Assembly: GCA_963989385.1 (NCBI GenBank)
Contig: OZ022500.1
Location: 107,673,842-107,737,841, forward strand
Source: Ctena decussata
Lineage: Eukaryota > Mollusca > Bivalvia > Lucinida > Lucinidae
DNA: 64,000 nt
Reading direction: 5' to 3'
This document shows, one piece after another, positions 1 through 64,000 of this stretch. The translations under genes were made by a program, and so were the position numbers. Below the pieces are notes generated by a model. That model was not told where the DNA came from, did no database searches, and saw only the letters and a program-made list of their open reading frames with translations. Within the stretch, counting starts at the first letter, position 1, and every line of letters starts with the position of its first letter.

Positions 1-1335
1 TTACTATGTACATGCATATACTTGGATATTTACTCGAAGTGATATAAAAATACAGGTGTGAATGTGGTCTTACAAGCAAATAAAGTTCTAAAATGATCTG
101 TAAAACATTCACCACCTCACTAAATATTGGGACAGGAATGTCTGCGCAAACACTGTAGACCCAGACCAGACTGTTCAGGGACTGCAATAGTATTTCCCAT
201 GCTGCCAGCACCTTTGTGCCAAATTGATGATAGTCAAATCAGCAAAGCGTCTGGTAAAATCAACTTAATTTAGGTTTACAATGGCATCTGCTGCAGAGAT
301 GGCTTCTGTCAATATTAAAGCTACTATGATAAGGTATTATATCAGGCATAAGCAGTCCGCTGTAGCAGAATAGGTTTAAATTGTGCTAAAATGGGCAGTC
401 AACCTTAGCAAAAAGTGGACTTGTCGGTTCCGCATCAGACCTGTTCTTAAAATTTGTATAAGAGCTATACAGTATTATATTTGGAACAGTCACTGCACAT
501 ACAGCAGAAACAAGTTTCAGTTGCCTGTATTATTTAAACACAATAAACCACATCAGCAGACCTCATGCCAAACTGCAGAACTCAACTCAACATATATTTC
601 TGAATATGGTTACAAAGCTGTCCTATATCTGAAAAGGTAAGGGTTTCCTGTATCCTTGCAGCCATAGGGCCAGTGTATGTGAGAACCCAACCATATCTTT
701 GGACAGCATATGAAAAGTTTAGTCCATTTCTCTCTTTTTTTTTTACTGCATTTAGCCTTTCCTGATAGGAAAAAGGTACCCATTTACTGCTGGTTTGACG
801 GTGTTCAGTACTGGGTCACCCACTAGGGATTAAACGTAATCTGCACCATAGCCAAGTGCCTCTGTCCATGTACATATACCAGAAGAAAAGCTTCGAAATT
901 TGGTTAACACAGGTATGCATACTATCTGAGCTTTTACTAAACTGCTGTCCAGGTGAAGGGTTAAACATTAAAACCATAAACTGATCCTGACACAACCTCA
1001 GATCACTGTTTCTGACTTGGCAGTATGCTTTATTTCCCTTTAACAGAAACCGAAAATTGTTTGACCCAGCCAGGGATAGAGAATCTGCAGAGTCTGTAAA
1101 AGGCGAACAAAACAATGTGGCTAGAATATGCAAAGAACAAATGACGACAGAAGGAAGTACTGTCCATATGCGTGTATATTACTTAAACCAAAGTATTTAA
1201 AGTAATAACAATAAACAAATACCGGTGATGAAGATATATGCCCAACTCTCTTTTAATCTTCAAATTAAAGAGGACACGGACAGACTCTGCCCTAGATCAT
1301 GATCTTTTATGCAAGGCATAGACTGATACTCATTA
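1..1335. other. Intergenic, no gene seen
   Basis: AT-rich DNA with only short, uncharacteristic open frames. A fragment near 660-810 (ending GTACCCATTTACTGCTGG) resembles part of the SINE-like repeat at 7911-8150 and 38400-38580. Nothing else is recognised. Confidence 0.5.
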
Positions 1336-1800
1336 TTATACCCCTGGCATATGAAGTATGTCGAGGGGTATATAGTTTTCGTCTTTCCGTCCGTTCATCC
1401 GTCTTTCCGTCCGTCCGTGTGTTAGTTAACATTTGCGTTAAAGTTTTGTGTTAAGTTTTTTTATTTTGCTTCTGTTGAGCAGAACTTTTTCATTTTTCAT
1501 AGATGCTTATTATTTTAGTAGAGGATGAAACCTAATAAATTTGCATCATCTAGATGCTGCTGCAGGCCTAAGGTCAAGGTCAAAGACTTTGGAATTTGTA
1601 GAATAGCTGTGTTAAAGTTTTGCGTTAAGTTTCTGCTTTTGTTCTGTTTTTCTGAAAGACTTAATTGTAACTTGTTCATATGTGCATAGTGTTAGTACAG
1701 GAAAGATACATATTAGTTTGCATCATCTGGATGCTGCTGCTGCTGACCCAAGGTCAAGGTCACAGACTTTGAAAGGGGGTGTTTCAAAATGGCCCACGCT
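1335..1800. repeat. Mollusc-type non-autonomous repeat with CCGTCCGT minisatellite
   Basis: It starts near TACCCCTGGCATATGAAGTA followed by a TTTCCGTCCG-rich stretch. It contains iterated blocks with GCGTTAAAGTTTTGTGTTAAG, GCATCATCTGGATGCTGCTG and AAGGTCAAGGTC. The same blocks recur at 4170-4560, so the two loci are members of one dispersed family with internal tandem structure. Confidence 0.6.
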
Positions 1801-4165
1801 CAGATTTCCTTCATACTTAATATTTTGATTACCTGGGGTAAACCAATTAAGAAAATAGGTTAATCAATTTAATTCAAGAACTGCAGGGCTTAGTGTCGCA
1901 CCTTGCAGAACCCCTTGTAAAACATGATGGGTAGGGCTAAGTTAGAACCTGCCAAATTAACAGTATAATTTGAATGCATTCGTTGCCTACTGAAATGAAT
2001 TGCAGGTACCCTGAGAACTATTCTGATACCATAAACTTATATGTTGACTTATACAAATATTTTTTATGGTCAACCGAATTTGAAAAATCTGTCAAAAAAC
2101 GACTATAAATAATCAAACATGAAAAGTAATTTAAATGTTAAGATCTGTTACTGTATTTGTCAAGCTATAATTTTTATTCAGAATTAGGGTAAATATATCC
2201 CCTCTTTTTGTAAAAAGTTTCAAAAGATTTTGAAACCGGTAAAATAGTTTTTGAAACTGAAATAAAGGGATAGGTCAGGTTTTTGGAGAATTTCAGTTTC
2301 ATAGTAAAGGTAGGATCTTTCACTGCAGCACTTGTTTATCTGTGACATAAATTGTTAATGAGGTCCTACATTAATACCCATTCTGTTTGCAATTATTTCC
2401 TTCACTGGCTAAGACTTGGAAGCCAAGAATAATCCCCAAATGTGACCCCGCCCCCTCTCCCCTCCTCACACTTCTGCAAACAAGTGTAATCACCCAAAAC
2501 AGTCAACATATTTTCTGTCATCTGTACAGAACGATAAATAAACGGTGACCAGGTAAAATTAATTTCAATATTTACCCTATTTTTTCATGCATCAGTGCCA
2601 TGGGTTTTTGGTTTTGAAGATAACTTTAGGTTAGTATCTGTAGCTGTCTCTAGATGTAAGGCAGGACGTTTCACCTTTTGTTTCTAACTGCTGCCAGTGT
2701 ATTGGCTTACGTCACAGGAAGGGTGATCCATTATTTTTATTTCAACTATTGACTGCATCAAGTGTTAGTGCCCTGAATTTAATTTGTTTACATTTTTGCC
2801 TTGTACCTGTACATTGCACATGCGTAAGGCAAGACTCCAACACTGGACTGCATCAAGTATCCGTGCACTAAAGAATCAAACAAAAAACAAGGAAAAAGGC
2901 AAATCATCTGGGCACAACAGTTTATGATGGAAGATAAGCGGACACTTAGCAAGCTTGGGAAGACTACTCAACCCATCATCAACATATCAACATACTGACA
3001 GCAAACAGATCACTTATGTTGAGAAACAGCAACATAAAATATGTTTTCAGTTGTGAAAAGATGCAACTTATTTGCGACTGATAATTTATTTACTTCTTGA
3101 CTATCCTCAGTATCATTGGAAGTGTCTATTTCAGTACTGTTAATCCTAGGCCTGCAACCCGACCGTAGGTATTCAGAAAACCAGAAGTCAACCTCACGGC
3201 ATCTGGGTTACGTTAATCCATGTGTATCCGTACGTTGTACAGGTGTAAGACAATGGGTGATGAAAAGAATCTGAATCTGATCAAATAAAACTAAAGCTGA
3301 GCCTTCAGCAACAATCCATGAGGAAACCAGTGCCTAAAAAGTGTCAGTTTAAACTGCTAGGGCTCTAAAATAAAATAGTTTTCCTGGGCTATGAATAAGA
3401 TATGTTGTCAGTCTAGGTAAAATAATTACCGGCCTTTTATTTAAAAAAAAAAAAAAACACCAAAAGATTTGATCTGAAAAGTTTCTTGAATTAATGGGTT
3501 TTGACAAGGCGACATTTTCATCTATATGCTTTTTGAACTGAAGTAGGATAATACAAAGATAGTATGGTTCACTTTTACGTAACATATATCAAGAAAAAAT
3601 ACAGTTCAACAAGATAATGCTTTTCTAATGTATTGGGGTGCCTGACAGCCCACATTCTGCAGCCCTGAAGTATAGTTTACCGGTCTCAGAATTTCTTTAA
3701 TTTTCTTGCACACATATTAGAGGTATACAGCATGATTTATGCTTAGTATAAAATCTTGACAACAACTGAATCATACTTTAACTGATAATTAATTCTTTAT
3801 ATAGATGTCGTTTTTAGCTGATTTTGAGGGGTTGTACCAAACAAAATACATTTTATACATAACCCGTTTCTTGAAACATGAATATGCATATTTCTAAAAT
3901 GTTTCACATTAATTCACTGATTTAAGTTTATATATGAAATAACAAAATCTGAAAATTTGATAGTTCTAGGAAAGGTATTTTAAGGGGACCCTCATTTTCA
4001 GGGTAGAAGTTACTTAAGCCAATCCTGTGCTATGCTGAGCGCGTGAACTGAGGTAAATAATCCATAAGCAACACTGTTAGTCCTTAGGCAACACATATAC
4101 ATAGAATTAAAAAAATCTAAGCGTGGGCAGATTCCTATGTAAATTTAACATAGGCTGAAACACCG
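1800..4165. other. Intergenic, no gene seen
   Basis: Low-complexity AT-rich sequence with an A-run near 3440-3455. The open frames are short and without coding character. No recognisable repeat ends were found. Confidence 0.4.
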
Positions 4166-4800
4166 CCTTTGTACAATAGGTGCGTTAAAGTTTTGTGTTA
4201 AGTTGTTTTTATGCTTATATTATGAATATACTTGAATTGAACCTTTTTCTGATGCTACTAGGTGTACTTCTAAGTTGAAATGAATTAATTGACATCATCT
4301 GGATGCTGCTTCTGACCTAATGTCAAGGTCGCAGACTTCGAAATTAGTATACTACATGTATTTGCATTAAAGTTTAATGTTAATTCATATTGTTTGCTTA
4401 TAGTTTGAATATACGTCAATGAAACCATTTATATGCTGCTAGGTTGAAACTGATTTGTTAACATCATCTGGATGATGCTGCAAACTTAAGGTCAAGGCCA
4501 CAGACATAGAAAATTCTGTAAATTTTTGTTGAAACTTTGTGTTAAATTTGTATGTCTTTTTCCTTATTCAAATTCTAAATGGAACCTTTTGGCTTTCGTC
4601 TATGCGCCTTTCACAGGGTTTGTTATATAATTTCCACCTGTCTGTCTGTTTGTTAACATTTGCTTCAAAGCTTGGTATTAAATGTGTTATTAGGGGATGG
4701 TGCTGGCCGGGGGTATACGTGAGCCCCTGCTCACTTGCTCTAGTTAGTTCCAGTTATGAAGCCATCTATAGCCACCAAATGGCATGTAGTTTTTAAATTT
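4165..4800. repeat. Second copy of the GCGTTAAAGTTTTG repeat
   Basis: It shares GTGCGTTAAAGTTTTGTGTT, CATCATCTGGATGCTGCT and AAGGTCAAGG words with 1335-1800, in two or three decayed units. Confidence 0.6.
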
Positions 4801-4865
4801 TACTTCTAGCAATGCCAGGAAAATTGCTAGTGCTTGAGTTCAGAGTCCAGTGTTAAGCTTTAGAT

Positions 4866-5030
4866 GATTGATTGATTGATTGTTTTGGGTTTAACAGCCC
4901 TTTGAGACAGAATTTCAGTCTATATTGTGCCGTCTCCCAGAGAGAGGGAGAAAGAAGAGAAATGATAGACAAGAGAAAAAATGTCCAAACATCCCCCACC
5001 TGCACCTACTGCAAGCACATATTTAAGCAA
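4866..5030 (+). repeat. GATTGATTGATTG...TCTCCCAGAGAGAG repeat (family E), copy 1
   Basis: GATTGATTGATTGTTTTGGG is followed by a TGAGACAGAATTTCAGTCTA block and GTCTCCCAGAGAGAGGGAGA. It matches 46707-46950 directly and 14946-15192 in reverse complement. It is probably a SINE or SINE tail; no box B was confidently found. Confidence 0.65.
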
Positions 5031-5228
5031 TTTACTATACATTTCCTTTACAGAAAAGTATCCAAACCAGCTGAAATAAGTAACAATTCTGCTTATGGAT
5101 TTACGCCGTGTGAGCACACTTACCTTTGTTCGCACCAACAATCTACAGATACTGAGAAATTCAGAAAATGAAACACTCTGATCAGTTTCCATAACATACA
5201 GACTGAAACCATGCATATTAACCAATCT

Positions 5229-6751
5229 CACACTGGTCTGGCATTCAACACAGCCAACGAAGGCAACGTACTATAAAACTTGATTGTTTTCGCATATCTC
5301 TTAGATTAATTTCAAACTATTATTCTTACGGACCCGGCAGTTTGTTATACCTGTTAGTCAGACCAGATTTTGAAGAAATTCCGTCTAGTATAAATGCAGT
5401 GCTTGAATAAGTTTCTTTACCGATTCGTTGCATAGACGTTGTAGTCCAAAAATTGTTTTTAAGCATCTCTTGAATATGCACATGAATTCAGTAAAACTTT
5501 TGATTCCTATTTCAAGAGCCAGGGACCCTCATACATGTGATGTATCCCGGATCATCCGGGAGTCTCCCGGAAATTGAGCCCATCTCCCGCGCTCCCGGAA
5601 AGTATTCAGAATCTCCCGGATGCTGAATTTTCCTGTTATATTTTTTTCTGAACGGTCCATTTTGCGGTAACTACTTACCCGGCGGCTGTCAAAAGGATTA
5701 ACTGTCCGTGATCTAATTACCTAACAGGGTGCAATATAGGACGTGTCATTCCGAGGGGTATTCGCTGATCAGACGCAGCGAGGTGTTAAATTGGCTAGCG
5801 CACCAGTAAAGGTACCTGTTCTAACTGTAATAGCATGTAACTTTTACGGAGAGCAAATGACTTTTATTGCGTCACGGCTTTATGCATCGGTCATTTGCAC
5901 GAATGCAATAGATGTAAGTGCCGCCAATCGACAACGATTCCATATCGATTTTTTTCAGTAAACATGTCAGATACGTAATGTACAGTCATTATGAATATCG
6001 ATCATGCAAAATTTGCGCAGGCTGATCAGATCATACTTTCATGAAATCATCACGGGCGCCAGCAATTTTATTTGTTTTGTTTAAGTCGGTTCGTTCCCTT
6101 TAAGAATAGTTTCCCGCGTTTTTCTGTGCAGTTCCCGCCGATTCAGACGCATCGTATGTGAAATGAGAACCAGTGTGAATTTATAAATAAAACATGGGAA
6201 ATCCGCGATCTTCAGCATCTGACATGCCATTCTACAAGTTTACTGACCCAAATATGCAGCTACATTTATTCTTAATCTAATATTCAACGAAAATAGACAG
6301 CTCTAATGACAGGTATGTTTATTAAAGTGTAGAATATGACTCGGTTTTGAGATAAACAGATTTTGAGTTTTTAACAAGTATCAGCTTTCATCAAAATAAC
6401 TGGAGCAAATCGGACCCATCATCCAAGATGCAATTTTGGATGTTTATATTGAGGGTTAGGGAAAAGTGGGGAGGGGTGATGGTTTGAGAATGCAAGATAA
6501 TCAGATTGTTTATTTTTTCTTTTTTTTGCAGTTTAGCAATGGAATGGTCAGGACTAACACTATGAACAGTACTGTTTAATTAGAGCTCTACTCAGTAAAT
6601 TAAACTTAGGATGGTAGTGTTACTGCACTGAAATGGCATGCTTTCGAGGTTATATTTGAATTATTGGATAACTCAAAAGTAAAGAAGTTAAACTATACAA
6701 CTGTACTTTAGTTCATATTGTTTTTATATTAAAACAAGACCCCCCCCATCA

Positions 6752-6782
<31 letters not shown>

Positions 6783-7034
6783 AACAAAAAAAAACTGTGA
6801 AGTACTCGAAACAACGCGTCAAAGTTGCTGTCGAAAAGTCTCCCTGATGGGGAACTCAATCTCCCTGAAATGAAATCCAGATCTCCCACATGGTCCTCAA
6901 GAGTTCATCACATGTATGCAGGGATCGGATGGTCCGTGAGACTATACTTCTGAAACAAACTTATCCTGATTAGCGGAACAAGCAAGATTCCTGATGTTGT
7001 CTTCGTTGCCTGTGTTGAATGCCAGACCAGTGTG
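5229..7034. mobile_element. Small relative of the giant element, 1.8 kb, carrying a nested 1.4-kb insertion
   Basis: Its ends are CACACTGGTCTGG... and ...CCAGACCAGTGTG. The flanks are AATCT on both sides (5224-5228 and 7035-7039), an exact 5-bp duplication. Its arms (5229-5525 and 6924-7034) align along their whole length with the reverse complement of the 407-bp element at 54858-55264, so without the nested insert it would be about 410 bp. It has no coding capacity of its own and is best seen as a miniature non-autonomous derivative. Confidence 0.85.
5526..6923. mobile_element. 1.4-kb element nested in the miniature relative
   Basis: It interrupts the host element after ATTTCAAGAG; the host resumes at TCGGATGGTCCG, as the uninterrupted copy at 54858-55264 shows. 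Its ends are inverted: CCCTCATACATGTGATG at left and CATCACATGTATGCAGGG at right, one base out of register. Subterminal CTCCCGG/TCTCCC words occur at both ends (5548-5625 and about 6838-6893). The longest open frame, 72 codons at 5743-5961, shows nothing recognisable. A long C homopolymer followed by an A-rich run lies at 6741-6795. No clear target duplication was found. Confidence 0.6.
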
Positions 7035-7190
7035 AATCTATGCTCCCTGGGTTTTCTCAGCTTGTGAAGTCATGGGGCCAGTATCGATTTCCGACCAAAT
7101 CAGTCCATTACTATGCATGTAAAATTAGGTATCGACCAACAGTCGACATCAGCGTGGTCAACAGCCCCTACTAATAGTATCATTTACAAC

Positions 7191-7882
7191 TGAGCCGCGA
7201 TACGAGAAAACCAACAATGTGGTTGTGCGCCCAGCGCAGACTCAGATCAGCCTGGGCGTCCGCCCAGTCTGATCAGATCCTTTGCTGTCCGCATTGGGAT
7301 AGCTAAGACCCTTAGCTACCCTTTAAGCGCTTATAGAGAATACCATGTTAGTGTCTTTTGATATCAAGTTTATCAGGCGAGACCAGAAACAGCGTAGGAA
7401 TGGCGAGGCTTGCCGAGCCAGTCCGACGTGTTTCTAGTCGAGCCTGATAAACTTGATATCAAAAGACACTTACATGGTTTTCTATTTATCATGCATCATT
7501 AGAATATTTTCAGGTGTAAAGAGCGTCAAACAAAAGAAAAGTAAGCACAGCTTTGTTCGAACTTTTTGACGTCGCGAATGCATTGTGACGTAAGTCGGTG
7601 ACATCATTTAACCAATCGAACGTTGTTATCACGGCCATCGTCAGTATGCAGCCAATCATCTTCAGATATCGCGTCTAAAGGCATGACCTGATAACATTTG
7701 CGCAAGCGCAGTTCTACAGTGACATGATATCACATCATGTTATCATACCCCTGTTAGCAGTGGGTTTTGCAGTAGGTGCATGATAAAACGCAGTATCTGA
7801 TCAGGCTGGGCGGATGCCCAGGCTGATCTGAGTCTGCACTGGGCGCGCAACCACTTTGTTGGTTTTCTCGTGTCGCGGCTCA
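7191..7882. mobile_element. Fold-back MITE (family A, TGAGCCGCGACACGA ends) split by an insertion
   Basis: Both ends, TGAGCCGCGA and TCGCGGCTCA, are present and the sequence is the usual ~240-bp palindrome. It is interrupted between CGCTTA (7332) and CGCAGTATCTGATC (7789). The interrupting 456 bp starts with a hairpin (7341-7478), whose arms repeat GTGTCTTTTGATATCAAGTT, followed by sequence bounded by TTTATCATGCAT and GTGCATGATAAA. Intact family copies elsewhere define the break points. Confidence 0.85.
7341..7478. repeat. 138-bp hairpin inside the broken MITE
   Basis: The left arm, ACCATGTTAGTGTCTTTTGA..., and its inverse at 7430-7478 pair for about 50-55 bases around a ~35-base spacer rich in GGCGAGGC/GCCGAGCC. 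It belongs to the inserted sequence. Confidence 0.8.
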
Positions 7883-7910
7883 CTTAATGATATTGCTTTC
7901 AACTGAATTG

Positions 7911-8150
7911 TTCTTGTGGTTGGGTGGTTCAGAGAAGCTTGGTTATGGTGCAGAAGGCTGCAGGTTCGAATCTGGGTTTTGCCTGCCAGCAAATGGAAAC
8001 CTCTCTGTCAACTCAGCAGGGAATGGGTACTTTTTGAGTTGAGGAAGGATAAGAAAAGGGAAGGAGCGGAATGGGCTCTCCTTCTCTATGCTGTGCACAA
8101 GATGCAGCGATCCTCCAAGCCCCACTGCCCATATGGCCACTAGGATATGA
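7911..8150 (+). mobile_element. SINE-like repeat (family G)
   Basis: GGTTCGAATCT at about 7963 is a box-B-like element. It is followed by AGCAGGGAATGGGTACTTTT and GGGCTCTCCTTCTC blocks that recur in reverse at 38400-38580 and in part at 33545-33700 and 36070-36130. A short open frame over it is accidental. Confidence 0.55.
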
Positions 8151-8199
8151 GAAACATTTACCAGATACGCCACAATATACGCATATCAACCAAAATGTT

Positions 8200-8649
8200 A
8201 TCGTCATAAGTATATAGGTACTAGCGGTGTTTGTAATGATGCTTGTTTACTGAGAAGACCATGGAGACTTCAACAATAATTGAAAGTACCAATGTTTTAT
8301 TACTGAGTTACAAAGCCCGCATTTCATATTCCACTATTTTTTTGTGGCAACATGTTGGCATTTCAGCCTTGATTTTGTTTAGACCCTAAGCGTCTGAACA
8401 GTGTTTTGCTTATTGTTAAAACAAATTACATTTCTAAAATACTCTCGCAGCCCTGCTATGGTACCACCATGGTGGGTAAAGTTAACCATGAATAATCCTT
8501 AGATTTAATATTAAAGATGTGAAAACTGAATCAGTAGAGGTCACTTCAGGCGAAAACTACAAATAATTTGCCTATCCTTAACTTGCCCCAAATACCCAGA
8601 CAGCTTCCCTCAAATATTTGCCACTTGCATGGCGAACTGTATGCTTATC
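8200..8649. other. Left host flank of the giant element, no gene seen
   Basis: AT-rich unique-looking sequence without repeat ends or coding signal, up to the insertion target at 8650. Confidence 0.4.
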
Positions 8650-8654
8650 AACTG
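8650..8654. other. Left copy of 5-bp target-site duplication (AACTG)
   Basis: AACTG directly abuts the left inverted repeat and is found again at 35884-35888 after the right inverted repeat. The predicted empty site is TATCAACTGACAAATT. The chance of a random 5-base match is about 1 in 1,000. Confidence 0.75.
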
Positions 8655-8739
8655 CACACTGGTCTGGCATTCAACACGGGTAACGAAGACAACGTCCAGG
8701 TTTCGTAATTCCTACGTCTAGCCAACGACGAAAATGGCG
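8655..8739 (+). repeat. Left 85-bp terminal inverted repeat of the giant element
   Basis: This begins CACACTGGTCTGGCATTCAA and runs to ...AAATGGCG. It is identical to the reverse complement of 35799-35883. The first ~40 bases match the ends of the smaller elements at 5229-7034 and 54858-55264 with about three differences, while bases 41-85 are specific to the giant element in this window. A GGGGCGAATCGGT block just inside (about 8750-8762) is also repeated at the other end. Confidence 0.9.
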
Positions 8740-9510
8740 GATTTTAATGGGGGCGAATCGGTCATAACACATTCAATTATTGATTTTTACGTATTGTAAA
8801 GGGTATCAATTATGCCAATACTCTTACGGACCCCAGAAATTATGCTCGATTTTATTGAGAATATCCAAAAACGGCCACAAAGATGCATGAGGGAGAAATG
8901 CAAGATCCCGCGAGACAGCTACTGCTGCTATCACTAGGGAAAGTATGATTCTTAGATTCTAGCTCTGTTTAACTGCCTTTATCACTATAGTCCAGTCAAA
9001 TTGTGGGTGAACCTAAAACAAATTGCAACAAAAGGTTTCTTTGCAGTAATAAGCTCCTAAGACCTATATTTTTAACATACTAAAAGTAGGACAAAATCGG
9101 AGAATGCGAAACTTGATTTTTTTCATATGTCTTGTTTTTGAAGGGTTTAAACCATTGCACAGCTACTTTGGGTCCGAAAGCCACTTCTAAACATCATTTC
9201 TAAACAAGTTAAATCCATAGAATGTGTTGATAAAACAGTTATCTTCTGTTCTTTAGCTTTTGTCTACCATTAAATTTGCTGATTTTGCATAACCGGTCGA
9301 TCATATAGTATATCACTATTGGTTTACCCCACCCACCAGTGCAAATTTTGCTTTTACCATAACCTCTATTCAGATGGATAATATGGATGGTAATAAAGAT
9401 AGTAAACAGAATCAATGTTTTTAAATGAAGACTGTGACAGAAAAATAGAAGAAAACAGCTTGATGTAACTCCTATTTATCAAATGACGGGACATCAGAGA
9501 GTCATGTTTT

Positions 9511-9765
9511 GTTGATTCACGTCCACGGTAAACAGCCACGGTCGGGACGGTCAATTAACCTATCGACACTATTCTTTGGCCGGCTTAGACCTCCTATGCG
9601 GTTAAGCAGTACTAAGTGCGCATACTTTCGCTAGTAACTGACAACTTTCCTTCCTGAATCAACGGAAGGAGAAACGGAAGTAAGTAGCCGGACCGGGTAT
9701 CGAACACAGGACCTTTGGCTCTTGAGTCAGACGCGCTACCGACTGCACTATGTGGCCCGGCTAAA
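9511..9765 (-). mobile_element. tRNA-derived SINE (family D), copy 1
   Basis: Read on the minus strand it begins with a tRNA-like head whose box B is the complement of GGGTATCGAACACAGG (about 9694). It ends with the CGTCCACGGTAAACAGC tail. Two more copies are at 33911-34190 and 44763-45032. Confidence 0.75.
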
Positions 9766-10074
9766 TACTTCATATGTTGAAAGGATAATCCACTAGAGGG
9801 TTAAATATGCAGATAGTAAGTAAAGTAAGTAAGGTCTTTATTTAAAGAAGGTAACTCAATTGGCGAACCAATCTCCCTTGAGGCCCTCTGATAAGCCACA
9901 TAAGATAACTTGGACATGCTTTGGGATATTAGGTGATGACTTCCATGACATTTTTGCATTCACAAATGGTAAAATGTTTACTTTGTTAGTTCAAAATTTA
10001 CAAATTATACCTCCTTCCCGCCTAACAGCCACCTCCCCACCCCGCCCACACCTCTGGAAAGAAGTCATTGTTTT

Positions 10075-10560
10075 AGCTCGCCTGAAAGACTTTCAGGAAG
10101 AGCTATTGTTGTCGGTGTCGGCCTCCGCGTTTGCACCCGCGTCCATGTCCACCTTTTGGGTGTTATAGGTTATTTAAACACCCATATCTCTTAACCCATT
10201 GATAGCCTAAGTTGATACTTTCACTTATGCTAGATAATGGTCTTACGTTTTACACCCTTGCCCCTCAGTGACCTTGAGGTCTAGGTCATGGAATTGGAAA
10301 TTTCATGTTAAAATATGGGATGTTCTTTAAGGTTCTGGCTCACCTATCACGGTGAGCTTAAAGTATAGCCTTGGTCCGTAGTCCATCGTCGTCTTCCACA
10401 CTTAAAAACATACCCCCTAAAACAATCTTGATCAAAATTTATGTGTAGCATTGTTGGGGTGGGGGATTGACTGCATAAGGTTATAGGGCAGATCAGATTG
10501 GAGCTCTGGTTGCCATGACAACATAAAGCTCCCATAGACTTATAATGAGAAAAACTTAAA
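10075..10560. repeat. Leader of a mollusc GCTCACC/GGTGAGC repeat family
   Basis: It begins TTTTAGCTCGCCTGAAAGAC and contains CTCACCTATCACGGTGAGCT (10341-10360). This is a dispersed element of the kind also seen at 14535-14800 and 57960-59290. It leads directly into the tandem array that follows. Confidence 0.55.
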
Positions 10561-11950
10561 AAATCTTCTTCCCTGAAACCATGAGGCCCAGAGCTTATAT
10601 ATTTAGTATGTAGCAATGTTTAGTGGTCCCCTACATCACTCCTTCCAATCCATCCCCTGAGGGTCCAAACTGGTCCCATCATAGGGGCCCATTGGTTTAT
10701 ATAGGGCTATATAGCTAAAGAACCTTCAAAAATTTTCCACTCTGAAACCATGAGGTCCAGAGCTCACATATTTAGTATGTAGCAATGGTTAGTGGTCACG
10801 TACATAAATCCTGCCAACCATACCTCTGGGGTCCAAATTGGCCACCCCCAGGGGTTATTAGCTCCCATAGACTTAAAATGATAAAAACTTTAAAAATCAT
10901 CTTCTCTGAAACCATGAGGCCCAGAGCTGATACAAATATACACAAACCCTACCAACCATGCCCCTGGGGTCCAAACTGGCCCCATCCCAGGGGGTCATTT
11001 GTGTATATAGGGCTTATAGCTAAAGAACCTTCAAACATTTTCCTCTCTGAAACCATGAGACCCAGAGCTTACATATTTAGTATGTAGCAATGGTTAGTGG
11101 TCACGTACATAAATCCTGCCAAGCATGCCCCTAGGGTCCAAATTGGCCACGCCCCAGGGGCATTAGCTCCCATTGTCCTATGAAGTGAAAACCTTAAAAA
11201 AAATCTTCTCTGAAACCATGAGGCCCAGAGCTTAAACATTTAGTATGTAGCATTGTTAAGTGGTCCCCTGCCAACCATGCCCATGGGTCCAAACTTGCCC
11301 CACCCCAGGGGTCATATGTTATATAGGGCTATACAGCTGAGAACCTTCAAAATCTTTTCTCTGAAACCATGAGGCCCAGAGCTCACATATTTAGTATATA
11401 GCAATGGTTAGCAATAGTTAGTGGTCACGTACATAAATCCTGCCAACCATGCCCCTGGGATCCAAATTGCACCCCCCCCCCACCCCTGGGATTTATCATT
11501 GGCTCTTATAGACTTATAATGGGAAAAACTTAAAAAAAATCTTCATCTCTGAAACCGTGAGGCCCAGAGCTTATATATTTATTTAGTATGTAGCAATGTT
11601 TAGTGGTCCCCTACATAACTCCTGCCAATCAAGCCCCTGGGGTCCAAACTGGCCCCTCCCCAGGGGGGTCATTTGTTTATATAGAGCTATATCGCTAAAG
11701 AACCTTCAAAAATCTTCTTCTCTGATACCATGAGGCCCAGAGCTTACATATTTAGTATTTAGCAATGTTTAATTGTCACGTAAAAAAATCCTGCTAACCA
11801 TGCCCCTAGGGCCCAAATTGGCCACGCCCCAGGGGTCATTAGCTCCCATAGACTTATAATGGGAAAAATCTTTTAAAAAAATTATCTTCTCTGAAACCAT
11901 GAGGCCCAGAGCTTACATAATTAGGACTTAGCAATGTTTAGTGGTCCCGT
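10560..11950. repeat. Tandem array of ~165-bp units alternating in two types
   Basis: At least nine units start CTCTGAAACCATGAGG (about 10571, 10741, 10906, 11045, 11208, 11360, 11548, 11722, 11890). They continue CCCAGAGCTTACATATTTAG and a TCCAAACTGGCC...CCAGGGG block. Alternate units end either TTAGCTCCCATAGACTTA or ATATAGGGCTATAGCTAAAG, giving a ~330-bp higher-order period. The short open frames across it are by-products. Confidence 0.85.
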
Positions 11951-13350
11951 TCATAAATCCTGCCGAGGAGATTTACAAAGACTATTCATAAGTATGTTGC
12001 ACTGTTTGTGTTATTATGCATGTAGTATTCTGCTCTTTGTGCCTTTGTTTTGGGCTTCTCATGCCTTCAGAGATCAGTATTCTAAATTGAAGCATGTTTA
12101 TGCTAAGCAAAGTCATCAGTATGATATATTTCTTGTTGCAGTTTAGTTACTGACCTTCAAAAATTCACTTCAGATTTTAAGGCAGAATAAAGTGGGTGGG
12201 GTAATTCATACCATTTTTAGACCTAGATGGCTTTATATTCAACAAGAAAATGTGCCAAATTTAATCTTAAGCTTCTAGATTCAATTCTGGCAGAGGCAGA
12301 ATAGGTTTTTAGAAATAAAACACACAGCAATAATGTTATGTCACATAAAACATTACAAATAATTGGTATATTTAAGTCGCAAATAGGCGCATGTAAAAAT
12401 GCAGAAAAAATATATTTTGCATTATCCGATTTTATCCTACTTTTGATATGTCATATGTGAATGTTAGTCCTCAACAAAAATGCAAAAAAAGCTTTTGTTG
12501 CAATTTGTTTTGGGTTTAGTGAAAAAAATCGCCAGTTTGCCTGGACTACTATATTCAGCTGCTGATTTTTTTATGCGAACTTGGAGCAGTATGAGTAGTT
12601 GCCTGTTATGTAAATTTATTTGAATGTCATTGTCTCTATATGCATATATTGCTATTTTTTCATTACAACGACCATGCCAACGTAATCAATACAGCGCGGA
12701 AATAACGAAGTTAACTTTTATTTCACATTTAAAGTGATTAAACTGCAAAAATGTTTACGTATGGCGGGTTCAAAAGTGACAGGTGTAATTAACGCGGCAC
12801 TATAAGCCATAAACATGAAGTGATTCTAAGTCATTCGATGGATATCAGCTGTAAAAGTTCACTTCAGATGGGGCCTTGCTTTTCAGTGAAACACTAGCGA
12901 GTCTAAAACGGGACTGCTCGTCAGTTGCGCCACAGAGGCTTGAAATAATAGTTTCTGTATAGCAAACAAAGACCTAGCTACTAATGACAATGATTTCCTC
13001 GTCAGACTTTTATAAAATAAGGTACCCCAAATAGTTTAACCAAGGGTTCCTCCCCTTGTATATAAATAAATACAATCGGTATCCTTTCACCCATACCAAA
13101 TCTAATTCTGGCCCCTATGGCGGCGCACACCAGTAAGGAATTTACTGCTTGGTAATTTGTGCAATTGAGTCCTTATAGCAAACACAGCTGAACCATTATC
13201 CATCTTACAATGACAAACAAGTGCAGCGTGAATGAATTATAGCTGGTAAAAACTCACTAGTTGTAAAATTATTTTTCATGTCACACACGTTTCCTTAAAC
13301 GGTTATGGACGGACACATGGTGCCTCATACTGCGGACATGAGAACGTACA
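11950..13350. other. No gene seen
   Basis: AT-rich DNA without recognised ends. The open frame at 11934-12146 starts inside the tandem array and has no coding character. Confidence 0.4.
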
Positions 13351-13376
13351 TCATAGGTGCAGGGAGTGTGTGTGTG

Positions 13377-13394
13377 TGGGGGGGGGGGGGGGGA
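13377..13394. repeat. Poly-G run
   Basis: A TGTGTGTG tract runs into an uninterrupted G run and then GAGAGAG. It is an assembly-sensitive simple repeat. Confidence 0.9.
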
Positions 13395-13431
13395 GAGAGA
13401 ATTTTACAACAATTCTACAATTATGTTTCTC

Positions 13432-13712
13432 GATTACTCTAATAAGTTCTGAATAGTTAGATCCTTTGAATGCTAGGAACACATCAAAGAAACGAAAATA
13501 GCAGAATTGTTTGAGTCTCTTCTTGACCAGTAATGAAATGTGCCACACCGCCAACGCTCCCGCCCCCTTCCCCAATTACTCTAATTAGTTCTGAATAATT
13601 AGTTCCTTTATAAGCTAGGAATACATCAAAGAAATGAAAATAGCAGAATCAATTAGATGAATCTGTTCATAGCCAGTGACGAAACGTGCCACATCAACAA
13701 CGCCCCCGGCCC
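13432..13712. repeat. ~143-bp tandem duplication
   Basis: Two copies share ATTACTCTAATAAGTTCTGA, CATCAAAGAAACGAAAATAG, AATGTGCCACA and a CCGCCCCC tail. They start at about 13432 and 13576. Divergence is moderate, roughly one difference per ten bases by eye. Confidence 0.85.
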
Positions 13713-13890
13713 TTCCCTCTTCCAGCCACGCCACCACCCCACCGCCATTTTCCTAACACCGGCTTGAGCAGATAGACCCCCCTCCAAAAAAAAAATCTAA
13801 ATGAACTCAATGATCCGAAAGGACCAGAAAATATAATCTGAACTAGTGTAGTCAGTCTTTCCGCAAAACGGTTCCCCTTTGTTATATAAA

Positions 13891-14126
13891 TGAGCCGCGA
13901 CACGAGAAAACCAACAATGTGGTTGTGCGGCCAGCGCAGACTCAGATCAGTCTGGCCATCCACCTAGCCCGATCAGACTCTTCACTAAGCGCTTAAAGGG
14001 TAGCCAAGGGTCTAAGCTACCTTCATGCGGACAGCGAAGACTCTGATCAGACTGGGCGGATGCCCAGGCTGATCTGTGTCTGCGCTGGGCGCACGATCAC
14101 ATTGTTGGTTTTGTCGTGTCGCGGCT
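13891..14126. mobile_element. Fold-back MITE, family A
   Basis: A full-length ~236-bp palindrome runs from TGAGCCGCGACACGA to GTCGTGTCGCGGCT, with internal CAGACTCAGATCAG and CTGATCAGACTGGGCGGATG. It is non-coding. The 61-codon antisense frame is a by-product. Confidence 0.92.
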
Positions 14127-14534
14127 AAAATATCGGTTGCAGGTTCAGTGTGACGTTGAATCTTTAAAGTGTGACGCCAAAAGGTGTTGGATTGCAACCA
14201 TGTTTTTTAATACTTTACTACCCTGATATTATTTTGGTTAGTCTAGATCTTAATTTTTACTAGGAGTAACCGTAGTTATTATTTATTTATTTTTGATGTA
14301 CAGAGCATGTTAATGTGCTTGAGACAGGTCTTCGAAATGAGTCACAAACAAGCAGTGAAACACGCATGCACTGTACCAGTGGCGGCCCTTAACGTTACCA
14401 TGCGCTGATTGATGCATTTTGCAAACCTTTTTTGTGAATTTAAGCTATAAATAATCACTAGCCGTTCTGATATTGTGGTCTGTGTCATATTTTGTTCGGA
14501 TTATAAGTCCAAGTGATTCCACTATGTAAGGGTC

Positions 14535-14800
14535 AAGCGTCATAGTCCCCCTGAAAAGAAATGATGTGCTGGTATGAGGGTGCCTATCAGACTACGCGGG
14601 CTATAAACCCTGAGGCCACCATTTGAACAAACTTGGTTGAGGTCCACTAGACAATGCTTCATACCAAATATCAAATCCTTAGGCCTAGTGGTTTCAGAGA
14701 AGATGTCGTTTAAAGGAAATTGTTGACGACGGACGACGGACACTGGGTGATCACAATAGCTCACCCTGAGCCTATGGCTCAGGTGAGCTAAAAAAAAAAA
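14535..14800. repeat. GGTGAGC-type dispersed repeat, 3' end
   Basis: It ends CTCACCCTGAGCCTATGGCT then CAGGTGAGC and an A-rich tail, with an upstream GACGACGGACGACGGAC block. It is related to 10075-10560 and 57960-59290. The 108-codon antisense frame lies over this repeat and is not considered a gene. Confidence 0.6.
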
Positions 14801-14945
14801 CAGAAAAAAACAAAACGCAGAGTCATTCATAACTTGGGACTGCGGAGGCACTGTAACATATTCCATCCATCTGCATCCTTTTATCGTAGCAGCCCTAATT
14901 TTATAAAGTTATCCAGGACCGAAAGTATGGTATGCGTATTACTTT

Positions 14946-15192
14946 TGACTCGCCCTTTTAGGGGGGTGGTCGGGTGGTGCGATGGTGCTGTGTGTAACTT
15001 CCAGTGCCGGGGCGTCCTTCTGATCTGGAATTGTAGGGCAAGGGCCTACTGTGCTTGCACTAGGTGCGGGTGGGGTGGTTTGGACATTTTTTCTCTCGTC
15101 TATCATTTCTCCTCTTTCTCCCTCTCTGGGAGACGGCCCGATATAGACTGAAATACTGTCTCAAAGGGTCGTTAAAACCAAAATAATCAATC
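14946..15192 (-). repeat. Family E repeat, copy 2 (inverted)
   Basis: The reverse complement of this segment matches 4866-5030 and 46707-46950, including TCTCCCAGAGAGGGAGAAAG and CAGTAGGCCCTTGCCC-type words. It is the longest copy with 46707-46950 (about 245 bp). Confidence 0.7.
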
Positions 15193-15639
15193 GCCCTTTT
15201 AGTTGTCGGACAATCTCACCAGGGATGCGCCAATTCTCGAAAAACTGAGTAAAACCTGACATAGGTTTACAAAAATCAATGAAAGAAGGTAAGAGTTCAC
15301 ATGATTCGTAATCCCTTGTGTAAATACAGGGCCAACGTCAAAAATAGCCAGTCCCCATTTCTTATAATTCCGTTCATTTAAAATCGAGACACATTGGAGA
15401 TACATCTGAAGCCTCTAAGGTAAGAACGTAGTTTTAAACATTAAACGATGCTTCAAGAGTCCCAGTGAGTTAAATATTTTTATTTATTTATGCATATAGT
15501 TTTGCTTTAAAGTATTGAAATATTGATCACCGTAGTCAAAAGTTTGCACACGTCTTAACAGATTTGACATGTCGATGTAAACCTCAGTCGCTGTGTTTTC
15601 TTAATTCCGCTTTCTGGCAAATAGTGCAAAGCATCTTGT

Positions 15640-15765
15640 CGCCTTGAGCATCAACCCCCCCTCCCCCCGCTGTCATTGTAATTGTTAATTTGCACATTGA
15701 GCATCACTCCCCCGCCCCCAACCCCCACCCCCGCCCGCCCTTGTCATTGTTAATTTGCACGATGT
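15640..15765. repeat. C-rich duplicated segment
   Basis: TTGAGCATCA, a run of C-rich sequence and TGTCATTGT...TTAATTTGCAC are repeated twice (about 15640-15695 and 15697-15763). Confidence 0.8.
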
Positions 15766-15869
15766 ATCTGACATTATTATCAACTAATATCAATATCGTT
15801 ATTTATGCTATCGACCGGAACGATACGATACAAACTAGCTGTTGAGAATTAGGTATTGACCGAGCAATA

Positions 15870-15964
15870 TCCCAGCGGGCACATGACGTCTAAACGACGT
15901 CGTAGTGACATCGATGCGACGTCAAGTGGCATGGACGTCAGTGCGACGTCATTTGCTCCTGGGA
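15870..15964. mobile_element. Short palindromic MITE with iterated GACGTC core (family B)
   Basis: The ends TCCCAGCGGGCACATGACGT and GACGTCATTTGCTCCTGGGA are inverted. The core repeats CGACGTC, CGATGCGACGTC and GTGCGACGTC. The small open frame over it is accidental. Confidence 0.88.
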
Positions 15965-16424
15965 TGGTTTTCGCCAGTATTTATTGTTGGGGTCACTGTT
16001 TGGTCATCTATGCATGTTTCGAATTTTTCTTCGGAAAAGTGAAGTTGTAACAATTTAGCATACATATACACGGTGGTAATACCGTTTTAGGTACCTACGT
16101 TGTTGACCGAGACGGTACTATACATGCCGGCTGTCGACCGAGCTGCATTTGCTGTCGGTTGTCTCGGTCGACAGCCATTTTTGCACGTTTGGTAAATGAA
16201 TGGCTTGGTCGACAGCACAGGCAGGGAAACTGGTATTACTACCGTGGTATAGCATGAAATACAGGATCAGAAGATGGATCTAGGAAACAATGAATACCGT
16301 AACAAAAGAATAGAAATGCTGCGCGTTTTCAACGAAGATGACATGGTAAAATATTTGAGGTACTAGAGATATTTGTCTTTTAGTTTACAAGAAAAGCTTT
16401 AAAATCCAACCGAATGTTCTTAAG

Positions 16425-16602
16425 ATGGATGGATTGCAATTTCACGCCCTTTTCAACAGTAATTAGGTCTTTACGATGGAAATGTGATTATGAAAGGCGG
16501 TATGCAACAGCTTCGTTTACGTTTGAAAGATTCCAGCGAGATTGAACCCAGGACCGCTAGATCAGCAGGCTAGCGCTTAACCAGCCGAACCACCGGGCCT
16601 CA
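16425..16602 (-). mobile_element. tRNA-derived SINE (family F), minus strand
   Basis: The complement carries a degenerate tRNA head (GAACCCAGGACCGCTAGATC and CGAACCACCGGGCCT on the given strand) and a GATGGATGG tail at its 3' end. It is the same family as 17327-17514 and 58284-58475. Confidence 0.7.
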
Positions 16603-17326
16603 TATGCCTGTAAGAATATCGTCAGTCCGGCTTAATTTAGTGTCAATTACTTTCAACGTTTCCAAAGTTTTTAACGTAATAACTTTGTGCTCCCAAAAGG
16701 TAACGAGGCAAGTTATTTTTGATTTGACTCACGACCGCCAGGTCATCAGACCAGCACTACCGTGGCTTTTTCAGTTGTGTTATGGGCTCACCGTATGCTG
16801 GCATAGAGTACAACAAACATAATCCATCCCTCACCCTTCGCTGTCTTTAATCGTCTCTCGTTCGAAAACGTGTGCCTTTACTGCTTGGTTGTTGATTGCT
16901 GGCCCAATAAGGATTCAAACCCACCCCCTTTAGCGCCATATCTGAGAGTTGAAAGAAACAACAGTCATAGATATGTTTGATTGTGGTCGGCAGACATGGC
17001 CTTCACCGTTGATGGTATATCACGACTTAAATTAAATATGACGAGAGTAAATTAATGATCCCGTTTTTACAACAATTTACAAATGATTTAGTACCTTGAA
17101 TTTAAGTATTATTTCTGTAACAAGACCAAATGTGGCAATAAAAGATGCAATTTCTGACAGTTTGAATTAGGACATAATAGTTGATCATTCAATCAGACTA
17201 TTATGTTTTCGTAGGTTATCGAAGTTTCATCGTGACAGGCCTACGCTGTTCAAGAGTTCTCTTCAAACAAATTAAGATAACAGATCATCCATAAATAAAC
17301 TGTTGATCAATGAGCTGACTGTTATA

Positions 17327-17514
17327 TACGATGGATGGAAAACATGGGGTTTTACGTCCTTTTTAACAGTATTTCAGTCATATCAGGACAATGGGCTCGT
17401 GATAATGAAAGGCTGTGTGCAACGGAACCCAGTTTACGATGGAAAGAAAACCGCCTACGGCGGGGCTCGAACCCGCGACCGCTAGAGCTTAACCCACTGA
17501 GCTACGGGGCTTCT
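17327..17514 (-). mobile_element. tRNA-derived SINE (family F), minus strand
   Basis: The head contains the complement of box B (GGGCTCGAACCCGCGACC, about 17461) and of box A (CTGAGCTACGGGGC, about 17500). The tail is GATGGATGG at about 17330. A 60-codon open frame over it is not a gene. Confidence 0.8.
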
Positions 17515-17582
17515 TTTATATATATACGCCAAAAAGTACGAAAGCCTAAAACAACAGCCAAGAGAAAGAGAAAAAATAAAAT

Positions 17583-17793
17583 TGAGCCGCGACACGACAA
17601 AACCAACAATGTGGTTGTGCGCATCCGCCCAGTCTGATCAGAGTCTTCGCTGTCCGCGTGGAGGTAGCTTAGACCCTTCGCTACGATTTGAGCACTTTAC
17701 GAAGTGTCTGATCAAACTGGATGGATGCCCAGGCTGATCTGAGTCTGCGCTGGGCGCACAACCACGTTGTTGGTTTTGTCGTGTCGCGGCTCA
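17583..17793. mobile_element. Fold-back MITE, family A
   Basis: TGAGCCGCGACACGAC... to ...GTGTCGCGGCTCA, with the left arm shortened (GCGCATCCGCCC directly after TTGTGC). Confidence 0.9.
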
Positions 17794-17821
17794 GATGAGG
17801 TTATCGACCTTATGCGCAGCT

Positions 17822-17935
17822 TCGTCACGACAAAACCAACAAAGTGGCATGTCCAGCGAAGACTTAGATCAGCCTGGACACCCGCCTAGTCTGATCAGAG
17901 TATTTGCTGTGTATTAAAAGGGAAGCCAATCTTTC
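17822..17935. mobile_element. Half copy of family A MITE
   Basis: TCACGACAAAACCAACAAAG through CTAGTCTGATCAGAGTATTT matches one arm of the family. The second arm is missing. A further decayed remnant may lie at 18540-18600. Confidence 0.7.
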
Positions 17936-18656
17936 TTTTCTTTGGCGGGGAAATTATTTATCCTGACGAAATTGTAAAACCTTTGTTTATCCCGTAAACA
18001 GTTAGTTTCTGACGGCATTTTGATGCCGTCTGGAAGAACACGTCATGTCGTTCTAGGTAAAAGGTAAAACTATATAAGAACTTTTCCATCGAGAAAAAAA
18101 ATTTTCTCTATGGACTTGGCGATTTCTTTTCGCCCATCTATTCTGTTCTACCCAAATTAATCACGTGCTTTCTCAGATCAGTAACTACACAGAATCAGCT
18201 CAATTGTTGCAAACAGTCGGCACCTTTGACACCGATGTCTCGCAGGGAAAGCTGGGAAATTTTCATTCGGGTTACATCGGCAGTTATTTTTGCACGTTTT
18301 ACCAAAACTGGATAATACCCATAAGCCGATGCCCCAAATACACGATAATACCCTCTTACGTGAATGAAATCAGTTCTGGCTTTCATTTGGTTCACAGATA
18401 CGCAACATTAAGCCCCCCCCCCCCCCCCCCTTTCAATAAAAAAATGGCAACAGCGAGACTGAAGCGAGTCAGTGAATCAACCCAGCTAGACCTATTATCT
18501 TAAGTCTGTAGATTCATGATATGAGCGAATCAGATAACAAAGCTTCTGATCAGATTGCATGGATGTGCAAGCTGGTCTGAGTCTTTGCAGTTCGCAGATG
18601 CCAGAAGCACCATTTTAATAAGTTGCAGCTCAAATATCAGTTTTTCTTTGTTTCAG
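17936..18656. other. Presumed intron or upstream region of the zinc-finger gene
   Basis: It contains a small hairpin GACGGCATTTTGATGCCGTC (18012-18031), a C homopolymer at 18412-18430 and a strong splice acceptor ending at 18656. No upstream coding exon could be identified. Confidence 0.45.
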
Positions 18657-18663
18657 GAAGAAA

Positions 18664-19986
18664 ATGCATCAGTGCGACAAGTGCTGCAAGTCATACGAGA
18701 GAAAGAAATCTCTAGATAAGCACATACGTGTGCATGATGAACTAAGACCTTTTGTGTGTCACATCTGCACAAAGTCATTTGTATACAAGGACAACTTAAA
18801 ACAGCACTTAATCACCCACACAGATGCAGCTACTGAAATTTGCCCGACTTGTGGTAAAAAATTTAAACAAAGAGGTGGTCTGCATAAACACATGAGCATC
18901 CATGATCCGACAAGGTATGTGTGCGGCACTTGTGGGAAAAAGTATGATCGAAGAGAATACTTGATGGCACATGTAAATACCCACGGTGATAAACAAACAT
19001 GCAGCTCATGTGATGCTAAAGTCTTCCATTTAGACAAACACATTTGCAAGAAGGAGAGAATAGAACCTCAGTACGAGTGCCAAATTTGTAAGAAGAGGTT
19101 CAGGCAGAAAAGATACCTAAGGGAACATACAAAATATTCCCACAGTATGGCATATTCATTTGAATGCCAAAAATGTGGCAAATTTTATAATTACAGATCC
19201 AGTCTGCATAATCATAAGAAGAGGTTCAGGCAGAAAAGATACCTAAGGGAACATACAAAATATTCCCACAGTATGGCATATTCATTTGAATGCCAAAAAT
19301 GTGGCAAATTTTTTAATTACGGATCCAGTCTGCATAATCATAAGAAATTCTGTGAGACACAGTCTCAAGTAGCGGCCCATACTGAAACATTGCCTCTGTC
19401 TCCTGTTCAAGTTCAGGCTCAGGATCGTACTTATGCCCAAACTGAAACACAGCCTCCATCTCCTGTTCATTTTCAGGCTCAGGATCGTACTTGTGCTATG
19501 ACTGAAGCAAAGACTCGTGTTCTGGATCATGTTCAGACTCAGGATCACGATTATTCCCAGCCTAAAACATGTATTTTTGCACCGATTCATGTTCAGACCG
19601 AAGATCAGAGTTGTGCTCAGACTGGAACACAGATTTATCCACAGGCTCATCTTCAGACTAAGGATTGCGTTGCTGCCGAGATAAAAGGACTTAGTCATTC
19701 TCAGGCTCATGATACATCTAAGACTCAGCAATATGAGTATGTTCAGAATGAAATGCAGCGTCATCCTCAGTCTAATGTTCAGATACAGGATCATGCTTGT
19801 GCTTGGATTTATCACAGTCCCAATTTTCGAATTTTGTTCAGACCCAGGATCGTACGTTTGCACAGACTGAAACACTGCCTTATGATCTGGTTTCTGTTCA
19901 GGCTCAGGATAGTTCTTTTAGCCAACCTGAAACACCTCTTCTATCCCCATTTTATATTCAGGCGCAAAATCATACTAATGCCCTGA
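18664..19986 (+). CDS. C2H2 zinc-finger protein with internal duplication and repeat tail
   Basis: Residues 1-24 form the first finger (C4, C7, H20, H24). Three more canonical fingers follow (FVCHIC..., EICPTC..., YVCGTC...), then a shortened finger (TCSSCDAKVFHLDKHIC) and two or three fingers with the pattern YECQIC/FECQKC. A 42-residue block beginning KKRFRQKRYL is duplicated in tandem, fusing the end of one finger to the middle of another. From about residue 235 a glutamine/threonine-rich 20-residue repeat (QTETLPLSPVQVQAQDRTYA) begins. The exon starts after a strong TTTTTCTTTGTTTCAG acceptor ending at 18656, so the ATG may be internal and upstream exons may exist. After about 19800 the frame is lost by one base and the last ~60 codons are out-of-frame repeat. 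The role is presumably nucleic-acid binding; the target is unknown. Confidence 0.72.
   Translation: MHQCDKCCKSYERKKSLDKHIRVHDELRPFVCHICTKSFVYKDNLKQHLITHTDAATEICPTCGKKFKQRGGLHKHMSIHDPTRYVCGTCGKKYDRREYLMAHVNTHGDKQTCSSCDAKVFHLDKHICKKERIEPQYECQICKKRFRQKRYLREHTKYSHSMAYSFECQKCGKFYNYRSSLHNHKKRFRQKRYLREHTKYSHSMAYSFECQKCGKFFNYGSSLHNHKKFCETQSQVAAHTETLPLSPVQVQAQDRTYAQTETQPPSPVHFQAQDRTCAMTEAKTRVLDHVQTQDHDYSQPKTCIFAPIHVQTEDQSCAQTGTQIYPQAHLQTKDCVAAEIKGLSHSQAHDTSKTQQYEYVQNEMQRHPQSNVQIQDHACAWIYHSPNFRILFRPRIVRLHRLKHCLMIWFLFRLRIVLLANLKHLFYPHFIFRRKIILMP
19090..19341 (+). repeat. 126-bp tandem duplication inside the zinc-finger exon
   Basis: 19090-19215 and 19216-19341 are nearly identical copies (two obvious base differences, giving Y to F and R to G). 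The frame is kept because 126 is divisible by three. The duplication adds one finger and creates a hybrid finger whose normal second histidine region runs into a second copy of RFRQKRYLREHTKYSH. The low divergence indicates a recent event. Confidence 0.92.
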
Positions 19987-21100
19987 CTGAAAAACTCGCT
20001 CATTCACCGGTTCTGGCTCAAGATCTGGCTAATGTTCAGACAGAAACACTGCCTAATAAACCATTTAATGTTCAGACTGAGGACCAGAATTATATCCAGA
20101 CTGAAACACTGCCTCATTCACCAATAAATGTTCAGAGAAAGGTTCGTGCTTATGACCAGGCTGAAACCCTGCCTCTTTTACCGCTGAGTGTTCACACTGA
20201 GGATCTGGCTTATGTCCAGACTGAAACACTGCCTCATTCAGCTCTAAATCTTCAGGGATATGGTTTGGCTTATGCCCAGACCGAAACACTGTCCCCTTCA
20301 CTACTTAAGAATCAGTCTCAGGACTTGGCTTCTGTCCCGACAGAAACACTGGCTCAGTCACCACTTGCTGTTCCGACTCATGATCTGGCTTATGCACAGA
20401 CTGAAACTCTGCCTCATTCGCCACTACATCTTCAGACACATGATTTGGCTTACGTCCAGACTGATCCACTGTCCAAGTCACTGCTTCAGATTCAATCTCA
20501 GGATTTGGCACACACCTAGACTGACACAGCCTAGTTCACCATTAATTGTTCAGACTCAGAACCTGGCTTATGCCTAGACTAAAACACTAGTACCATCTCA
20601 TTCACCGCTTAATGTGCTAGAATATGGTTTGGCTCAAGCCCACACTTCACATTTAATCTCGACTAAAATGCCTCATTCTCTATTTACTGTTCAGATTCAG
20701 GATCTTGCTTAAGCCCAGATTGAAACACTGCCTTATTCTCAGATTTAGACTTAGACTCGGGATCTGGTTTATGACCAGACTAAAACAATGCCTCATTCAC
20801 CTCTTAATGTTCAAATTCAAAATCACGCTTTTGCCCACACTGAATTACTTCCTCTTTCACCACTTAATGTTCAGTTAAGATCACACGTTTGTCCACACCA
20901 AAGCACTTTCTTATACATCTTTCTTGTTTAGACTCAGGATCGTGATTATACCCACACCAAAACAGTATCTCGCGTTCCGCATTGTCTTCTGACCCAGGGT
21001 CATACTTATGTTTAGACAGATACACAAACTAAGTCCTCTTTTCCTGTTCATATCGCGGATTATGATTAGGCTCATCCTGCAGCGCAGACAGGTACAACCA
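19375..21100 (+). repeat. 60-bp coding minisatellite, about 28 units
   Basis: The unit is close to GTTCAGACTCAGGATCGTAC followed by TTATGCCCAGACTGAAACAC and TGCCTCATTCACCGCTTAAT. Units up to about 19780 are open in the zinc-finger frame. A unit at about 19809-19837 is 29 rather than 30 bases in its second half, shifting the frame. The repeat then stays open in the new frame to a TAG at 20517-20519. Beyond that, units acquire many stops, often CAG changed to TAG, and small indels, up to about 21100. Because 60 is a multiple of three, long antisense frames also appear across it. Confidence 0.9.
19797..20519 (+). pseudogene. Frame-shifted continuation of the zinc-finger repeat tail
   Basis: After the one-base loss near 19809-19837 the 20-residue repeat resumes in this frame (VQTQDRTFAQTETLP..., ...TETLPHSPLHLQTHDLAYVQ) and ends at TAG 20517-20519. 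It has no zinc finger and would be translated only if the lesion is a sequence error or is bypassed. The rising number of disrupted units past 20519 suggests this stop, or one near it, was the original C-terminus. Confidence 0.7.
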
Positions 21101-21580
21101 GTTGGTTTAAACTAGGACATTGTCTTCAAATTCATTCATGTCGCTAAATTTGTTATTCTGCATTTCACCTTATTTAAATGGCGTAAGTAGGCCATTCGTG
21201 TTTTAATTCGAGTTTAATGTATGCTTTCTATTTCAAATTTTAAACACTTCAAGAAAAGTTTTATGTGTGATAGCTATGATAAACGGAGAAAATTTGAACT
21301 GATGTCGTAAAACTATGATAAACCGATGGAGAAATTTGAAATATTTAGCAGCCCTTTTATGCATTGTTGATTTTGGTAAATTATTTTTTTCAGTTTTGTC
21401 TTACTTTAATTCAGTTCTAATGGTGGATGGTGTTCATGGTGTTTTTGACGAAAGAGTTCTAATTTAGCTTTATAGGCAAATGGTAATTTTCACGGAACGA
21501 TTATAAAATGAACCAGTTGGTGGAAAAACCTCATATATGTATCATTCTATTCGATAAATGTGTTTTGGTTCTGTTATCCT
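21101..21580. other. Downstream flank of the repeat array, no gene seen
   Basis: AT-rich sequence after the last decayed 60-bp unit. No coding signal. Confidence 0.4.
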
Positions 21581-21581
21581 A

Positions 21582-21665
21582 TCCAGCGGGCACACAACAT
21601 CGAAATGACGTCGTATTGATGTCGATGTCAATACGACGTCATTTCGACGTGATTTACCTGCTGGG
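21582..21665. mobile_element. Family B MITE (GACGTC core), TA-flanked
   Basis: TCCAGCGGGCACACAAC... to ...GATTTACCTGCTGGG with TA on both sides. The core contains ATGACGTCG and ACGACGTCATTTCGACGT. Confidence 0.9.
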
Positions 21666-21955
21666 TATTTACATTTCCAGTATTTACATTACCGGGGTAA
21701 AAATTTCTTTTTACTATTTTTGGTCTTAGTCTTTGTTAATGTGTAATGACAGCTTCCCAATGCCAGCTGTAAAGACAATTGTATGCGGGAATATTTATCT
21801 CCTCCTGTATATGGGTTAAATGTCTAACGCAGGAGACAAAGGTTCTTACACAAGAGGTAGAAAAGTAGTATATGTGAGTTTTATTTCCTACATAGGAGAA
21901 AAACAGGTTTGTGCAAGAGATATAAACGCCTGCATCCTACCTGGATAGAAAGATA

Positions 21956-22265
21956 TACTGTAAAAAAAATCGGTAGATTTTACGGTAGAATAACTGGCAA
22001 CCAGCTGCCAGTCCATTTCCCGTTAATTTTAGGGGTGCCCGTAAACACTGGCGGAATCATCACGCAGAGTAGGGTAGAATAAGATAGGTATTGTTTTGGT
22101 CTTATAGCCCTTCAACACTATGAAGTATTTTCGGGTGTGGTCAGTTAACATAACTCTGCCATATCGAGATTTCGAAATATGTTCTTCAGGCAAATAACGG
22201 GGAATGGACTGGTAGCTGGTTGCCAGGTATTCTAGTGTGAAATCTATGGATTTTATTTTACAGTG
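21956..22265. mobile_element. Fold-back element with CACTGTAAAA-type ends (family N), copy 1
   Basis: The ends are TACTGTAAAAAAAATCGG and ...ATTTTATTTTACAGTG, flanked by TA. The arms contain GATTTTACGGTAGAATAACT, CTGGCAACCAGCTGCCAG and their inverses. There is no open reading frame. Confidence 0.85.
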
Positions 22266-22361
22266 TACGCCTGCAAAGAAGATATAAAGTCACACATAGT
22301 CCTAGTTTATCTCCCACTCAAATGACAGGGAGCCTACGTAGGCGTCCGCCTTTCCCAAAAG

Positions 22362-22386
22362 AGACAAAAAAAAAAAAAAAAAAAAA
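22362..22386. repeat. Poly-A run
   Basis: About 24 consecutive A between the two family N copies. Confidence 0.9.
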
Positions 22387-22434
22387 TACCACGCAGGAGT
22401 CAATGCCTCTGTATAGGAGATAAGAAACAACCTA

Positions 22435-22749
22435 CACTATAAAAAATCCGTAGATTTTACTTTAGAATAACTGACAACCAGCTACCAGTCCATTTCCCAT
22501 TATTTTTACGGGCATTTGCCTGTAAGACGTTGTTGGAAATCACAAAATGGAAGTTTTATGTGAACTTTGCGCACTCGAAAATAACTGTATTAATGAAGGG
22601 CTATCTGACCAAAACGACACCTGCTCTATTTTGTCCCGCTCTGCTTTATGATTCCTGCAATTTTTACGGGCGCCCGTAAAAATAACGGTAAAAGGACTGG
22701 CAGCTGGTTGCCAGTTATTTTACCGTAAAATCTACGGACTTTTACAGTG
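22435..22749. mobile_element. Family N fold-back element, copy 2
   Basis: CACTATAAAAAATCCGTAGA... to ...ACGGACTTTTACAGTG flanked by TA. It shares arms with the copy 170 bases upstream. The 64-codon antisense frame is a by-product. Confidence 0.88.
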
Positions 22750-23645
22750 TAGTTACCCTGAGCACTGGGGAAATGCATGTCAAATCCATGAATCGGTCTG
22801 ACGAAGGGTTTAAATCGCACATGGACAGCATTTTATTCTCTCGTCGTTAAAGGTGTTTTAATCATCCTATAAGACTGAAATACTTTTGACGGTGCAAAAG
22901 CCATTAAGCAGTCCACGTGTGCCCAAACAGAATAAACATTTTGAACAACATGGTGTTCAATATTAATATTTTATTTAGTAATAACATTACTTGATAAGAA
23001 AAGGTATTTCGTGCAAATTGATACATGAAGTATACAACATTTTATTTTCATCGTTGTCAACAGGCAACTCAACCTTTACTTTTTGCCACTGTTAGTTTGA
23101 ACTTCCTTTTTAACGACACAAATGTTTTCACTTGCACAGAATGATTTGTATTTCGTGATTTGGGCTTAGTTATTCAAAAACTAACGACGCCGTTAGTAAA
23201 AGAGACGTCAAATTTTCAAACGTAGTAGATCCGATTGAGGGCGAAGAGCTGTTGCGGTGCATAAGCTCTTCTCGCAAAATATATACATGTAAGCACACTT
23301 GATTTGTATGTGTACTAAAAGACTTAACGAATCTTTGACTTACGACGTCGTTAAGCTACCGATGCTTTGAACGACCTGGCCCCGGAGTTAGGAAGTCGGC
23401 ACGTTAGGCATTATTGCTCTGGTAATACCGATCAGAATCCCGATATTTCTCGGGCTATTCGATTATATGTATACATATTTTTTCGAGCAGCCCAAGAAAT
23501 ACCTCTTTACCTCAGTAATTATGCTGAAATTTGATCACTCTGACTGTTTGGGCTAGAGTTACTGTAAAGTTTCAGTTCTTGTTTCATTGTGATACTACGT
23601 ACACTAGCCAAAATGCAATCTCGGATGAAAATACATAGACTAAAA

Positions 23646-23856
23646 CTATTCATCATCATTTTTAATAGCCTTTTCATCGTAGTCCTCACCATAACCAGCT
23701 CGTACTGTTGACAAAAGCTTTGTTTCGTTACATGTATAAAATGTATGGCGCATAGGCCGCTGTCCTTTAGGGGGAGCATCAAGGTCTTTGGTAATTTCAC
23801 CCAACTTTCGGCGAACCTTGGTCCGTCTTCGATTCGTCTTGTCAAATGTATGATTC
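23646..23856 (-). CDS. Terminal exon (211 nt) of the YqaJ-family gene
   Basis: It follows a TGTTTCCAG acceptor and reads NHTFDKTNRRRTKVRRKLGE... to ...AGYGEDYDEKAIKNDDE and a TAG at 23648-23646. The lysine/arginine-rich start and acidic end are typical of a C-terminal tail. A longer open frame of 119 codons covers the same bases in a different frame and lacks coding character, so I prefer the spliced frame. No polyadenylation signal was confidently placed. Confidence 0.65.
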
Positions 23857-24817
23857 CTGGAAACAAGACAAGAAACATTATCTATCTTTGTGTTATGCTA
23901 GACTGTCTAAACGTTGAAAACCGATCGATCGTAGCTTAAGATAGCGTTTTGTGGTAAATACAAAAATGTGAAAAAAAAGAAGAAAAGATCAAAGTGAATT
24001 TTTGCGCAAAGAGGTTTTAAATCACCATCATTTTTGAAAATACATTTAGGTTTGAACGTCAGAAGAGCATCCCGGCAAATATTTGTTCTTATTTGTTATT
24101 AAATGCATTCATTAATTATAGAAAGGGCAGGTATATTTTTTTCTTATAAACAGTCTAAACACTACATCACTTTGACCAAGACATACGTGTAAGTGAAATT
24201 GTTCAGTCTTAAAAATTGGACTCCCTTAAGTATTCATCATAATTTTGACGAAAATATGAAACAACCTACTTTTTTCTATCTGCTCTACCTCATAATGTGT
24301 AAAGTGTTGAAAAAAAAAGTTGCTGTGAGGTTCTTCTCAATTTATAGAAGTACCTTCAGACTAATATCTTAGGTCTGAAATATAGTTACACGTAAACTGG
24401 CAAGTACCGTCAAACATTGCCAATGATCGACATTCACCGTATACATTTCATAATATTACCAGTTTTATTTAACACCGACAAGCGGGTTTAATGTGAAGAT
24501 GGCAATATCAGAATACCACATGCGGTCCAACCCTTTAGAAATATGGGGAACAAACATGGTTTTTCGTGCACTAACATTTGTCAGGTTCTTAAGAAGTTAT
24601 TAAAACCCGAAGCAGAAGGCTACCCAAGCGATCTAGCAAATGAAAGTGCAGTGAAAAAGTGTGTTTGATCGCTATCATCGTTATTATCAAAAGATACAGA
24701 TAAAGTTTTATTTAACATCGCATATTAGAAACAGACCGCATAAGTTCTGTGGAGCCTTTATTGCGACAAACAAGGTATATCCAGTGACAATTTATACTTA
24801 CCTGATGACTTAACTTT

Positions 24818-24966
24818 AACTTCCTAGGACTACCCTTTAAAGGCGAGTGTCAGCCAAGGGAGCTCCTAGTACCATTTTTACGCCTTTGGTATGGCGCGGC
24901 CGGGATTCGAACTCACGACCTCCCGTTACCGAACCGAACACTCTACCACTGAGCTATCGGGGCCGG
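24818..24966 (-). mobile_element. tRNA-derived SINE in the YqaJ-gene intron
   Basis: On the minus strand it reads CCCCGATAGCTCAGTGGTAG (box A) and GAGTTCGAATCCCGG (box B), a nearly intact tRNA-like head. It lies within the second intron of the YqaJ gene in the same orientation. An A-rich tract follows at 24992-25048 on the given strand. Confidence 0.75.
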
Positions 24967-25640
24967 TATTACATAAATTGAACCACAATGCAAAAAACAA
25001 AAAAACAAAAAAAAATAAAAAAATAAAAAAAAAATAAAAAAAAAAAAATGGGAAAATCACTTCGATGTCATGTGCTCTTCAATTCTTGAAAGATTCGAAT
25101 CGTATTTAACTCTCGCTTACAAGTCTTTCATCGATAACCATAACTGCACTTGCAAACTACTCGGTTGCTTCTCTACTGATACAGTATTGCCCTTAAATTG
25201 CATATGATAACCGCAAAGTGGGAAATCATTAGCACGTGATTTGCCATATCAACTAATGGGTTTGTGTGCGTTTAAACATGCTGGTAAACAACGTGTGACA
25301 CCGATAATGTGATTAAAGGTTGCTTTTTCCTATGAAAACCGGAGGTTACTCCAAGGCGGAAAAAATCGACAGACTTTGCATATTCAATCTTTTCATAAGA
25401 CGAATCACACCAAATGCGTGTTTACTGGAGGCTATAGTTTTAGTAGTTTGACACTGGCGAAAGGACGGGTGACTTGTTATCTTGACTCCATGACGCGCAC
25501 ACGAACATATATATTAAAAGTTCTTGTCTATTTGTCAACTTCAAATCAAGGGCCATCATTTTATAAGATCATGAACAGTGCAGCCTATCCTCAGTCTGGA
25601 TTGACGCATTTTAAAAGAAAAGAAAAATCTAAATACCCAC

Positions 25641-25775
25641 CTAGGTTCTATGGTCTCTAAACAGTCGAATTTTCGTCCGGGGTCTTGGATACACCTCATC
25701 TTGTCCTTGCTAAGAGAAATTTCGCCTTCTGTATGTGGATACACTGAAGACCTTGATGTCTTCATATGAAATCCT
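25641..25775 (-). CDS. Internal exon (135 nt) of the YqaJ-family gene
   Basis: It is bounded by a TTTCAG acceptor (just above 25775) and a GTGGGT donor (just below 25641). With one leading and two trailing bases it encodes 44 whole codons (GFHMKTSRSSVYPHTEGEIS then LSKDKMRCIQDPGRKFDCLE). Its phases match the donor at 26980 and the acceptor at 23856. The intron to the previous exon (25776-26979) holds three MITE-like insertions; the intron to the next (23857-25640) holds a SINE. Confidence 0.65.
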
Positions 25776-25892
25776 CTGAAATATAGCCGTGTCGTCGTTT
25801 AATTTATCATAAGTTAAAACAAGAAACAATAATGGTCAAACAATAGAGGTCAAATAGGCATACATTTATGACTATTACAATTACCACTCATA

Positions 25893-25973
25893 CCCAGCGG
25901 GGACATGACGTCAAAATGACGTTTATGCGACGGGATTGGCATGATGTCATTTTGACGTCGTGTGCCTATTGGG
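25893..25973. mobile_element. Family B MITE, TA-flanked
   Basis: CCCAGCGGGGACATGACGTC to GACGTCGTGTGCCTATTGGG with TA on both sides (25891-25892, 25974-25975). It lies in the first intron of the YqaJ gene. Confidence 0.9.
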
Positions 25974-26021
25974 TATACTTTTGTCACTCTCGCGTGACTG
26001 CATAACTAGTAGTAGAATATT

Positions 26022-26264
26022 TGAGCCGCGACACGACAAAACCAACGAAGTGGCATGTGCGCCCATCAAAGACTCAGATCAGCCTGGGTATCTGCCCAGT
26101 CCGACCAGAATCTTCGCTGTGTGCTTTAAGGGTAACTAAGGGACTACGCTACCTCGACGCCAACAGCGAAGAATCTGATCAGACTGATCATATGTCCAGG
26201 CTGATCTTAGTCGGCATCAGCTGGGCGCACAACCACTTTGTTGGTTTTGTCATGTCGCTACTCA
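26022..26264. mobile_element. Fold-back MITE, family A
   Basis: TGAGCCGCGACACGACAAAA to CATGTCGCTACTCA, full length. The 149-codon open frame beginning here is MITE-derived. Confidence 0.9.
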
Positions 26265-26703
26265 CTTCACATTGTGTTTTATTCTTTTCTTTTACGTTGG
26301 ATTCACAGAAGTGGGTTAATTTCAGAAATGCATGCAAGTCAGTGGATGTTCAGAAAAGGGTGAAATACTTTTGGCCTCCGACTGTAAACCCCTTACGGCT
26401 TTACTCCCCATGTGAGCTATTCACTTTAATAGACATCGTTTACATACTAGGGGACCGAATAAACCGTTGATATAAATAAAAATCACTCACATAATTTTCA
26501 CCTGAGAATTGAATTCGCGTCCAACAGGCGTGGGTGTGGCTATTTATAGTTCATGTTAAAAATACACTGTTGACTTCTACAGCGGCTTTATTGTCTTAGC
26601 TCTTGTGAAAAAGATAATATGGGTGGATGGATGGCTGAATTGCAACTTAACGTTTTATTAAACAATATATCAGGACGACCGGAGGGTTATGATGATAGAC
26701 TGT

Positions 26704-26811
26704 CCCACTGGGCACACAAGGTTGAATCAACCTCGACTCGACCGTGATTCAACGTCACGACGTTGAATCAAGGTTGTTTCAAGGTTGATTCAACTTTATG
26801 TGCCTGCTGGT
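26704..26811. mobile_element. Family B MITE, GTTGAATCAAC subfamily
   Basis: The ends CCCACTGGGCACACAAG and TATGTGCCTGCTGG match the GACGTC copies, but the core iterates GTTGAATCAACC and AAGGTTGATTCAAC, as in the copy at 33711-33819. Confidence 0.88.
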
Positions 26812-26979
26812 TGTCTTATTGAACCGAAATGGGTGAGACGATAAGGTTGCCCAATAAACAATATTTCAGTTCTTAGGAGGTGAGGTAGGAACTGGTAAGA
26901 TGATAAGGATGCCCCGTCATTTCGTGCCGAGGTAGGAATTAAACCGAGTCTGCTATTTTCAATTTGCTGTGTTACTTAC

Positions 26980-27272
26980 CTCTCAGGGTTGCACTTGTAA
27001 GTCATAACTTCTGCGAGGCTTGACATGATTCTTGGTATATCTTTAGCCTTTACGGACATGGTGTTGTTGACGTTCATATCCTGAATAATCCCAACACACG
27101 TCTCTGCGGGTAAACTACTCGCAGTCCTGACACAGTAAGATGACCCACCGCACATACCGTACAGCTGCAGTTTCGATTCAATACCGGAAACAAACCCTTC
27201 AAACGATACAACTGACCATCCCTTTATGTATTTCGTTGGTGGTGGAAAGCACCCAAAAATCGACGTCTTTCA
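26980..27272 (-). CDS. 3' end of the large exon in the shifted frame, ending at a GTAAGT donor
   Basis: The 866-codon frame stops at 27199, but the +1 frame is open from about 27270. From 27227 it reads GWSVVSFEGFVSGIESKL...LYGMCGGSSYCVR..., a convincing continuation after the HK just before it. It ends CCT GAG AG|GTAAGT with the donor immediately after 26980. One surplus base near 27225-27235 (AAAGGGATGG) explains the shift. Cysteines are frequent (CGG, CVR, CVG, KCNPE), but no known domain was recognised. Confidence 0.7.
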
Positions 27273-29986
27273 ATAAATAATCACGTAACTGTAGCCAGCG
27301 GTCGATTCTATCATTTATATCTATTGCCGGAATATCCTCTGCCTCGTACCACCTACGTATTAATCTACAAAAATTTGCCTCATTTCTATATCCTATTTTT
27401 ATCATTTCTGTTTCAACTTCTTCAGAGAAATGTGTTTGAGCAAAGGCGTTTGATTGTTTATCGACTAAATGGTCTACAAGTGCAGGCGTCAGTTTTGTTT
27501 TGTAAGACCTAGCGACTTCTTTCCATGCTTTAGGTGAAATATTTTGTAGACCGACAGTACTAGTTCTTATCCTGAGATTCGACAGCAAATGATGTGAATC
27601 AATACACTTGCAAAGAAGTTCATCTGTGGCTGGATTAACCTCCGGATTAGAATACCAGTCTATGTCAATATCTCTCTCTGTTGTTTTTATTTTAGATGTC
27701 ACGACACGTTCGTTTTTCCATTTTTCGAGCTCAGAGGGAAACAAATACTGGGCGTATGCGATGTAGAGAACGGATTTCGGCACTTTCCTACTTCTCAGAA
27801 TTCTTTCAGCTAATGTCTTCAGAAAAGGAACTTGAAATGTCCGTTTTCGCTTTTTTGGCACAGCTTTTGAACAGTCTCCAATAGACTGAGAAATAGCATT
27901 TATCTTTTTATCCTTTGTCCACGTTTTGTTATAGTTAAAATTCACATTTTGCTGAATGATACCAGTGATGAGATCTAATTCCGCTCTTATGAAGTTTGCA
28001 AGTCCTTCTGCGTTTTTCAGCATTTGACTCAGTTCTATTAGTGAAAATTTCTTCCATTTTTCACTCCTTTTGCTCTCTCGAAGGCTCGATAAAATATGGC
28101 TGTAGTCCTTTTCTTGGAGGGTATAACGGTCATTAATACTGTTTTCAACTACTGTAACCTTATCTCTTCTGAAACTAGAAGACTGGTCAAGGTTATCTGC
28201 GATGGAATTGCTCTCGTTTTCTTCGTGGTTGTTTGATTCGTCTGTTTGACCAGGATTATCAACTGTCTGCCCAATAATGTAGTGCTCAGTATTCAAACTC
28301 TCCGAGTGATTGGTAGAGTCAGAATCGTCTTCAAAAAGATCATTCAACGGCATCACAATACCTTCTCCTTCAGGGTTTTCTTCACATTGGCTGTGTTGAT
28401 TGCGGACTAGTTCCTCTATTTCGTTCCCTATGCTGTTTACGGCACTGATGAGTTCATCATCGCCACTTGACGATATAATTGCCATTATATCGTCAGGAAT
28501 CCAGTCGTATGTCACAGATTTTGTCTCTGGTGTGTCCATGAAGATTTCAGTCTGATTCTCTCCCCTTTCAGAGTCGTCTGGTTTTCGTAGCCAGTACATC
28601 TGAGCTGTTCTAGTTCGTACAGTTTGGAATGCATGTCCAGTTGAAGAGACCGTTAGAGTTCCAGATTTCTGTATTACCGAAATACCTTCAATGCTTTCCT
28701 TATCAGGCCTCAGCGTCACACAGTTTAATTGTTTCAATTTATCAATGATTTCTTTCTTTTTCATTTTTGTTATCGAGCCCCAAACGTCTTTTTGAAACTG
28801 GATTTTTGTCAGTGGTTTGCCCGCAGAATCGCGTACAAGCAGACCGTACCATTGGCCATCAAATGCAAGAAGCGGAATTTTCAAGCCATACTTCATGCAT
28901 TCTTGTAAAACATAATTACTGGCTTTTCGCAGCTGATCTGAAGTAAACTTGTAATCTTTCAGTCCGAACGCTATAGGCATGGAATTTGGTAACTCTGATG
29001 ACCAACTACGATCCTTGTTTGATATCACCCACACCATTACTTCATTTGCTTTCCTTCGGGAAAGCTGGTGACCAGTCCGCAAGACTGTCTCAGATTCATC
29101 CAATGCCATTCTAAGATCGCTTAATATTTCCTCTATCTCTCTAATTTCTTTAGATTTCCTTGTGGTTCTGTAATAGGCGGTTTCTGTATCGACGTCATTA
29201 TTATTTTCATTTGACATGCGGATAGAGTGTATTTCAGCCAGCAACCTTACTTTAGAATCACAGTAGTTCTTGATTTTTAATTTCAATTCCCTTGTGATTT
29301 GTTTCAGTTTTTTCGGCCGTAATGGTTCATCATTGCCGTATAAGTCATCTATCTCTGTCTTAATTGATTGCCACAAATCTTCATCAAAATCAAGTTCAAA
29401 AAAAGTTGAGCTATCTTTCGTGTAGCATACAAACAGAAGCTGCTTTACAGATAAAGCATACATTTCACTTAGACACTGACAAACATAGTAACTTGGAATT
29501 TCGTAGTATATGTTTTCTCGCCTTTCTTTGGGAAAAGGGCATTTTATTTCTACTGTAGACACGCATATTGCATCGTCCATTGTAGAAGTATTGGACAATC
29601 GTAGACTTCCGTCTGGCGAAACTTCAATGAGTATGTCTTTTTGCGAACCGCTTAGCAAATAACAACCTTCTTCTACGTAACATAGTTGTGGACAGAACAT
29701 TGGCAAAAACTTTCCAACCATTGTAGCCATTGCATTAGGTTCATTCATTACACCGTGTTCAAAATATTTCTTCACTTCATCTGTCACAGGCATTATCAAA
29801 CCTTTGATTTTTTTTATCGAAATGAGCTTTCTGCTCCTTTAAAGACCTTAAACCGATCGCACTGTGAATGCTACTACCAGTTACCGGCGCAGAAGCCCGA
29901 ACTGTATGCCACATATCACTTCGCTGCTTGATTAAACGTGTTGGTAATGGTTGATCTTGACAGTCAACATCTTTCAACTGAAACAT
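27199..29986 (-). CDS. YqaJ-like PD-(D/E)XK nuclease and C-terminal region, one +1 frameshift
   Basis: The first 69 codons (29986-29777) contain RSDMWHTVRASAPVTGSS, the N-terminal arginine/tryptophan strand of YqaJ-type exonucleases. The rest lies in another frame from 29799, an 866-codon run. With the 866-codon numbering the nuclease motifs are E20-P21 (MNEPNA), S61-P-D63-G64, E84-I-K86 and a following YYVCQ (104-108), so the catalytic set appears complete. Around 296-345 is a KIPLLAFDGQWYGL...KPLT block, then an acidic, serine-rich linker (about 485-545) and a helical C-terminal part with CIDSHHLLSNLR. The frame change falls in an A8 run near 29805-29812, one base too long. Nearby in-frame sequence extends upstream to about 30066 without an ATG, supporting continuity with the preceding segment. 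Confidence 0.8.
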
Positions 29987-30170
29987 ATTTGTTTGGCTTT
30001 TTGGGTTAACTTCGTCGGCGACACAGAAATTATGGGATGTTAAATTAAGTTCACTGCCAATTTGACATAATTAATTTTCCAACATTACGCAGTGCTGTTT
30101 CAAGAAACTGTCTGACACGATACAAAAACGCTTGGATTCCACTGATTGCAAATACAAATTTAGACGTCTT

Positions 30171-31277
30171 CTAATCCTGACCGGCGCGTTCTTTTAACTG
30201 CTGCAGTCCATACTCTTGTTTCTTTTGAAGAGTTCTACTTTCTTTCAGTCTTATTGTCACAAAATATATCAGTACCTTCATCAAATCCACAATACTAAAC
30301 AGCTGTCTTCTTTCTAGATCACGTTTTGCATCAATAGAAGCGACCATACTGTTAATATCACATATGAGGGCTACCTCTTTTTCTAATCTTGTGCGATTTT
30401 CTTCTACAGTCGGAGAATTATCAAAGCCAAACATATCTACGTCACCATGTTCACCGTCTAATCCTGATGTAACTTTCTTCCCGTCTACACAAAGCATATT
30501 GATCTTACTAAAATCACTTGATTCAACAGTTCGTAGTACCTCGTGCATCAATCCTGGTTTAATATAATTTGGAATACTCCCAGCACCATCAAGAAGCACA
30601 CAGCGAGCTGGTACTGCAAAATTTATAGCGGATGAATCCGGCTGAAGCAATGTTCGTTTTGTTTCTTTAGTCAAAATCTGTCCTTCAAATCGAGGGCCAG
30701 CCATGAAAGACAAAAATTTTCCATGAAAAAGCCGATAGCCCGCCCTCCAGAATGCCTTTGTTTCATTCCAATACCACATCGTGTTTACTGATGCACATGA
30801 GAACCACCTAACGGTTTCCAGCCATAGTCTAAAGGCTATATTTGTCAGAGGATATTTACGTTTCTTTATGAGATTAAAAAATATTGTCAGATAAAACAAA
30901 AGCCCAGCACTGGCTAATATGGTTGCCACTTCCATATCAGTTGCGATCTCCATATATTCTTTCATTTCAGGAGTTAACGTTTCGCTCGCTTCATCAAAAA
31001 GTATATTTTCTTCTATCACTAAAGTTTGTTTTTTGCATGGTGACGGTGAGGTAAGTAATTTTAACTTTTTGCGCGATGCTTTTTTATGTGAAGAAACGGG
31101 AGTAAGCTTTCTTTTGAACGTTGCACAGCATGTTGGAAACATTTTGGAAGGTGTTCTCGTCGGTGTTTTACAAGGAGTTCGTTGAATAGTATTGGAACGT
31201 TTGTACTGACTGTGTACCACTTTCATCTTCTTCGGCCTCTTCAGCCACAGGAAGACACTTCTTTTTCGCTTGCCCAT
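30171..31277 (-). CDS. N-terminal part of the YqaJ-family protein (368 codons, then TAG)
   Basis: The start ATG at 31277 has a G at -3 and +4 and an in-frame TAA nine bases upstream, so it is a credible initiator. Residues 1-75 are strongly basic, with nuclear-localisation-like KRKR, RPKKMK and RKKLK clusters. Residues 105-200 are helical and aromatic-rich (MWYW at 167-170, AFWRAGYRLFHGKF at about 175-188). Residues 262-284 carry DGKK (265-268) and GDVD (278-281), which look like a conserved signature. After the TAG at 30173-30171 the same frame stays open for another ~35 codons of coding character (FVFAISGIQAFLYRVRQF), so the TAG looks like a premature stop rather than the true end. The function is unknown; DNA binding or catalysis by the DGKK/GDVD region is only a guess. 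Confidence 0.7.
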   Translation of the reverse strand: MGKRKRSVFLWLKRPKKMKVVHSQYKRSNTIQRTPCKTPTRTPSKMFPTCCATFKRKLTPVSSHKKASRKKLKLLTSPSPCKKQTLVIEENILFDEASETLTPEMKEYMEIATDMEVATILASAGLLFYLTIFFNLIKKRKYPLTNIAFRLWLETVRWFSCASVNTMWYWNETKAFWRAGYRLFHGKFLSFMAGPRFEGQILTKETKRTLLQPDSSAINFAVPARCVLLDGAGSIPNYIKPGLMHEVLRTVESSDFSKINMLCVDGKKVTSGLDGEHGDVDMFGFDNSPTVEENRTRLEKEVALICDINSMVASIDAKRDLERRQLFSIVDLMKVLIYFVTIRLKESRTLQKKQEYGLQQLKERAGQD

Positions 31278-32551
31278 GTCTGGTTATACCTTGGTGAATT
31301 TGGAACTACGACAGATACTGACTACTGAAATGTCAAATTAAAAATAGAAAATAAGCTTCTCACAGTTAGTAAGCAAAACAAAACAAAAAAAAAAAAGAAA
31401 AAAGGAATACGTTGCATTAACACGCCGGGTAAACTATCAAAGGTAGCTCCGACGGCGGTACATGAAAAATCGGTTGTGACAGGCATCCGGAAGGGCATGT
31501 GATTAGCAAAACATTGACATTAAAGGGTACTAGTAGGTGTCCGTCTTTTCTTAAAAATATATGATAACCATGGAGTTTATTGAAAATCAAATAGTGCTTT
31601 TCGACCCTTGAAAATATAAAGTTTTGTTATCTGTCATACCAACCACCACTTTTCATGAATATGAAAGATACAGCTGTAAGTGCCTTTGAGGTCAGACAGA
31701 AGTACACATAAGAAACGTTTTGATCGAAAGATTTCCTAAATGCAATTTTCATTCTTACGAATCCGTTTCTTACGGCGCACTGACATAAAAGTAAGGCCCT
31801 GTCCCAACCTTTATATAGACAATCTGCAAATAAGGCTGGACTCTCTGGAAAAAATGGAGGTGACTGTGATGGCAAGGTCTGCAAAAAAACCTTCAGCTTT
31901 AAGCTATATTTTACTTAAAACTCAGACAACGACATGCAATCATAGGCGCATCCATTAATTTTTAAAAGTATCCAGCCTTATTTTGGGATAGTCGACATTT
32001 ATATTTGAGGCAGGAACTTTATTTTTCATAAGTTTTACAAGACAAACGGATTCGTAAGCATGACAATTACATTTAGGACTTCAAACAACCGAAAAGTTTT
32101 CGCTTTGTGTATTTCTGGCTGACTTTGAAGCGATTTCAAACGTCGCATTTTTCTTGTACATGGAAAGTTCTTGGGGATATGACGGATGACAAAACTATAT
32201 AAGGGTCAAATAACACTCTTTGATTTTTAATCCCCGGTTTTATGTATTTTATCAAAACACGGGTGTCTTCCTTTTATTGTCACTTTTTGCCAAGCACAGG
32301 CCAGTCTGGATGAATGTCACAACCGATTTTATTACCTCCGTCGGAGGTACCTGTGAAAGTTTACTAGGCGTGGTTAAGCAGGCGTATGAAAAGACGATAG
32401 TCTGTACAGAAAAAAAAAATAGTATCCATGAGTATTTCAAAAATAAAAGTACAACAATATGTTTTAGTTGAAATTCATAAACGGTTTCAATTCAAATAAC
32501 ATTTTTTCATTACCTGCTTCTGGCATTGTATATATAATATGCTACTATAAT
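31278..32551. other. Upstream flank of the YqaJ gene
   Basis: This 1.3 kb holds the promoter side of the gene if the start at 31277 is right. An A-rich run lies at 31378-31402. No TATA box or repeat was confidently identified, and open frames of 60-85 codons have no coding character. Confidence 0.4.
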
Positions 32552-32776
32552 TGAGCCACGACACGAGTAAAGCACAAAATGGTTGTGCGCACAGCACAGA
32601 CTCAGATTAGCCTTGGCATCCACCCAGTCAGATCAGGGTCTTCACAGTGCGCTTATTGGGTAGCTAAGGGTCTAAGCTACCTCCATGCGGACAGCGAAGA
32701 CTCTGATCAGACTGGGCGAATCTGAGTCTGCGCTGGGCGCACAACCACTTTGTTGGTTTTCTTGTGCAGCGGCTCA
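32552..32776. mobile_element. Fold-back MITE, family A
   Basis: TGAGCCACGACACGAG to CTTGTGCAGCGGCTCA with both arms. It is slightly shortened in the right arm. Confidence 0.9.
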
Positions 32777-33034
32777 TATGTATTCTAAAACTAAGACTGA
32801 CTTGTCATAGCGGCATGGATCTTAGCGGAAGTTGGCATCTATTGACCCATTTATGCCCAGTGGACTAGACCTCCTATTCTGTCTTCATCAAATGAGTATG
32901 TTCATTTGACAGTTAAGGGGTTTCCCAGGTTCAGTTTATCTTTAAAGAGTAAAGAGTAATACCCATTTGACTTAATAAGACAAAGCCTTTATTTAAGGGT
33001 CAAGAATATATAAGTAAACTGCCGAAATTAATTA

Positions 33035-33128
33035 CGTGCGTTGCGAAAGACTGGCGAAGCGGGGGATCGAACCTACGATCTCTGTATTGGTAGTCTTCCG
33101 CCTTAGCCTCTGTACTACTGCATGCCGC
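33035..33128 (-). mobile_element. tRNA-derived SINE head
   Basis: On the minus strand it contains GTAGGTTCGATCCCCCGC (box B) and a degenerate box A near 33120. No long tail is visible. Confidence 0.5.
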
Positions 33129-33135
33129 TTCTACA

Positions 33136-33138
33136 CGA

Positions 33139-33168
<30 letters not shown>
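33136..33168. repeat. GA microsatellite
   Basis: GAGAGAGAGA... grading into GACAGAGACAGAGACG. It adjoins the left end of a family B element. A second GA/GACAGA tract is at 33336-33390. Confidence 0.9.
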
Positions 33169-33169
<1 letters not shown>

Positions 33170-33305
33170 GGCAAGACGTCGAAATGACGTAGACGTGACG
33201 TCAAATCGACGTCATGCAGATATTGCAGCACGTGCCGTCGAAATGACGTTACGTCGACGTTGATTCGACGTAATCACGTAGCATCGGCGTCATGTGCCTG
33301 TTGGG
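33169..33305. mobile_element. Family B MITE with truncated left end
   Basis: Iterated GACGTCGAAATGACGT, GTGACGTCAAATCGACGTC and GACGTTGATTCGACG, ending CATGTGCCTGTTGGG. The left CCCAGC end is replaced by the GA tract. It has both GACGTC and GTTGATTC core words, bridging the two subfamilies. Confidence 0.8.
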
Positions 33306-33483
33306 ACTGGCCAAACTTTAGCTACATTCTTCACAGAGAGAGAGAGAGATACAGACAGAAAGACGGACAGACAGCGAGAGAGACAAGCACTTTCATATAC
33401 GTAATAAACTAGGGATGGTGGAAAAATATGTTCCTCCCAATCAGGGTTCACAGGACTTTTCAAAAACACATGGACTTCATACA

Positions 33484-33514
33484 TGGGGGTGGGGGGGTGG
33501 GGGGGTGGGGGGGG
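33484..33514. repeat. G-rich simple repeat
   Basis: GGGGGTGGGGGGGTGGGGGG-type tract, potentially quadruplex-forming. Confidence 0.85.
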
Positions 33515-33710
33515 AGAGAAATACAGTATCACTTGTATTTATGATCAGAATGAAATTTCGATGTCCAGATGGACTATGGGTTTGGAATCAGAGAAGGATA
33601 TGGCAGCGAAAGGAGAGGGATGGGCTCCGCCTTTCCTATGCTTTACCCAAGATACAGTGGGTCTCTGACCTCGGCTGCCCCTACGAAGACTACGAGAAGC
33701 TTTACCTTTA

Positions 33711-33819
33711 CCCAGCAGGCACACAACGTTGAATCAACATTGAATCAACCTTGATTCAACATAATGACGTTGAATTAAGGTTGAATCAAAGTTTAATTGA
33801 ATGTTATTTGCCGTATGGG
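33711..33819. mobile_element. Family B MITE, GTTGAATCAAC subfamily, TA-flanked
   Basis: CCCAGCAGGCACACAACGTT... to ...TTATTTGCCGTATGGG with TA on both sides. The core iterates GTTGAATCAAC and TTGATTCAAC. Confidence 0.88.
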
Positions 33820-33910
33820 TACCTATCCCGCCGTCTTTGGAATTCAGGCTTTCACTACACATAGCCTTTCATCTCAATATGACTGAAATCCGACTGAAAA
33901 GGACACTTAC

Positions 33911-34190
33911 TGACTGATTGACTAAACCGTTGCTTAACGTCCACGGTAAACAGCTATGGTCATGTCGAGACGGTCAGTTAACCTAACCACACTATTCCTG
34001 GGCAGGCTTAGACATCCTAAGCGGGAAACCAGTAACCAGTACTAAGTGCACATATTTTCGCCAGTAACTGACAACTGCCCTTCTTGGATCAGCGGAAGCA
34101 GAAACGAAAGTATGTGGTCAGACCGGGTATCGAACCTAGGACCTCTGTCTTGTAAGTCAGTTACAATACCTATGCCATCTGGCTATCATG
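33911..34190 (-). mobile_element. tRNA-derived SINE (family D), copy 2
   Basis: The head on the minus strand has the complement of GGGTATCGAACCTAGG as box B; the tail is TAACGTCCACGGTAAACAGC. It matches 9511-9765 and 44763-45032. Confidence 0.8.
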
Positions 34191-34589
34191 AGCAAAACGG
34201 GAAAAACCTAAGTCTACCAAATTAGCCTGCGTATACGCGCAGTTTGATAACGATCATCACTGTCTGCTTTCACAGCCATTGTGCCAGAAAACAACAAAAC
34301 CTGTGATCAGGCTGCGTAAGTGCGCAGGCTGATCCGAACTTTCGTTGTCCGCACATGCCCCAAAAGACCATTTTTTCCTCATAGCACGGCGTTTTATGAT
34401 TTGATATTGCCCTGTTAGCGTAACGAAGTACAACCCCAACTGGCCTTTACGGCCAGTTGGCTATGGAAAACTTTTAGCTTTTTTACCCATTAGTCATATG
34501 CAGCGTCTGGTCTGGATCTGTACCGCTGATTTATGTCCAGTGTGTGGTTTGCTGGGCTTTAATTGGGGCAATTTGGAAAAAGGTGTCAT

Positions 34590-34805
34590 AGGTTTTGCAG
34601 CAGAGGTAGAGGCGTACAGGTTTGACAGCACAGTTGGAGAAAAGAACACAGACCTTTGAGATGATCTGCTACCGAAGACTAATGAACATTTTGTACAAGG
34701 ATCACGTAACCAATGAGGTTGGCAGAAAGATCCAAGCCGCCATTGGAGAATATGATGAATTCCTGGCCATGGTCAAGAAACGGAATCTAAGGTGGTCCTT
34801 TTTCA
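34590..34805 (+). pseudogene. RTE-like LINE reverse-transcriptase C-terminal fragment
   Basis: The open frame from 34622 starts MTAQLEKRTQTFEMICYRRL and continues HVTNEVGRKIQAAIGEYDEF, the conserved segment after the reverse-transcriptase domain of RTE-type LINEs. The matching segment is encoded in reverse near 41500-41640. After about residue 60 the frame runs into G-rich sequence and is no longer element-like, so the 126-codon frame is not a gene. Confidence 0.75.
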
Positions 34806-35798
34806 GGACACGGGAGGGGGGAGGGGAGAGGGGGCGGGGCGAGGCGAGGCGGAAGAGGTGCGCTCGCGAGGTAATACGTACATGTAGGCGCTACGTATCA
34901 TTTGTCTGCAGCTACCTATCTCGCGAAAAGGTTCGGAGAGGGATGCCCGTTGCTTTCATAGACTTGCCCATTACCTTTTCCTATCGATTTTTTGGGGTTT
35001 AGTGGCAGTGAAGAAATTAAATACAGAAATGCGTGACTGTTGTACTAAATTTGATAAAGGTACATATATATTATGCAATGTCCATGACGTTTGGACAACG
35101 TTGGGTAGACGTTGTTCCATCGTCGTGTGCTCACTGTGGATCAGGCTGTTACAAGTTTGGTAAAATGGCTGGCATTTAATAATTCTATCATATACAGTCG
35201 AAAAATATTGCAAATCAACATAATGACGCCAAACTGACTGACTACATATTAGCGAGTCATGGAGCAATAAACGGCATAAACATTTCATTGTCACATATGA
35301 CAGTTGTTAAAAACTAAAGTAAACGGTAAATTGGTGCAAAATATCTGTACTGGGCTCTGGAAACTGCTTATTTAACCTTTTTATTAAAAATCTTCGTTAT
35401 TTTTCCGCTGTACTGGACTCGTTGCTAGGGGCGTTGTACTGAAAATTCCTTAATTACAGCGCTATTACCGACTCCAGATACAAAAATGGTATTTTATTCA
35501 TTTTAAGTATTCAGTATCTTCGTTCGCACAGCAAAAACAATTTTCCAAAACATCTCATTTTATCAGTTAGGCGTCATTTTCTTTCTGTTCATGTAGAAAA
35601 GACACTGTAAAGCAAACGCCTCTCAACGGAGATTCAGCACTACAATTAAACGTGCGTGCAAAAGCAGAAAATACCAATACATACCAAACGCATGATAATT
35701 TTAGCGGTCCGTAAGGCATTTATTATAGGGTAAAACTGATGCATTTCATTACAATGGGTAAACAAAGTTTACTTACCGATTCGCCCCCTCACAATAGT
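34806..35798. other. Right interior of the giant element, no gene seen
   Basis: G-rich sequence at 34806-34860, then AT-rich DNA up to the right inverted repeat. The open frames are short. A subterminal GGTCCGTAAGG word at about 35706 mirrors the left end. Confidence 0.45.
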
Positions 35799-35883
35799 CG
35801 CCATTTTCGTCGTTGGCTAGACGTAGGAATTACGAAACCTGGACGTTGTCTTCGTTACCCGTGTTGAATGCCAGACCAGTGTG
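35799..35883 (-). repeat. Right 85-bp terminal inverted repeat of the giant element
   Basis: The reverse complement of this segment is identical to 8655-8739. Just inside it lies the inverted GGGGCGAATCGGT block (about 35774-35787), and further in is a GGTCCGTAAGG word near 35706 that mirrors CTTACGGACC near 8822. Outside it the sequence AACTG repeats the bases before the left end. Confidence 0.9.
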
Positions 35884-35888
35884 AACTG
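35884..35888. other. Right copy of 5-bp target-site duplication (AACTG)
   Basis: This partner of 8650-8654 abuts the right inverted repeat exactly, with no spacer bases. Confidence 0.75.
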
Positions 35889-36039
35889 ACAAATTAACAT
35901 TAAACATGCAGGCAAAAGGCTTATTATTATGATTTGTGTTACGATATAGCGCCGCTGATTAGAGGCACTAGGCTATGCAGAGCCACTCGACTATCGTGCA
36001 GAATTCTCAAATGGCGAGCCAGCGGCTGAATCCATATCA

Positions 36040-36215
36040 CCCAGCAGTAAATGTGTACCTTTTCGAACAAAGGAAGCTTAAAGGCAATGGAAGAGGAGAG
36101 ATGGGCTACGCCTTTCAGATACGACAGGCCTTTAACTGTCACTGCACCTTGGGCACAAGATTTCTTTTTGACCTTGAGAGGGGTTATGAAGACTTGAAAG
36201 AAGAATGAGAAAAAC
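36040..36215. repeat. Decayed family G SINE-like fragment
   Basis: GAGAGATGGGCTACGCCTTT and CACTGCACCTTGGGCACAAG recall the 7911-8150 and 38400-38580 copies. The short open frames on both strands are not convincing genes. Confidence 0.4.
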
Positions 36216-36620
36216 TTGTTAAATAGACGCACATATGAATTAGCCCCAAGCCTTGCTATGGCTATCACATGCAATCAACGAATCATTCTATACATGTCAA
36301 AATATCAGTTCAATGTCTTAGATAAAATATAATGATTGGATTATGAATATAGGAGATTTTACATAGAAAATATTCGTTTTTCTCACGCTAAAGCCGCATT
36401 AAAACTACCAAGGTCATCAGAAGTAATGTGATTCGAGAAAAAAGATAACATTTGCTTACATCATTCGTTGACACTATCGGTAATTGGTGACCCAAAAGCT
36501 GGGGCAGAAAGAAAGTGAATAAGGAATGGTTTTGATCATGCAAAAGCATGGTTTGATTTACTAGTACTGTACTGCTATCGTGCAGTGACTAATATATCAC
36601 TAGAGTTAAATTCGCAAATA

Positions 36621-36815
36621 TCCGACAACAAGAAAAAATACCGTTTTACACTCCGGCAACAAGAAGAAAAATACCGTTTTACAAAAATACCGTTTTACAC
36701 TCCGGCAACAAGAAGAAAATACCATTTTACAAAATTACCGTTTTACACTCCGGCAACAAAAAGAAAAATACCGTTTTACAGTGTAAAACGGTATTTTTTT
36801 CATGTTGCCGGATGT
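36621..36815. repeat. Minisatellite of ~33-50-bp units ending in an inverted copy
   Basis: TACCGTTTTACACTCCGGCA plus ACAAGAAGAAAAA is repeated about four times. It is then followed at 36779-36813 by the inverse GTGTAAAACGGTATTTTTTT and CATGTTGCCGGA, making the array fold back on itself. Confidence 0.9.
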
Positions 36816-36838
36816 TTGACAGTAACAGTAAAGAAAAA

Positions 36839-37006
36839 AGCGCCATCGAAAATTGTCTTAGAAACAAATGCCATCGAAAAATGAATTAGAAACAAATGCT
36901 ATTGAAACATGACTAAGAAAAAAAAATGCCACCGAAATATGACTTAGAAACAAACGCCATCGAAACATGACTTAAAGACAAACGCCATCGAAACATAACT
37001 TATCAA
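36839..37006. repeat. ~34-bp minisatellite, about five units
   Basis: The unit is close to GCCATCGAAACATGACTTAG plus AAACAAAC. Units are at about 36842, 36871, 36906, 36957 and 36984. Confidence 0.9.
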
Positions 37007-37059
37007 GGTAACACGTACTTAATGATACAGAACCAGCTCGTGCTGGGCTTTGGTTGAAA

Positions 37060-37130
37060 TAAACATGACACAGACAGAAAAAGACTGAACTTGTTACAAG
37101 TTCAGTCTTTTTCTGTCTGTGCCATGTTTA
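37060..37130. repeat. 71-bp near-perfect palindrome
   Basis: TAAACATGACACAGACAGAA... pairs with ...TTCTGTCTGTGCCATGTTTA around ACTTGTTACAAGT, with one mismatched pair and essentially no loop. Confidence 0.95.
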
Positions 37131-37639
37131 TAAGGCGATTAAAGTTTAATTAGAGGTAGCAGACAGCGACAACTAAATCAAATCTTGCTACATTTGTAGT
37201 CTGGCATGTCAGTTTAGAAAGGTTGAAATAGCACGACAAAGACTCTACCAATGTCACCTAGACGTAAATGCTTTCTTTTAAAACCTAATTACGTATAATT
37301 TCTGATCCCAGCGACTGAGCTAAAGAGCCCGTTAAGAGTCCTGCCAAGTTCAATTAAGGCATTGTGAAAATTTCAAGACAAACTTGTCAGTACCTGTTTG
37401 AAGAACACAGAGATTACTCCAAAAATTATGTATGACCCGTTGTTCTCCCGTCACCATAAGGGTAATAAAAGCATCGCAAACGACTGCGTGATACCGCGTT
37501 ACTGCAAACCTTTTTACACGCCGATTTTTCCAGAATTATTTTTACTCTGTAATATTCCAGGGCAGGGGCAGCCTAACCCCATTGAACATGGATAAAAATC
37601 TTTGTCCTGACAGGACACTTCATTACTCTGAACACTTAC

Positions 37640-38400
37640 AATAAGCTTTCGATAAATCACTGACCACTCTAGTCAAATACAATTTTAGTGATTTTAAACA
37701 TGTGGCCATGGGGCTGGGGCAGATAATCCCTAATGGGTCAAATCACCACAAGAAGCTTTTATTGCTTCGATCATCAGATGTAAATTGCTAAAAATCTGTT
37801 TCACATGAACTTATATAGATCTTATCATCATTTTATGCATGTATTTAGCCCGGGGGCAGGGGGAGATAACTCACATGGGGTAAATTTGAGCATCACAGGA
37901 GGCTTTCAGCCCTCTGATTATTTGCTGTAAGTTTCAGAAAAATTGCTTCAAACTCTGATTTTATATGGAATTTTTCATGATTTTATACATGTATATAGCC
38001 CCAGGGCAGGGACAGATAATCCCTGATGATAAAATTTCTGTGCTCCTATAAAGCTTTTATTACTTCAATAATGTTTGTGAAGTTTCATTATGATACTCCA
38101 AGTAGTAAAGGAACTAGAGGCCAGAAACCAATTTTTGTACATTTACAAGTGCATAACTCCGTCATAAATTATCGAAATTTGCCCATTAACAATTACAAGA
38201 GAGACATTCTTGGTACAAATGCATATGCAAAATTTGAAGGAAATCCGTTGATAAATATTTAAGTTATCGAACGGAAACGAAGTGCGGACGGACGAACAGA
38301 CAGACGTACGTACTACGGACGGACGGGCGGACGGACGGACACATGGACAGCCAACGTGAAAACATAATACCTCGCAACTAACGTGTGGCGGGGTAAAAAA
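37640..38400. repeat. Non-autonomous mollusc repeat with tandem units and GGACGGAC tail
   Basis: Three units of about 160-170 bp share GGGGCAGGGGCAGATAATCCC-like blocks (37710, 37855, 38005). The element ends in a GGACGGACGGACGGAC minisatellite (38284-38345) and CGTGTGGCGGGGTAAAAAAA. The 78-codon frame at 38026 is not a convincing gene. Confidence 0.7.
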
Positions 38401-38580
38401 AGATGAAGGTTTCCCATGGTCTAATAGCCGTAGGGGCAGTGGAGGTTAGAGACCCTCTGTATCTTGGGCACAGCTGATGAAGGCGGAGCCCATCTCTCTC
38501 CTTTCGCTGCCTTATCCTTCCCTGATTCGAAAAACGTACCCATTTACTGCTGGGTTGACAGAGATTTCCAGTCGTCGGAT
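38400..38580 (-). mobile_element. Family G SINE-like repeat, minus strand
   Basis: AAACGTACCCATTTACTGCT and CGGAGCCCATCTCTCTCCTT are the reverse of blocks at 8020-8090 and 33590-33640. Confidence 0.6.
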
Positions 38581-39540
38581 GGAAGGGTCGTAAGGGTATA
38601 GATTTGTAAAAGATATGGGTATATGTTTTTGAGCGTAATTCCTAGCGTAGGCTATTAAATGAAAAAAAAAATCATGAAAAAATAATATCACACTCCATCA
38701 CAACAGCTAAAACGATGAACATCTGTCAGACGTCTTACAAATGATTTCTTGTAAAGAGAGAATTTGCACTGTACTGACCTTCGTGAGGCTAAGTTTATAT
38801 TGGGAGCCACAGGCAACCGCAAGTAATATAACAGTGTACTGTTTATGTACCTTGTCATACGCAATGCCAGGACCTAAATACATGGCCTACGTTAATTTTT
38901 GATGACCACTGTAAACTCATGATACAGTTTAAAGTTTAATGAAAGTAATCGTATGACTCAATCTGCCAGGTGTTTAATGCAGAAAGTAGTCGCAAAGTTG
39001 CACAACAAAAGTCGTTTGTTGTTTTCTAATTCTTGAATTAGACGCAACTATACGATGAAAGCCGTGCAGTTCCTGCAAGACTTGTAAAACAGGAATTTGC
39101 GTATCTGTTTATCCGTGGTTGTGATACGCAAAATCGTGTTTAATAGGTCGTGCGGGGAACTACAGAGGTTTATCATTATGATCGCTTGCTTCAAAATTTA
39201 ACTGGCAAAAGGTGCGTGCTAATGGAATGTGGGATCCCAGGATGTTATTACAGGACCTTTACAAGTCATCTTTATGTATAGATTTTGGAGATGAGTAGCG
39301 CAATCTTGTCAAAATAAAAATTTGCACTATGTATGTTTTGCCTCTCATTACAGAATCGTGTCTCGTGTATATTCCGAGGATTATTCTGACATGAGTTAGT
39401 CCACTGATCAGTGACATGGATCCTAGGATACGACAATGCATACTTTAATTGAAAGGTATAAATATATGTAAAATACTCATCAGGTACACTCCTTGTTGTC
39501 TGAGACAATTTTAACAGATGCAACTATGTAAGTACGAAAA

Positions 39541-39664
39541 GTTATAAAAGTAAAAAGTATGCAAAGACCAGGAACTGAAACAATCAAAATCCAAATCCAG
39601 CCCTCAAACCATAGTTGGAAACAACTAAGATTACAAATAATCAAGATACAGAGAACATATGGCC
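39541..39664. repeat. 124-bp segment identical to 49017-49140 (family H)
   Basis: From TATAAAAGTAAAAAGTATGC to AACATATGGCCAAC the two loci are identical by eye. Both carry the same open frames by descent, not as genes. Here the element stops after GGCCAAC; at 49 kb it continues. Confidence 0.9.
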
Positions 39665-40059
39665 AACACTTTAACATCATATTTTCTTTATTATCTGAAG
39701 CCATGGTGTATCTGTTGAACGCGAAATTAATTTGCGCCGTTATAACAATTTCAATGAACCACGAAATGTTGGTACCGCAGATGTTAAATGTTTGAGAGTA
39801 CTGTCTGCGTGGATGCAAGTGAGCTTGTTGTGTTTGTTCATACGCAGCTGAACTTTAGGCGAAGATATATAAAAGCTAATAATTGCCTACCGACTCACTT
39901 TAGGTACGAAGCAATATAACTGATTGTAAGAAACTGCTGTAATTTTTGTTTCGCATTTTTTTCCAGTTAACTGAAACTTAGAGAACAATTCTGTGGGCGA
40001 ATGCTGGCGAGTTTTGTGAAATCCTATACGCAAGGGTGTAGCTACATAAACGGCAAATA

Positions 40060-40112
40060 CGCAAGTGCGTATTGAAATTTTGTCAAAATTGACAAAATTT
40101 CAAAACGCACCT
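40060..40112. repeat. Short palindrome
   Basis: GCGTATTGAAATTTTGTCAA pairs with TTGACAAAATTTCAAAACGC, nearly loopless. Confidence 0.85.
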
Positions 40113-40906
40113 GCATATTTGCATGCTAAAATTTTATAAATTAGACAAGATTTCAATACCAATTACCAAAGTGGCTGAAATACTAGCTTTCCTTTCAAGA
40201 AGTAGAGCATAAAACATGGTTGTGCGTATCATGAAATTGCCCCTAGTTACGCCCCTGCTATACGAACAGATGCATCATGATATCTATGGGTATCAAAAGC
40301 ATCTTTAAGATACAAAGATGACGCTTGTATCGCAACAAACATAGAATTATGTTTACATATTCAATAAAATTTGATAATTCATATCAGCTGCAGTTCCTTT
40401 GTACAGAAAGCAAAGTGATAAACTGAGGTCTGAACTATTTGACACTTTTAAAGTCTCAGTATGAAAGGTGGCTTTATATAAGTATCATCGTCATTTAAAA
40501 AAAAAGTTGATATAGATTTTTAAATGATTTCAAAGCGGGAGATAGTCATTTATCTTTCTTTTGTGAATGTTTTATGTCAGAATAATTTCTGAGCAGATTT
40601 TGAACAAATTGATATAAATAACCACACCATATATTTGTAGCACATATTACCCAGAAATTTGGCTTGTCATTTTCGCCGCTCAATACCGGTTTTCTCAGGC
40701 TATTGTTCCACTGGAACAGACGCAGACTCCAATGAAATTCTCAACAAAATTATTATTGTCCTTTTTTTTTTATATCTAAGACTGGCTCCAGTCGAATTTA
40801 TAGGTAAACATTTCTCTGCTGGTCATGTTCCTTAAGTATTGAACATTGAACATTGAACCGCGTCAATTTAACTATATGTACACCGAGTATTTCTTCTTGT
40901 AGGTTT

Positions 40907-40979
40907 CCCATCAGGCACATGATGTCATACTGACGTCGACGTCATTATGACGTCAACACGACGTCATGTGCTCGCTGGG
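40907..40979. mobile_element. Family B MITE
   Basis: CCCATCAGGCACATGATGTC to GACGTCATGTGCTCGCTGGG. It is the shortest copy at 73 bp, flanked by TT rather than TA. Confidence 0.85.
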
Positions 40980-41189
40980 TTGTTTCGAAGGAAACCTGTA
41001 TTTACGATCTGCTGAAAATTCCATTATGGCTGATAGTAGCTGTGTCTGCCGTAAGGAACATGTTTTTGAATAGTTACCGTACCATTTTATATCATAAGAC
41101 GGGACTTTCTTCCTGTCCTAAAAATAAACCAGATATTGTAAATCATTTTTTGTGGAATTTGGCAATTCGATAGGTACTCATCTTCCAAA

Positions 41190-42110
41190 ACTGGTCTAGC
41201 AAAGTCTATCCCATAACCTTGTGAGGTCGTTAGGGCATCACATATGACTCTACAACAATCCCTTTCCACCTAGTCCTGTCTTCAGCTGCCCTAGTTGTGC
41301 TAGCAAAATCCATCCCAGTCCATTCCTTAATATTGTCTTCCCACCTCTTCTTCTGTCTACCTCTCTATCTCTTTCCTTTCACTGTGCCCTGCAGAAATGT
41401 CTTTGCTAAACCAGAAGACATTGAGACGTGGCCAAATCATCTCAGTTTCCGTTTCTTGACCAAGGTCAGGAGTTCATCACAATCTCCAATGGCTGCTTAT
41501 ATTTTCCTGCGAACCTCCTGATTGGTTACATGTTCCTTGTACGAAATGTCCAGTAACCTTCGGTAGCATCTCATCTCAAAGGCCTGTGTTCTTTCTTTCA
41601 ACTCTGTTGTCAAGGTCCACGATTCACAGGTATACAGGAAAATGGATATGACAAGGGAGCGCATCAGTTTCGAGAGAACCTCCGGTTTCGGGCTTTCTTC
41701 TGAGACAATTGCCCAGGTACTTGAAGCTTGTAACTGTTACAAGCTTCTGTCTTTTAACCACGATCTTCCTGTATGGCGCTGGCGCTGTTTGTCATTAGTT
41801 TGGTCTGTTCAGCAGTTATCTCCATTTTATACCTTGTGCAGGTTTTGACAAGACTTTAGACTAGGGCTTCTAGTTCCTGCTCTTCCTCAGCAAGAGCATC
41901 AATGTCATCGGCAAACCGCAGACATGATACTTTCGATTAAAATGTTGAAGAGGGTGAGTGAGAGAAGGTATCCTTGCCTAACTCAAACTGTTGGTCTAAT
42001 CCATTCTTCTGTGCTGCCGTTCTTCTGAACTGCTCTTATAGCCTTGTCATAGAGGTGCTCAATGGCGCGAACTAGATTTGCATTGATATTGTTCAAAACA
42101 ATCATTTAAG
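41190..42110 (-). pseudogene. RTE-like LINE reverse-transcriptase fossil
   Basis: On the minus strand, near 41925-41890, the sequence reads CLRFADDIDALAEEEQELEA, the catalytic (Y/F)ADD box of a non-LTR reverse transcriptase, followed by KMEITAEQTKLMTNS. Further down (about 41650-41480) come YTCESWTLTTELKERTQAFE and CYRRLLDISYKEHVTNQ. Stops and frame changes are frequent, so it is dead. The related fragments at 34590-34805 and 59797-59895 show the family is dispersed. Confidence 0.85.
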
Positions 42111-42189
42111 TTATAAAGGACTTACAGTGAGTTTACATGCGCATCTATGGATCAGAATAGCAAATATATACAAATCAGGATAAAATACT

Positions 42190-42640
42190 AACTGACACAA
42201 TGTGAGCATTCAACAGCAAGAGCATCATTGAAACGCTGGAGCAAAAAACGTCCAACAGCTGAATCCATCAAGATCCAGAATACTCCGATCCCAACCAATA
42301 TAGAAGAAAGGTTTTGGATCTGAACAACCGTCATAAAATCTGAGGCCCAACCACCAGCGTATAATTAGGGTCGAGTCGGGTAACTTCGGATAACTGGTAA
42401 ATTCGGACATACCATTGCAAATAATTAAAATCCAGATAAGCCGTCTCATCAGGGTTTTACTGTTTGCCAAGTTAATTTTTATTTTGATTTCAAACAACTG
42501 ACATGTAAAGAAGCAATTTTCACTGTCCCAATAAGCCTGCTGTCCGAATTTACCTGACGACCCTAATGAGGGCAGCAAAGTTGCCAGCCGTGACGGGGTT
42601 TGTCAGACTACTAAGCAGGCAGTCTGGCGGATATTACATT
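42190..42640. repeat. Family H repeat, right part, split by a nested MITE
   Basis: GATCCCAACCAATATAG... and the CCACCAGCGTATAA flank match 50755-50825. After the nested element the host resumes GAGGGCAGCAAAGTTGCC, matching GAGTGCAGCAAAGTTATC at 50836. This gives the uninterrupted host sequence and fixes the nested insertion. Confidence 0.75.
42368..42563. mobile_element. MITE with GGGTCGAGTCGGGTAA ends (family I), nested in family H
   Basis: GGGTCGAGTCGGGTAACTTC... to ...CCGAATTTACCTGACGACCC, flanked by TA on both sides. The family H copy at 50.8 kb has a single TA-containing ATTAAAG at the same point, proving a TA duplication. Confidence 0.9.
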
Positions 42641-42794
42641 TACCGTATACGGTTGTTTACAACGATATTAGAATTTCAATTCATACGCTTAGAGACCATA
42701 AGATTCAGGTTCCGGCAGGTCTTATTTCTGAAGTTCAAGTTTCGATGCCAAATCATAGCTGGCGTCGATAAAATTCTAATAACAGTGCAGAACA

Positions 42795-43015
42795 GGGGTC
42801 GTATTTATAAAACCACTCAAGTCGTTGCTGTGCTGTTGCTAAGGCTAAATTTCTATGAAGGAGATTCCCTTCAACTATGAAATTTGCTCTGGACGAACTG
42901 TCTGAAAACACTGTTCCTCCAGAACAATTTTCATAGCTGTATGGAATCTCCTTCATAGAAATTCAGCCTTAGCAACAGCATAGAAACCATCTAAGTAGTT
43001 TTATAAATACGGCCC
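42795..43015. mobile_element. ~220-bp fold-back element (family C), copy 1
   Basis: GGGTCGTATTTATAAAACCA... pairs with ...GTTTTATAAATACGGCCC. The arms include GTTGCTAAGGCTAAATTTCT and GAAGGAGATTCCCTTCAACT. Open frames on both strands across it are by-products. Confidence 0.9.
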
Positions 43016-43959
43016 AGAGCTTTTATTTCTCTCAGATTGTAGTGTACGACATAATGTCTAATGTCCATGAGTACTTTTGTTGTATTATGAAAGCAAGGGA
43101 ATTTATCCTGAAACCTAATTTCGTGTATGCTTGATGAATTGTAATCAAAGTTGTTGATGAAATACATATCTGACGGCGTATCATAAAAGCCCTTTGGCAT
43201 CTAGAAAACCAAGCGAATAACCTTATTTAAAGGTCAATTCCAGCAAATAAAAGATGTCGAAAAGATGAAAGCAATTTGTATGTATTTACGCATGGATAAA
43301 CGTTTGCAGATATTAGTCTAGCTTAGTTGTTAGCGCATTCTACGGCTTTAAAATGAAAAATATGATTTTATGAGTTTTCTAATTAATTTTGTTAACTCTG
43401 TATAACTAAATAGAAGTCAATTTGGTTGTATTATAGACAGTGCGTGTGAATGGGAAACAGTTTTCCTCCAGAGAGATATTTCTTGACTTAGACTTCAATT
43501 TATATTGTGCCATATGACAAAAGGAATGATATAAATATTGATATAAGGGCAATTAAGATTGTTTGTTTGGAACTATTCAGATTTTTTTTTTCAGATTTCA
43601 CTAGTGCATCCTATCAGGCCTTTTTCTTTCCCTGCTAAAATTACAACTGCTCAAATCTGTGCGCCCTAAAATTTGATTTTATTAGGCTGTTCACAACCCT
43701 TCTCCAGAAAAACAAGTGAAGGAACACACTTAAAGATATGCAGGATTTTATTTCTTTTCTAACTGCAGTCGGCTTGTTTTATCTGGCAGTGTCTCCCTCA
43801 TGAAATTCGAGAGCATTTGAAAACATTAAAGGTGGCAGATAAACTAATGTTCGGTGGCATTAGGGGAAAGATGTACGTCTGTTATTCCATTACTGATGAT
43901 TAAATAAGGACATGTATCAACTCTGATGAGCTGATACTTTTGACAGCAATAATGCATTA

Positions 43960-44170
43960 GGGTTAAGTCGGGTAAATTCGGACAGCAGGCAAATTCGGTT
44001 AGCGACATTGTTTCCTTATATGTCAGTTGTTTGAAATGAAAACAAAATTAACTGTGCAAACAGTGAAACTCCTGAAGAGGCGGCGCATTATGAGCGTCTC
44101 ATCTGGACTTTTACTATTTTCAATGGTAAGTCCGAATTTGCTCGCTGTCCGAAGTTACCCGACTCGACCC
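43960..44170. mobile_element. MITE, family I, copy 2
   Basis: GGGTTAAGTCGGGTAAATTC to GAAGTTACCCGACTCGACCC, flanked by TA (43958-43959, 44171-44172). Confidence 0.9.
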
Positions 44171-44321
44171 TAATGGACAATGAACATCCATTGTCCTGAT
44201 CTTTACCTTCACCAATTTGATCAAACTACAGAGCTGACATCTTGGCTTGTCACTCGTCCTGTTATAGTTTGTGTGGTGATTGAGGCAGGAAAAATGAAAT
44301 CGATTGCATCATTCGGTTCCT

Positions 44322-44430
44322 GGGAACGTATTTATAAAACAACTTAAGTGGTTGCATATGCCGTTGCTAGGGCTGAATTTCTATGAAGGAGATTCCCTAC
44401 AACTATGAAATTTGCTCTGGAGTAATAGTC
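44322..44430. mobile_element. Half copy of family C fold-back
   Basis: GGGAACGTATTTATAAAACA through TATGAAATTTGCTCTGGAG matches one arm of 42795-43015 and 60294-60514. The other arm is absent. Confidence 0.85.
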
Positions 44431-44762
44431 TAACTGAATTCATATAAATATATGCTAGCACTTTCAAACTATACTATGCACAATAAATATAGCAATTTTT
44501 TGTATGTGTCAGATCCACCATATTAGGGTTTTATTGTCACTTTACTGCATAAAGATACAAAGGCCGATCATCCGGGATAGACTGGCAGGTAAAAGATTCA
44601 AGATTGTTCAATTGTAGCGTTAGAACTACGGTGACGTCAGTTTTTATGACCATTGTATCTGAAGGATAATTTTGATCATGTACAAAAGCCAAAACCATAA
44701 TGAGGCGGCTGGTTTGCTGTTAAAATAAAGGAAACCGCTCTAAAACATTTGAATATACTACG

Positions 44763-45032
44763 AGTTGGTTGGTTGATTTGATGCTTAACGTCCACGGTAA
44801 ACAACTAAGGTCATGTCGGGACGGTCAGTTAACCTAACCACACTATTCCTGGGCATGCTTAGACCTCCTAAGCGGTTAACCAGTACTAAGTGCACATACT
44901 TTCGCCAGTAACTGACAACTGCCCTTCTTGAATCAGCGGAAGGAGAAACGAAAGTATGTGGCCAGACCGGGATTCGAACCCAGGACCTCTGACTTACGAG
45001 ACAGGTGCCCTACCGATTGAGTATGAGGTTTA
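44763..45032 (-). mobile_element. tRNA-derived SINE (family D), copy 3
   Basis: The best-preserved copy. Box B complement GGGATTCGAACCCAGG (about 44969) and the TTAACGTCCACGGTAAACAA tail. Confidence 0.85.
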
Positions 45033-46115
45033 CAAAGTTCGAAAATTTGACGTTTTCCCTTGTTTTTACGTTATCGTCTTAAAAAGTTGTTTCTCATCGG
45101 TATTTCTTGAATCCCGTTCGAGTGTATGATTGTTTGGTATCTATCAATGTGATAACGTAAACAATTCAGAAAGAAAATTCATCCCGGCTACTGAGTTTAA
45201 GTCAAAAGTGTCAGGCTAACGTCATCATTTTCTCACAGTTACGCAATACTTCAATGAAGAAACTTCACAGTTAAATTAATCTTGGTGTGACCTTTAATTT
45301 TAGCCTATTGGTTTTTCTCGGGTTTTGATTCTGCATTGAACGCAAGCACCCGTGAATCATTGCACATTGGACCGAATTATAACGTTTAAACGTCAACTAC
45401 GCATGCTAAGAATCATCAGTTGTTAAGCTTAACCACATCTTTTACACATTCAAAAGCTTTGACAAGAAAACTTGGCATGAAAATGATGAGAAAAAACGTA
45501 CAAAAATCACATGCTTGCCATGTTTATGTTGCTTTTCAATGAGTGCGAATTTTCTGCTAATGACCCCTTCTGCGCTTATCGCTTTTCCCTAGTTTGGTTT
45601 TTAAAGATGGCTTCTGTAATCTCATGTTATCTTAAGCCCCAAATACGGTTCCCTTCAATGCAATTTAATTTCACTCAATGTTGCACTTCAGTAATGAGAA
45701 AATTGTAAAATATAAAAAAATTGCTAAATATATTTTGCATAGTATATATTCAGTTTTTCTCACCACTGAATACTTCATCTCGATTTTAAACAAAATAAAC
45801 CGTCTGATGTCGGATGACTTAATATACCTTATACTGGCATATGTTAAGGGATGTGTCTATCTACAATCCAGACACATAAACAAACAACATAATGGAAGTC
45901 TAGTGCTGTAATTAGAATATGTGGTCTTAAATAGAGCTTTATGGCACTGTCTGCTATTTAAATTGACAAATCGAATCATGAAGTTGTATTCAATTCTATC
46001 TAATATGATTTTTCTTAAATTGAATGAGGAATCAATATTGACGCCTGAAGCTGAAAGAATTGCTGTAACGGTGATAACATTGCACAGATGTTGAAAGTTT
46101 TTGTATTTCTATATA
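45033..46115. other. No gene seen
   Basis: AT-rich sequence. Two open frames (65 and 77 codons) lack recognisable features. Confidence 0.4.
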
Positions 46116-46461
46116 TGAGCCGCGACAGGAGAAAACCAACAAAGTGGTTGTGCGCCCAGCGCAGATTCCAATCATCCTGGGCATCTGCCCAGTCTGATCA
46201 GATTCATCGCTAAGCGCTTAAAGGGTAGCTACCCAGCAGGCACCTGACGTCTAACTGACGTTGCACTGATGTCGATGCGACGTAATGACGGATCGACGCC
46301 AATGCGCCGTCATTTTGACGGCATGTGCCTGCTAAGTATGGGTCTAAATTACCTCCATGCGGACAGCGATGACTCAGATCAGACTGGACGGATGCCCGGG
46401 CTGATCTAAGTCTTCGCTGGGCGCACATGTCACTCTGTTGGTTTTGTCATGTCGCGGCTCA
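46116..46461. mobile_element. Fold-back MITE, family A, containing a nested family B MITE
   Basis: TGAGCCGCGACAGGAG to CATGTCGCGGCTCA. Interrupted at GGGTAGCTA by the element at 46232-46336. Other family A copies show the uninterrupted GGGTAGCTAAGGGTCTAAG. Confidence 0.92.
46232..46336. mobile_element. Family B MITE nested in family A; TA duplication proven
   Basis: CCCAGCAGGCACCTGACGTC to GGCATGTGCCTGCTAAG, flanked by TA at 46230-46231 and 46337-46338, where the undisturbed host has one TA. The core iterates GACGTC/GATGCGACGT words. Confidence 0.93.
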
Positions 46462-46706
46462 TATATCTGTTCAATATTTGGTATGCAGTTAAATTGTTGC
46501 TCATTATGCACCGTTCCGATATCTCAGAAAAGTACTATTCTCTTCTCTGTATCAGTTGGAAACGGGTAATATAACGTAATTTATCCAATGTTCTAACGCA
46601 CGAATTTGTGAAATAAAAAGATAAATTGTTGCGGAACTAATTGTAGGTATGATACAAAACTGGCGATAAAGATCGTGTATACAGATATAAATCGACGTAC
46701 TTTGAA

Positions 46707-46955
46707 CGATTGATTGATTGTTTTGGGGTTAACGGCCTTTTGAGACAGTATTTCAGTCTATACCGGTCTGTCTCCCAGAGAGAAGGAGAAATAAGAGAAA
46801 TGAAAGACGAGAGAAAAATATCCAAACAACGCTAACCCGCATCTACTGCAAGCACAGTAGGCACTTGTCCTACAATCTTCCAAATCAGTAGGATGTCCCG
46901 GCACTGGAAGTTACACACAGCACCATGGCACCAGCCAACCACCCCAGTACTTTGA
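46707..46955 (+). repeat. Family E repeat, copy 3
   Basis: GATTGATTGATTGTTTTGGG, TGTCTCCCAGAGAGAAGG and the GCAAGCACAGTAGGCACTTG segment match the inverse of 14946-15192. Confidence 0.75.
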
Positions 46956-47321
46956 ACGAGGCCTTCTTCATGCACAATCGGTGTCACCATGGAATGTTAG
47001 TACACATATTTTTTCTATAAATACATGTAATTGGTTACATCCCAGATGGCAGCACAAATGACGATACAGCTATTAAGGTGAATCAGCACACTTGCAGTTG
47101 AAGCAACTCTGCCATTTTGGTTTTTTGTCTTCCTTCTCAGCAGAGATCAATTATTAAAGGTTGAGATTTTCCTTCTTTCAGAACATATTTTCCTTGAAGT
47201 GAAGGTCCCATTTCAGAAGGGCTAGGCCACCAAGGAAAGCAAACAGGAAATCATAAAAAATTAATTGTTCCTCTTCGTAAAAGCTGCAGAAAGAACACGG
47301 AGCTGTATGCATACGATCATA

Positions 47322-47468
47322 TACAATTATTGACTATGGAGTCATTGGATATGATGTGATATTTACCAGAGAATGTCACTACTGACCGAGGCGACTGCCT
47401 CGGTCAGTATTGACATTCTCTGGTGAATATCACATCATAACCAATGCCTCCATTGTCAACAATTGTTT
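47322..47468. repeat. 147-bp fold-back
   Basis: ACAATTATTGACTATGGAGT... pairs with ...CCTCCATTGTCAACAATTGT. The centre is CTGACCGAGGC-GACT-GCCTCGGTCAG, so the hairpin tip is a four-base loop. Confidence 0.93.
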
Positions 47469-48189
47469 TATATACAACGTCAACAAAAATTGATATTTAT
47501 ATTCAGTTAGGCTTGCAAAGGTTTGCTCTTCGGCATCTGTATAATCCGCTATGTTTTTTTATGTGAAATATATACTGGTACCCGTTTCACAATAGTGGCA
47601 TACTGCGGAAATGTGAAACCATTCAGCATCAATTTTGATATCTTTGGCATCTAAATTTAGAAACTGATATTCAATGGGAGAAACCCCAGGTCAGTAAATA
47701 TAAGAAATATTGAATGGGCTGAAATAAGCTCTGAGCCAATGAAAAATATGTATAGGTTATATAATAAAGGTGATACTTTTATCCTGCTGTAGTTTGTTAT
47801 GCCTTCATTGCTTCATCTGTGGTCTTACTCACTCAGATGTTAATGTAATATACAGCGGACTGCTGTCTCAGACTGAAATGTTTAGGGTATATTTCGTTGC
47901 AAGTAATTTAAAAGTAATCCATCAAACTGATAGACATGTCATAATAAATCACAAACGCTTAAAATGTTTAAAGACCAAAGTGTAGGCAGCAACATGCTGC
48001 TTTAAATAATTGGATAGGCATTTTGATTTCCTCAAGCTTTTAAAAAATAACCTAGCACTATTGTTTCATGCTCTCTACACTGTCTTGAATATTTTGTTTA
48101 AGCTAACCCGATCAGGAAAAGTTTGCCGTAGAGCTGATATGATCACGGGTTGACAGAAACCGTTTTGTATTGCAGGGCTAGTTGTAGCC

Positions 48190-48920
48190 CTCTCTAAGAA
48201 CACTTTAAGAATTTAATTCGACTTCAGTGCAGCTGGATTTGTGCCGTGTGGCGGTCGTAAAACGTCTCTCCGTACATCATCCATAGTGCAGATAATATTT
48301 TTTTGTCCTTTGATGTCAGAGTATAAATTCTTAGATATCAGAAATGTTTGGTTGGTTTAGACTCTTATTCTAGATCATCACCTTAATTATTTGAGCCTTT
48401 TTGATACTATTAAATGTCTGAATTGACTGCCTTATTAAAAGTCAGAAATTGTAGTACTCTTTTCTCTGGCTTTCGTCGCTAGATCTATATTATTAGGGTC
48501 ACTGATGAGGCATAATTGGCCGGAACTAGGAAGTTTGACCCATGCTCCTTCTTTTGAATGTTTTCGCTGCTCTTGAAGTTTATTTTGAATTTACTGCACG
48601 TGGTGTTGTGCCGTGCTGTAAAACGTCGTCTCACTTACTTTTGCGCCTTGAGTTCAGAGAATATATTCTTAGATATCAAATATTTTTGATTGATTTAGAC
48701 TCTTATTCTTGATCATCGCTTTTTAATTATTTGGACCCTTTTTGGTACTATTAAATCTTTGAATCGACTGCCTTATTAAAAGTAAGAAAGTCTCTGGCTT
48801 CCGTCGCTAGACATCGTTAGGGTCATTGCTGAGGCTTTAGTAGCCTCAGTTTCGAAGTTTTGCCCATGCTTCTTCTTTCGAGTGTGTTCTCTGTTCCTGA
48901 AGGAACTCTTTTAGAATTTA
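48190..48920. repeat. Family K repeat, two ~370-bp tandem units
   Basis: GTGCCGTGTGGCGGTCGTAA, TTGATGTCAGAGTATAAATT, GACTGCCTTATTAAAAGTCA and AGGGTCACTGATGAGGC occur in order and then again from about 48600. The same blocks appear at 55450-56020. Confidence 0.75.
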
Positions 48921-49016
48921 ATATGTCAAAGCTCGCGCAATCAGACAGCAATCGTGAAAGAAAAGGTCATACCCAACACATCATTTTCGTAGTTCAATTA
49001 TGAATAGAGATTCCAG

Positions 49017-50880
49017 TATAAAAGTAAAAAGTATGCAAAGACCAGGAACTGAAACAATCAAAATCCAAATCCAGCCCTCAAACCATAGTTGGAAACAACT
49101 AAGATTACAAATAATCAAGATACAGAGAACATATGGCCAACCGAGTGAGCAGCTTGTTCCCAAAAGGTGGCCACTCAGCAACCCAAACCGAATCAAAAAT
49201 AATAAGAACATACATAAGGTAAAACATCACAGAAACTCTGACACCAAAAACAGGCAACAGAGAACCACAACAGAACTACCGCCTTGGAACGGTCAGTAAT
49301 GAATTACTGGGGGGCTTAAATCGATTTTACGGGCCCAACCTCACCCTCAGTTTCTGAAGTGGTACAAAATATTTAGTTGGTTGTTCGGTTCGCATGATAA
49401 CCCTCTAAAGCCTGTTTCACATCAGCCTTACGGCAGCCGTACGACCCTCTGCGATCTCATTTCGGGCAAAAATCGCTGGGTTTCGTGCGGCAGCCGCAAG
49501 ATCGTCGTACGAATTTTAGACGTCGCAAGGTCGTCGCAACGTCGCAAACTAAATTCTCAACATGCACATTATTTCTGCGATTTTTTGGCAATCTGTGGAC
49601 GCCGCAAGGCTGCCGCACGACAGTCTTGAGACAACCGCACGATTGACTCACGATTTTACAGGAGTTCGCAAGTTTGTAGGCGGGGCTGGTGTCAATCATT
49701 GCTTGCGTTTGTCTTGCGACGGTCGCAAGACAGCCGCACGAGCATCTTACGGCAGTCGTGCGTCCTGACAGAATGCAATCGCAAGAATGTTGCGAATCGT
49801 AAGACAATCGCGCAAGTTGCACGGCAGCTGCACGACAGCCGCACGACAGGCGCACGACAGTCCTGCGATTTTTGCGTCACTTGCGTCTGCCTTAAAAGTA
49901 AATCGGTACTCACAGTCTTGACTCCAGAAAAGAAGCATGCACCCAGGGTTTGCCCCACCAACGCCTCGCATGTCCTCTCCTACCTTGCCGTGCTCGGATG
50001 AGCAGCACCAGGATGGCGGCGTGACGCTCTTCTTCATCACGGAGCCTCCTTCTTAGAAGGACAATACGCTGCTGTGGGATAGCCATTAGGATCCAATGTG
50101 GTGTCGGCAATCGATGGTGAAACTATGAGGGTTGCGGGTGGTGCTCTTGCATTTTATTCGTCATTCGAGGCGAATTCGTACGATGAACGTACGGTCATCG
50201 TAAGACATTCGTGAGACTGCCTTGCGAATTCTTGTTCGTCGTACGGTGCCCGCAAGAGTTTTGACAAATTCTTACGACCGTCTCACGGCAGTCTTGCGGC
50301 AGTCTTACGGCTGCTGCACGGCCATCTTGCGGCAGCTGTACGAAATGTTGTTTACTTTTTTCTACTTTTAAGCTGCAAAATCGTGCGACCCGTGAGACAG
50401 ACGTACGAACATCGTACGGCTGCCTTACGATCTCTGAGACCACGATGGACCCGCCCATATACACTGCGATTTTGTCTGCGATCTGTCTACGGGCCCCATG
50501 GCCTCCAAAATCGTACGAACAAAAAATCGCACGGCTGATGTGAAACAGGCTTAACTCGTCAATGAATCATCACGGTAAACACATAAATCAAATTTCAACA
50601 CCACGAAGAAGCAAAGACGAGGACTCAACAGATACAACGGGCCATCTGACAGGTGGAGATCCCTGGCCTGCCAAAGAACCCCACTGGAAATCTGAAGCAA
50701 AAGAAGGTCACCAGTTGAGCCCCGGTGGACCAAGCAACAGACAAAAAGGCTCCGGTCCCAACCAACTAAAATATATAGCTTTAGGTCGGGGTCATCATAG
50801 AGTCTGACGCCCGATCCACCGGTGTGCAATTAAAGAGTGCAGCAAAGTTATCAACCGTGATCGGGTTGATATAAAACCAC
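49017..50880. mobile_element. Family H element interrupted by the 1.14-kb iterated element
   Basis: It starts with the segment identical to 39541-39664. It continues through AACCGAGTGAGCAGCTTGTT to 49408, and after the nested insertion from 50552 to about 50880. The right part encodes DPWPAKEPHWKSEAKEG and NRQKGSGPNQLKYIALG. A similar peptide (EDPWVSNN..., NRATDKASSCPNQLNLIA) is encoded in reverse at 56020-56202, so it was once coding in a mobile element. The family is not identified. Confidence 0.65.
49409..50551. mobile_element. 1,143-bp non-coding element made of iterated CGCAAGA/CGTACG words (family J)
   Basis: Inverted ends AGCCTGTTTCACATCAGCC (19 of 19 identical) are flanked by TAA on both sides (49406-49408, 50552-50554). 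A 3-bp TAA duplication fits the TWA preference of PIF/Harbinger elements, but no transposase is present. The interior is dominated by short variants of ACGGCAGTCGTACGA, GTCGCAAGACAGCCGCACGA and their inverses in both orientations. This generates overlapping open frames on both strands that are not genes. Confidence 0.88.
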
Positions 50881-52585
50881 CTATTATTTTCAAATACGGT
50901 CTCCTATCTCCATAAAGTTCAGGTTGGATACGCTCTTTCGAAGAAGTGTTTTTTTAAGTCAACGGTTTAATTGGATATAAGTGCTGAATATCGACGGGAA
51001 TAACTCTTTAAATGCCTGAAGAATTTGTAATATTCATACTGGCTGGAAACCAGTGTCGGTCGCGTACCAGTGACGGCCATTATAGATTTGCACGCGCAGT
51101 TTAGTATTTATTGCATAACAGATTTTAGACATTTGTAAAGAACCCAAATAGGAACGCCTACAAAAAGGATCGAAATAAATTTAATCGCAACTTACGGGGA
51201 CAAATGATAAACAACTTTCCCTAGCCCCCCTCATACCACCGTCAATTTTTTTTCCGGAGGACTTTGACATTTGATCCTCACAAAGTGAGATCAGTTGTTT
51301 GTATATCGAATGCACTTACACTGTAAAAATGTGAAAAAAAATCTTAGAACAGCGAATGAATATTTGAGGTTTAAAAGCAAGTGTTTCTTTTTGCAAAATG
51401 CATCATTCAGTGCACGAATATTGTGATGCCGGTCGCCACTGGTACGGTACGTGCGTGTTTTGATGAGTGCTTTTGACCTGTTTCGAGGACTGTAACAAAC
51501 ACATGTTACAGTCTACAACAACATTTACACCTAATTGCCTCAGTTTGGTTCCTGGGTACGAATGGCTGCTACTGGTCGTGAGCCAACATAGCCTAGTTTA
51601 AGAAGGAGGTTTTTTTTAGCTAAAAATGTGCATAAATTTGCGACACCTGAATGAAAGGATCAAACTTACTGAGTTTGACCTGTACTTCTGGTGACACTGT
51701 TTTTTCATAACTTGCTACAGTTGCTGAGTCTGTCGCTACCTTATTATTCTGACCAAGTTTGAACTTGTCGGCTCAGTGCTATAGTGCTCTATCTCGAGTT
51801 TGTTTTAAGAAAAATGAAAATTATATACCATTGGAATTAGAATCCAATGGTCTATCTCCATAGCAGCTTAGATGTTGCATATCATGTCTTTGTGGGTATT
51901 TATAAGCTATTCCGTTTGGCTTCCTTGTCCAAAAATTGCTTTTCATTAGTGCTATACTGTTCTATATCCATTTTGAACCAATGAAATGAAAGTATTAAGT
52001 AATATTTGATCACGTGACATTTGGTGTCATATATGCCATTGGTTCATAACCATTATTTAACGATTATCTGAGAATGAGGAGAAAGAAAGTAAAGAAAAAG
52101 AAAGCAGTAGCCAGCCTTGTTAAATCTATTTGGATAATGTATGTATATTTAGATTAGAAGTATAAAACGTTACATTGCTCTTAATGTATTCTGGGTCATA
52201 AATTTTGTCCATCTCCGGGTTATTGAAGAACGTGCTTTCATTATTCAAACACATCGTTCTATGTTCAAACTGAAAAGTCCATTTTTCTCCTAAATAAATT
52301 GGGTTTCAACAGAATTACTTTGAAGTTTAGCAAGTGTTGACTTATTTGCAAGATTTGCAGTGTAATTATTTTATCTAATATGTTTTTTTTTTACAAAATT
52401 AGTTATGGGCTGAAAACTTCGAACCTCATTTTCTCGGGTTTTCCGAAAATGGAAATAGAACATTCTCGTAAAATTATTTTGTAATAGTTATGAGTGGTTT
52501 CTGAGGAGAAGATAGTCAAAGTTTTCACTATATAAATATTTGGAAAGCAAGCAAACAAACCACGCCCAATAGCAGCCATTTTTGT
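50881..52585. other. No gene seen
   Basis: AT-rich sequence with GTCGCGTACCAGTGACGGCC-like and GTCGCCACTGGTACGGTACG words near 51058 and 51433. No ends or coding signal. Confidence 0.4.
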
Positions 52586-52975
52586 CTCGCGAATAGGAAG
52601 AGCGAGACATCTGTTATTTTTTCGGCGTTGTTCGGGTCGGCGTCGGCGGCATAAACTTTTGTCCAGTTTTCGGGTTTAGCTCTGATTTGCGACAATGCGC
52701 TGACAGGCGAGTTACCGCATTCCGCGGATTTTTTTTTATTTTTCTTGAAAAATTTATGTCAAATTACTTGGAAATCTGGCCAGCAATTTCTTGAATTGTC
52801 TTTTATTGCCATATCTACACAAAGAGATAGTTATTCTGACTTCCCATGTACTTTTGCCCAATTTTATATGAGAAATGGTCAACTATTGCTTGCAAAAGGC
52901 AGTGGATTGACGACGGACGAACGGCAACAAATAACAAAAGCTTACCTTGAGCACTAAGTGCTTAGGCGAGATAGC
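52585..52975. repeat. Dispersed repeat with GTCTCGCGAA start and GAGCACTAAGTGC end
   Basis: It begins TTTTTGTCTCGCGAATAGGA with an internal TTCGGGTCGGCGTCGGCGGC. It ends GACGACGGACGAACGGCAAC and TTGAGCACTAAGTGCTTAGG, an organisation shared with the GGTGAGC-type repeats. The 70-codon frame inside is doubtful. Confidence 0.45.
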
Positions 52976-53194
52976 TTTATTGCGATGAATCTACTGTGTT
53001 GAAACAAATGTCAGTAGAAAGCGCCCAAAGAATATTTCTTTTCCAGTTAATTGGAAAGTCTAAACAAAAATGTGTAACAATTTAGCACCATCAGATATAT
53101 AGCCCTGTAAGTAAATTGAGTCGGTAAGTAATTACAAGTCTAAGACTGGTGATTTCTTTATACAGATATACAGAATGGGATTCCAACTTTATTT

Positions 53195-53432
53195 TGAGCC
53201 GCGACACGACAAAACAAACAATGTGGTTGTGCGCCCAGCGCAGACTCAGATCAGCCTGGGCATCCGCCCAGTCTGATCAGAGTCTTCGCTGTCCGCATGG
53301 GGGTAGCGTAGACCCTTAGCTACCCTCTAAGCGCTTAGCGAAGATTCTGATCCGACTTGGTGGATGCCCAGGCTGATCTGAGTCTGTGCAGGGCGCACAA
53401 CCACATCGTTGGTTTTCTCGTGTCGCGGCTCA
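53195..53432. mobile_element. Fold-back MITE, family A, near consensus
   Basis: TGAGCCGCGACACGACAAAA to CTCGTGTCGCGGCTCA, 238 bp with few arm mismatches. A good reference copy. Confidence 0.93.
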
Positions 53433-53960
53433 TTTCATGTCTGATTAGCTGAGTTACTTGTCTTATTATTTAGCTGCACTTTGGAATTTACCTTAGCCTT
53501 AGCCAATCTAAATGCAAATTTCGTTGTCTGTGAGGCGTTGGTGGTTTTATATACTTGGAGTTTCGCTTGACCTTTTTGTTTTTACTTTGCTCTGCTTCAG
53601 TGTGTGACGTTCGTGTCCAGAAATAGTCAATCCTTTTGACACGTGAGATAGTTGGTGAGAATAAGCAACTGAATTGCCATTAGATCCCTTTACCTTACTT
53701 TTTCAGAGATTTCAGCAGTGGTCGTTCAGTGCTTTTGTGGAAGGCGTGAAACATTGCCTCATAGGGTTATTCGTAAATCGTGAATGGTGATGCATCTTTA
53801 AGAATCTCTCATGAGATTTATGGAAAATGCCGTCGTGAGATGGGGCATTCTAGGAAAACGTTCATAGTGTGAAACATAACACTTGTGTATAAAATGAGTT
53901 TTGCTATTTTTCGCTTAAGATTCAATGGGGGAGAAATGTGTACTAGTCAAACAACAATTA

Positions 53961-54187
53961 AGACGCGACATGGCAAAACCAACACAGTCGTATATGCGCT
54001 AAGCGAATACTCAGATCAGTCTGGACAGCTGCCCAGTCTGATCAGAGTCTTTGCTGTGTGCTTAAAGGGTAGATAAGGATCTGAGCTACCTGCATTTTGA
54101 CAGTGATCAGTGATCAGGCTACCCAGACTGATCTGAGGCTTCGCTAGGCGCACTTGCCACTTTTTTGGTTTTGTCGTGTCACGGCTC
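53961..54187. mobile_element. Diverged family A MITE
   Basis: AGACGCGACATGGCAAAACC to TTGTCGTGTCACGGCTCA with decayed arms. The 63-codon frame over it is accidental. Confidence 0.85.
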
Positions 54188-54229
54188 AATTTATTAATCT
54201 GATGGGTACTACAAATATCATGTACCTAT

Positions 54230-54800
54230 TCAAGTACCCACTAACTTTACCAACCAAGGGTCATCGGGCGCTTTCCTTCGTCGAGTTCTTATCGTTGGTT
54301 AATCATAGGCTTTATCCGTTATTTGTTTGTTTCCTGTGCTAATTCATTGATAAGTAAGGAAACTTTCATGCAGACCGAGCAGCTAACTGAAAGAGTTTCG
54401 TTGCATTACAACAGCAGAGGGTGGATGAGAGTTGGAGTGACTGTTCCAAGGCGGTACTTCTGTTGTGGTTCGTCAATGTTACGTGTTTCTTATGTCTGCC
54501 TCTCTGTGGCCTTCTAGCTATACGGTCACCTGTTTAGTTCCCCACTTTTTTATGTTTTGTTTATTATTTAAAATAGAAAATGGTAAACCTAGATGTAACT
54601 GCTGTTTTCAATTTCTGTAGCTGAATGACTACCTGTCTGGGAGAGAGCTGTTCATTCGGTGTGCCGTGCGAGTCTATCGTGAACTGTATGTTGTCAATTT
54701 AACTATATTTATTTCTCTTTTGCGGGCGGGATATGGGAACCGATTGTATTAGTTCCTGACCGCTGCCTATCCTTCAACTTACAATGGGTAAATAAAAGTT
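54230..54800. repeat. Family L repeat, copy 1
   Basis: Blocks GGAAACTTTCATGCAGACCG, AAATAGAAAATGGTAAACCT, GCTGAATGACTACCTGTCTG, GAGCTGTTCATTCGGTGTGC and GCGGGATATGGGAACCGATT recur in order at 56215-56660 and in part at 60817-61015. Confidence 0.75.
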
Positions 54801-54857
54801 GAGACAATATTTCAAATTTCTTTAGAACAGCTGTTATAAAACATACTATACCTGTTT

Positions 54858-55264
54858 CACACTGGTCTGGCATTCAACACAGGCAACGAAGACAGCGTAC
54901 AAAGAACCTGCTTGTTCTGCTCATCAGGATAGGTTTGTTTCAGAAGTATAGTCTCACGGACCATCCGACCCCCGACTCTTGAAATAGGACTCAAATGTTT
55001 TACTGAATTGATATGCATATTCAAGAAATACTTGAAAACAATTTTTGGGCTACAACGAGCAGACAACGAATTGGTGAAAAATCTTATTCAAGCACTGCAT
55101 TGATACTAGACGAATTTCTTCGAAAATCTGGTCTGACTAAGAGGTCTAACAAACTGCCGGGTCCGTAAGATGATAGTTTGACATTAAAGTAAGAAGTATA
55201 CGAAAACAATCGAGTTTTATAGTACGTTGCCTTCGTTGCCTGTGTTGAATACCAGACCAGCGTG
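54858..55264. mobile_element. 407-bp miniature relative of the giant element
   Basis: It is an intact short copy with inverted ends CACACTGGTCTGG.../...CCAGACCAGCGTG and an exact 5-bp duplication TGTTT on both sides (54853-54857 and 55265-55269). Subterminal TCACGGACC and GGGTCCGTAAG words lie roughly 90-110 bases inside each end, the same motif class as in the giant element. The short open frames across it look accidental. It serves as the reference for defining the nested insertion in the 5229-7034 copy. Confidence 0.88.
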
Positions 55265-55447
55265 TGTTTGGTGCATTTTGCCATTTTATACGCAGTATTC
55301 ATGTGGGAAAAAAAAGAAGTTAAAAGCAGGAATTCAAAGTAGCATGCAATAATGTTCATCGTAATACTATCTTCAAACCTGAGCAGTTTACCGAATAAGT
55401 TTGCTTCTTTTTTTTAATTGCACGCCGGTTGGTCAGGACTCAATGAC

Positions 55448-56022
55448 TCAATTTTTCGACTTATATCAGTCTTTGAGACGACTGCCATGTTAAACCTGCA
55501 AATTTACTGTTTTTTTCCTCTGGCTCCTTGTGCCAGATTTAAAGGGTCACTGATGAGGCTTGAATAGCCGAAATCGCGGTATGGCCCAACTTCTTACTTA
55601 TGAATGTTTTCTTAGCTCTTAAAGGATCTAAACTTTTATCATTATTTACTATCACTGCAGCTGGATGTTGTGCCGTGTGGCGGCCGTAAAAAGTCTCCCC
55701 GCACTCATCTATAGTGCAGATTATATTTTCCTTTTGGTCCTTTGAGATCATGGAATATATTCTGAGAAGTCAGAAATGATCATACGTTTAGATTCATTTT
55801 CTAAACAAATTTGAAATATTTTGGTATTTTTCGACTTATATCAGTCTTTGAGACGACTGCCATGTTAAACCTGCAAATTTACTGTTTTTTTCCTCTGGCT
55901 CCTTGTGCCAGATTTAAAGGGTCACTGATGAGGCTTGAATAGCCGAAACCGCGGTATGGCCCAACTTCTTACTTATGAATGTTTTCTTTGCTCTTAAAGG
56001 ATCTAAACTTTTATCATTATCA
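55448..56022. repeat. Family K repeat with a recent ~196-bp direct repeat
   Basis: 55453-55648 and 55827-56022 are almost identical, with differences such as AAATCGCGG/AAACCGCGG and TTAGCTC/TTTGCTC. They are separated by a K-type block with GTTGTGCCGTGTGGCGGCCG. Confidence 0.88.
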
Positions 56023-56225
56023 ATGATTGGCCCGACAAAAGGCTATTAAATTTAGTTGGTTTGGACAGGAGCTTGCCTTGTCTGTTGCTCGGTTATTCGG
56101 GTTCCAACTGATAGTTTCCTTTTGCTCCATAATTTCAGTGGTGTTGTTTGACACCCAGGGATCTTCAGGTGTCACGATACATCGTTTCTGTTGAGTCCTC
56201 ATCTCTGATTCATCATAGGCCTTAC
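56015..56225 (-). repeat. Family H fragment, inverted
   Basis: The reverse complement matches 50615-50800 at nucleotide and peptide level (GAGGACTCAACAGA, CAACAGACAA, CCAACCAACTAAA-like words). The 60-codon minus-strand frame is a remnant of the element's coding region. Confidence 0.7.
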
Positions 56226-56660
56226 CCTAGATTCGTTTGAGGAAACCTTCATGCGGACCAAACAGCTGACTAAATGTTTCGAACCACCGCAGAAGCAGAG
56301 GGCAACATGTTTAAGCCCCCCCCCCCCCCCCATAACATATTGTTATGTCCGCTTGTCTATGGTCTCTAGTAGTCTGGTCACCTGAATAGCTGCCCACTCT
56401 GCTTTCTGTTTAGTTTTGTTTTGTAATTTAAAATATAAAATCGGTAAAAGTATATGTTGCTGTTGTTTTTAGTTAGAATAGCTGAATGACCACCTGTTTG
56501 GGAAAGAGCTGCTCATTCGGTTTGCCGTGCGTGTCTTTCGTGAACATTTGTAAATTTTTGTGTGTGTCATTCTTTCTCTTTTGGTTTTTTAAAAGAGCGG
56601 GATGTGCAATTTGAATGTAATAATTTCTGACCTTTGGTTTTCGTTTTGCTTTACCATTAA
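56215..56660. repeat. Family L repeat, copy 2
   Basis: Same ordered blocks as 54230-54800, directly following an inverted family H fragment. It contains a C homopolymer at 56313-56330. Confidence 0.75.
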
Positions 56661-57211
56661 TGGGTTAACTAACTCCAATTTTTCCCCGCGAAGACTGATC
56701 AAATCTGTGTGCCACGAAAAGCCCTAAACAATTGTTTTGGGAAACTTAACTTTATCCAGTGGAATCAGTTTACCGTCATTTAGTTTGCTTTACTTACGGG
56801 CAGTCAAATATGAGAGCATATGGAAATATTTAGAGTAGATAAACCATGAACTTCCGATGAATTTGGGGAAGGATTATAGTCCGTTAACGTGTGCAACTCA
56901 CAAACAATCAATTATGGTTTATTATGACATGATTATGACATGCCATTCATTATGATGGATTGCATTTAAATTACTCGAGACGTAAAATGCTCTTAAACTA
57001 TTTCAGTTAAAGCAGATTGCTGAAACAGCTGCAGTTGAATATCTAAATATTGGGAAAGAAATATAAAGACAATGTTCTGTAAAACAGTAAGTAGGTATAA
57101 AAGGCAAAATTAGGTTGCTACTCTCAGTATGGACGGACGAACGGCGCCCCGTTACTGCGGCTATGGATAAGTCCCCCTGAGGTGCGGGGGTTAACGTCGT
57201 CACGAAAATTG

Positions 57212-57212
<1 letters not shown>

Positions 57213-57248
<36 letters not shown>
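57213..57248. repeat. CA microsatellite
   Basis: About 17-18 uninterrupted CA units. The 129-codon antisense frame running through it (VCVCVC...) is not a gene. Confidence 0.97.
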
Positions 57249-57249
<1 letters not shown>

Positions 57250-57955
57250 CTCTCAGTATTTCCCTGGAGACCTAAGGGTAAATATCTCCAATAGGTCATA
57301 AATTTCCGATACTTGATCTGATTTTTTGTGGCTGGTGAAGAATAATTTACCTGTGAAGTGATTGACAGCTGATTGGGAGTAGCCCCGCCCACTTATAGAC
57401 TCAAACAGTAGTTTAATCCTTTGCCGGTGGGTACAGAATCTGGGCCTCTAATACCTCTACCGTATCAAAATTTCGCAGTTTCATTAAAATGACATTTGCG
57501 CAAATCAATGCTATCGTTCATGATATACTATGGCTCTAGGTAATTAAGAAAATTTGATGTTAGTTTGTGAAAATTTTTAAGGCTTACTTTTCTAATAAAC
57601 TATGCATTGTGACATGTATAGTTATTGGAACTGTTAAAAAAAATATCTCTAATACTCATCAGGTACTCCTTTTTTATATGAACCTCTGTTATTGTAAGCG
57701 TATGTACATTTAAGAATGCGTTTTACAGTAAACACCAGAAGGAGCATTTGGATCAGGTCTGCAACGACTTCCATTCCGTCAAACATATTTTGCTACATCT
57801 CCTCACGTTTTCAGAGTGCCTTATTATCTTTTTTCAGAACTCATTGTAATTTTTCCAAGAGATAAAAATGATTTTCAAGACGCCAGTGGTTTAGCGTATT
57901 ATAATTAAAATTTACAAGCGCAATGAATAGGATTTCTTACCGTATCATGCTCGGT
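57249..57955. other. No gene seen
   Basis: AT-rich, with no repeat ends or coding signal. Confidence 0.4.
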
Positions 57956-59290
57956 GTCCATTTTGAGCTCAGCTGAACCAGAGGCTCCGGAGCTTATACG
58001 ATAGGGAGGCTCCGTCGTCGTCCGTCCGTCCACAAATTCAAATGACTTCTTCTCTGAAACAACTAGGCTTGTGTGAACGAAATTTGTTCAAATGATCTGG
58101 GTCACATGACTAACATGGCCGCCACGCCCATATATGGTGAAAACCTTTAAAACTCTCCTTCTCCCGAACCGGTATGCCGATGTCCTTGAAACTTGGTTTG
58201 TAGCATTGGGTACATAAGTAATACCAATATTGGTCAAATAATGGCCTTGGGTTGACCTTGAACATTTTTTTACGGCAATGTCAGGAGCCCCGGTAGCTCA
58301 GGGGGTCAAGCGCTGGCCTACTGATCTAGCGGACCGGGTTCGAGCCACGCTTGGTGCGAGAATCTTTCATACCGTAAACAGGGTTCCATTGCTCACAACC
58401 TTTCATTGCCACCGTCCTGATATGACTGTAATACTGTTGAAAAGGACGTAAAATCGCAAGTCATCCATCCATCCATACGGCAATGTCAAATTTGCTTTCT
58501 GATGCTTTCATAGGGAAAAATGCTAGAGCTGAACATTCCACAGAAATTGTTGAAGATGTTGGGCTAAAATTGGCATATGCAGTCAGCTTAACGAGTACAT
58601 GAAGATTTGTAAGTACAAGAGGTCAAATTGACCCAGGTTTCTCCTCTCATATTTCGACAGTTTCAAACATCTCAAAAGCAACTGGGCAGATTGTAACCAA
58701 ATTTCATAAAGAACCTCCAGAGGCTGAGGGAACGAATATTTTTTTTTCAAACGGTCAAGGTCACATGACCAACATGGCTGCCACGCCAGTATATAAACCT
58801 TTGAAAACCTTCTTCTCCAGACCAAATTTAAACTTGGTATATAGTATCGGGTAATCTAGTACTACCAAGACTGTTCAAATGATGACCTTGGGTTGACCTT
58901 GACCTTTTTTATCGGCAAGGTCAAACATGGGAAAATGCTAGAACATAAGATTTCAAGGATAGTTCTGAAGATTTTGGCCCAAGATTTTTCAAATGCTGAC
59001 CTTCAGTTGACCTTAATATTTTACGGCAATGTCATATTTGCTGTCTGGTGGTTTTATATGGGAACATGCCTTTAAATACAAGAGTTCATGGAAATTGTAT
59101 AAGAGTTTGGTGCTAAGTCAACTAAATGGATACATGAACATTTTTTGCAACAGAGGTCAAGATCATTCTTTGACCCTTAGCCAATGTCTGTCATATTTTG
59201 ACAGTTTCAAACTATTAGGTTTGTTCAAATGATGACCCTAGTTTCACGTTTGACCTTTTTACACAGGTGAGCGATCCAGCGCCTTATGGA
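57955..59290. repeat. GGTGAGC-type dispersed repeat with tandem units
   Basis: It begins GAGCTCAGCTGAACCAGAGG and GTCGTCGTCCGTCCGTCC. It has units carrying ACATGGCCGCCACGCC/ACATGGCTGCCACGCC and GACCTTGGGTTGACCTTGA, and ends near CACAGGTGAGCGATCC. A SINE is inserted at 58284-58475. Confidence 0.7.
58284..58475 (+). mobile_element. tRNA-derived SINE (family F) with 13-bp target duplication
   Basis: GAGCCCCGGTAGCTCAGGGG (box A) and GGGTTCGAGCC (box B), then a TACTGTTGAAAAGGACGTAA body and a CATCCATCCATCC tail. TACGGCAATGTCA precedes (58271-58283) and follows (58476-58488) the element exactly. It is the best-preserved family F copy here. Confidence 0.93.
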
Positions 59291-59796
59291 CCTGTTGCTA
59301 TTGTCACTGTATGAATGCGTTTGAAAACTTTAGGCCTTGTGCAGTTTGGAAATACTGAAATTAGTTCTTATTTCTGACGTTCGGCTCTCGTGACACAGCA
59401 TTTTTAGCAAGACAGACTTTAAGATAGAAGTCTATTGGAAAAGTCACTTAAGATGCGCATCCATGTAGTCTGATCATAGTCTTTTTTTTTTTCGCATACA
59501 CAATTTATGAGCTCTTAGGGATCTTAACAGTAAAACTAAATTGATAAATGAAATAAAAGGCACTCATCATTTTATGCAAAGGCGCAGGCTGATCTTAGTA
59601 TTTATAGTACACTAATGACGTTAAGCCTTTGTTCACGCTACGCCAGTCAAATCATAAAGCTGAAAGCCTAGGAAGAAAAGAACGCAAACAGAAGATTCGC
59701 CTTTGTTATGGGTCAGACTAGACAGTTTTAACCACTGACCCTCTGTATTGATAAGACAAAGTTAGTTGCTCTAATATCGTCTACTCAATCGCTGGT

Positions 59797-59895
59797 CTTG
59801 CGAGGCCGTTGGCGTACCATAGATGGGATCTACCACGATCTCTCTCAAGCTGGTCCTGTTTCCAGCTTACCTTGTGCTGGCTAAGTCTGTATAAC
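59797..59895 (-). pseudogene. Small RTE-like LINE fragment
   Basis: GCGAGGCCGTTGGCGTACCA and TGGTCCTGTTTCCAGC with CTTGTGCTGGCTAAGTC correspond to 41220-41310 in the larger fossil. It is too short to show domains. Confidence 0.5.
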
Positions 59896-60293
59896 ATTAC
59901 TCTGAGTTCAGTGGGTTAAGAAGGAGCGATAATGAAAGATTTTAACAGAGTTAGCTGATATCATTAATGATTTGCATACCAGACACTTCTTCTATTCATG
60001 ATTACACTACTTGAAGAAATCACAGTTTTACATCGTTATTGGTTTTGTCTGAAATCGGCTAATTACTGGAATTAGTCTGCACAAAAATACGATTATTCTC
60101 TGTTGAACCGATTGACCTTCCAAGAAAACCTGTAACCTTTGCAATTTAAATGTGACGTGATGAGCCAGCTAAAATCAGTTTACAGTTTGCTATTTGCATG
60201 TTATATTTCTTTCATAAAAAGTGTTGCCTCCGCCCATCAAGGCGCTGCCAGGTGCCTCTGCAGCAGAGCTGCTAGAAGCTGTAGCAGGACCCG

Positions 60294-60514
60294 GGGCCGT
60301 ATTCATAAAACGACTTAAGTCGTTGCTATGCGGTTGCTAAGGCTGAATATCTATAAAGGAGATTCCCTACAACTATGAAATTTGGTCTGGAGGAACAGTC
60401 TTTGTAAGACTGTTCCTCCAGAGCAAATTTCATAGTTGTAGGGAATCTCCTTCAAAGAAATTTAGCCTTAGCAACAACATAGCAACCACTTAAGTTGTTT
60501 TATGAATACGGCCC
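60294..60514. mobile_element. Fold-back element family C, best copy
   Basis: GGGCCGTATTCATAAAACGA... pairs with ...TGTTTTATGAATACGGCCCC over ~105-base arms. The loop is short, between GGAACAGTCTTTGTAAGACTGTTCC words. Confidence 0.95.
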
Positions 60515-60816
60515 CTGAGTGCCATTTATCTCAGGTCGGGTAAAAGTCCTACAGATTTCGACATGACTAAAAGATTATTTATTGGAACTTTAAACCACAA
60601 CTCAACAACAACAACATTTATAAGATGGGCACATAATGACAAAATGAAGTCAATTTCATGTCGGTGCTCTAAATGGGCATCAACGGATTTCGAAAGAATT
60701 GACCGTTTGTAGCACTGAACACATAAATAAGAACGAAAATTGTTTCGGCTGTCTTTATAATTTTGGCTGCTGTAAACATGGAAATCTTTTGTTTAAAAAT
60801 GTATTTTGCAATAGAA

Positions 60817-61015
60817 AATAGGTAAAAATAGATGTTACTCTTGTTTTCAGTTGGGGTAGGTGCATGACCACCTGCCTCGGAAAGAGCTGTTCATTTGGTT
60901 TACAGTGCATGTCTTCCGTGACCTGTTGTCAATTTTATAGATCTAAGTATATATACTTCCATCCTTTTTGCAGGCGGGATATGGGAACCGATGGTTTTAG
61001 CTCCCGATCATTGCC
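60817..61015. repeat. Family L repeat, copy 3 (3' part)
   Basis: AATAGAAAATAGGTAAAAAT, GACCACCTGCCTCGGAAAGA and GGCGGGATATGGGAACCGAT match 54570-54770. It stops where a family A MITE begins. Confidence 0.75.
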
Positions 61016-61019
61016 CATA

Positions 61020-61257
61020 TGAGCCGCGACACGTAAAAACCAACAAAATGGTTGTGCGCCCAGCCCAGACTCAGATCAGCCTTGGCATCCGCCCAGTCTG
61101 ATCAGAGTCTTGGCTTTGCGCTTAAAGGGTAGCTAAGGGCCTAAGCTACCTCCATGCGGACAGCGGAGACTCTGATCAGACTGGGCGGATGCCCAGGCTG
61201 ATCTGAGTCTGCGTTGGGCGCACAAACACTTTGTTGGTTTTCTCGCGTCGCGGCTCA
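61020..61257. mobile_element. Fold-back MITE, family A
   Basis: TGAGCCGCGACACGTAAAAA to CTCGCGTCGCGGCTCA, full length with well-matched arms. Confidence 0.93.
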
Positions 61258-61633
61258 GATTTTACTGACAATGGAAGCAACAGATTTTGAAGGGAATATT
61301 TAAAAAACATACTAATATATAGGATCAACTGATAAAACCTGTTTGAAATATTTTGCTATTATTTACGTAGTATTCATGTGAAACACCAAGCTAAAACTAG
61401 AAAGTAGCATACAATTTTCTTTCCAGCCTAAGATCTTTCTTGACCTAATAACCAGTTAATGCCTTGTTGACTCTTCTATCTTTAAATATAGTCTAGTTTA
61501 TTTTTATTAGTAGTACCCATTTTTCTAAGACAAACAGTGAAGACCCTAATCTGATGTCGTGTTCTGCGGTGTGTGATCGGGGTCTGCACTATTTGCTAGT
61601 GACACTTATCATAAATGGGTTAAACAACTGATA

Positions 61634-61798
61634 TGAGCCGCGACACGAGAAAACCAACAAAGTGGCTGTGCGCCAAGCGCAGACTCAGGTCAGCCTGGGC
61701 ATCTGCCCTGTCTGCTCTTAGTCTTCACTAAGCCCAGGCTGATCTGAGTTTGCACTGGGCGCACAACCACTTTGTTGGTTTTCTCGTGTCGCGGCTCG
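61634..61798. mobile_element. Family A MITE with internal deletion
   Basis: Both ends are intact (TGAGCCGCGACACGAG..., ...CTCGTGTCGCGGCTC), but about 75 central bases are missing, including the GGTAGCTAAGGG segment. Confidence 0.9.
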
Positions 61799-62865
61799 AA
61801 TTTACTGATATTATTTGAAAAGTCTAATAGCATTAGTGAGCATTATCTGTACATATTTGCTCTTAGTCGGGATAATTACGTGTCATTTTGTTTGGAATTG
61901 TAGAGCTTTATGCCAGCTTCACTTTACTGACATGTTCTGATATTACATTGCTTCTTTTGAATCATGTAGGTAAATATATAACTGATGTTAGTTAGCTAGG
62001 CTGCCTTCTATCAGTATCCTTCATCAGGCCCTACTTGTTTTCGTAATTCTACGTATCTGAGGGACAGGACTATATCTAAAGGTGTTATGAACTGGTTCCG
62101 ATGTCATTATTAAATGTTTTATCTAATATATGGAGACGACAATCCTTCGTTTTCAGCCAGTAAAAGAGGTTATTTTAGAAGAGGTATCACAATGCCAAAA
62201 GGATTTTTTCCAGAATAAAAATTGCATATAAATCCATTCTTCCACCAATTACCAATGTTTAATGAAGTTTCACTAAAAGAAAGAATTAAATTTTCGTTAG
62301 ATTTTTTATTTAAATAGACGAGATTGATTCTGCGAGGTCGTGCTACGTTTTTTATTCAAAAAGAGGTGTTTGCTGCACATAAAATGTCAAATGTACCCTA
62401 TCCTTTGCAATGTTCTTCTGGTAAACTTCAGATAATCTGACAAAACCAAAAGGATTCGACGTCAGTATTAGTGCCCAACCCCTCTCTTCGCTGTATAAAC
62501 CAATCTAAAGTTACAAGAATAGTACATGATGTACACATCAGGGAGGCTTATGAAGTTAAGCGAAAATAATCCTAATGTAAGATAATTTCGGGGACAGTCC
62601 TAATTATTGTCAGTGCTAAATACTGTCTTTTCAAAATTCATGATATTACCTCGCAACTGCTTTGCTGTTTGAAAATTGCCACCAAGAAGCAAACACTGAT
62701 ACAAAGTCAACAGCCTATCCAAGATACCCAATGGCAAATAGAAACACAAGAATTTCCTATATTATACAATTAACTATTCTTTCAAATAAAGTTTCGTTGA
62801 AACTTACAGGTAGAAAAGAAGAAACTCAGACAAACCTGTCTTTAAGACCGAAGACTCCAGGGGAG
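61799..62865. other. No gene seen
   Basis: AT-rich sequence. The 71-codon frame at 62662-62877 runs into the following repeat and has no recognisable features. Confidence 0.4.
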
Positions 62866-64000
62866 CTTATAGGATAGGCAGCCGTCCGTCGTCGTACGTC
62901 TGTCGTCAACATTTTCAAACAACATCTCCTCTGAAGCCTGTGGGCCGATTGGGCCAAAATTTCATCTGTAGCATTGTTCGGCTAGGGCATTGAGAGTTTG
63001 TGTTTTTTATGAAAATCGGCTCTTTTGTTTGGTTGCTGTGGCAACTTGGAGTTCCCATAGACTCAAAATGGGGAAAATTGAAAAATGGCATTTACTGTCA
63101 AGCCGCTGCAGATTTTTGACGAAATTTTATAGAAATGTTCCTTAACAAGTCTTCTATTAGCTATATGTCTTTTTGCCCACTGCTCTTTTTATTGGTTGCC
63201 ATGGAAACCAAAATGCAAAAAATGGAACAAATATCTCCTCTGAAGCCACTGGGACAATAGGACCCAGACTTCATCTGTAGACTCCTTGTGCTTGGAGATT
63301 GAAAGTTTTTTTTTATGGAAATCAGCTCGTTAGTTAAGTTGCTATGGCAATCAGAGTTTCCATTGACTTATTACGGGGAAAATTGAAAAATGGTATTTAC
63401 TGCTAAGTCTTTGCAGATATGATTTTACAAAACTTTCATAGAAAAAATCCTTGAGTAGTCTTCTATAAGCCATATTTTTGTCCCACTGCTCACTTTTATG
63501 TGGTTGCATGGAAACCAAAATGAAAAATTGGAAAAAATATACTTAAATTATCTTCTCAAAAATCGTAAGCTCGAAGATGCTGAGACTTTATGGAAATATT
63601 CAACACATAATAAGCCTTTACAGATTTTTTTTCTTTTTTGTGAAAATCAGCTTAAATACGGTTGCTAAGACATCTGTGAGTTTCCATAGACCAGTAATGG
63701 GGGAAATTAAAAAATGACATCTACTGTCCAGGCACTGCAGATCTTTTGACAGAATTTTTATAGAAGTGTTCCATGAGTAGTCTTCAATCAGCCATATGAT
63801 TTTATGCCTACTTCTCATTTTTATTTCTTGCCATGGGAATCACAATGCAAAAATAGACAAATACCATAACATATCTCTTAAGAAACCATATGCTCTGTGA
63901 GGCAGAGACTTCATAGACGTACTAATTATATTAGCCTCTACAGATTTTGTTTTCCATCGTCAGTGTTCTAAGGATATGGTTGGTATGTCAACTTATATAA
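62865..64000. repeat. Tandem repeat of ~300-bp units, running off the window
   Basis: It starts AGGGGAGCTTATAGGATAGG with GTCCGTCGTCGTACG. Three or more units share CTCCTCTGAAGCC, TTTGGTTGCTGTGGCAAC, GAGTTTCCATAGAC and a GGGGAAAATTGAAAAATGGC block (about 63069, 63375, 63699). Confidence 0.8.

What the first reader, a model, noticed from the sequence alone, without database searches (positions are those of the whole stretch)
8655..35883. A 27.2-kb TIR transposon with perfect 85-bp ends and a 5-bp target duplication, and no recognisable transposase
Seen directly: inverted ends identical over 85 bases and AACTG on both outer flanks. Established: large animal TIR elements known to me (Mavericks/Polintons, Teratorn-like) carry signature genes that are missing here, and Maverick duplications are usually 6 bp. 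Inference: this is a giant element of an undescribed or poorly described group whose interior genes are a YqaJ-nuclease protein and a zinc-finger protein. Identical ends suggest recent movement or recent end exchange, although many MITEs lie inside.
Basis: partly seen in the sequence, partly recalled or inferred. Interest (0 to 1): 0.93.

Follow-up and report, generated by a model that had tools for sequence, protein, structure and literature searches.

The report
Giant P-type transposon with added nuclease
This is a real, many-copy giant jumping gene of a probable clam, and its large "unknown" protein looks like a relative of the fruit-fly P-element cutting enzyme with a second DNA-cutting enzyme built into the middle of it.

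Summary
In detail: 85-bp identical inverted ends at 8655-8739 and 35799-35883, flanked by AACTG. Of 40 scored genomic left ends, 27 have a scored right end in correct orientation 5.7-27.2 kb away, against 0 with strands reversed. Of 25 pairs read at both borders, 19 have exact 5-bp duplications, 3 have 6-bp and 3 none clean. A 24.3-kb sibling on C6 is collinear at 98.9% of aligned sites.

The parts
8650..8654 (.). left target-site duplication AACTG
   Evidence: sequence
8655..8739 (+). left 85-bp terminal inverted repeat, starts CACACTGG
8990..12547 (.). nested 3.56-kb insertion with short imperfect inverted ends, absent from the sibling copy on C6
18664..20519 (+). C2H2 zinc-finger gene; 590-codon open frame in the C6 sibling, split in two overlapping frames in the window copy
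23646..23856 (-). predicted exon 3 of the transposase (after TTTCCAG, ends at a stop); homologous to the Mercenaria protein tail
   Evidence: splice sites read by eye
25641..25775 (-). predicted exon 2 of the transposase (RGFHMKTSRSSVYP...)
   Evidence: splice sites read by eye
26980..31277 (-). exon 1 of the P-fold transposase with embedded YqaJ nuclease; covers the 866-aa and 368-aa ORFs; three frame breaks in the window copy, one 1433-codon open frame in the C6 sibling; GTAAGT donor after the last codons
   Evidence: fold from the C6 sibling's protein
35799..35883 (-). right 85-bp terminal inverted repeat
35884..35888 (.). right target-site duplication AACTG
   Evidence: sequence
5229..7034 (.). 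1.8-kb short relative with about 41-46 bp of the same terminal repeat and AATCT duplications
54858..55264 (.). 0.4-kb short relative (MITE-like) with about 41 bp of the same terminal repeat and TGTTT duplications

Best explanation
A giant cut-and-paste DNA transposon (core about 24 kb) moved by its own protein of about 1,500 aa. That protein is a P-element-type RNase H transposase in which a lambda-exonuclease/YqaJ-type PD-(D/E)XK nuclease is inserted after the first catalytic strand of the fold (between strands 1 and 2 by my numbering). The transposase would bind the 85-bp ends, cut and join the transferred strands with its D267/D807/E1392 site at positions 5 (sometimes 6) bp apart on the target, and use the embedded nuclease to cut or trim the other strand at the transposon or donor end. 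Shown: the ends, the duplications, the paired copies, two collinear long copies, the conserved protein and its predicted fold. Inferred: that this protein moves the element, which strand the nuclease acts on, the splicing, and any role of the zinc-finger protein.
Against: PF21787 matches are all weak: 6 of 25 members at E<=1, best 0.0064; the five seen in detail score 13.5-16.3 bits against a cut-off of 24.6. Foldseek alone showed no P-element chain in its 50 displayed rows of 120 matches; the match came from the second-look aligner, which prints no residue map, so the pairing of D267/D807/E1392 with D230/D303/E531 is my reading from strand order. One model only: a second, distant homologue could not be folded. 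Nothing proves that this protein acts on these ends; gene and ends were seen together in only two copies. No empty site among 14 joined sites compared with the fetched DNA. 3 of 25 pairs lack a clean duplication.
Confidence: 0.85

Rival explanations
1. The YqaJ/P-fold protein is a passenger; another, undetected transposase (for example a Transib/RAG-like enzyme with 5-bp duplications) moves these ends.
For: 5-bp duplications and CACACTG termini recall Transib/RAG (motifs recalled, from no call). Gene and ends were seen together in only 2 of 15 copies.
Against: In the C6 sibling's 24 kb only two frames exceed 180 codons: a C2H2 zinc-finger gene and this one (three other frames of 130-176 codons were not scanned against Pfam). 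This one has an invariant DDE site and a P-transposase fold.
Confidence: 0.1
2. An ISL2EU-like element, in which a YqaJ protein accompanies a separate DDE/THAP transposase.
For: ISL2EU is the described TIR group with a YqaJ protein (PMC4482050, passages).
Against: ISL2EU makes 2-bp AT duplications, averages about 4.8 kb and carries YqaJ on a second ORF; [quoted passage not shown]
Confidence: 0.02
3. Same element and enzyme, but the embedded nuclease is a 5'-3' exonuclease that resects the donor break to steer repair (and copy gain) rather than cutting the second strand at the ends. This is a variant of the best explanation, so its odds are not exclusive of it.
Against: No direct evidence either way; placement inside the catalytic core suits coupled end processing as well.
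Confidence: 0.4

Closest known systems
P element / THAP9 transposases (P superfamily; Drosophila P, zebrafish Pdre2, Galileo)
   Same: Predicted RNase H fold with DDE, DxxH after a late strand, a large insertion between that strand and the E-bearing helix; best structural match 6p5a/6pe2.
   Different: No THAP family matched in 25 members; 5-6 bp rather than 7-8 bp duplications; a YqaJ nuclease inserted after the first catalytic strand; 85-bp ends; core about 24 kb.
ISL2EU (PHIS group)
   Same: TIR element associated with a YqaJ nuclease.
   Different: Separate YqaJ ORF, 2-bp AT duplications, about 4.8 kb average (PMC4482050, passages).
Transib / RAG / ProtoRAG
   Different: Termini here begin CACACTG (Transib and RSS motifs recalled); closer to P transposase by fold; nuclease insert.
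Polinton/Maverick and Teratorn
   Same: Giant animal TIR DNA elements.
   Different: No polymerase- or integrase-like domain in the long ORFs scanned; mostly 5-bp duplications.
Tn7 TnsA+TnsB (bacterial; recalled)
   Same: Works like: DDE enzyme plus PD-(D/E)XK nuclease, 5-bp duplication (recalled).
   Different: Two proteins and a bacterial element; here one chain with a P-type core. Analogy only.

Membership tests
P superfamily | RNase H catalytic domain of P type | tested here: met
P superfamily | catalytic D (strand 1), D (strand 4), E (helix 4) | tested here: met
   D267 in the first strand, D807 just after the strand that follows helix 575-591, E1392 in helix 1184-1194 of the model; invariant in rows with a letter there
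P superfamily | [C/D](2)H motif right after strand 5 | tested here: met
   D1227xxH1230, 42/42 each; D1227 directly follows strand 1016-1021 of the model; motif definition from PMC8230255 (passage)
P superfamily | insertion domain between strand 5 and helix 4 | tested here: met
   about 160 mostly helical residues between them; alignment to 6p5a ends at chain residue 551, past that domain (first and last residue only)
[quoted passage not shown]
   no THAP family among the 24 Pfam families matched at E<=1 by the 25 members; caveat: an unrecognised upstream exon was not excluded and some members lack their N-terminus
P superfamily | 7-8 bp target-site duplications | tested here: not met
   5 bp in 19, 6 bp in 3, none clean in 3 of 25 pairs; 8 bp in P and Pdre2, 7-8 bp in Galileo (passages)
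P superfamily | GTP dependence | not testable with these tools
   needs biochemistry
ISL2EU | 2-bp AT duplication | tested here: not met
   5-6 bp
ISL2EU | YqaJ protein | tested here: met
   PF09588 in 22 of 25 members
Transib/RAG | 5-bp duplication | tested here: met
   19 of 25 pairs
Transib/RAG | RAG1/Transib-type transposase as closest relative | tested here: inconclusive
Polinton/Maverick | protein-primed DNA polymerase B and retroviral-type integrase | tested here: not met
   none in the 3 of 5 window ORFs of 150 aa or more scanned nor in the two long genes of the C6 sibling; short or broken remnants were not searched

The most novel reading that the evidence does not exclude
A separate superfamily of animal DNA transposons, descended from the P-transposase lineage, whose enzyme joins two different nuclease active sites (RNase H DDE and PD-(D/E)XK) in one interleaved chain and uses one for each DNA strand, a eukaryotic counterpart of Tn7's TnsA/TnsB division of labour reached by domain insertion, and able to mobilise elements of 24 kb and more.
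Probability: 0.42. Interest if true: 0.88.

Novelty: new variant of a known kind. Interest (0 to 1): 0.76.

Why it matters
P elements are a classic transposon with an unusual 17-nt staggered end cleavage (PMC7776569, passages). A lineage that keeps the P-type core but adds an intact-looking second nuclease inside it, changes the duplication length and moves more than 20 kb gives a natural experiment on how second-strand cleavage and target spacing evolve. It also gives a probable identity to animal proteins that databases call 'uncharacterized' or 'YqaJ viral recombinase domain-containing' (names shown); one clam genome paper lists YqaJ domains under endogenous viral elements (PMC7826175, passage). 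Those of this architecture are probably transposases, not viral remnants.

Tried and rejected
Maverick/Polinton: rejected on long genes scanned and on duplications. ISL2EU: rejected on duplications, size and architecture. Transib/RAG as first guess from CACACTG and 5 bp: overtaken by the fold match to P. The extra length of the C2 copy (24.0 kb): its long frames look LINE-like (judged by eye), so it is long by nesting; what fills the C208 copy (18.3 kb) was not identified; neither carries the two genes. Viral contigs (IMG/VR) scanned with alignment A1: 16 pattern matches, none a relative. PDB by sequence: nothing useful for one protein; for the profile, exonuclease hits at E 0.21-0.38 and one unrelated chain at 0.72. 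Empty sites: 14 joined flanks against the fetched DNA, none spanned; this covers a tiny part of the genome. Foldseek's 50 shown rows (of 120) list no P-element chain. Paper searches whose listings show no description of a P-type transposase with YqaJ: (open-licence PMC only; Repbase and Dfam not searchable here). I saw passages of PMC7826175, PMC10225492, PMC4482050, PMC8230255, PMC7776569, PMC6431247, PMC10983969 and PMC4168063, and only listings of the rest. Not done: a census of gene-bearing copies in the genome, because the whole-genome search stayed unreachable; AlphaFold of a distant homologue, because the queue stayed full; the borders of 2 of the 27 pairs were not read.

Full report
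WHAT IS THERE. The inverted ends 8655-8739 and 35799-35883 are 85 nt and identical, with AACTG on both outer flanks. The window lies on contig C3 of a 1.66-Gb genome in 245 contigs; the closest named protein relative is from the clam Mercenaria (49%), so a bivalve is likely but was not proven.

A REAL FAMILY. Searching the genome with 246 bp of the left end and 244 bp of the right end gave 720 and 714 first-look candidates, of which 40 each were scored. 27 of the 40 scored left ends have a scored right end on the same contig in the right orientation, 5.7 to 27.2 kb away, 17 of them at 9.1-10.9 kb; with right-end strands reversed the count is 0. I read both borders of 25 of these 27 pairs: 14 of 15 and 5 of 10 have exact 5-bp duplications, 3 have 6-bp duplications (L058/059, L064/065, L074/075), and 3 have none clean (the 5.7-kb C1 copy; L062/063, 4 bp; L066/067, offset by 2 bases). 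Two short relatives with the same outer ends sit in the window itself, 5229-7034 (AATCT duplicated) and 54858-55264 (TGTTT duplicated).

THE LONG FORM. The copy at C6:48239412-48263722 (24.3 kb) is collinear with the window copy: 98.9% of 23,582 aligned sites are identical, in blocks of 97.0-98.9% when gaps count, separated by indels of about 0.1-0.4 kb. The window copy is longer because of a 3.56-kb nested insertion at about 8990-12547. Of 15 copies compared, only these two have either gene by tblastn; the other 13 have neither and look like passengers, the 9-10 kb ones by internal deletion. The C2 copy (24.0 kb) holds LINE-like frames (judged by eye); what fills C208 was not identified.

GENES. 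In the C6 copy two frames exceed 180 codons: a C2H2 zinc-finger gene (590 codons) and, on the other strand, a 1433-codon frame with a YqaJ domain at residues 457-607 (E 1.6e-7). In the window copy this second gene changes frame at three places (near residues 404, 489 and 1345 of the C6 frame), so the ORF list shows it as 368- and 866-aa pieces. It ends in a GTAAGT splice donor, and two further small exons with plausible splice sites follow, recognised by homology to the Mercenaria protein tail.

MECHANISM. Shown: ends, duplications, copies, conserved protein, predicted fold. Inferred: the enzyme binds the 85-bp ends, its DDE site cuts and joins the transferred strands 5 (sometimes 6) bp apart, and the embedded PD-(D/E)XK nuclease handles the other strand or the donor ends. 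The strict conservation of both sites argues that both activities are needed. Whether the nuclease makes a second-strand cut (as TnsA does beside TnsB in Tn7, recalled) or resects 5' ends (as lambda exonuclease does, recalled) is open.

KNOWN OR NEW. By fold it belongs with P transposases, but two P-superfamily traits were tested and not met: a THAP domain (none in 25 members; an unseen upstream exon is not excluded) and 7-8 bp duplications (against 68, 114, 115). I therefore call it a P-fold transposase lineage, not a P element. ISL2EU also has a YqaJ protein, but as a separate ORF and with 2-bp AT duplications (PMC4482050, passages). The listings of ten paper searches show no description of this combination; Repbase and Dfam could not be searched. 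A tree of 27 proteins places the C6 sibling's protein next to an unnamed sequence, P0002, with the pair P0005 and Mercenaria P0006 close by, and shows several deep clades.

LIMITS. One structural model; no census of gene-bearing copies, since the genome search tool stayed unreachable; no empty site; no independent species in which ends and gene were seen together; no biochemistry.

Noticed in passing
window 8990-12547: 3.56-kb nested insertion, absent from the C6 sibling, with short imperfect inverted ends (about TAGTCCAGKCAAAYTG, read by eye) and no ORF of 150 aa or more; probably a separate non-autonomous DNA transposon.
   Followed up: partly
window 5229-7034 and 54858-55264: Two short elements share the outer 41-46 bp of the giant element's terminal repeat and have their own 5-bp duplications.
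   Followed up: yes
ends of 15 compared copies: Left and right ends match each other within copies (10 of 15 keep exactly 85 identical bases) even where subfamilies differ (CACGG in the window, C6a and C1a copies, CACAG in the others printed), so both ends seem to change together.
   Followed up: partly
C15a element position about 5980, and equivalents in C2 and C208: Copies differ strongly in length at one internal place, where C2 and C208 each hold about 9 kb of extra sequence with no match over 250 bases to each other; it may be an insertion hot spot.
   Followed up: no
window 13884-14133, 17577-17910, 26021-26267, 32546-32783, 61019-61268: A MITE-like repeat of inverted structure recurs several times inside and outside the element.
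   Followed up: no
window 19797-20519 and the C6 sibling's zinc-finger gene: The zinc-finger protein has a long degenerate tail of repeats (about QTETLPHSPLxVQ) that varies between the two copies; it may regulate the element or be a captured gene.
   Followed up: no
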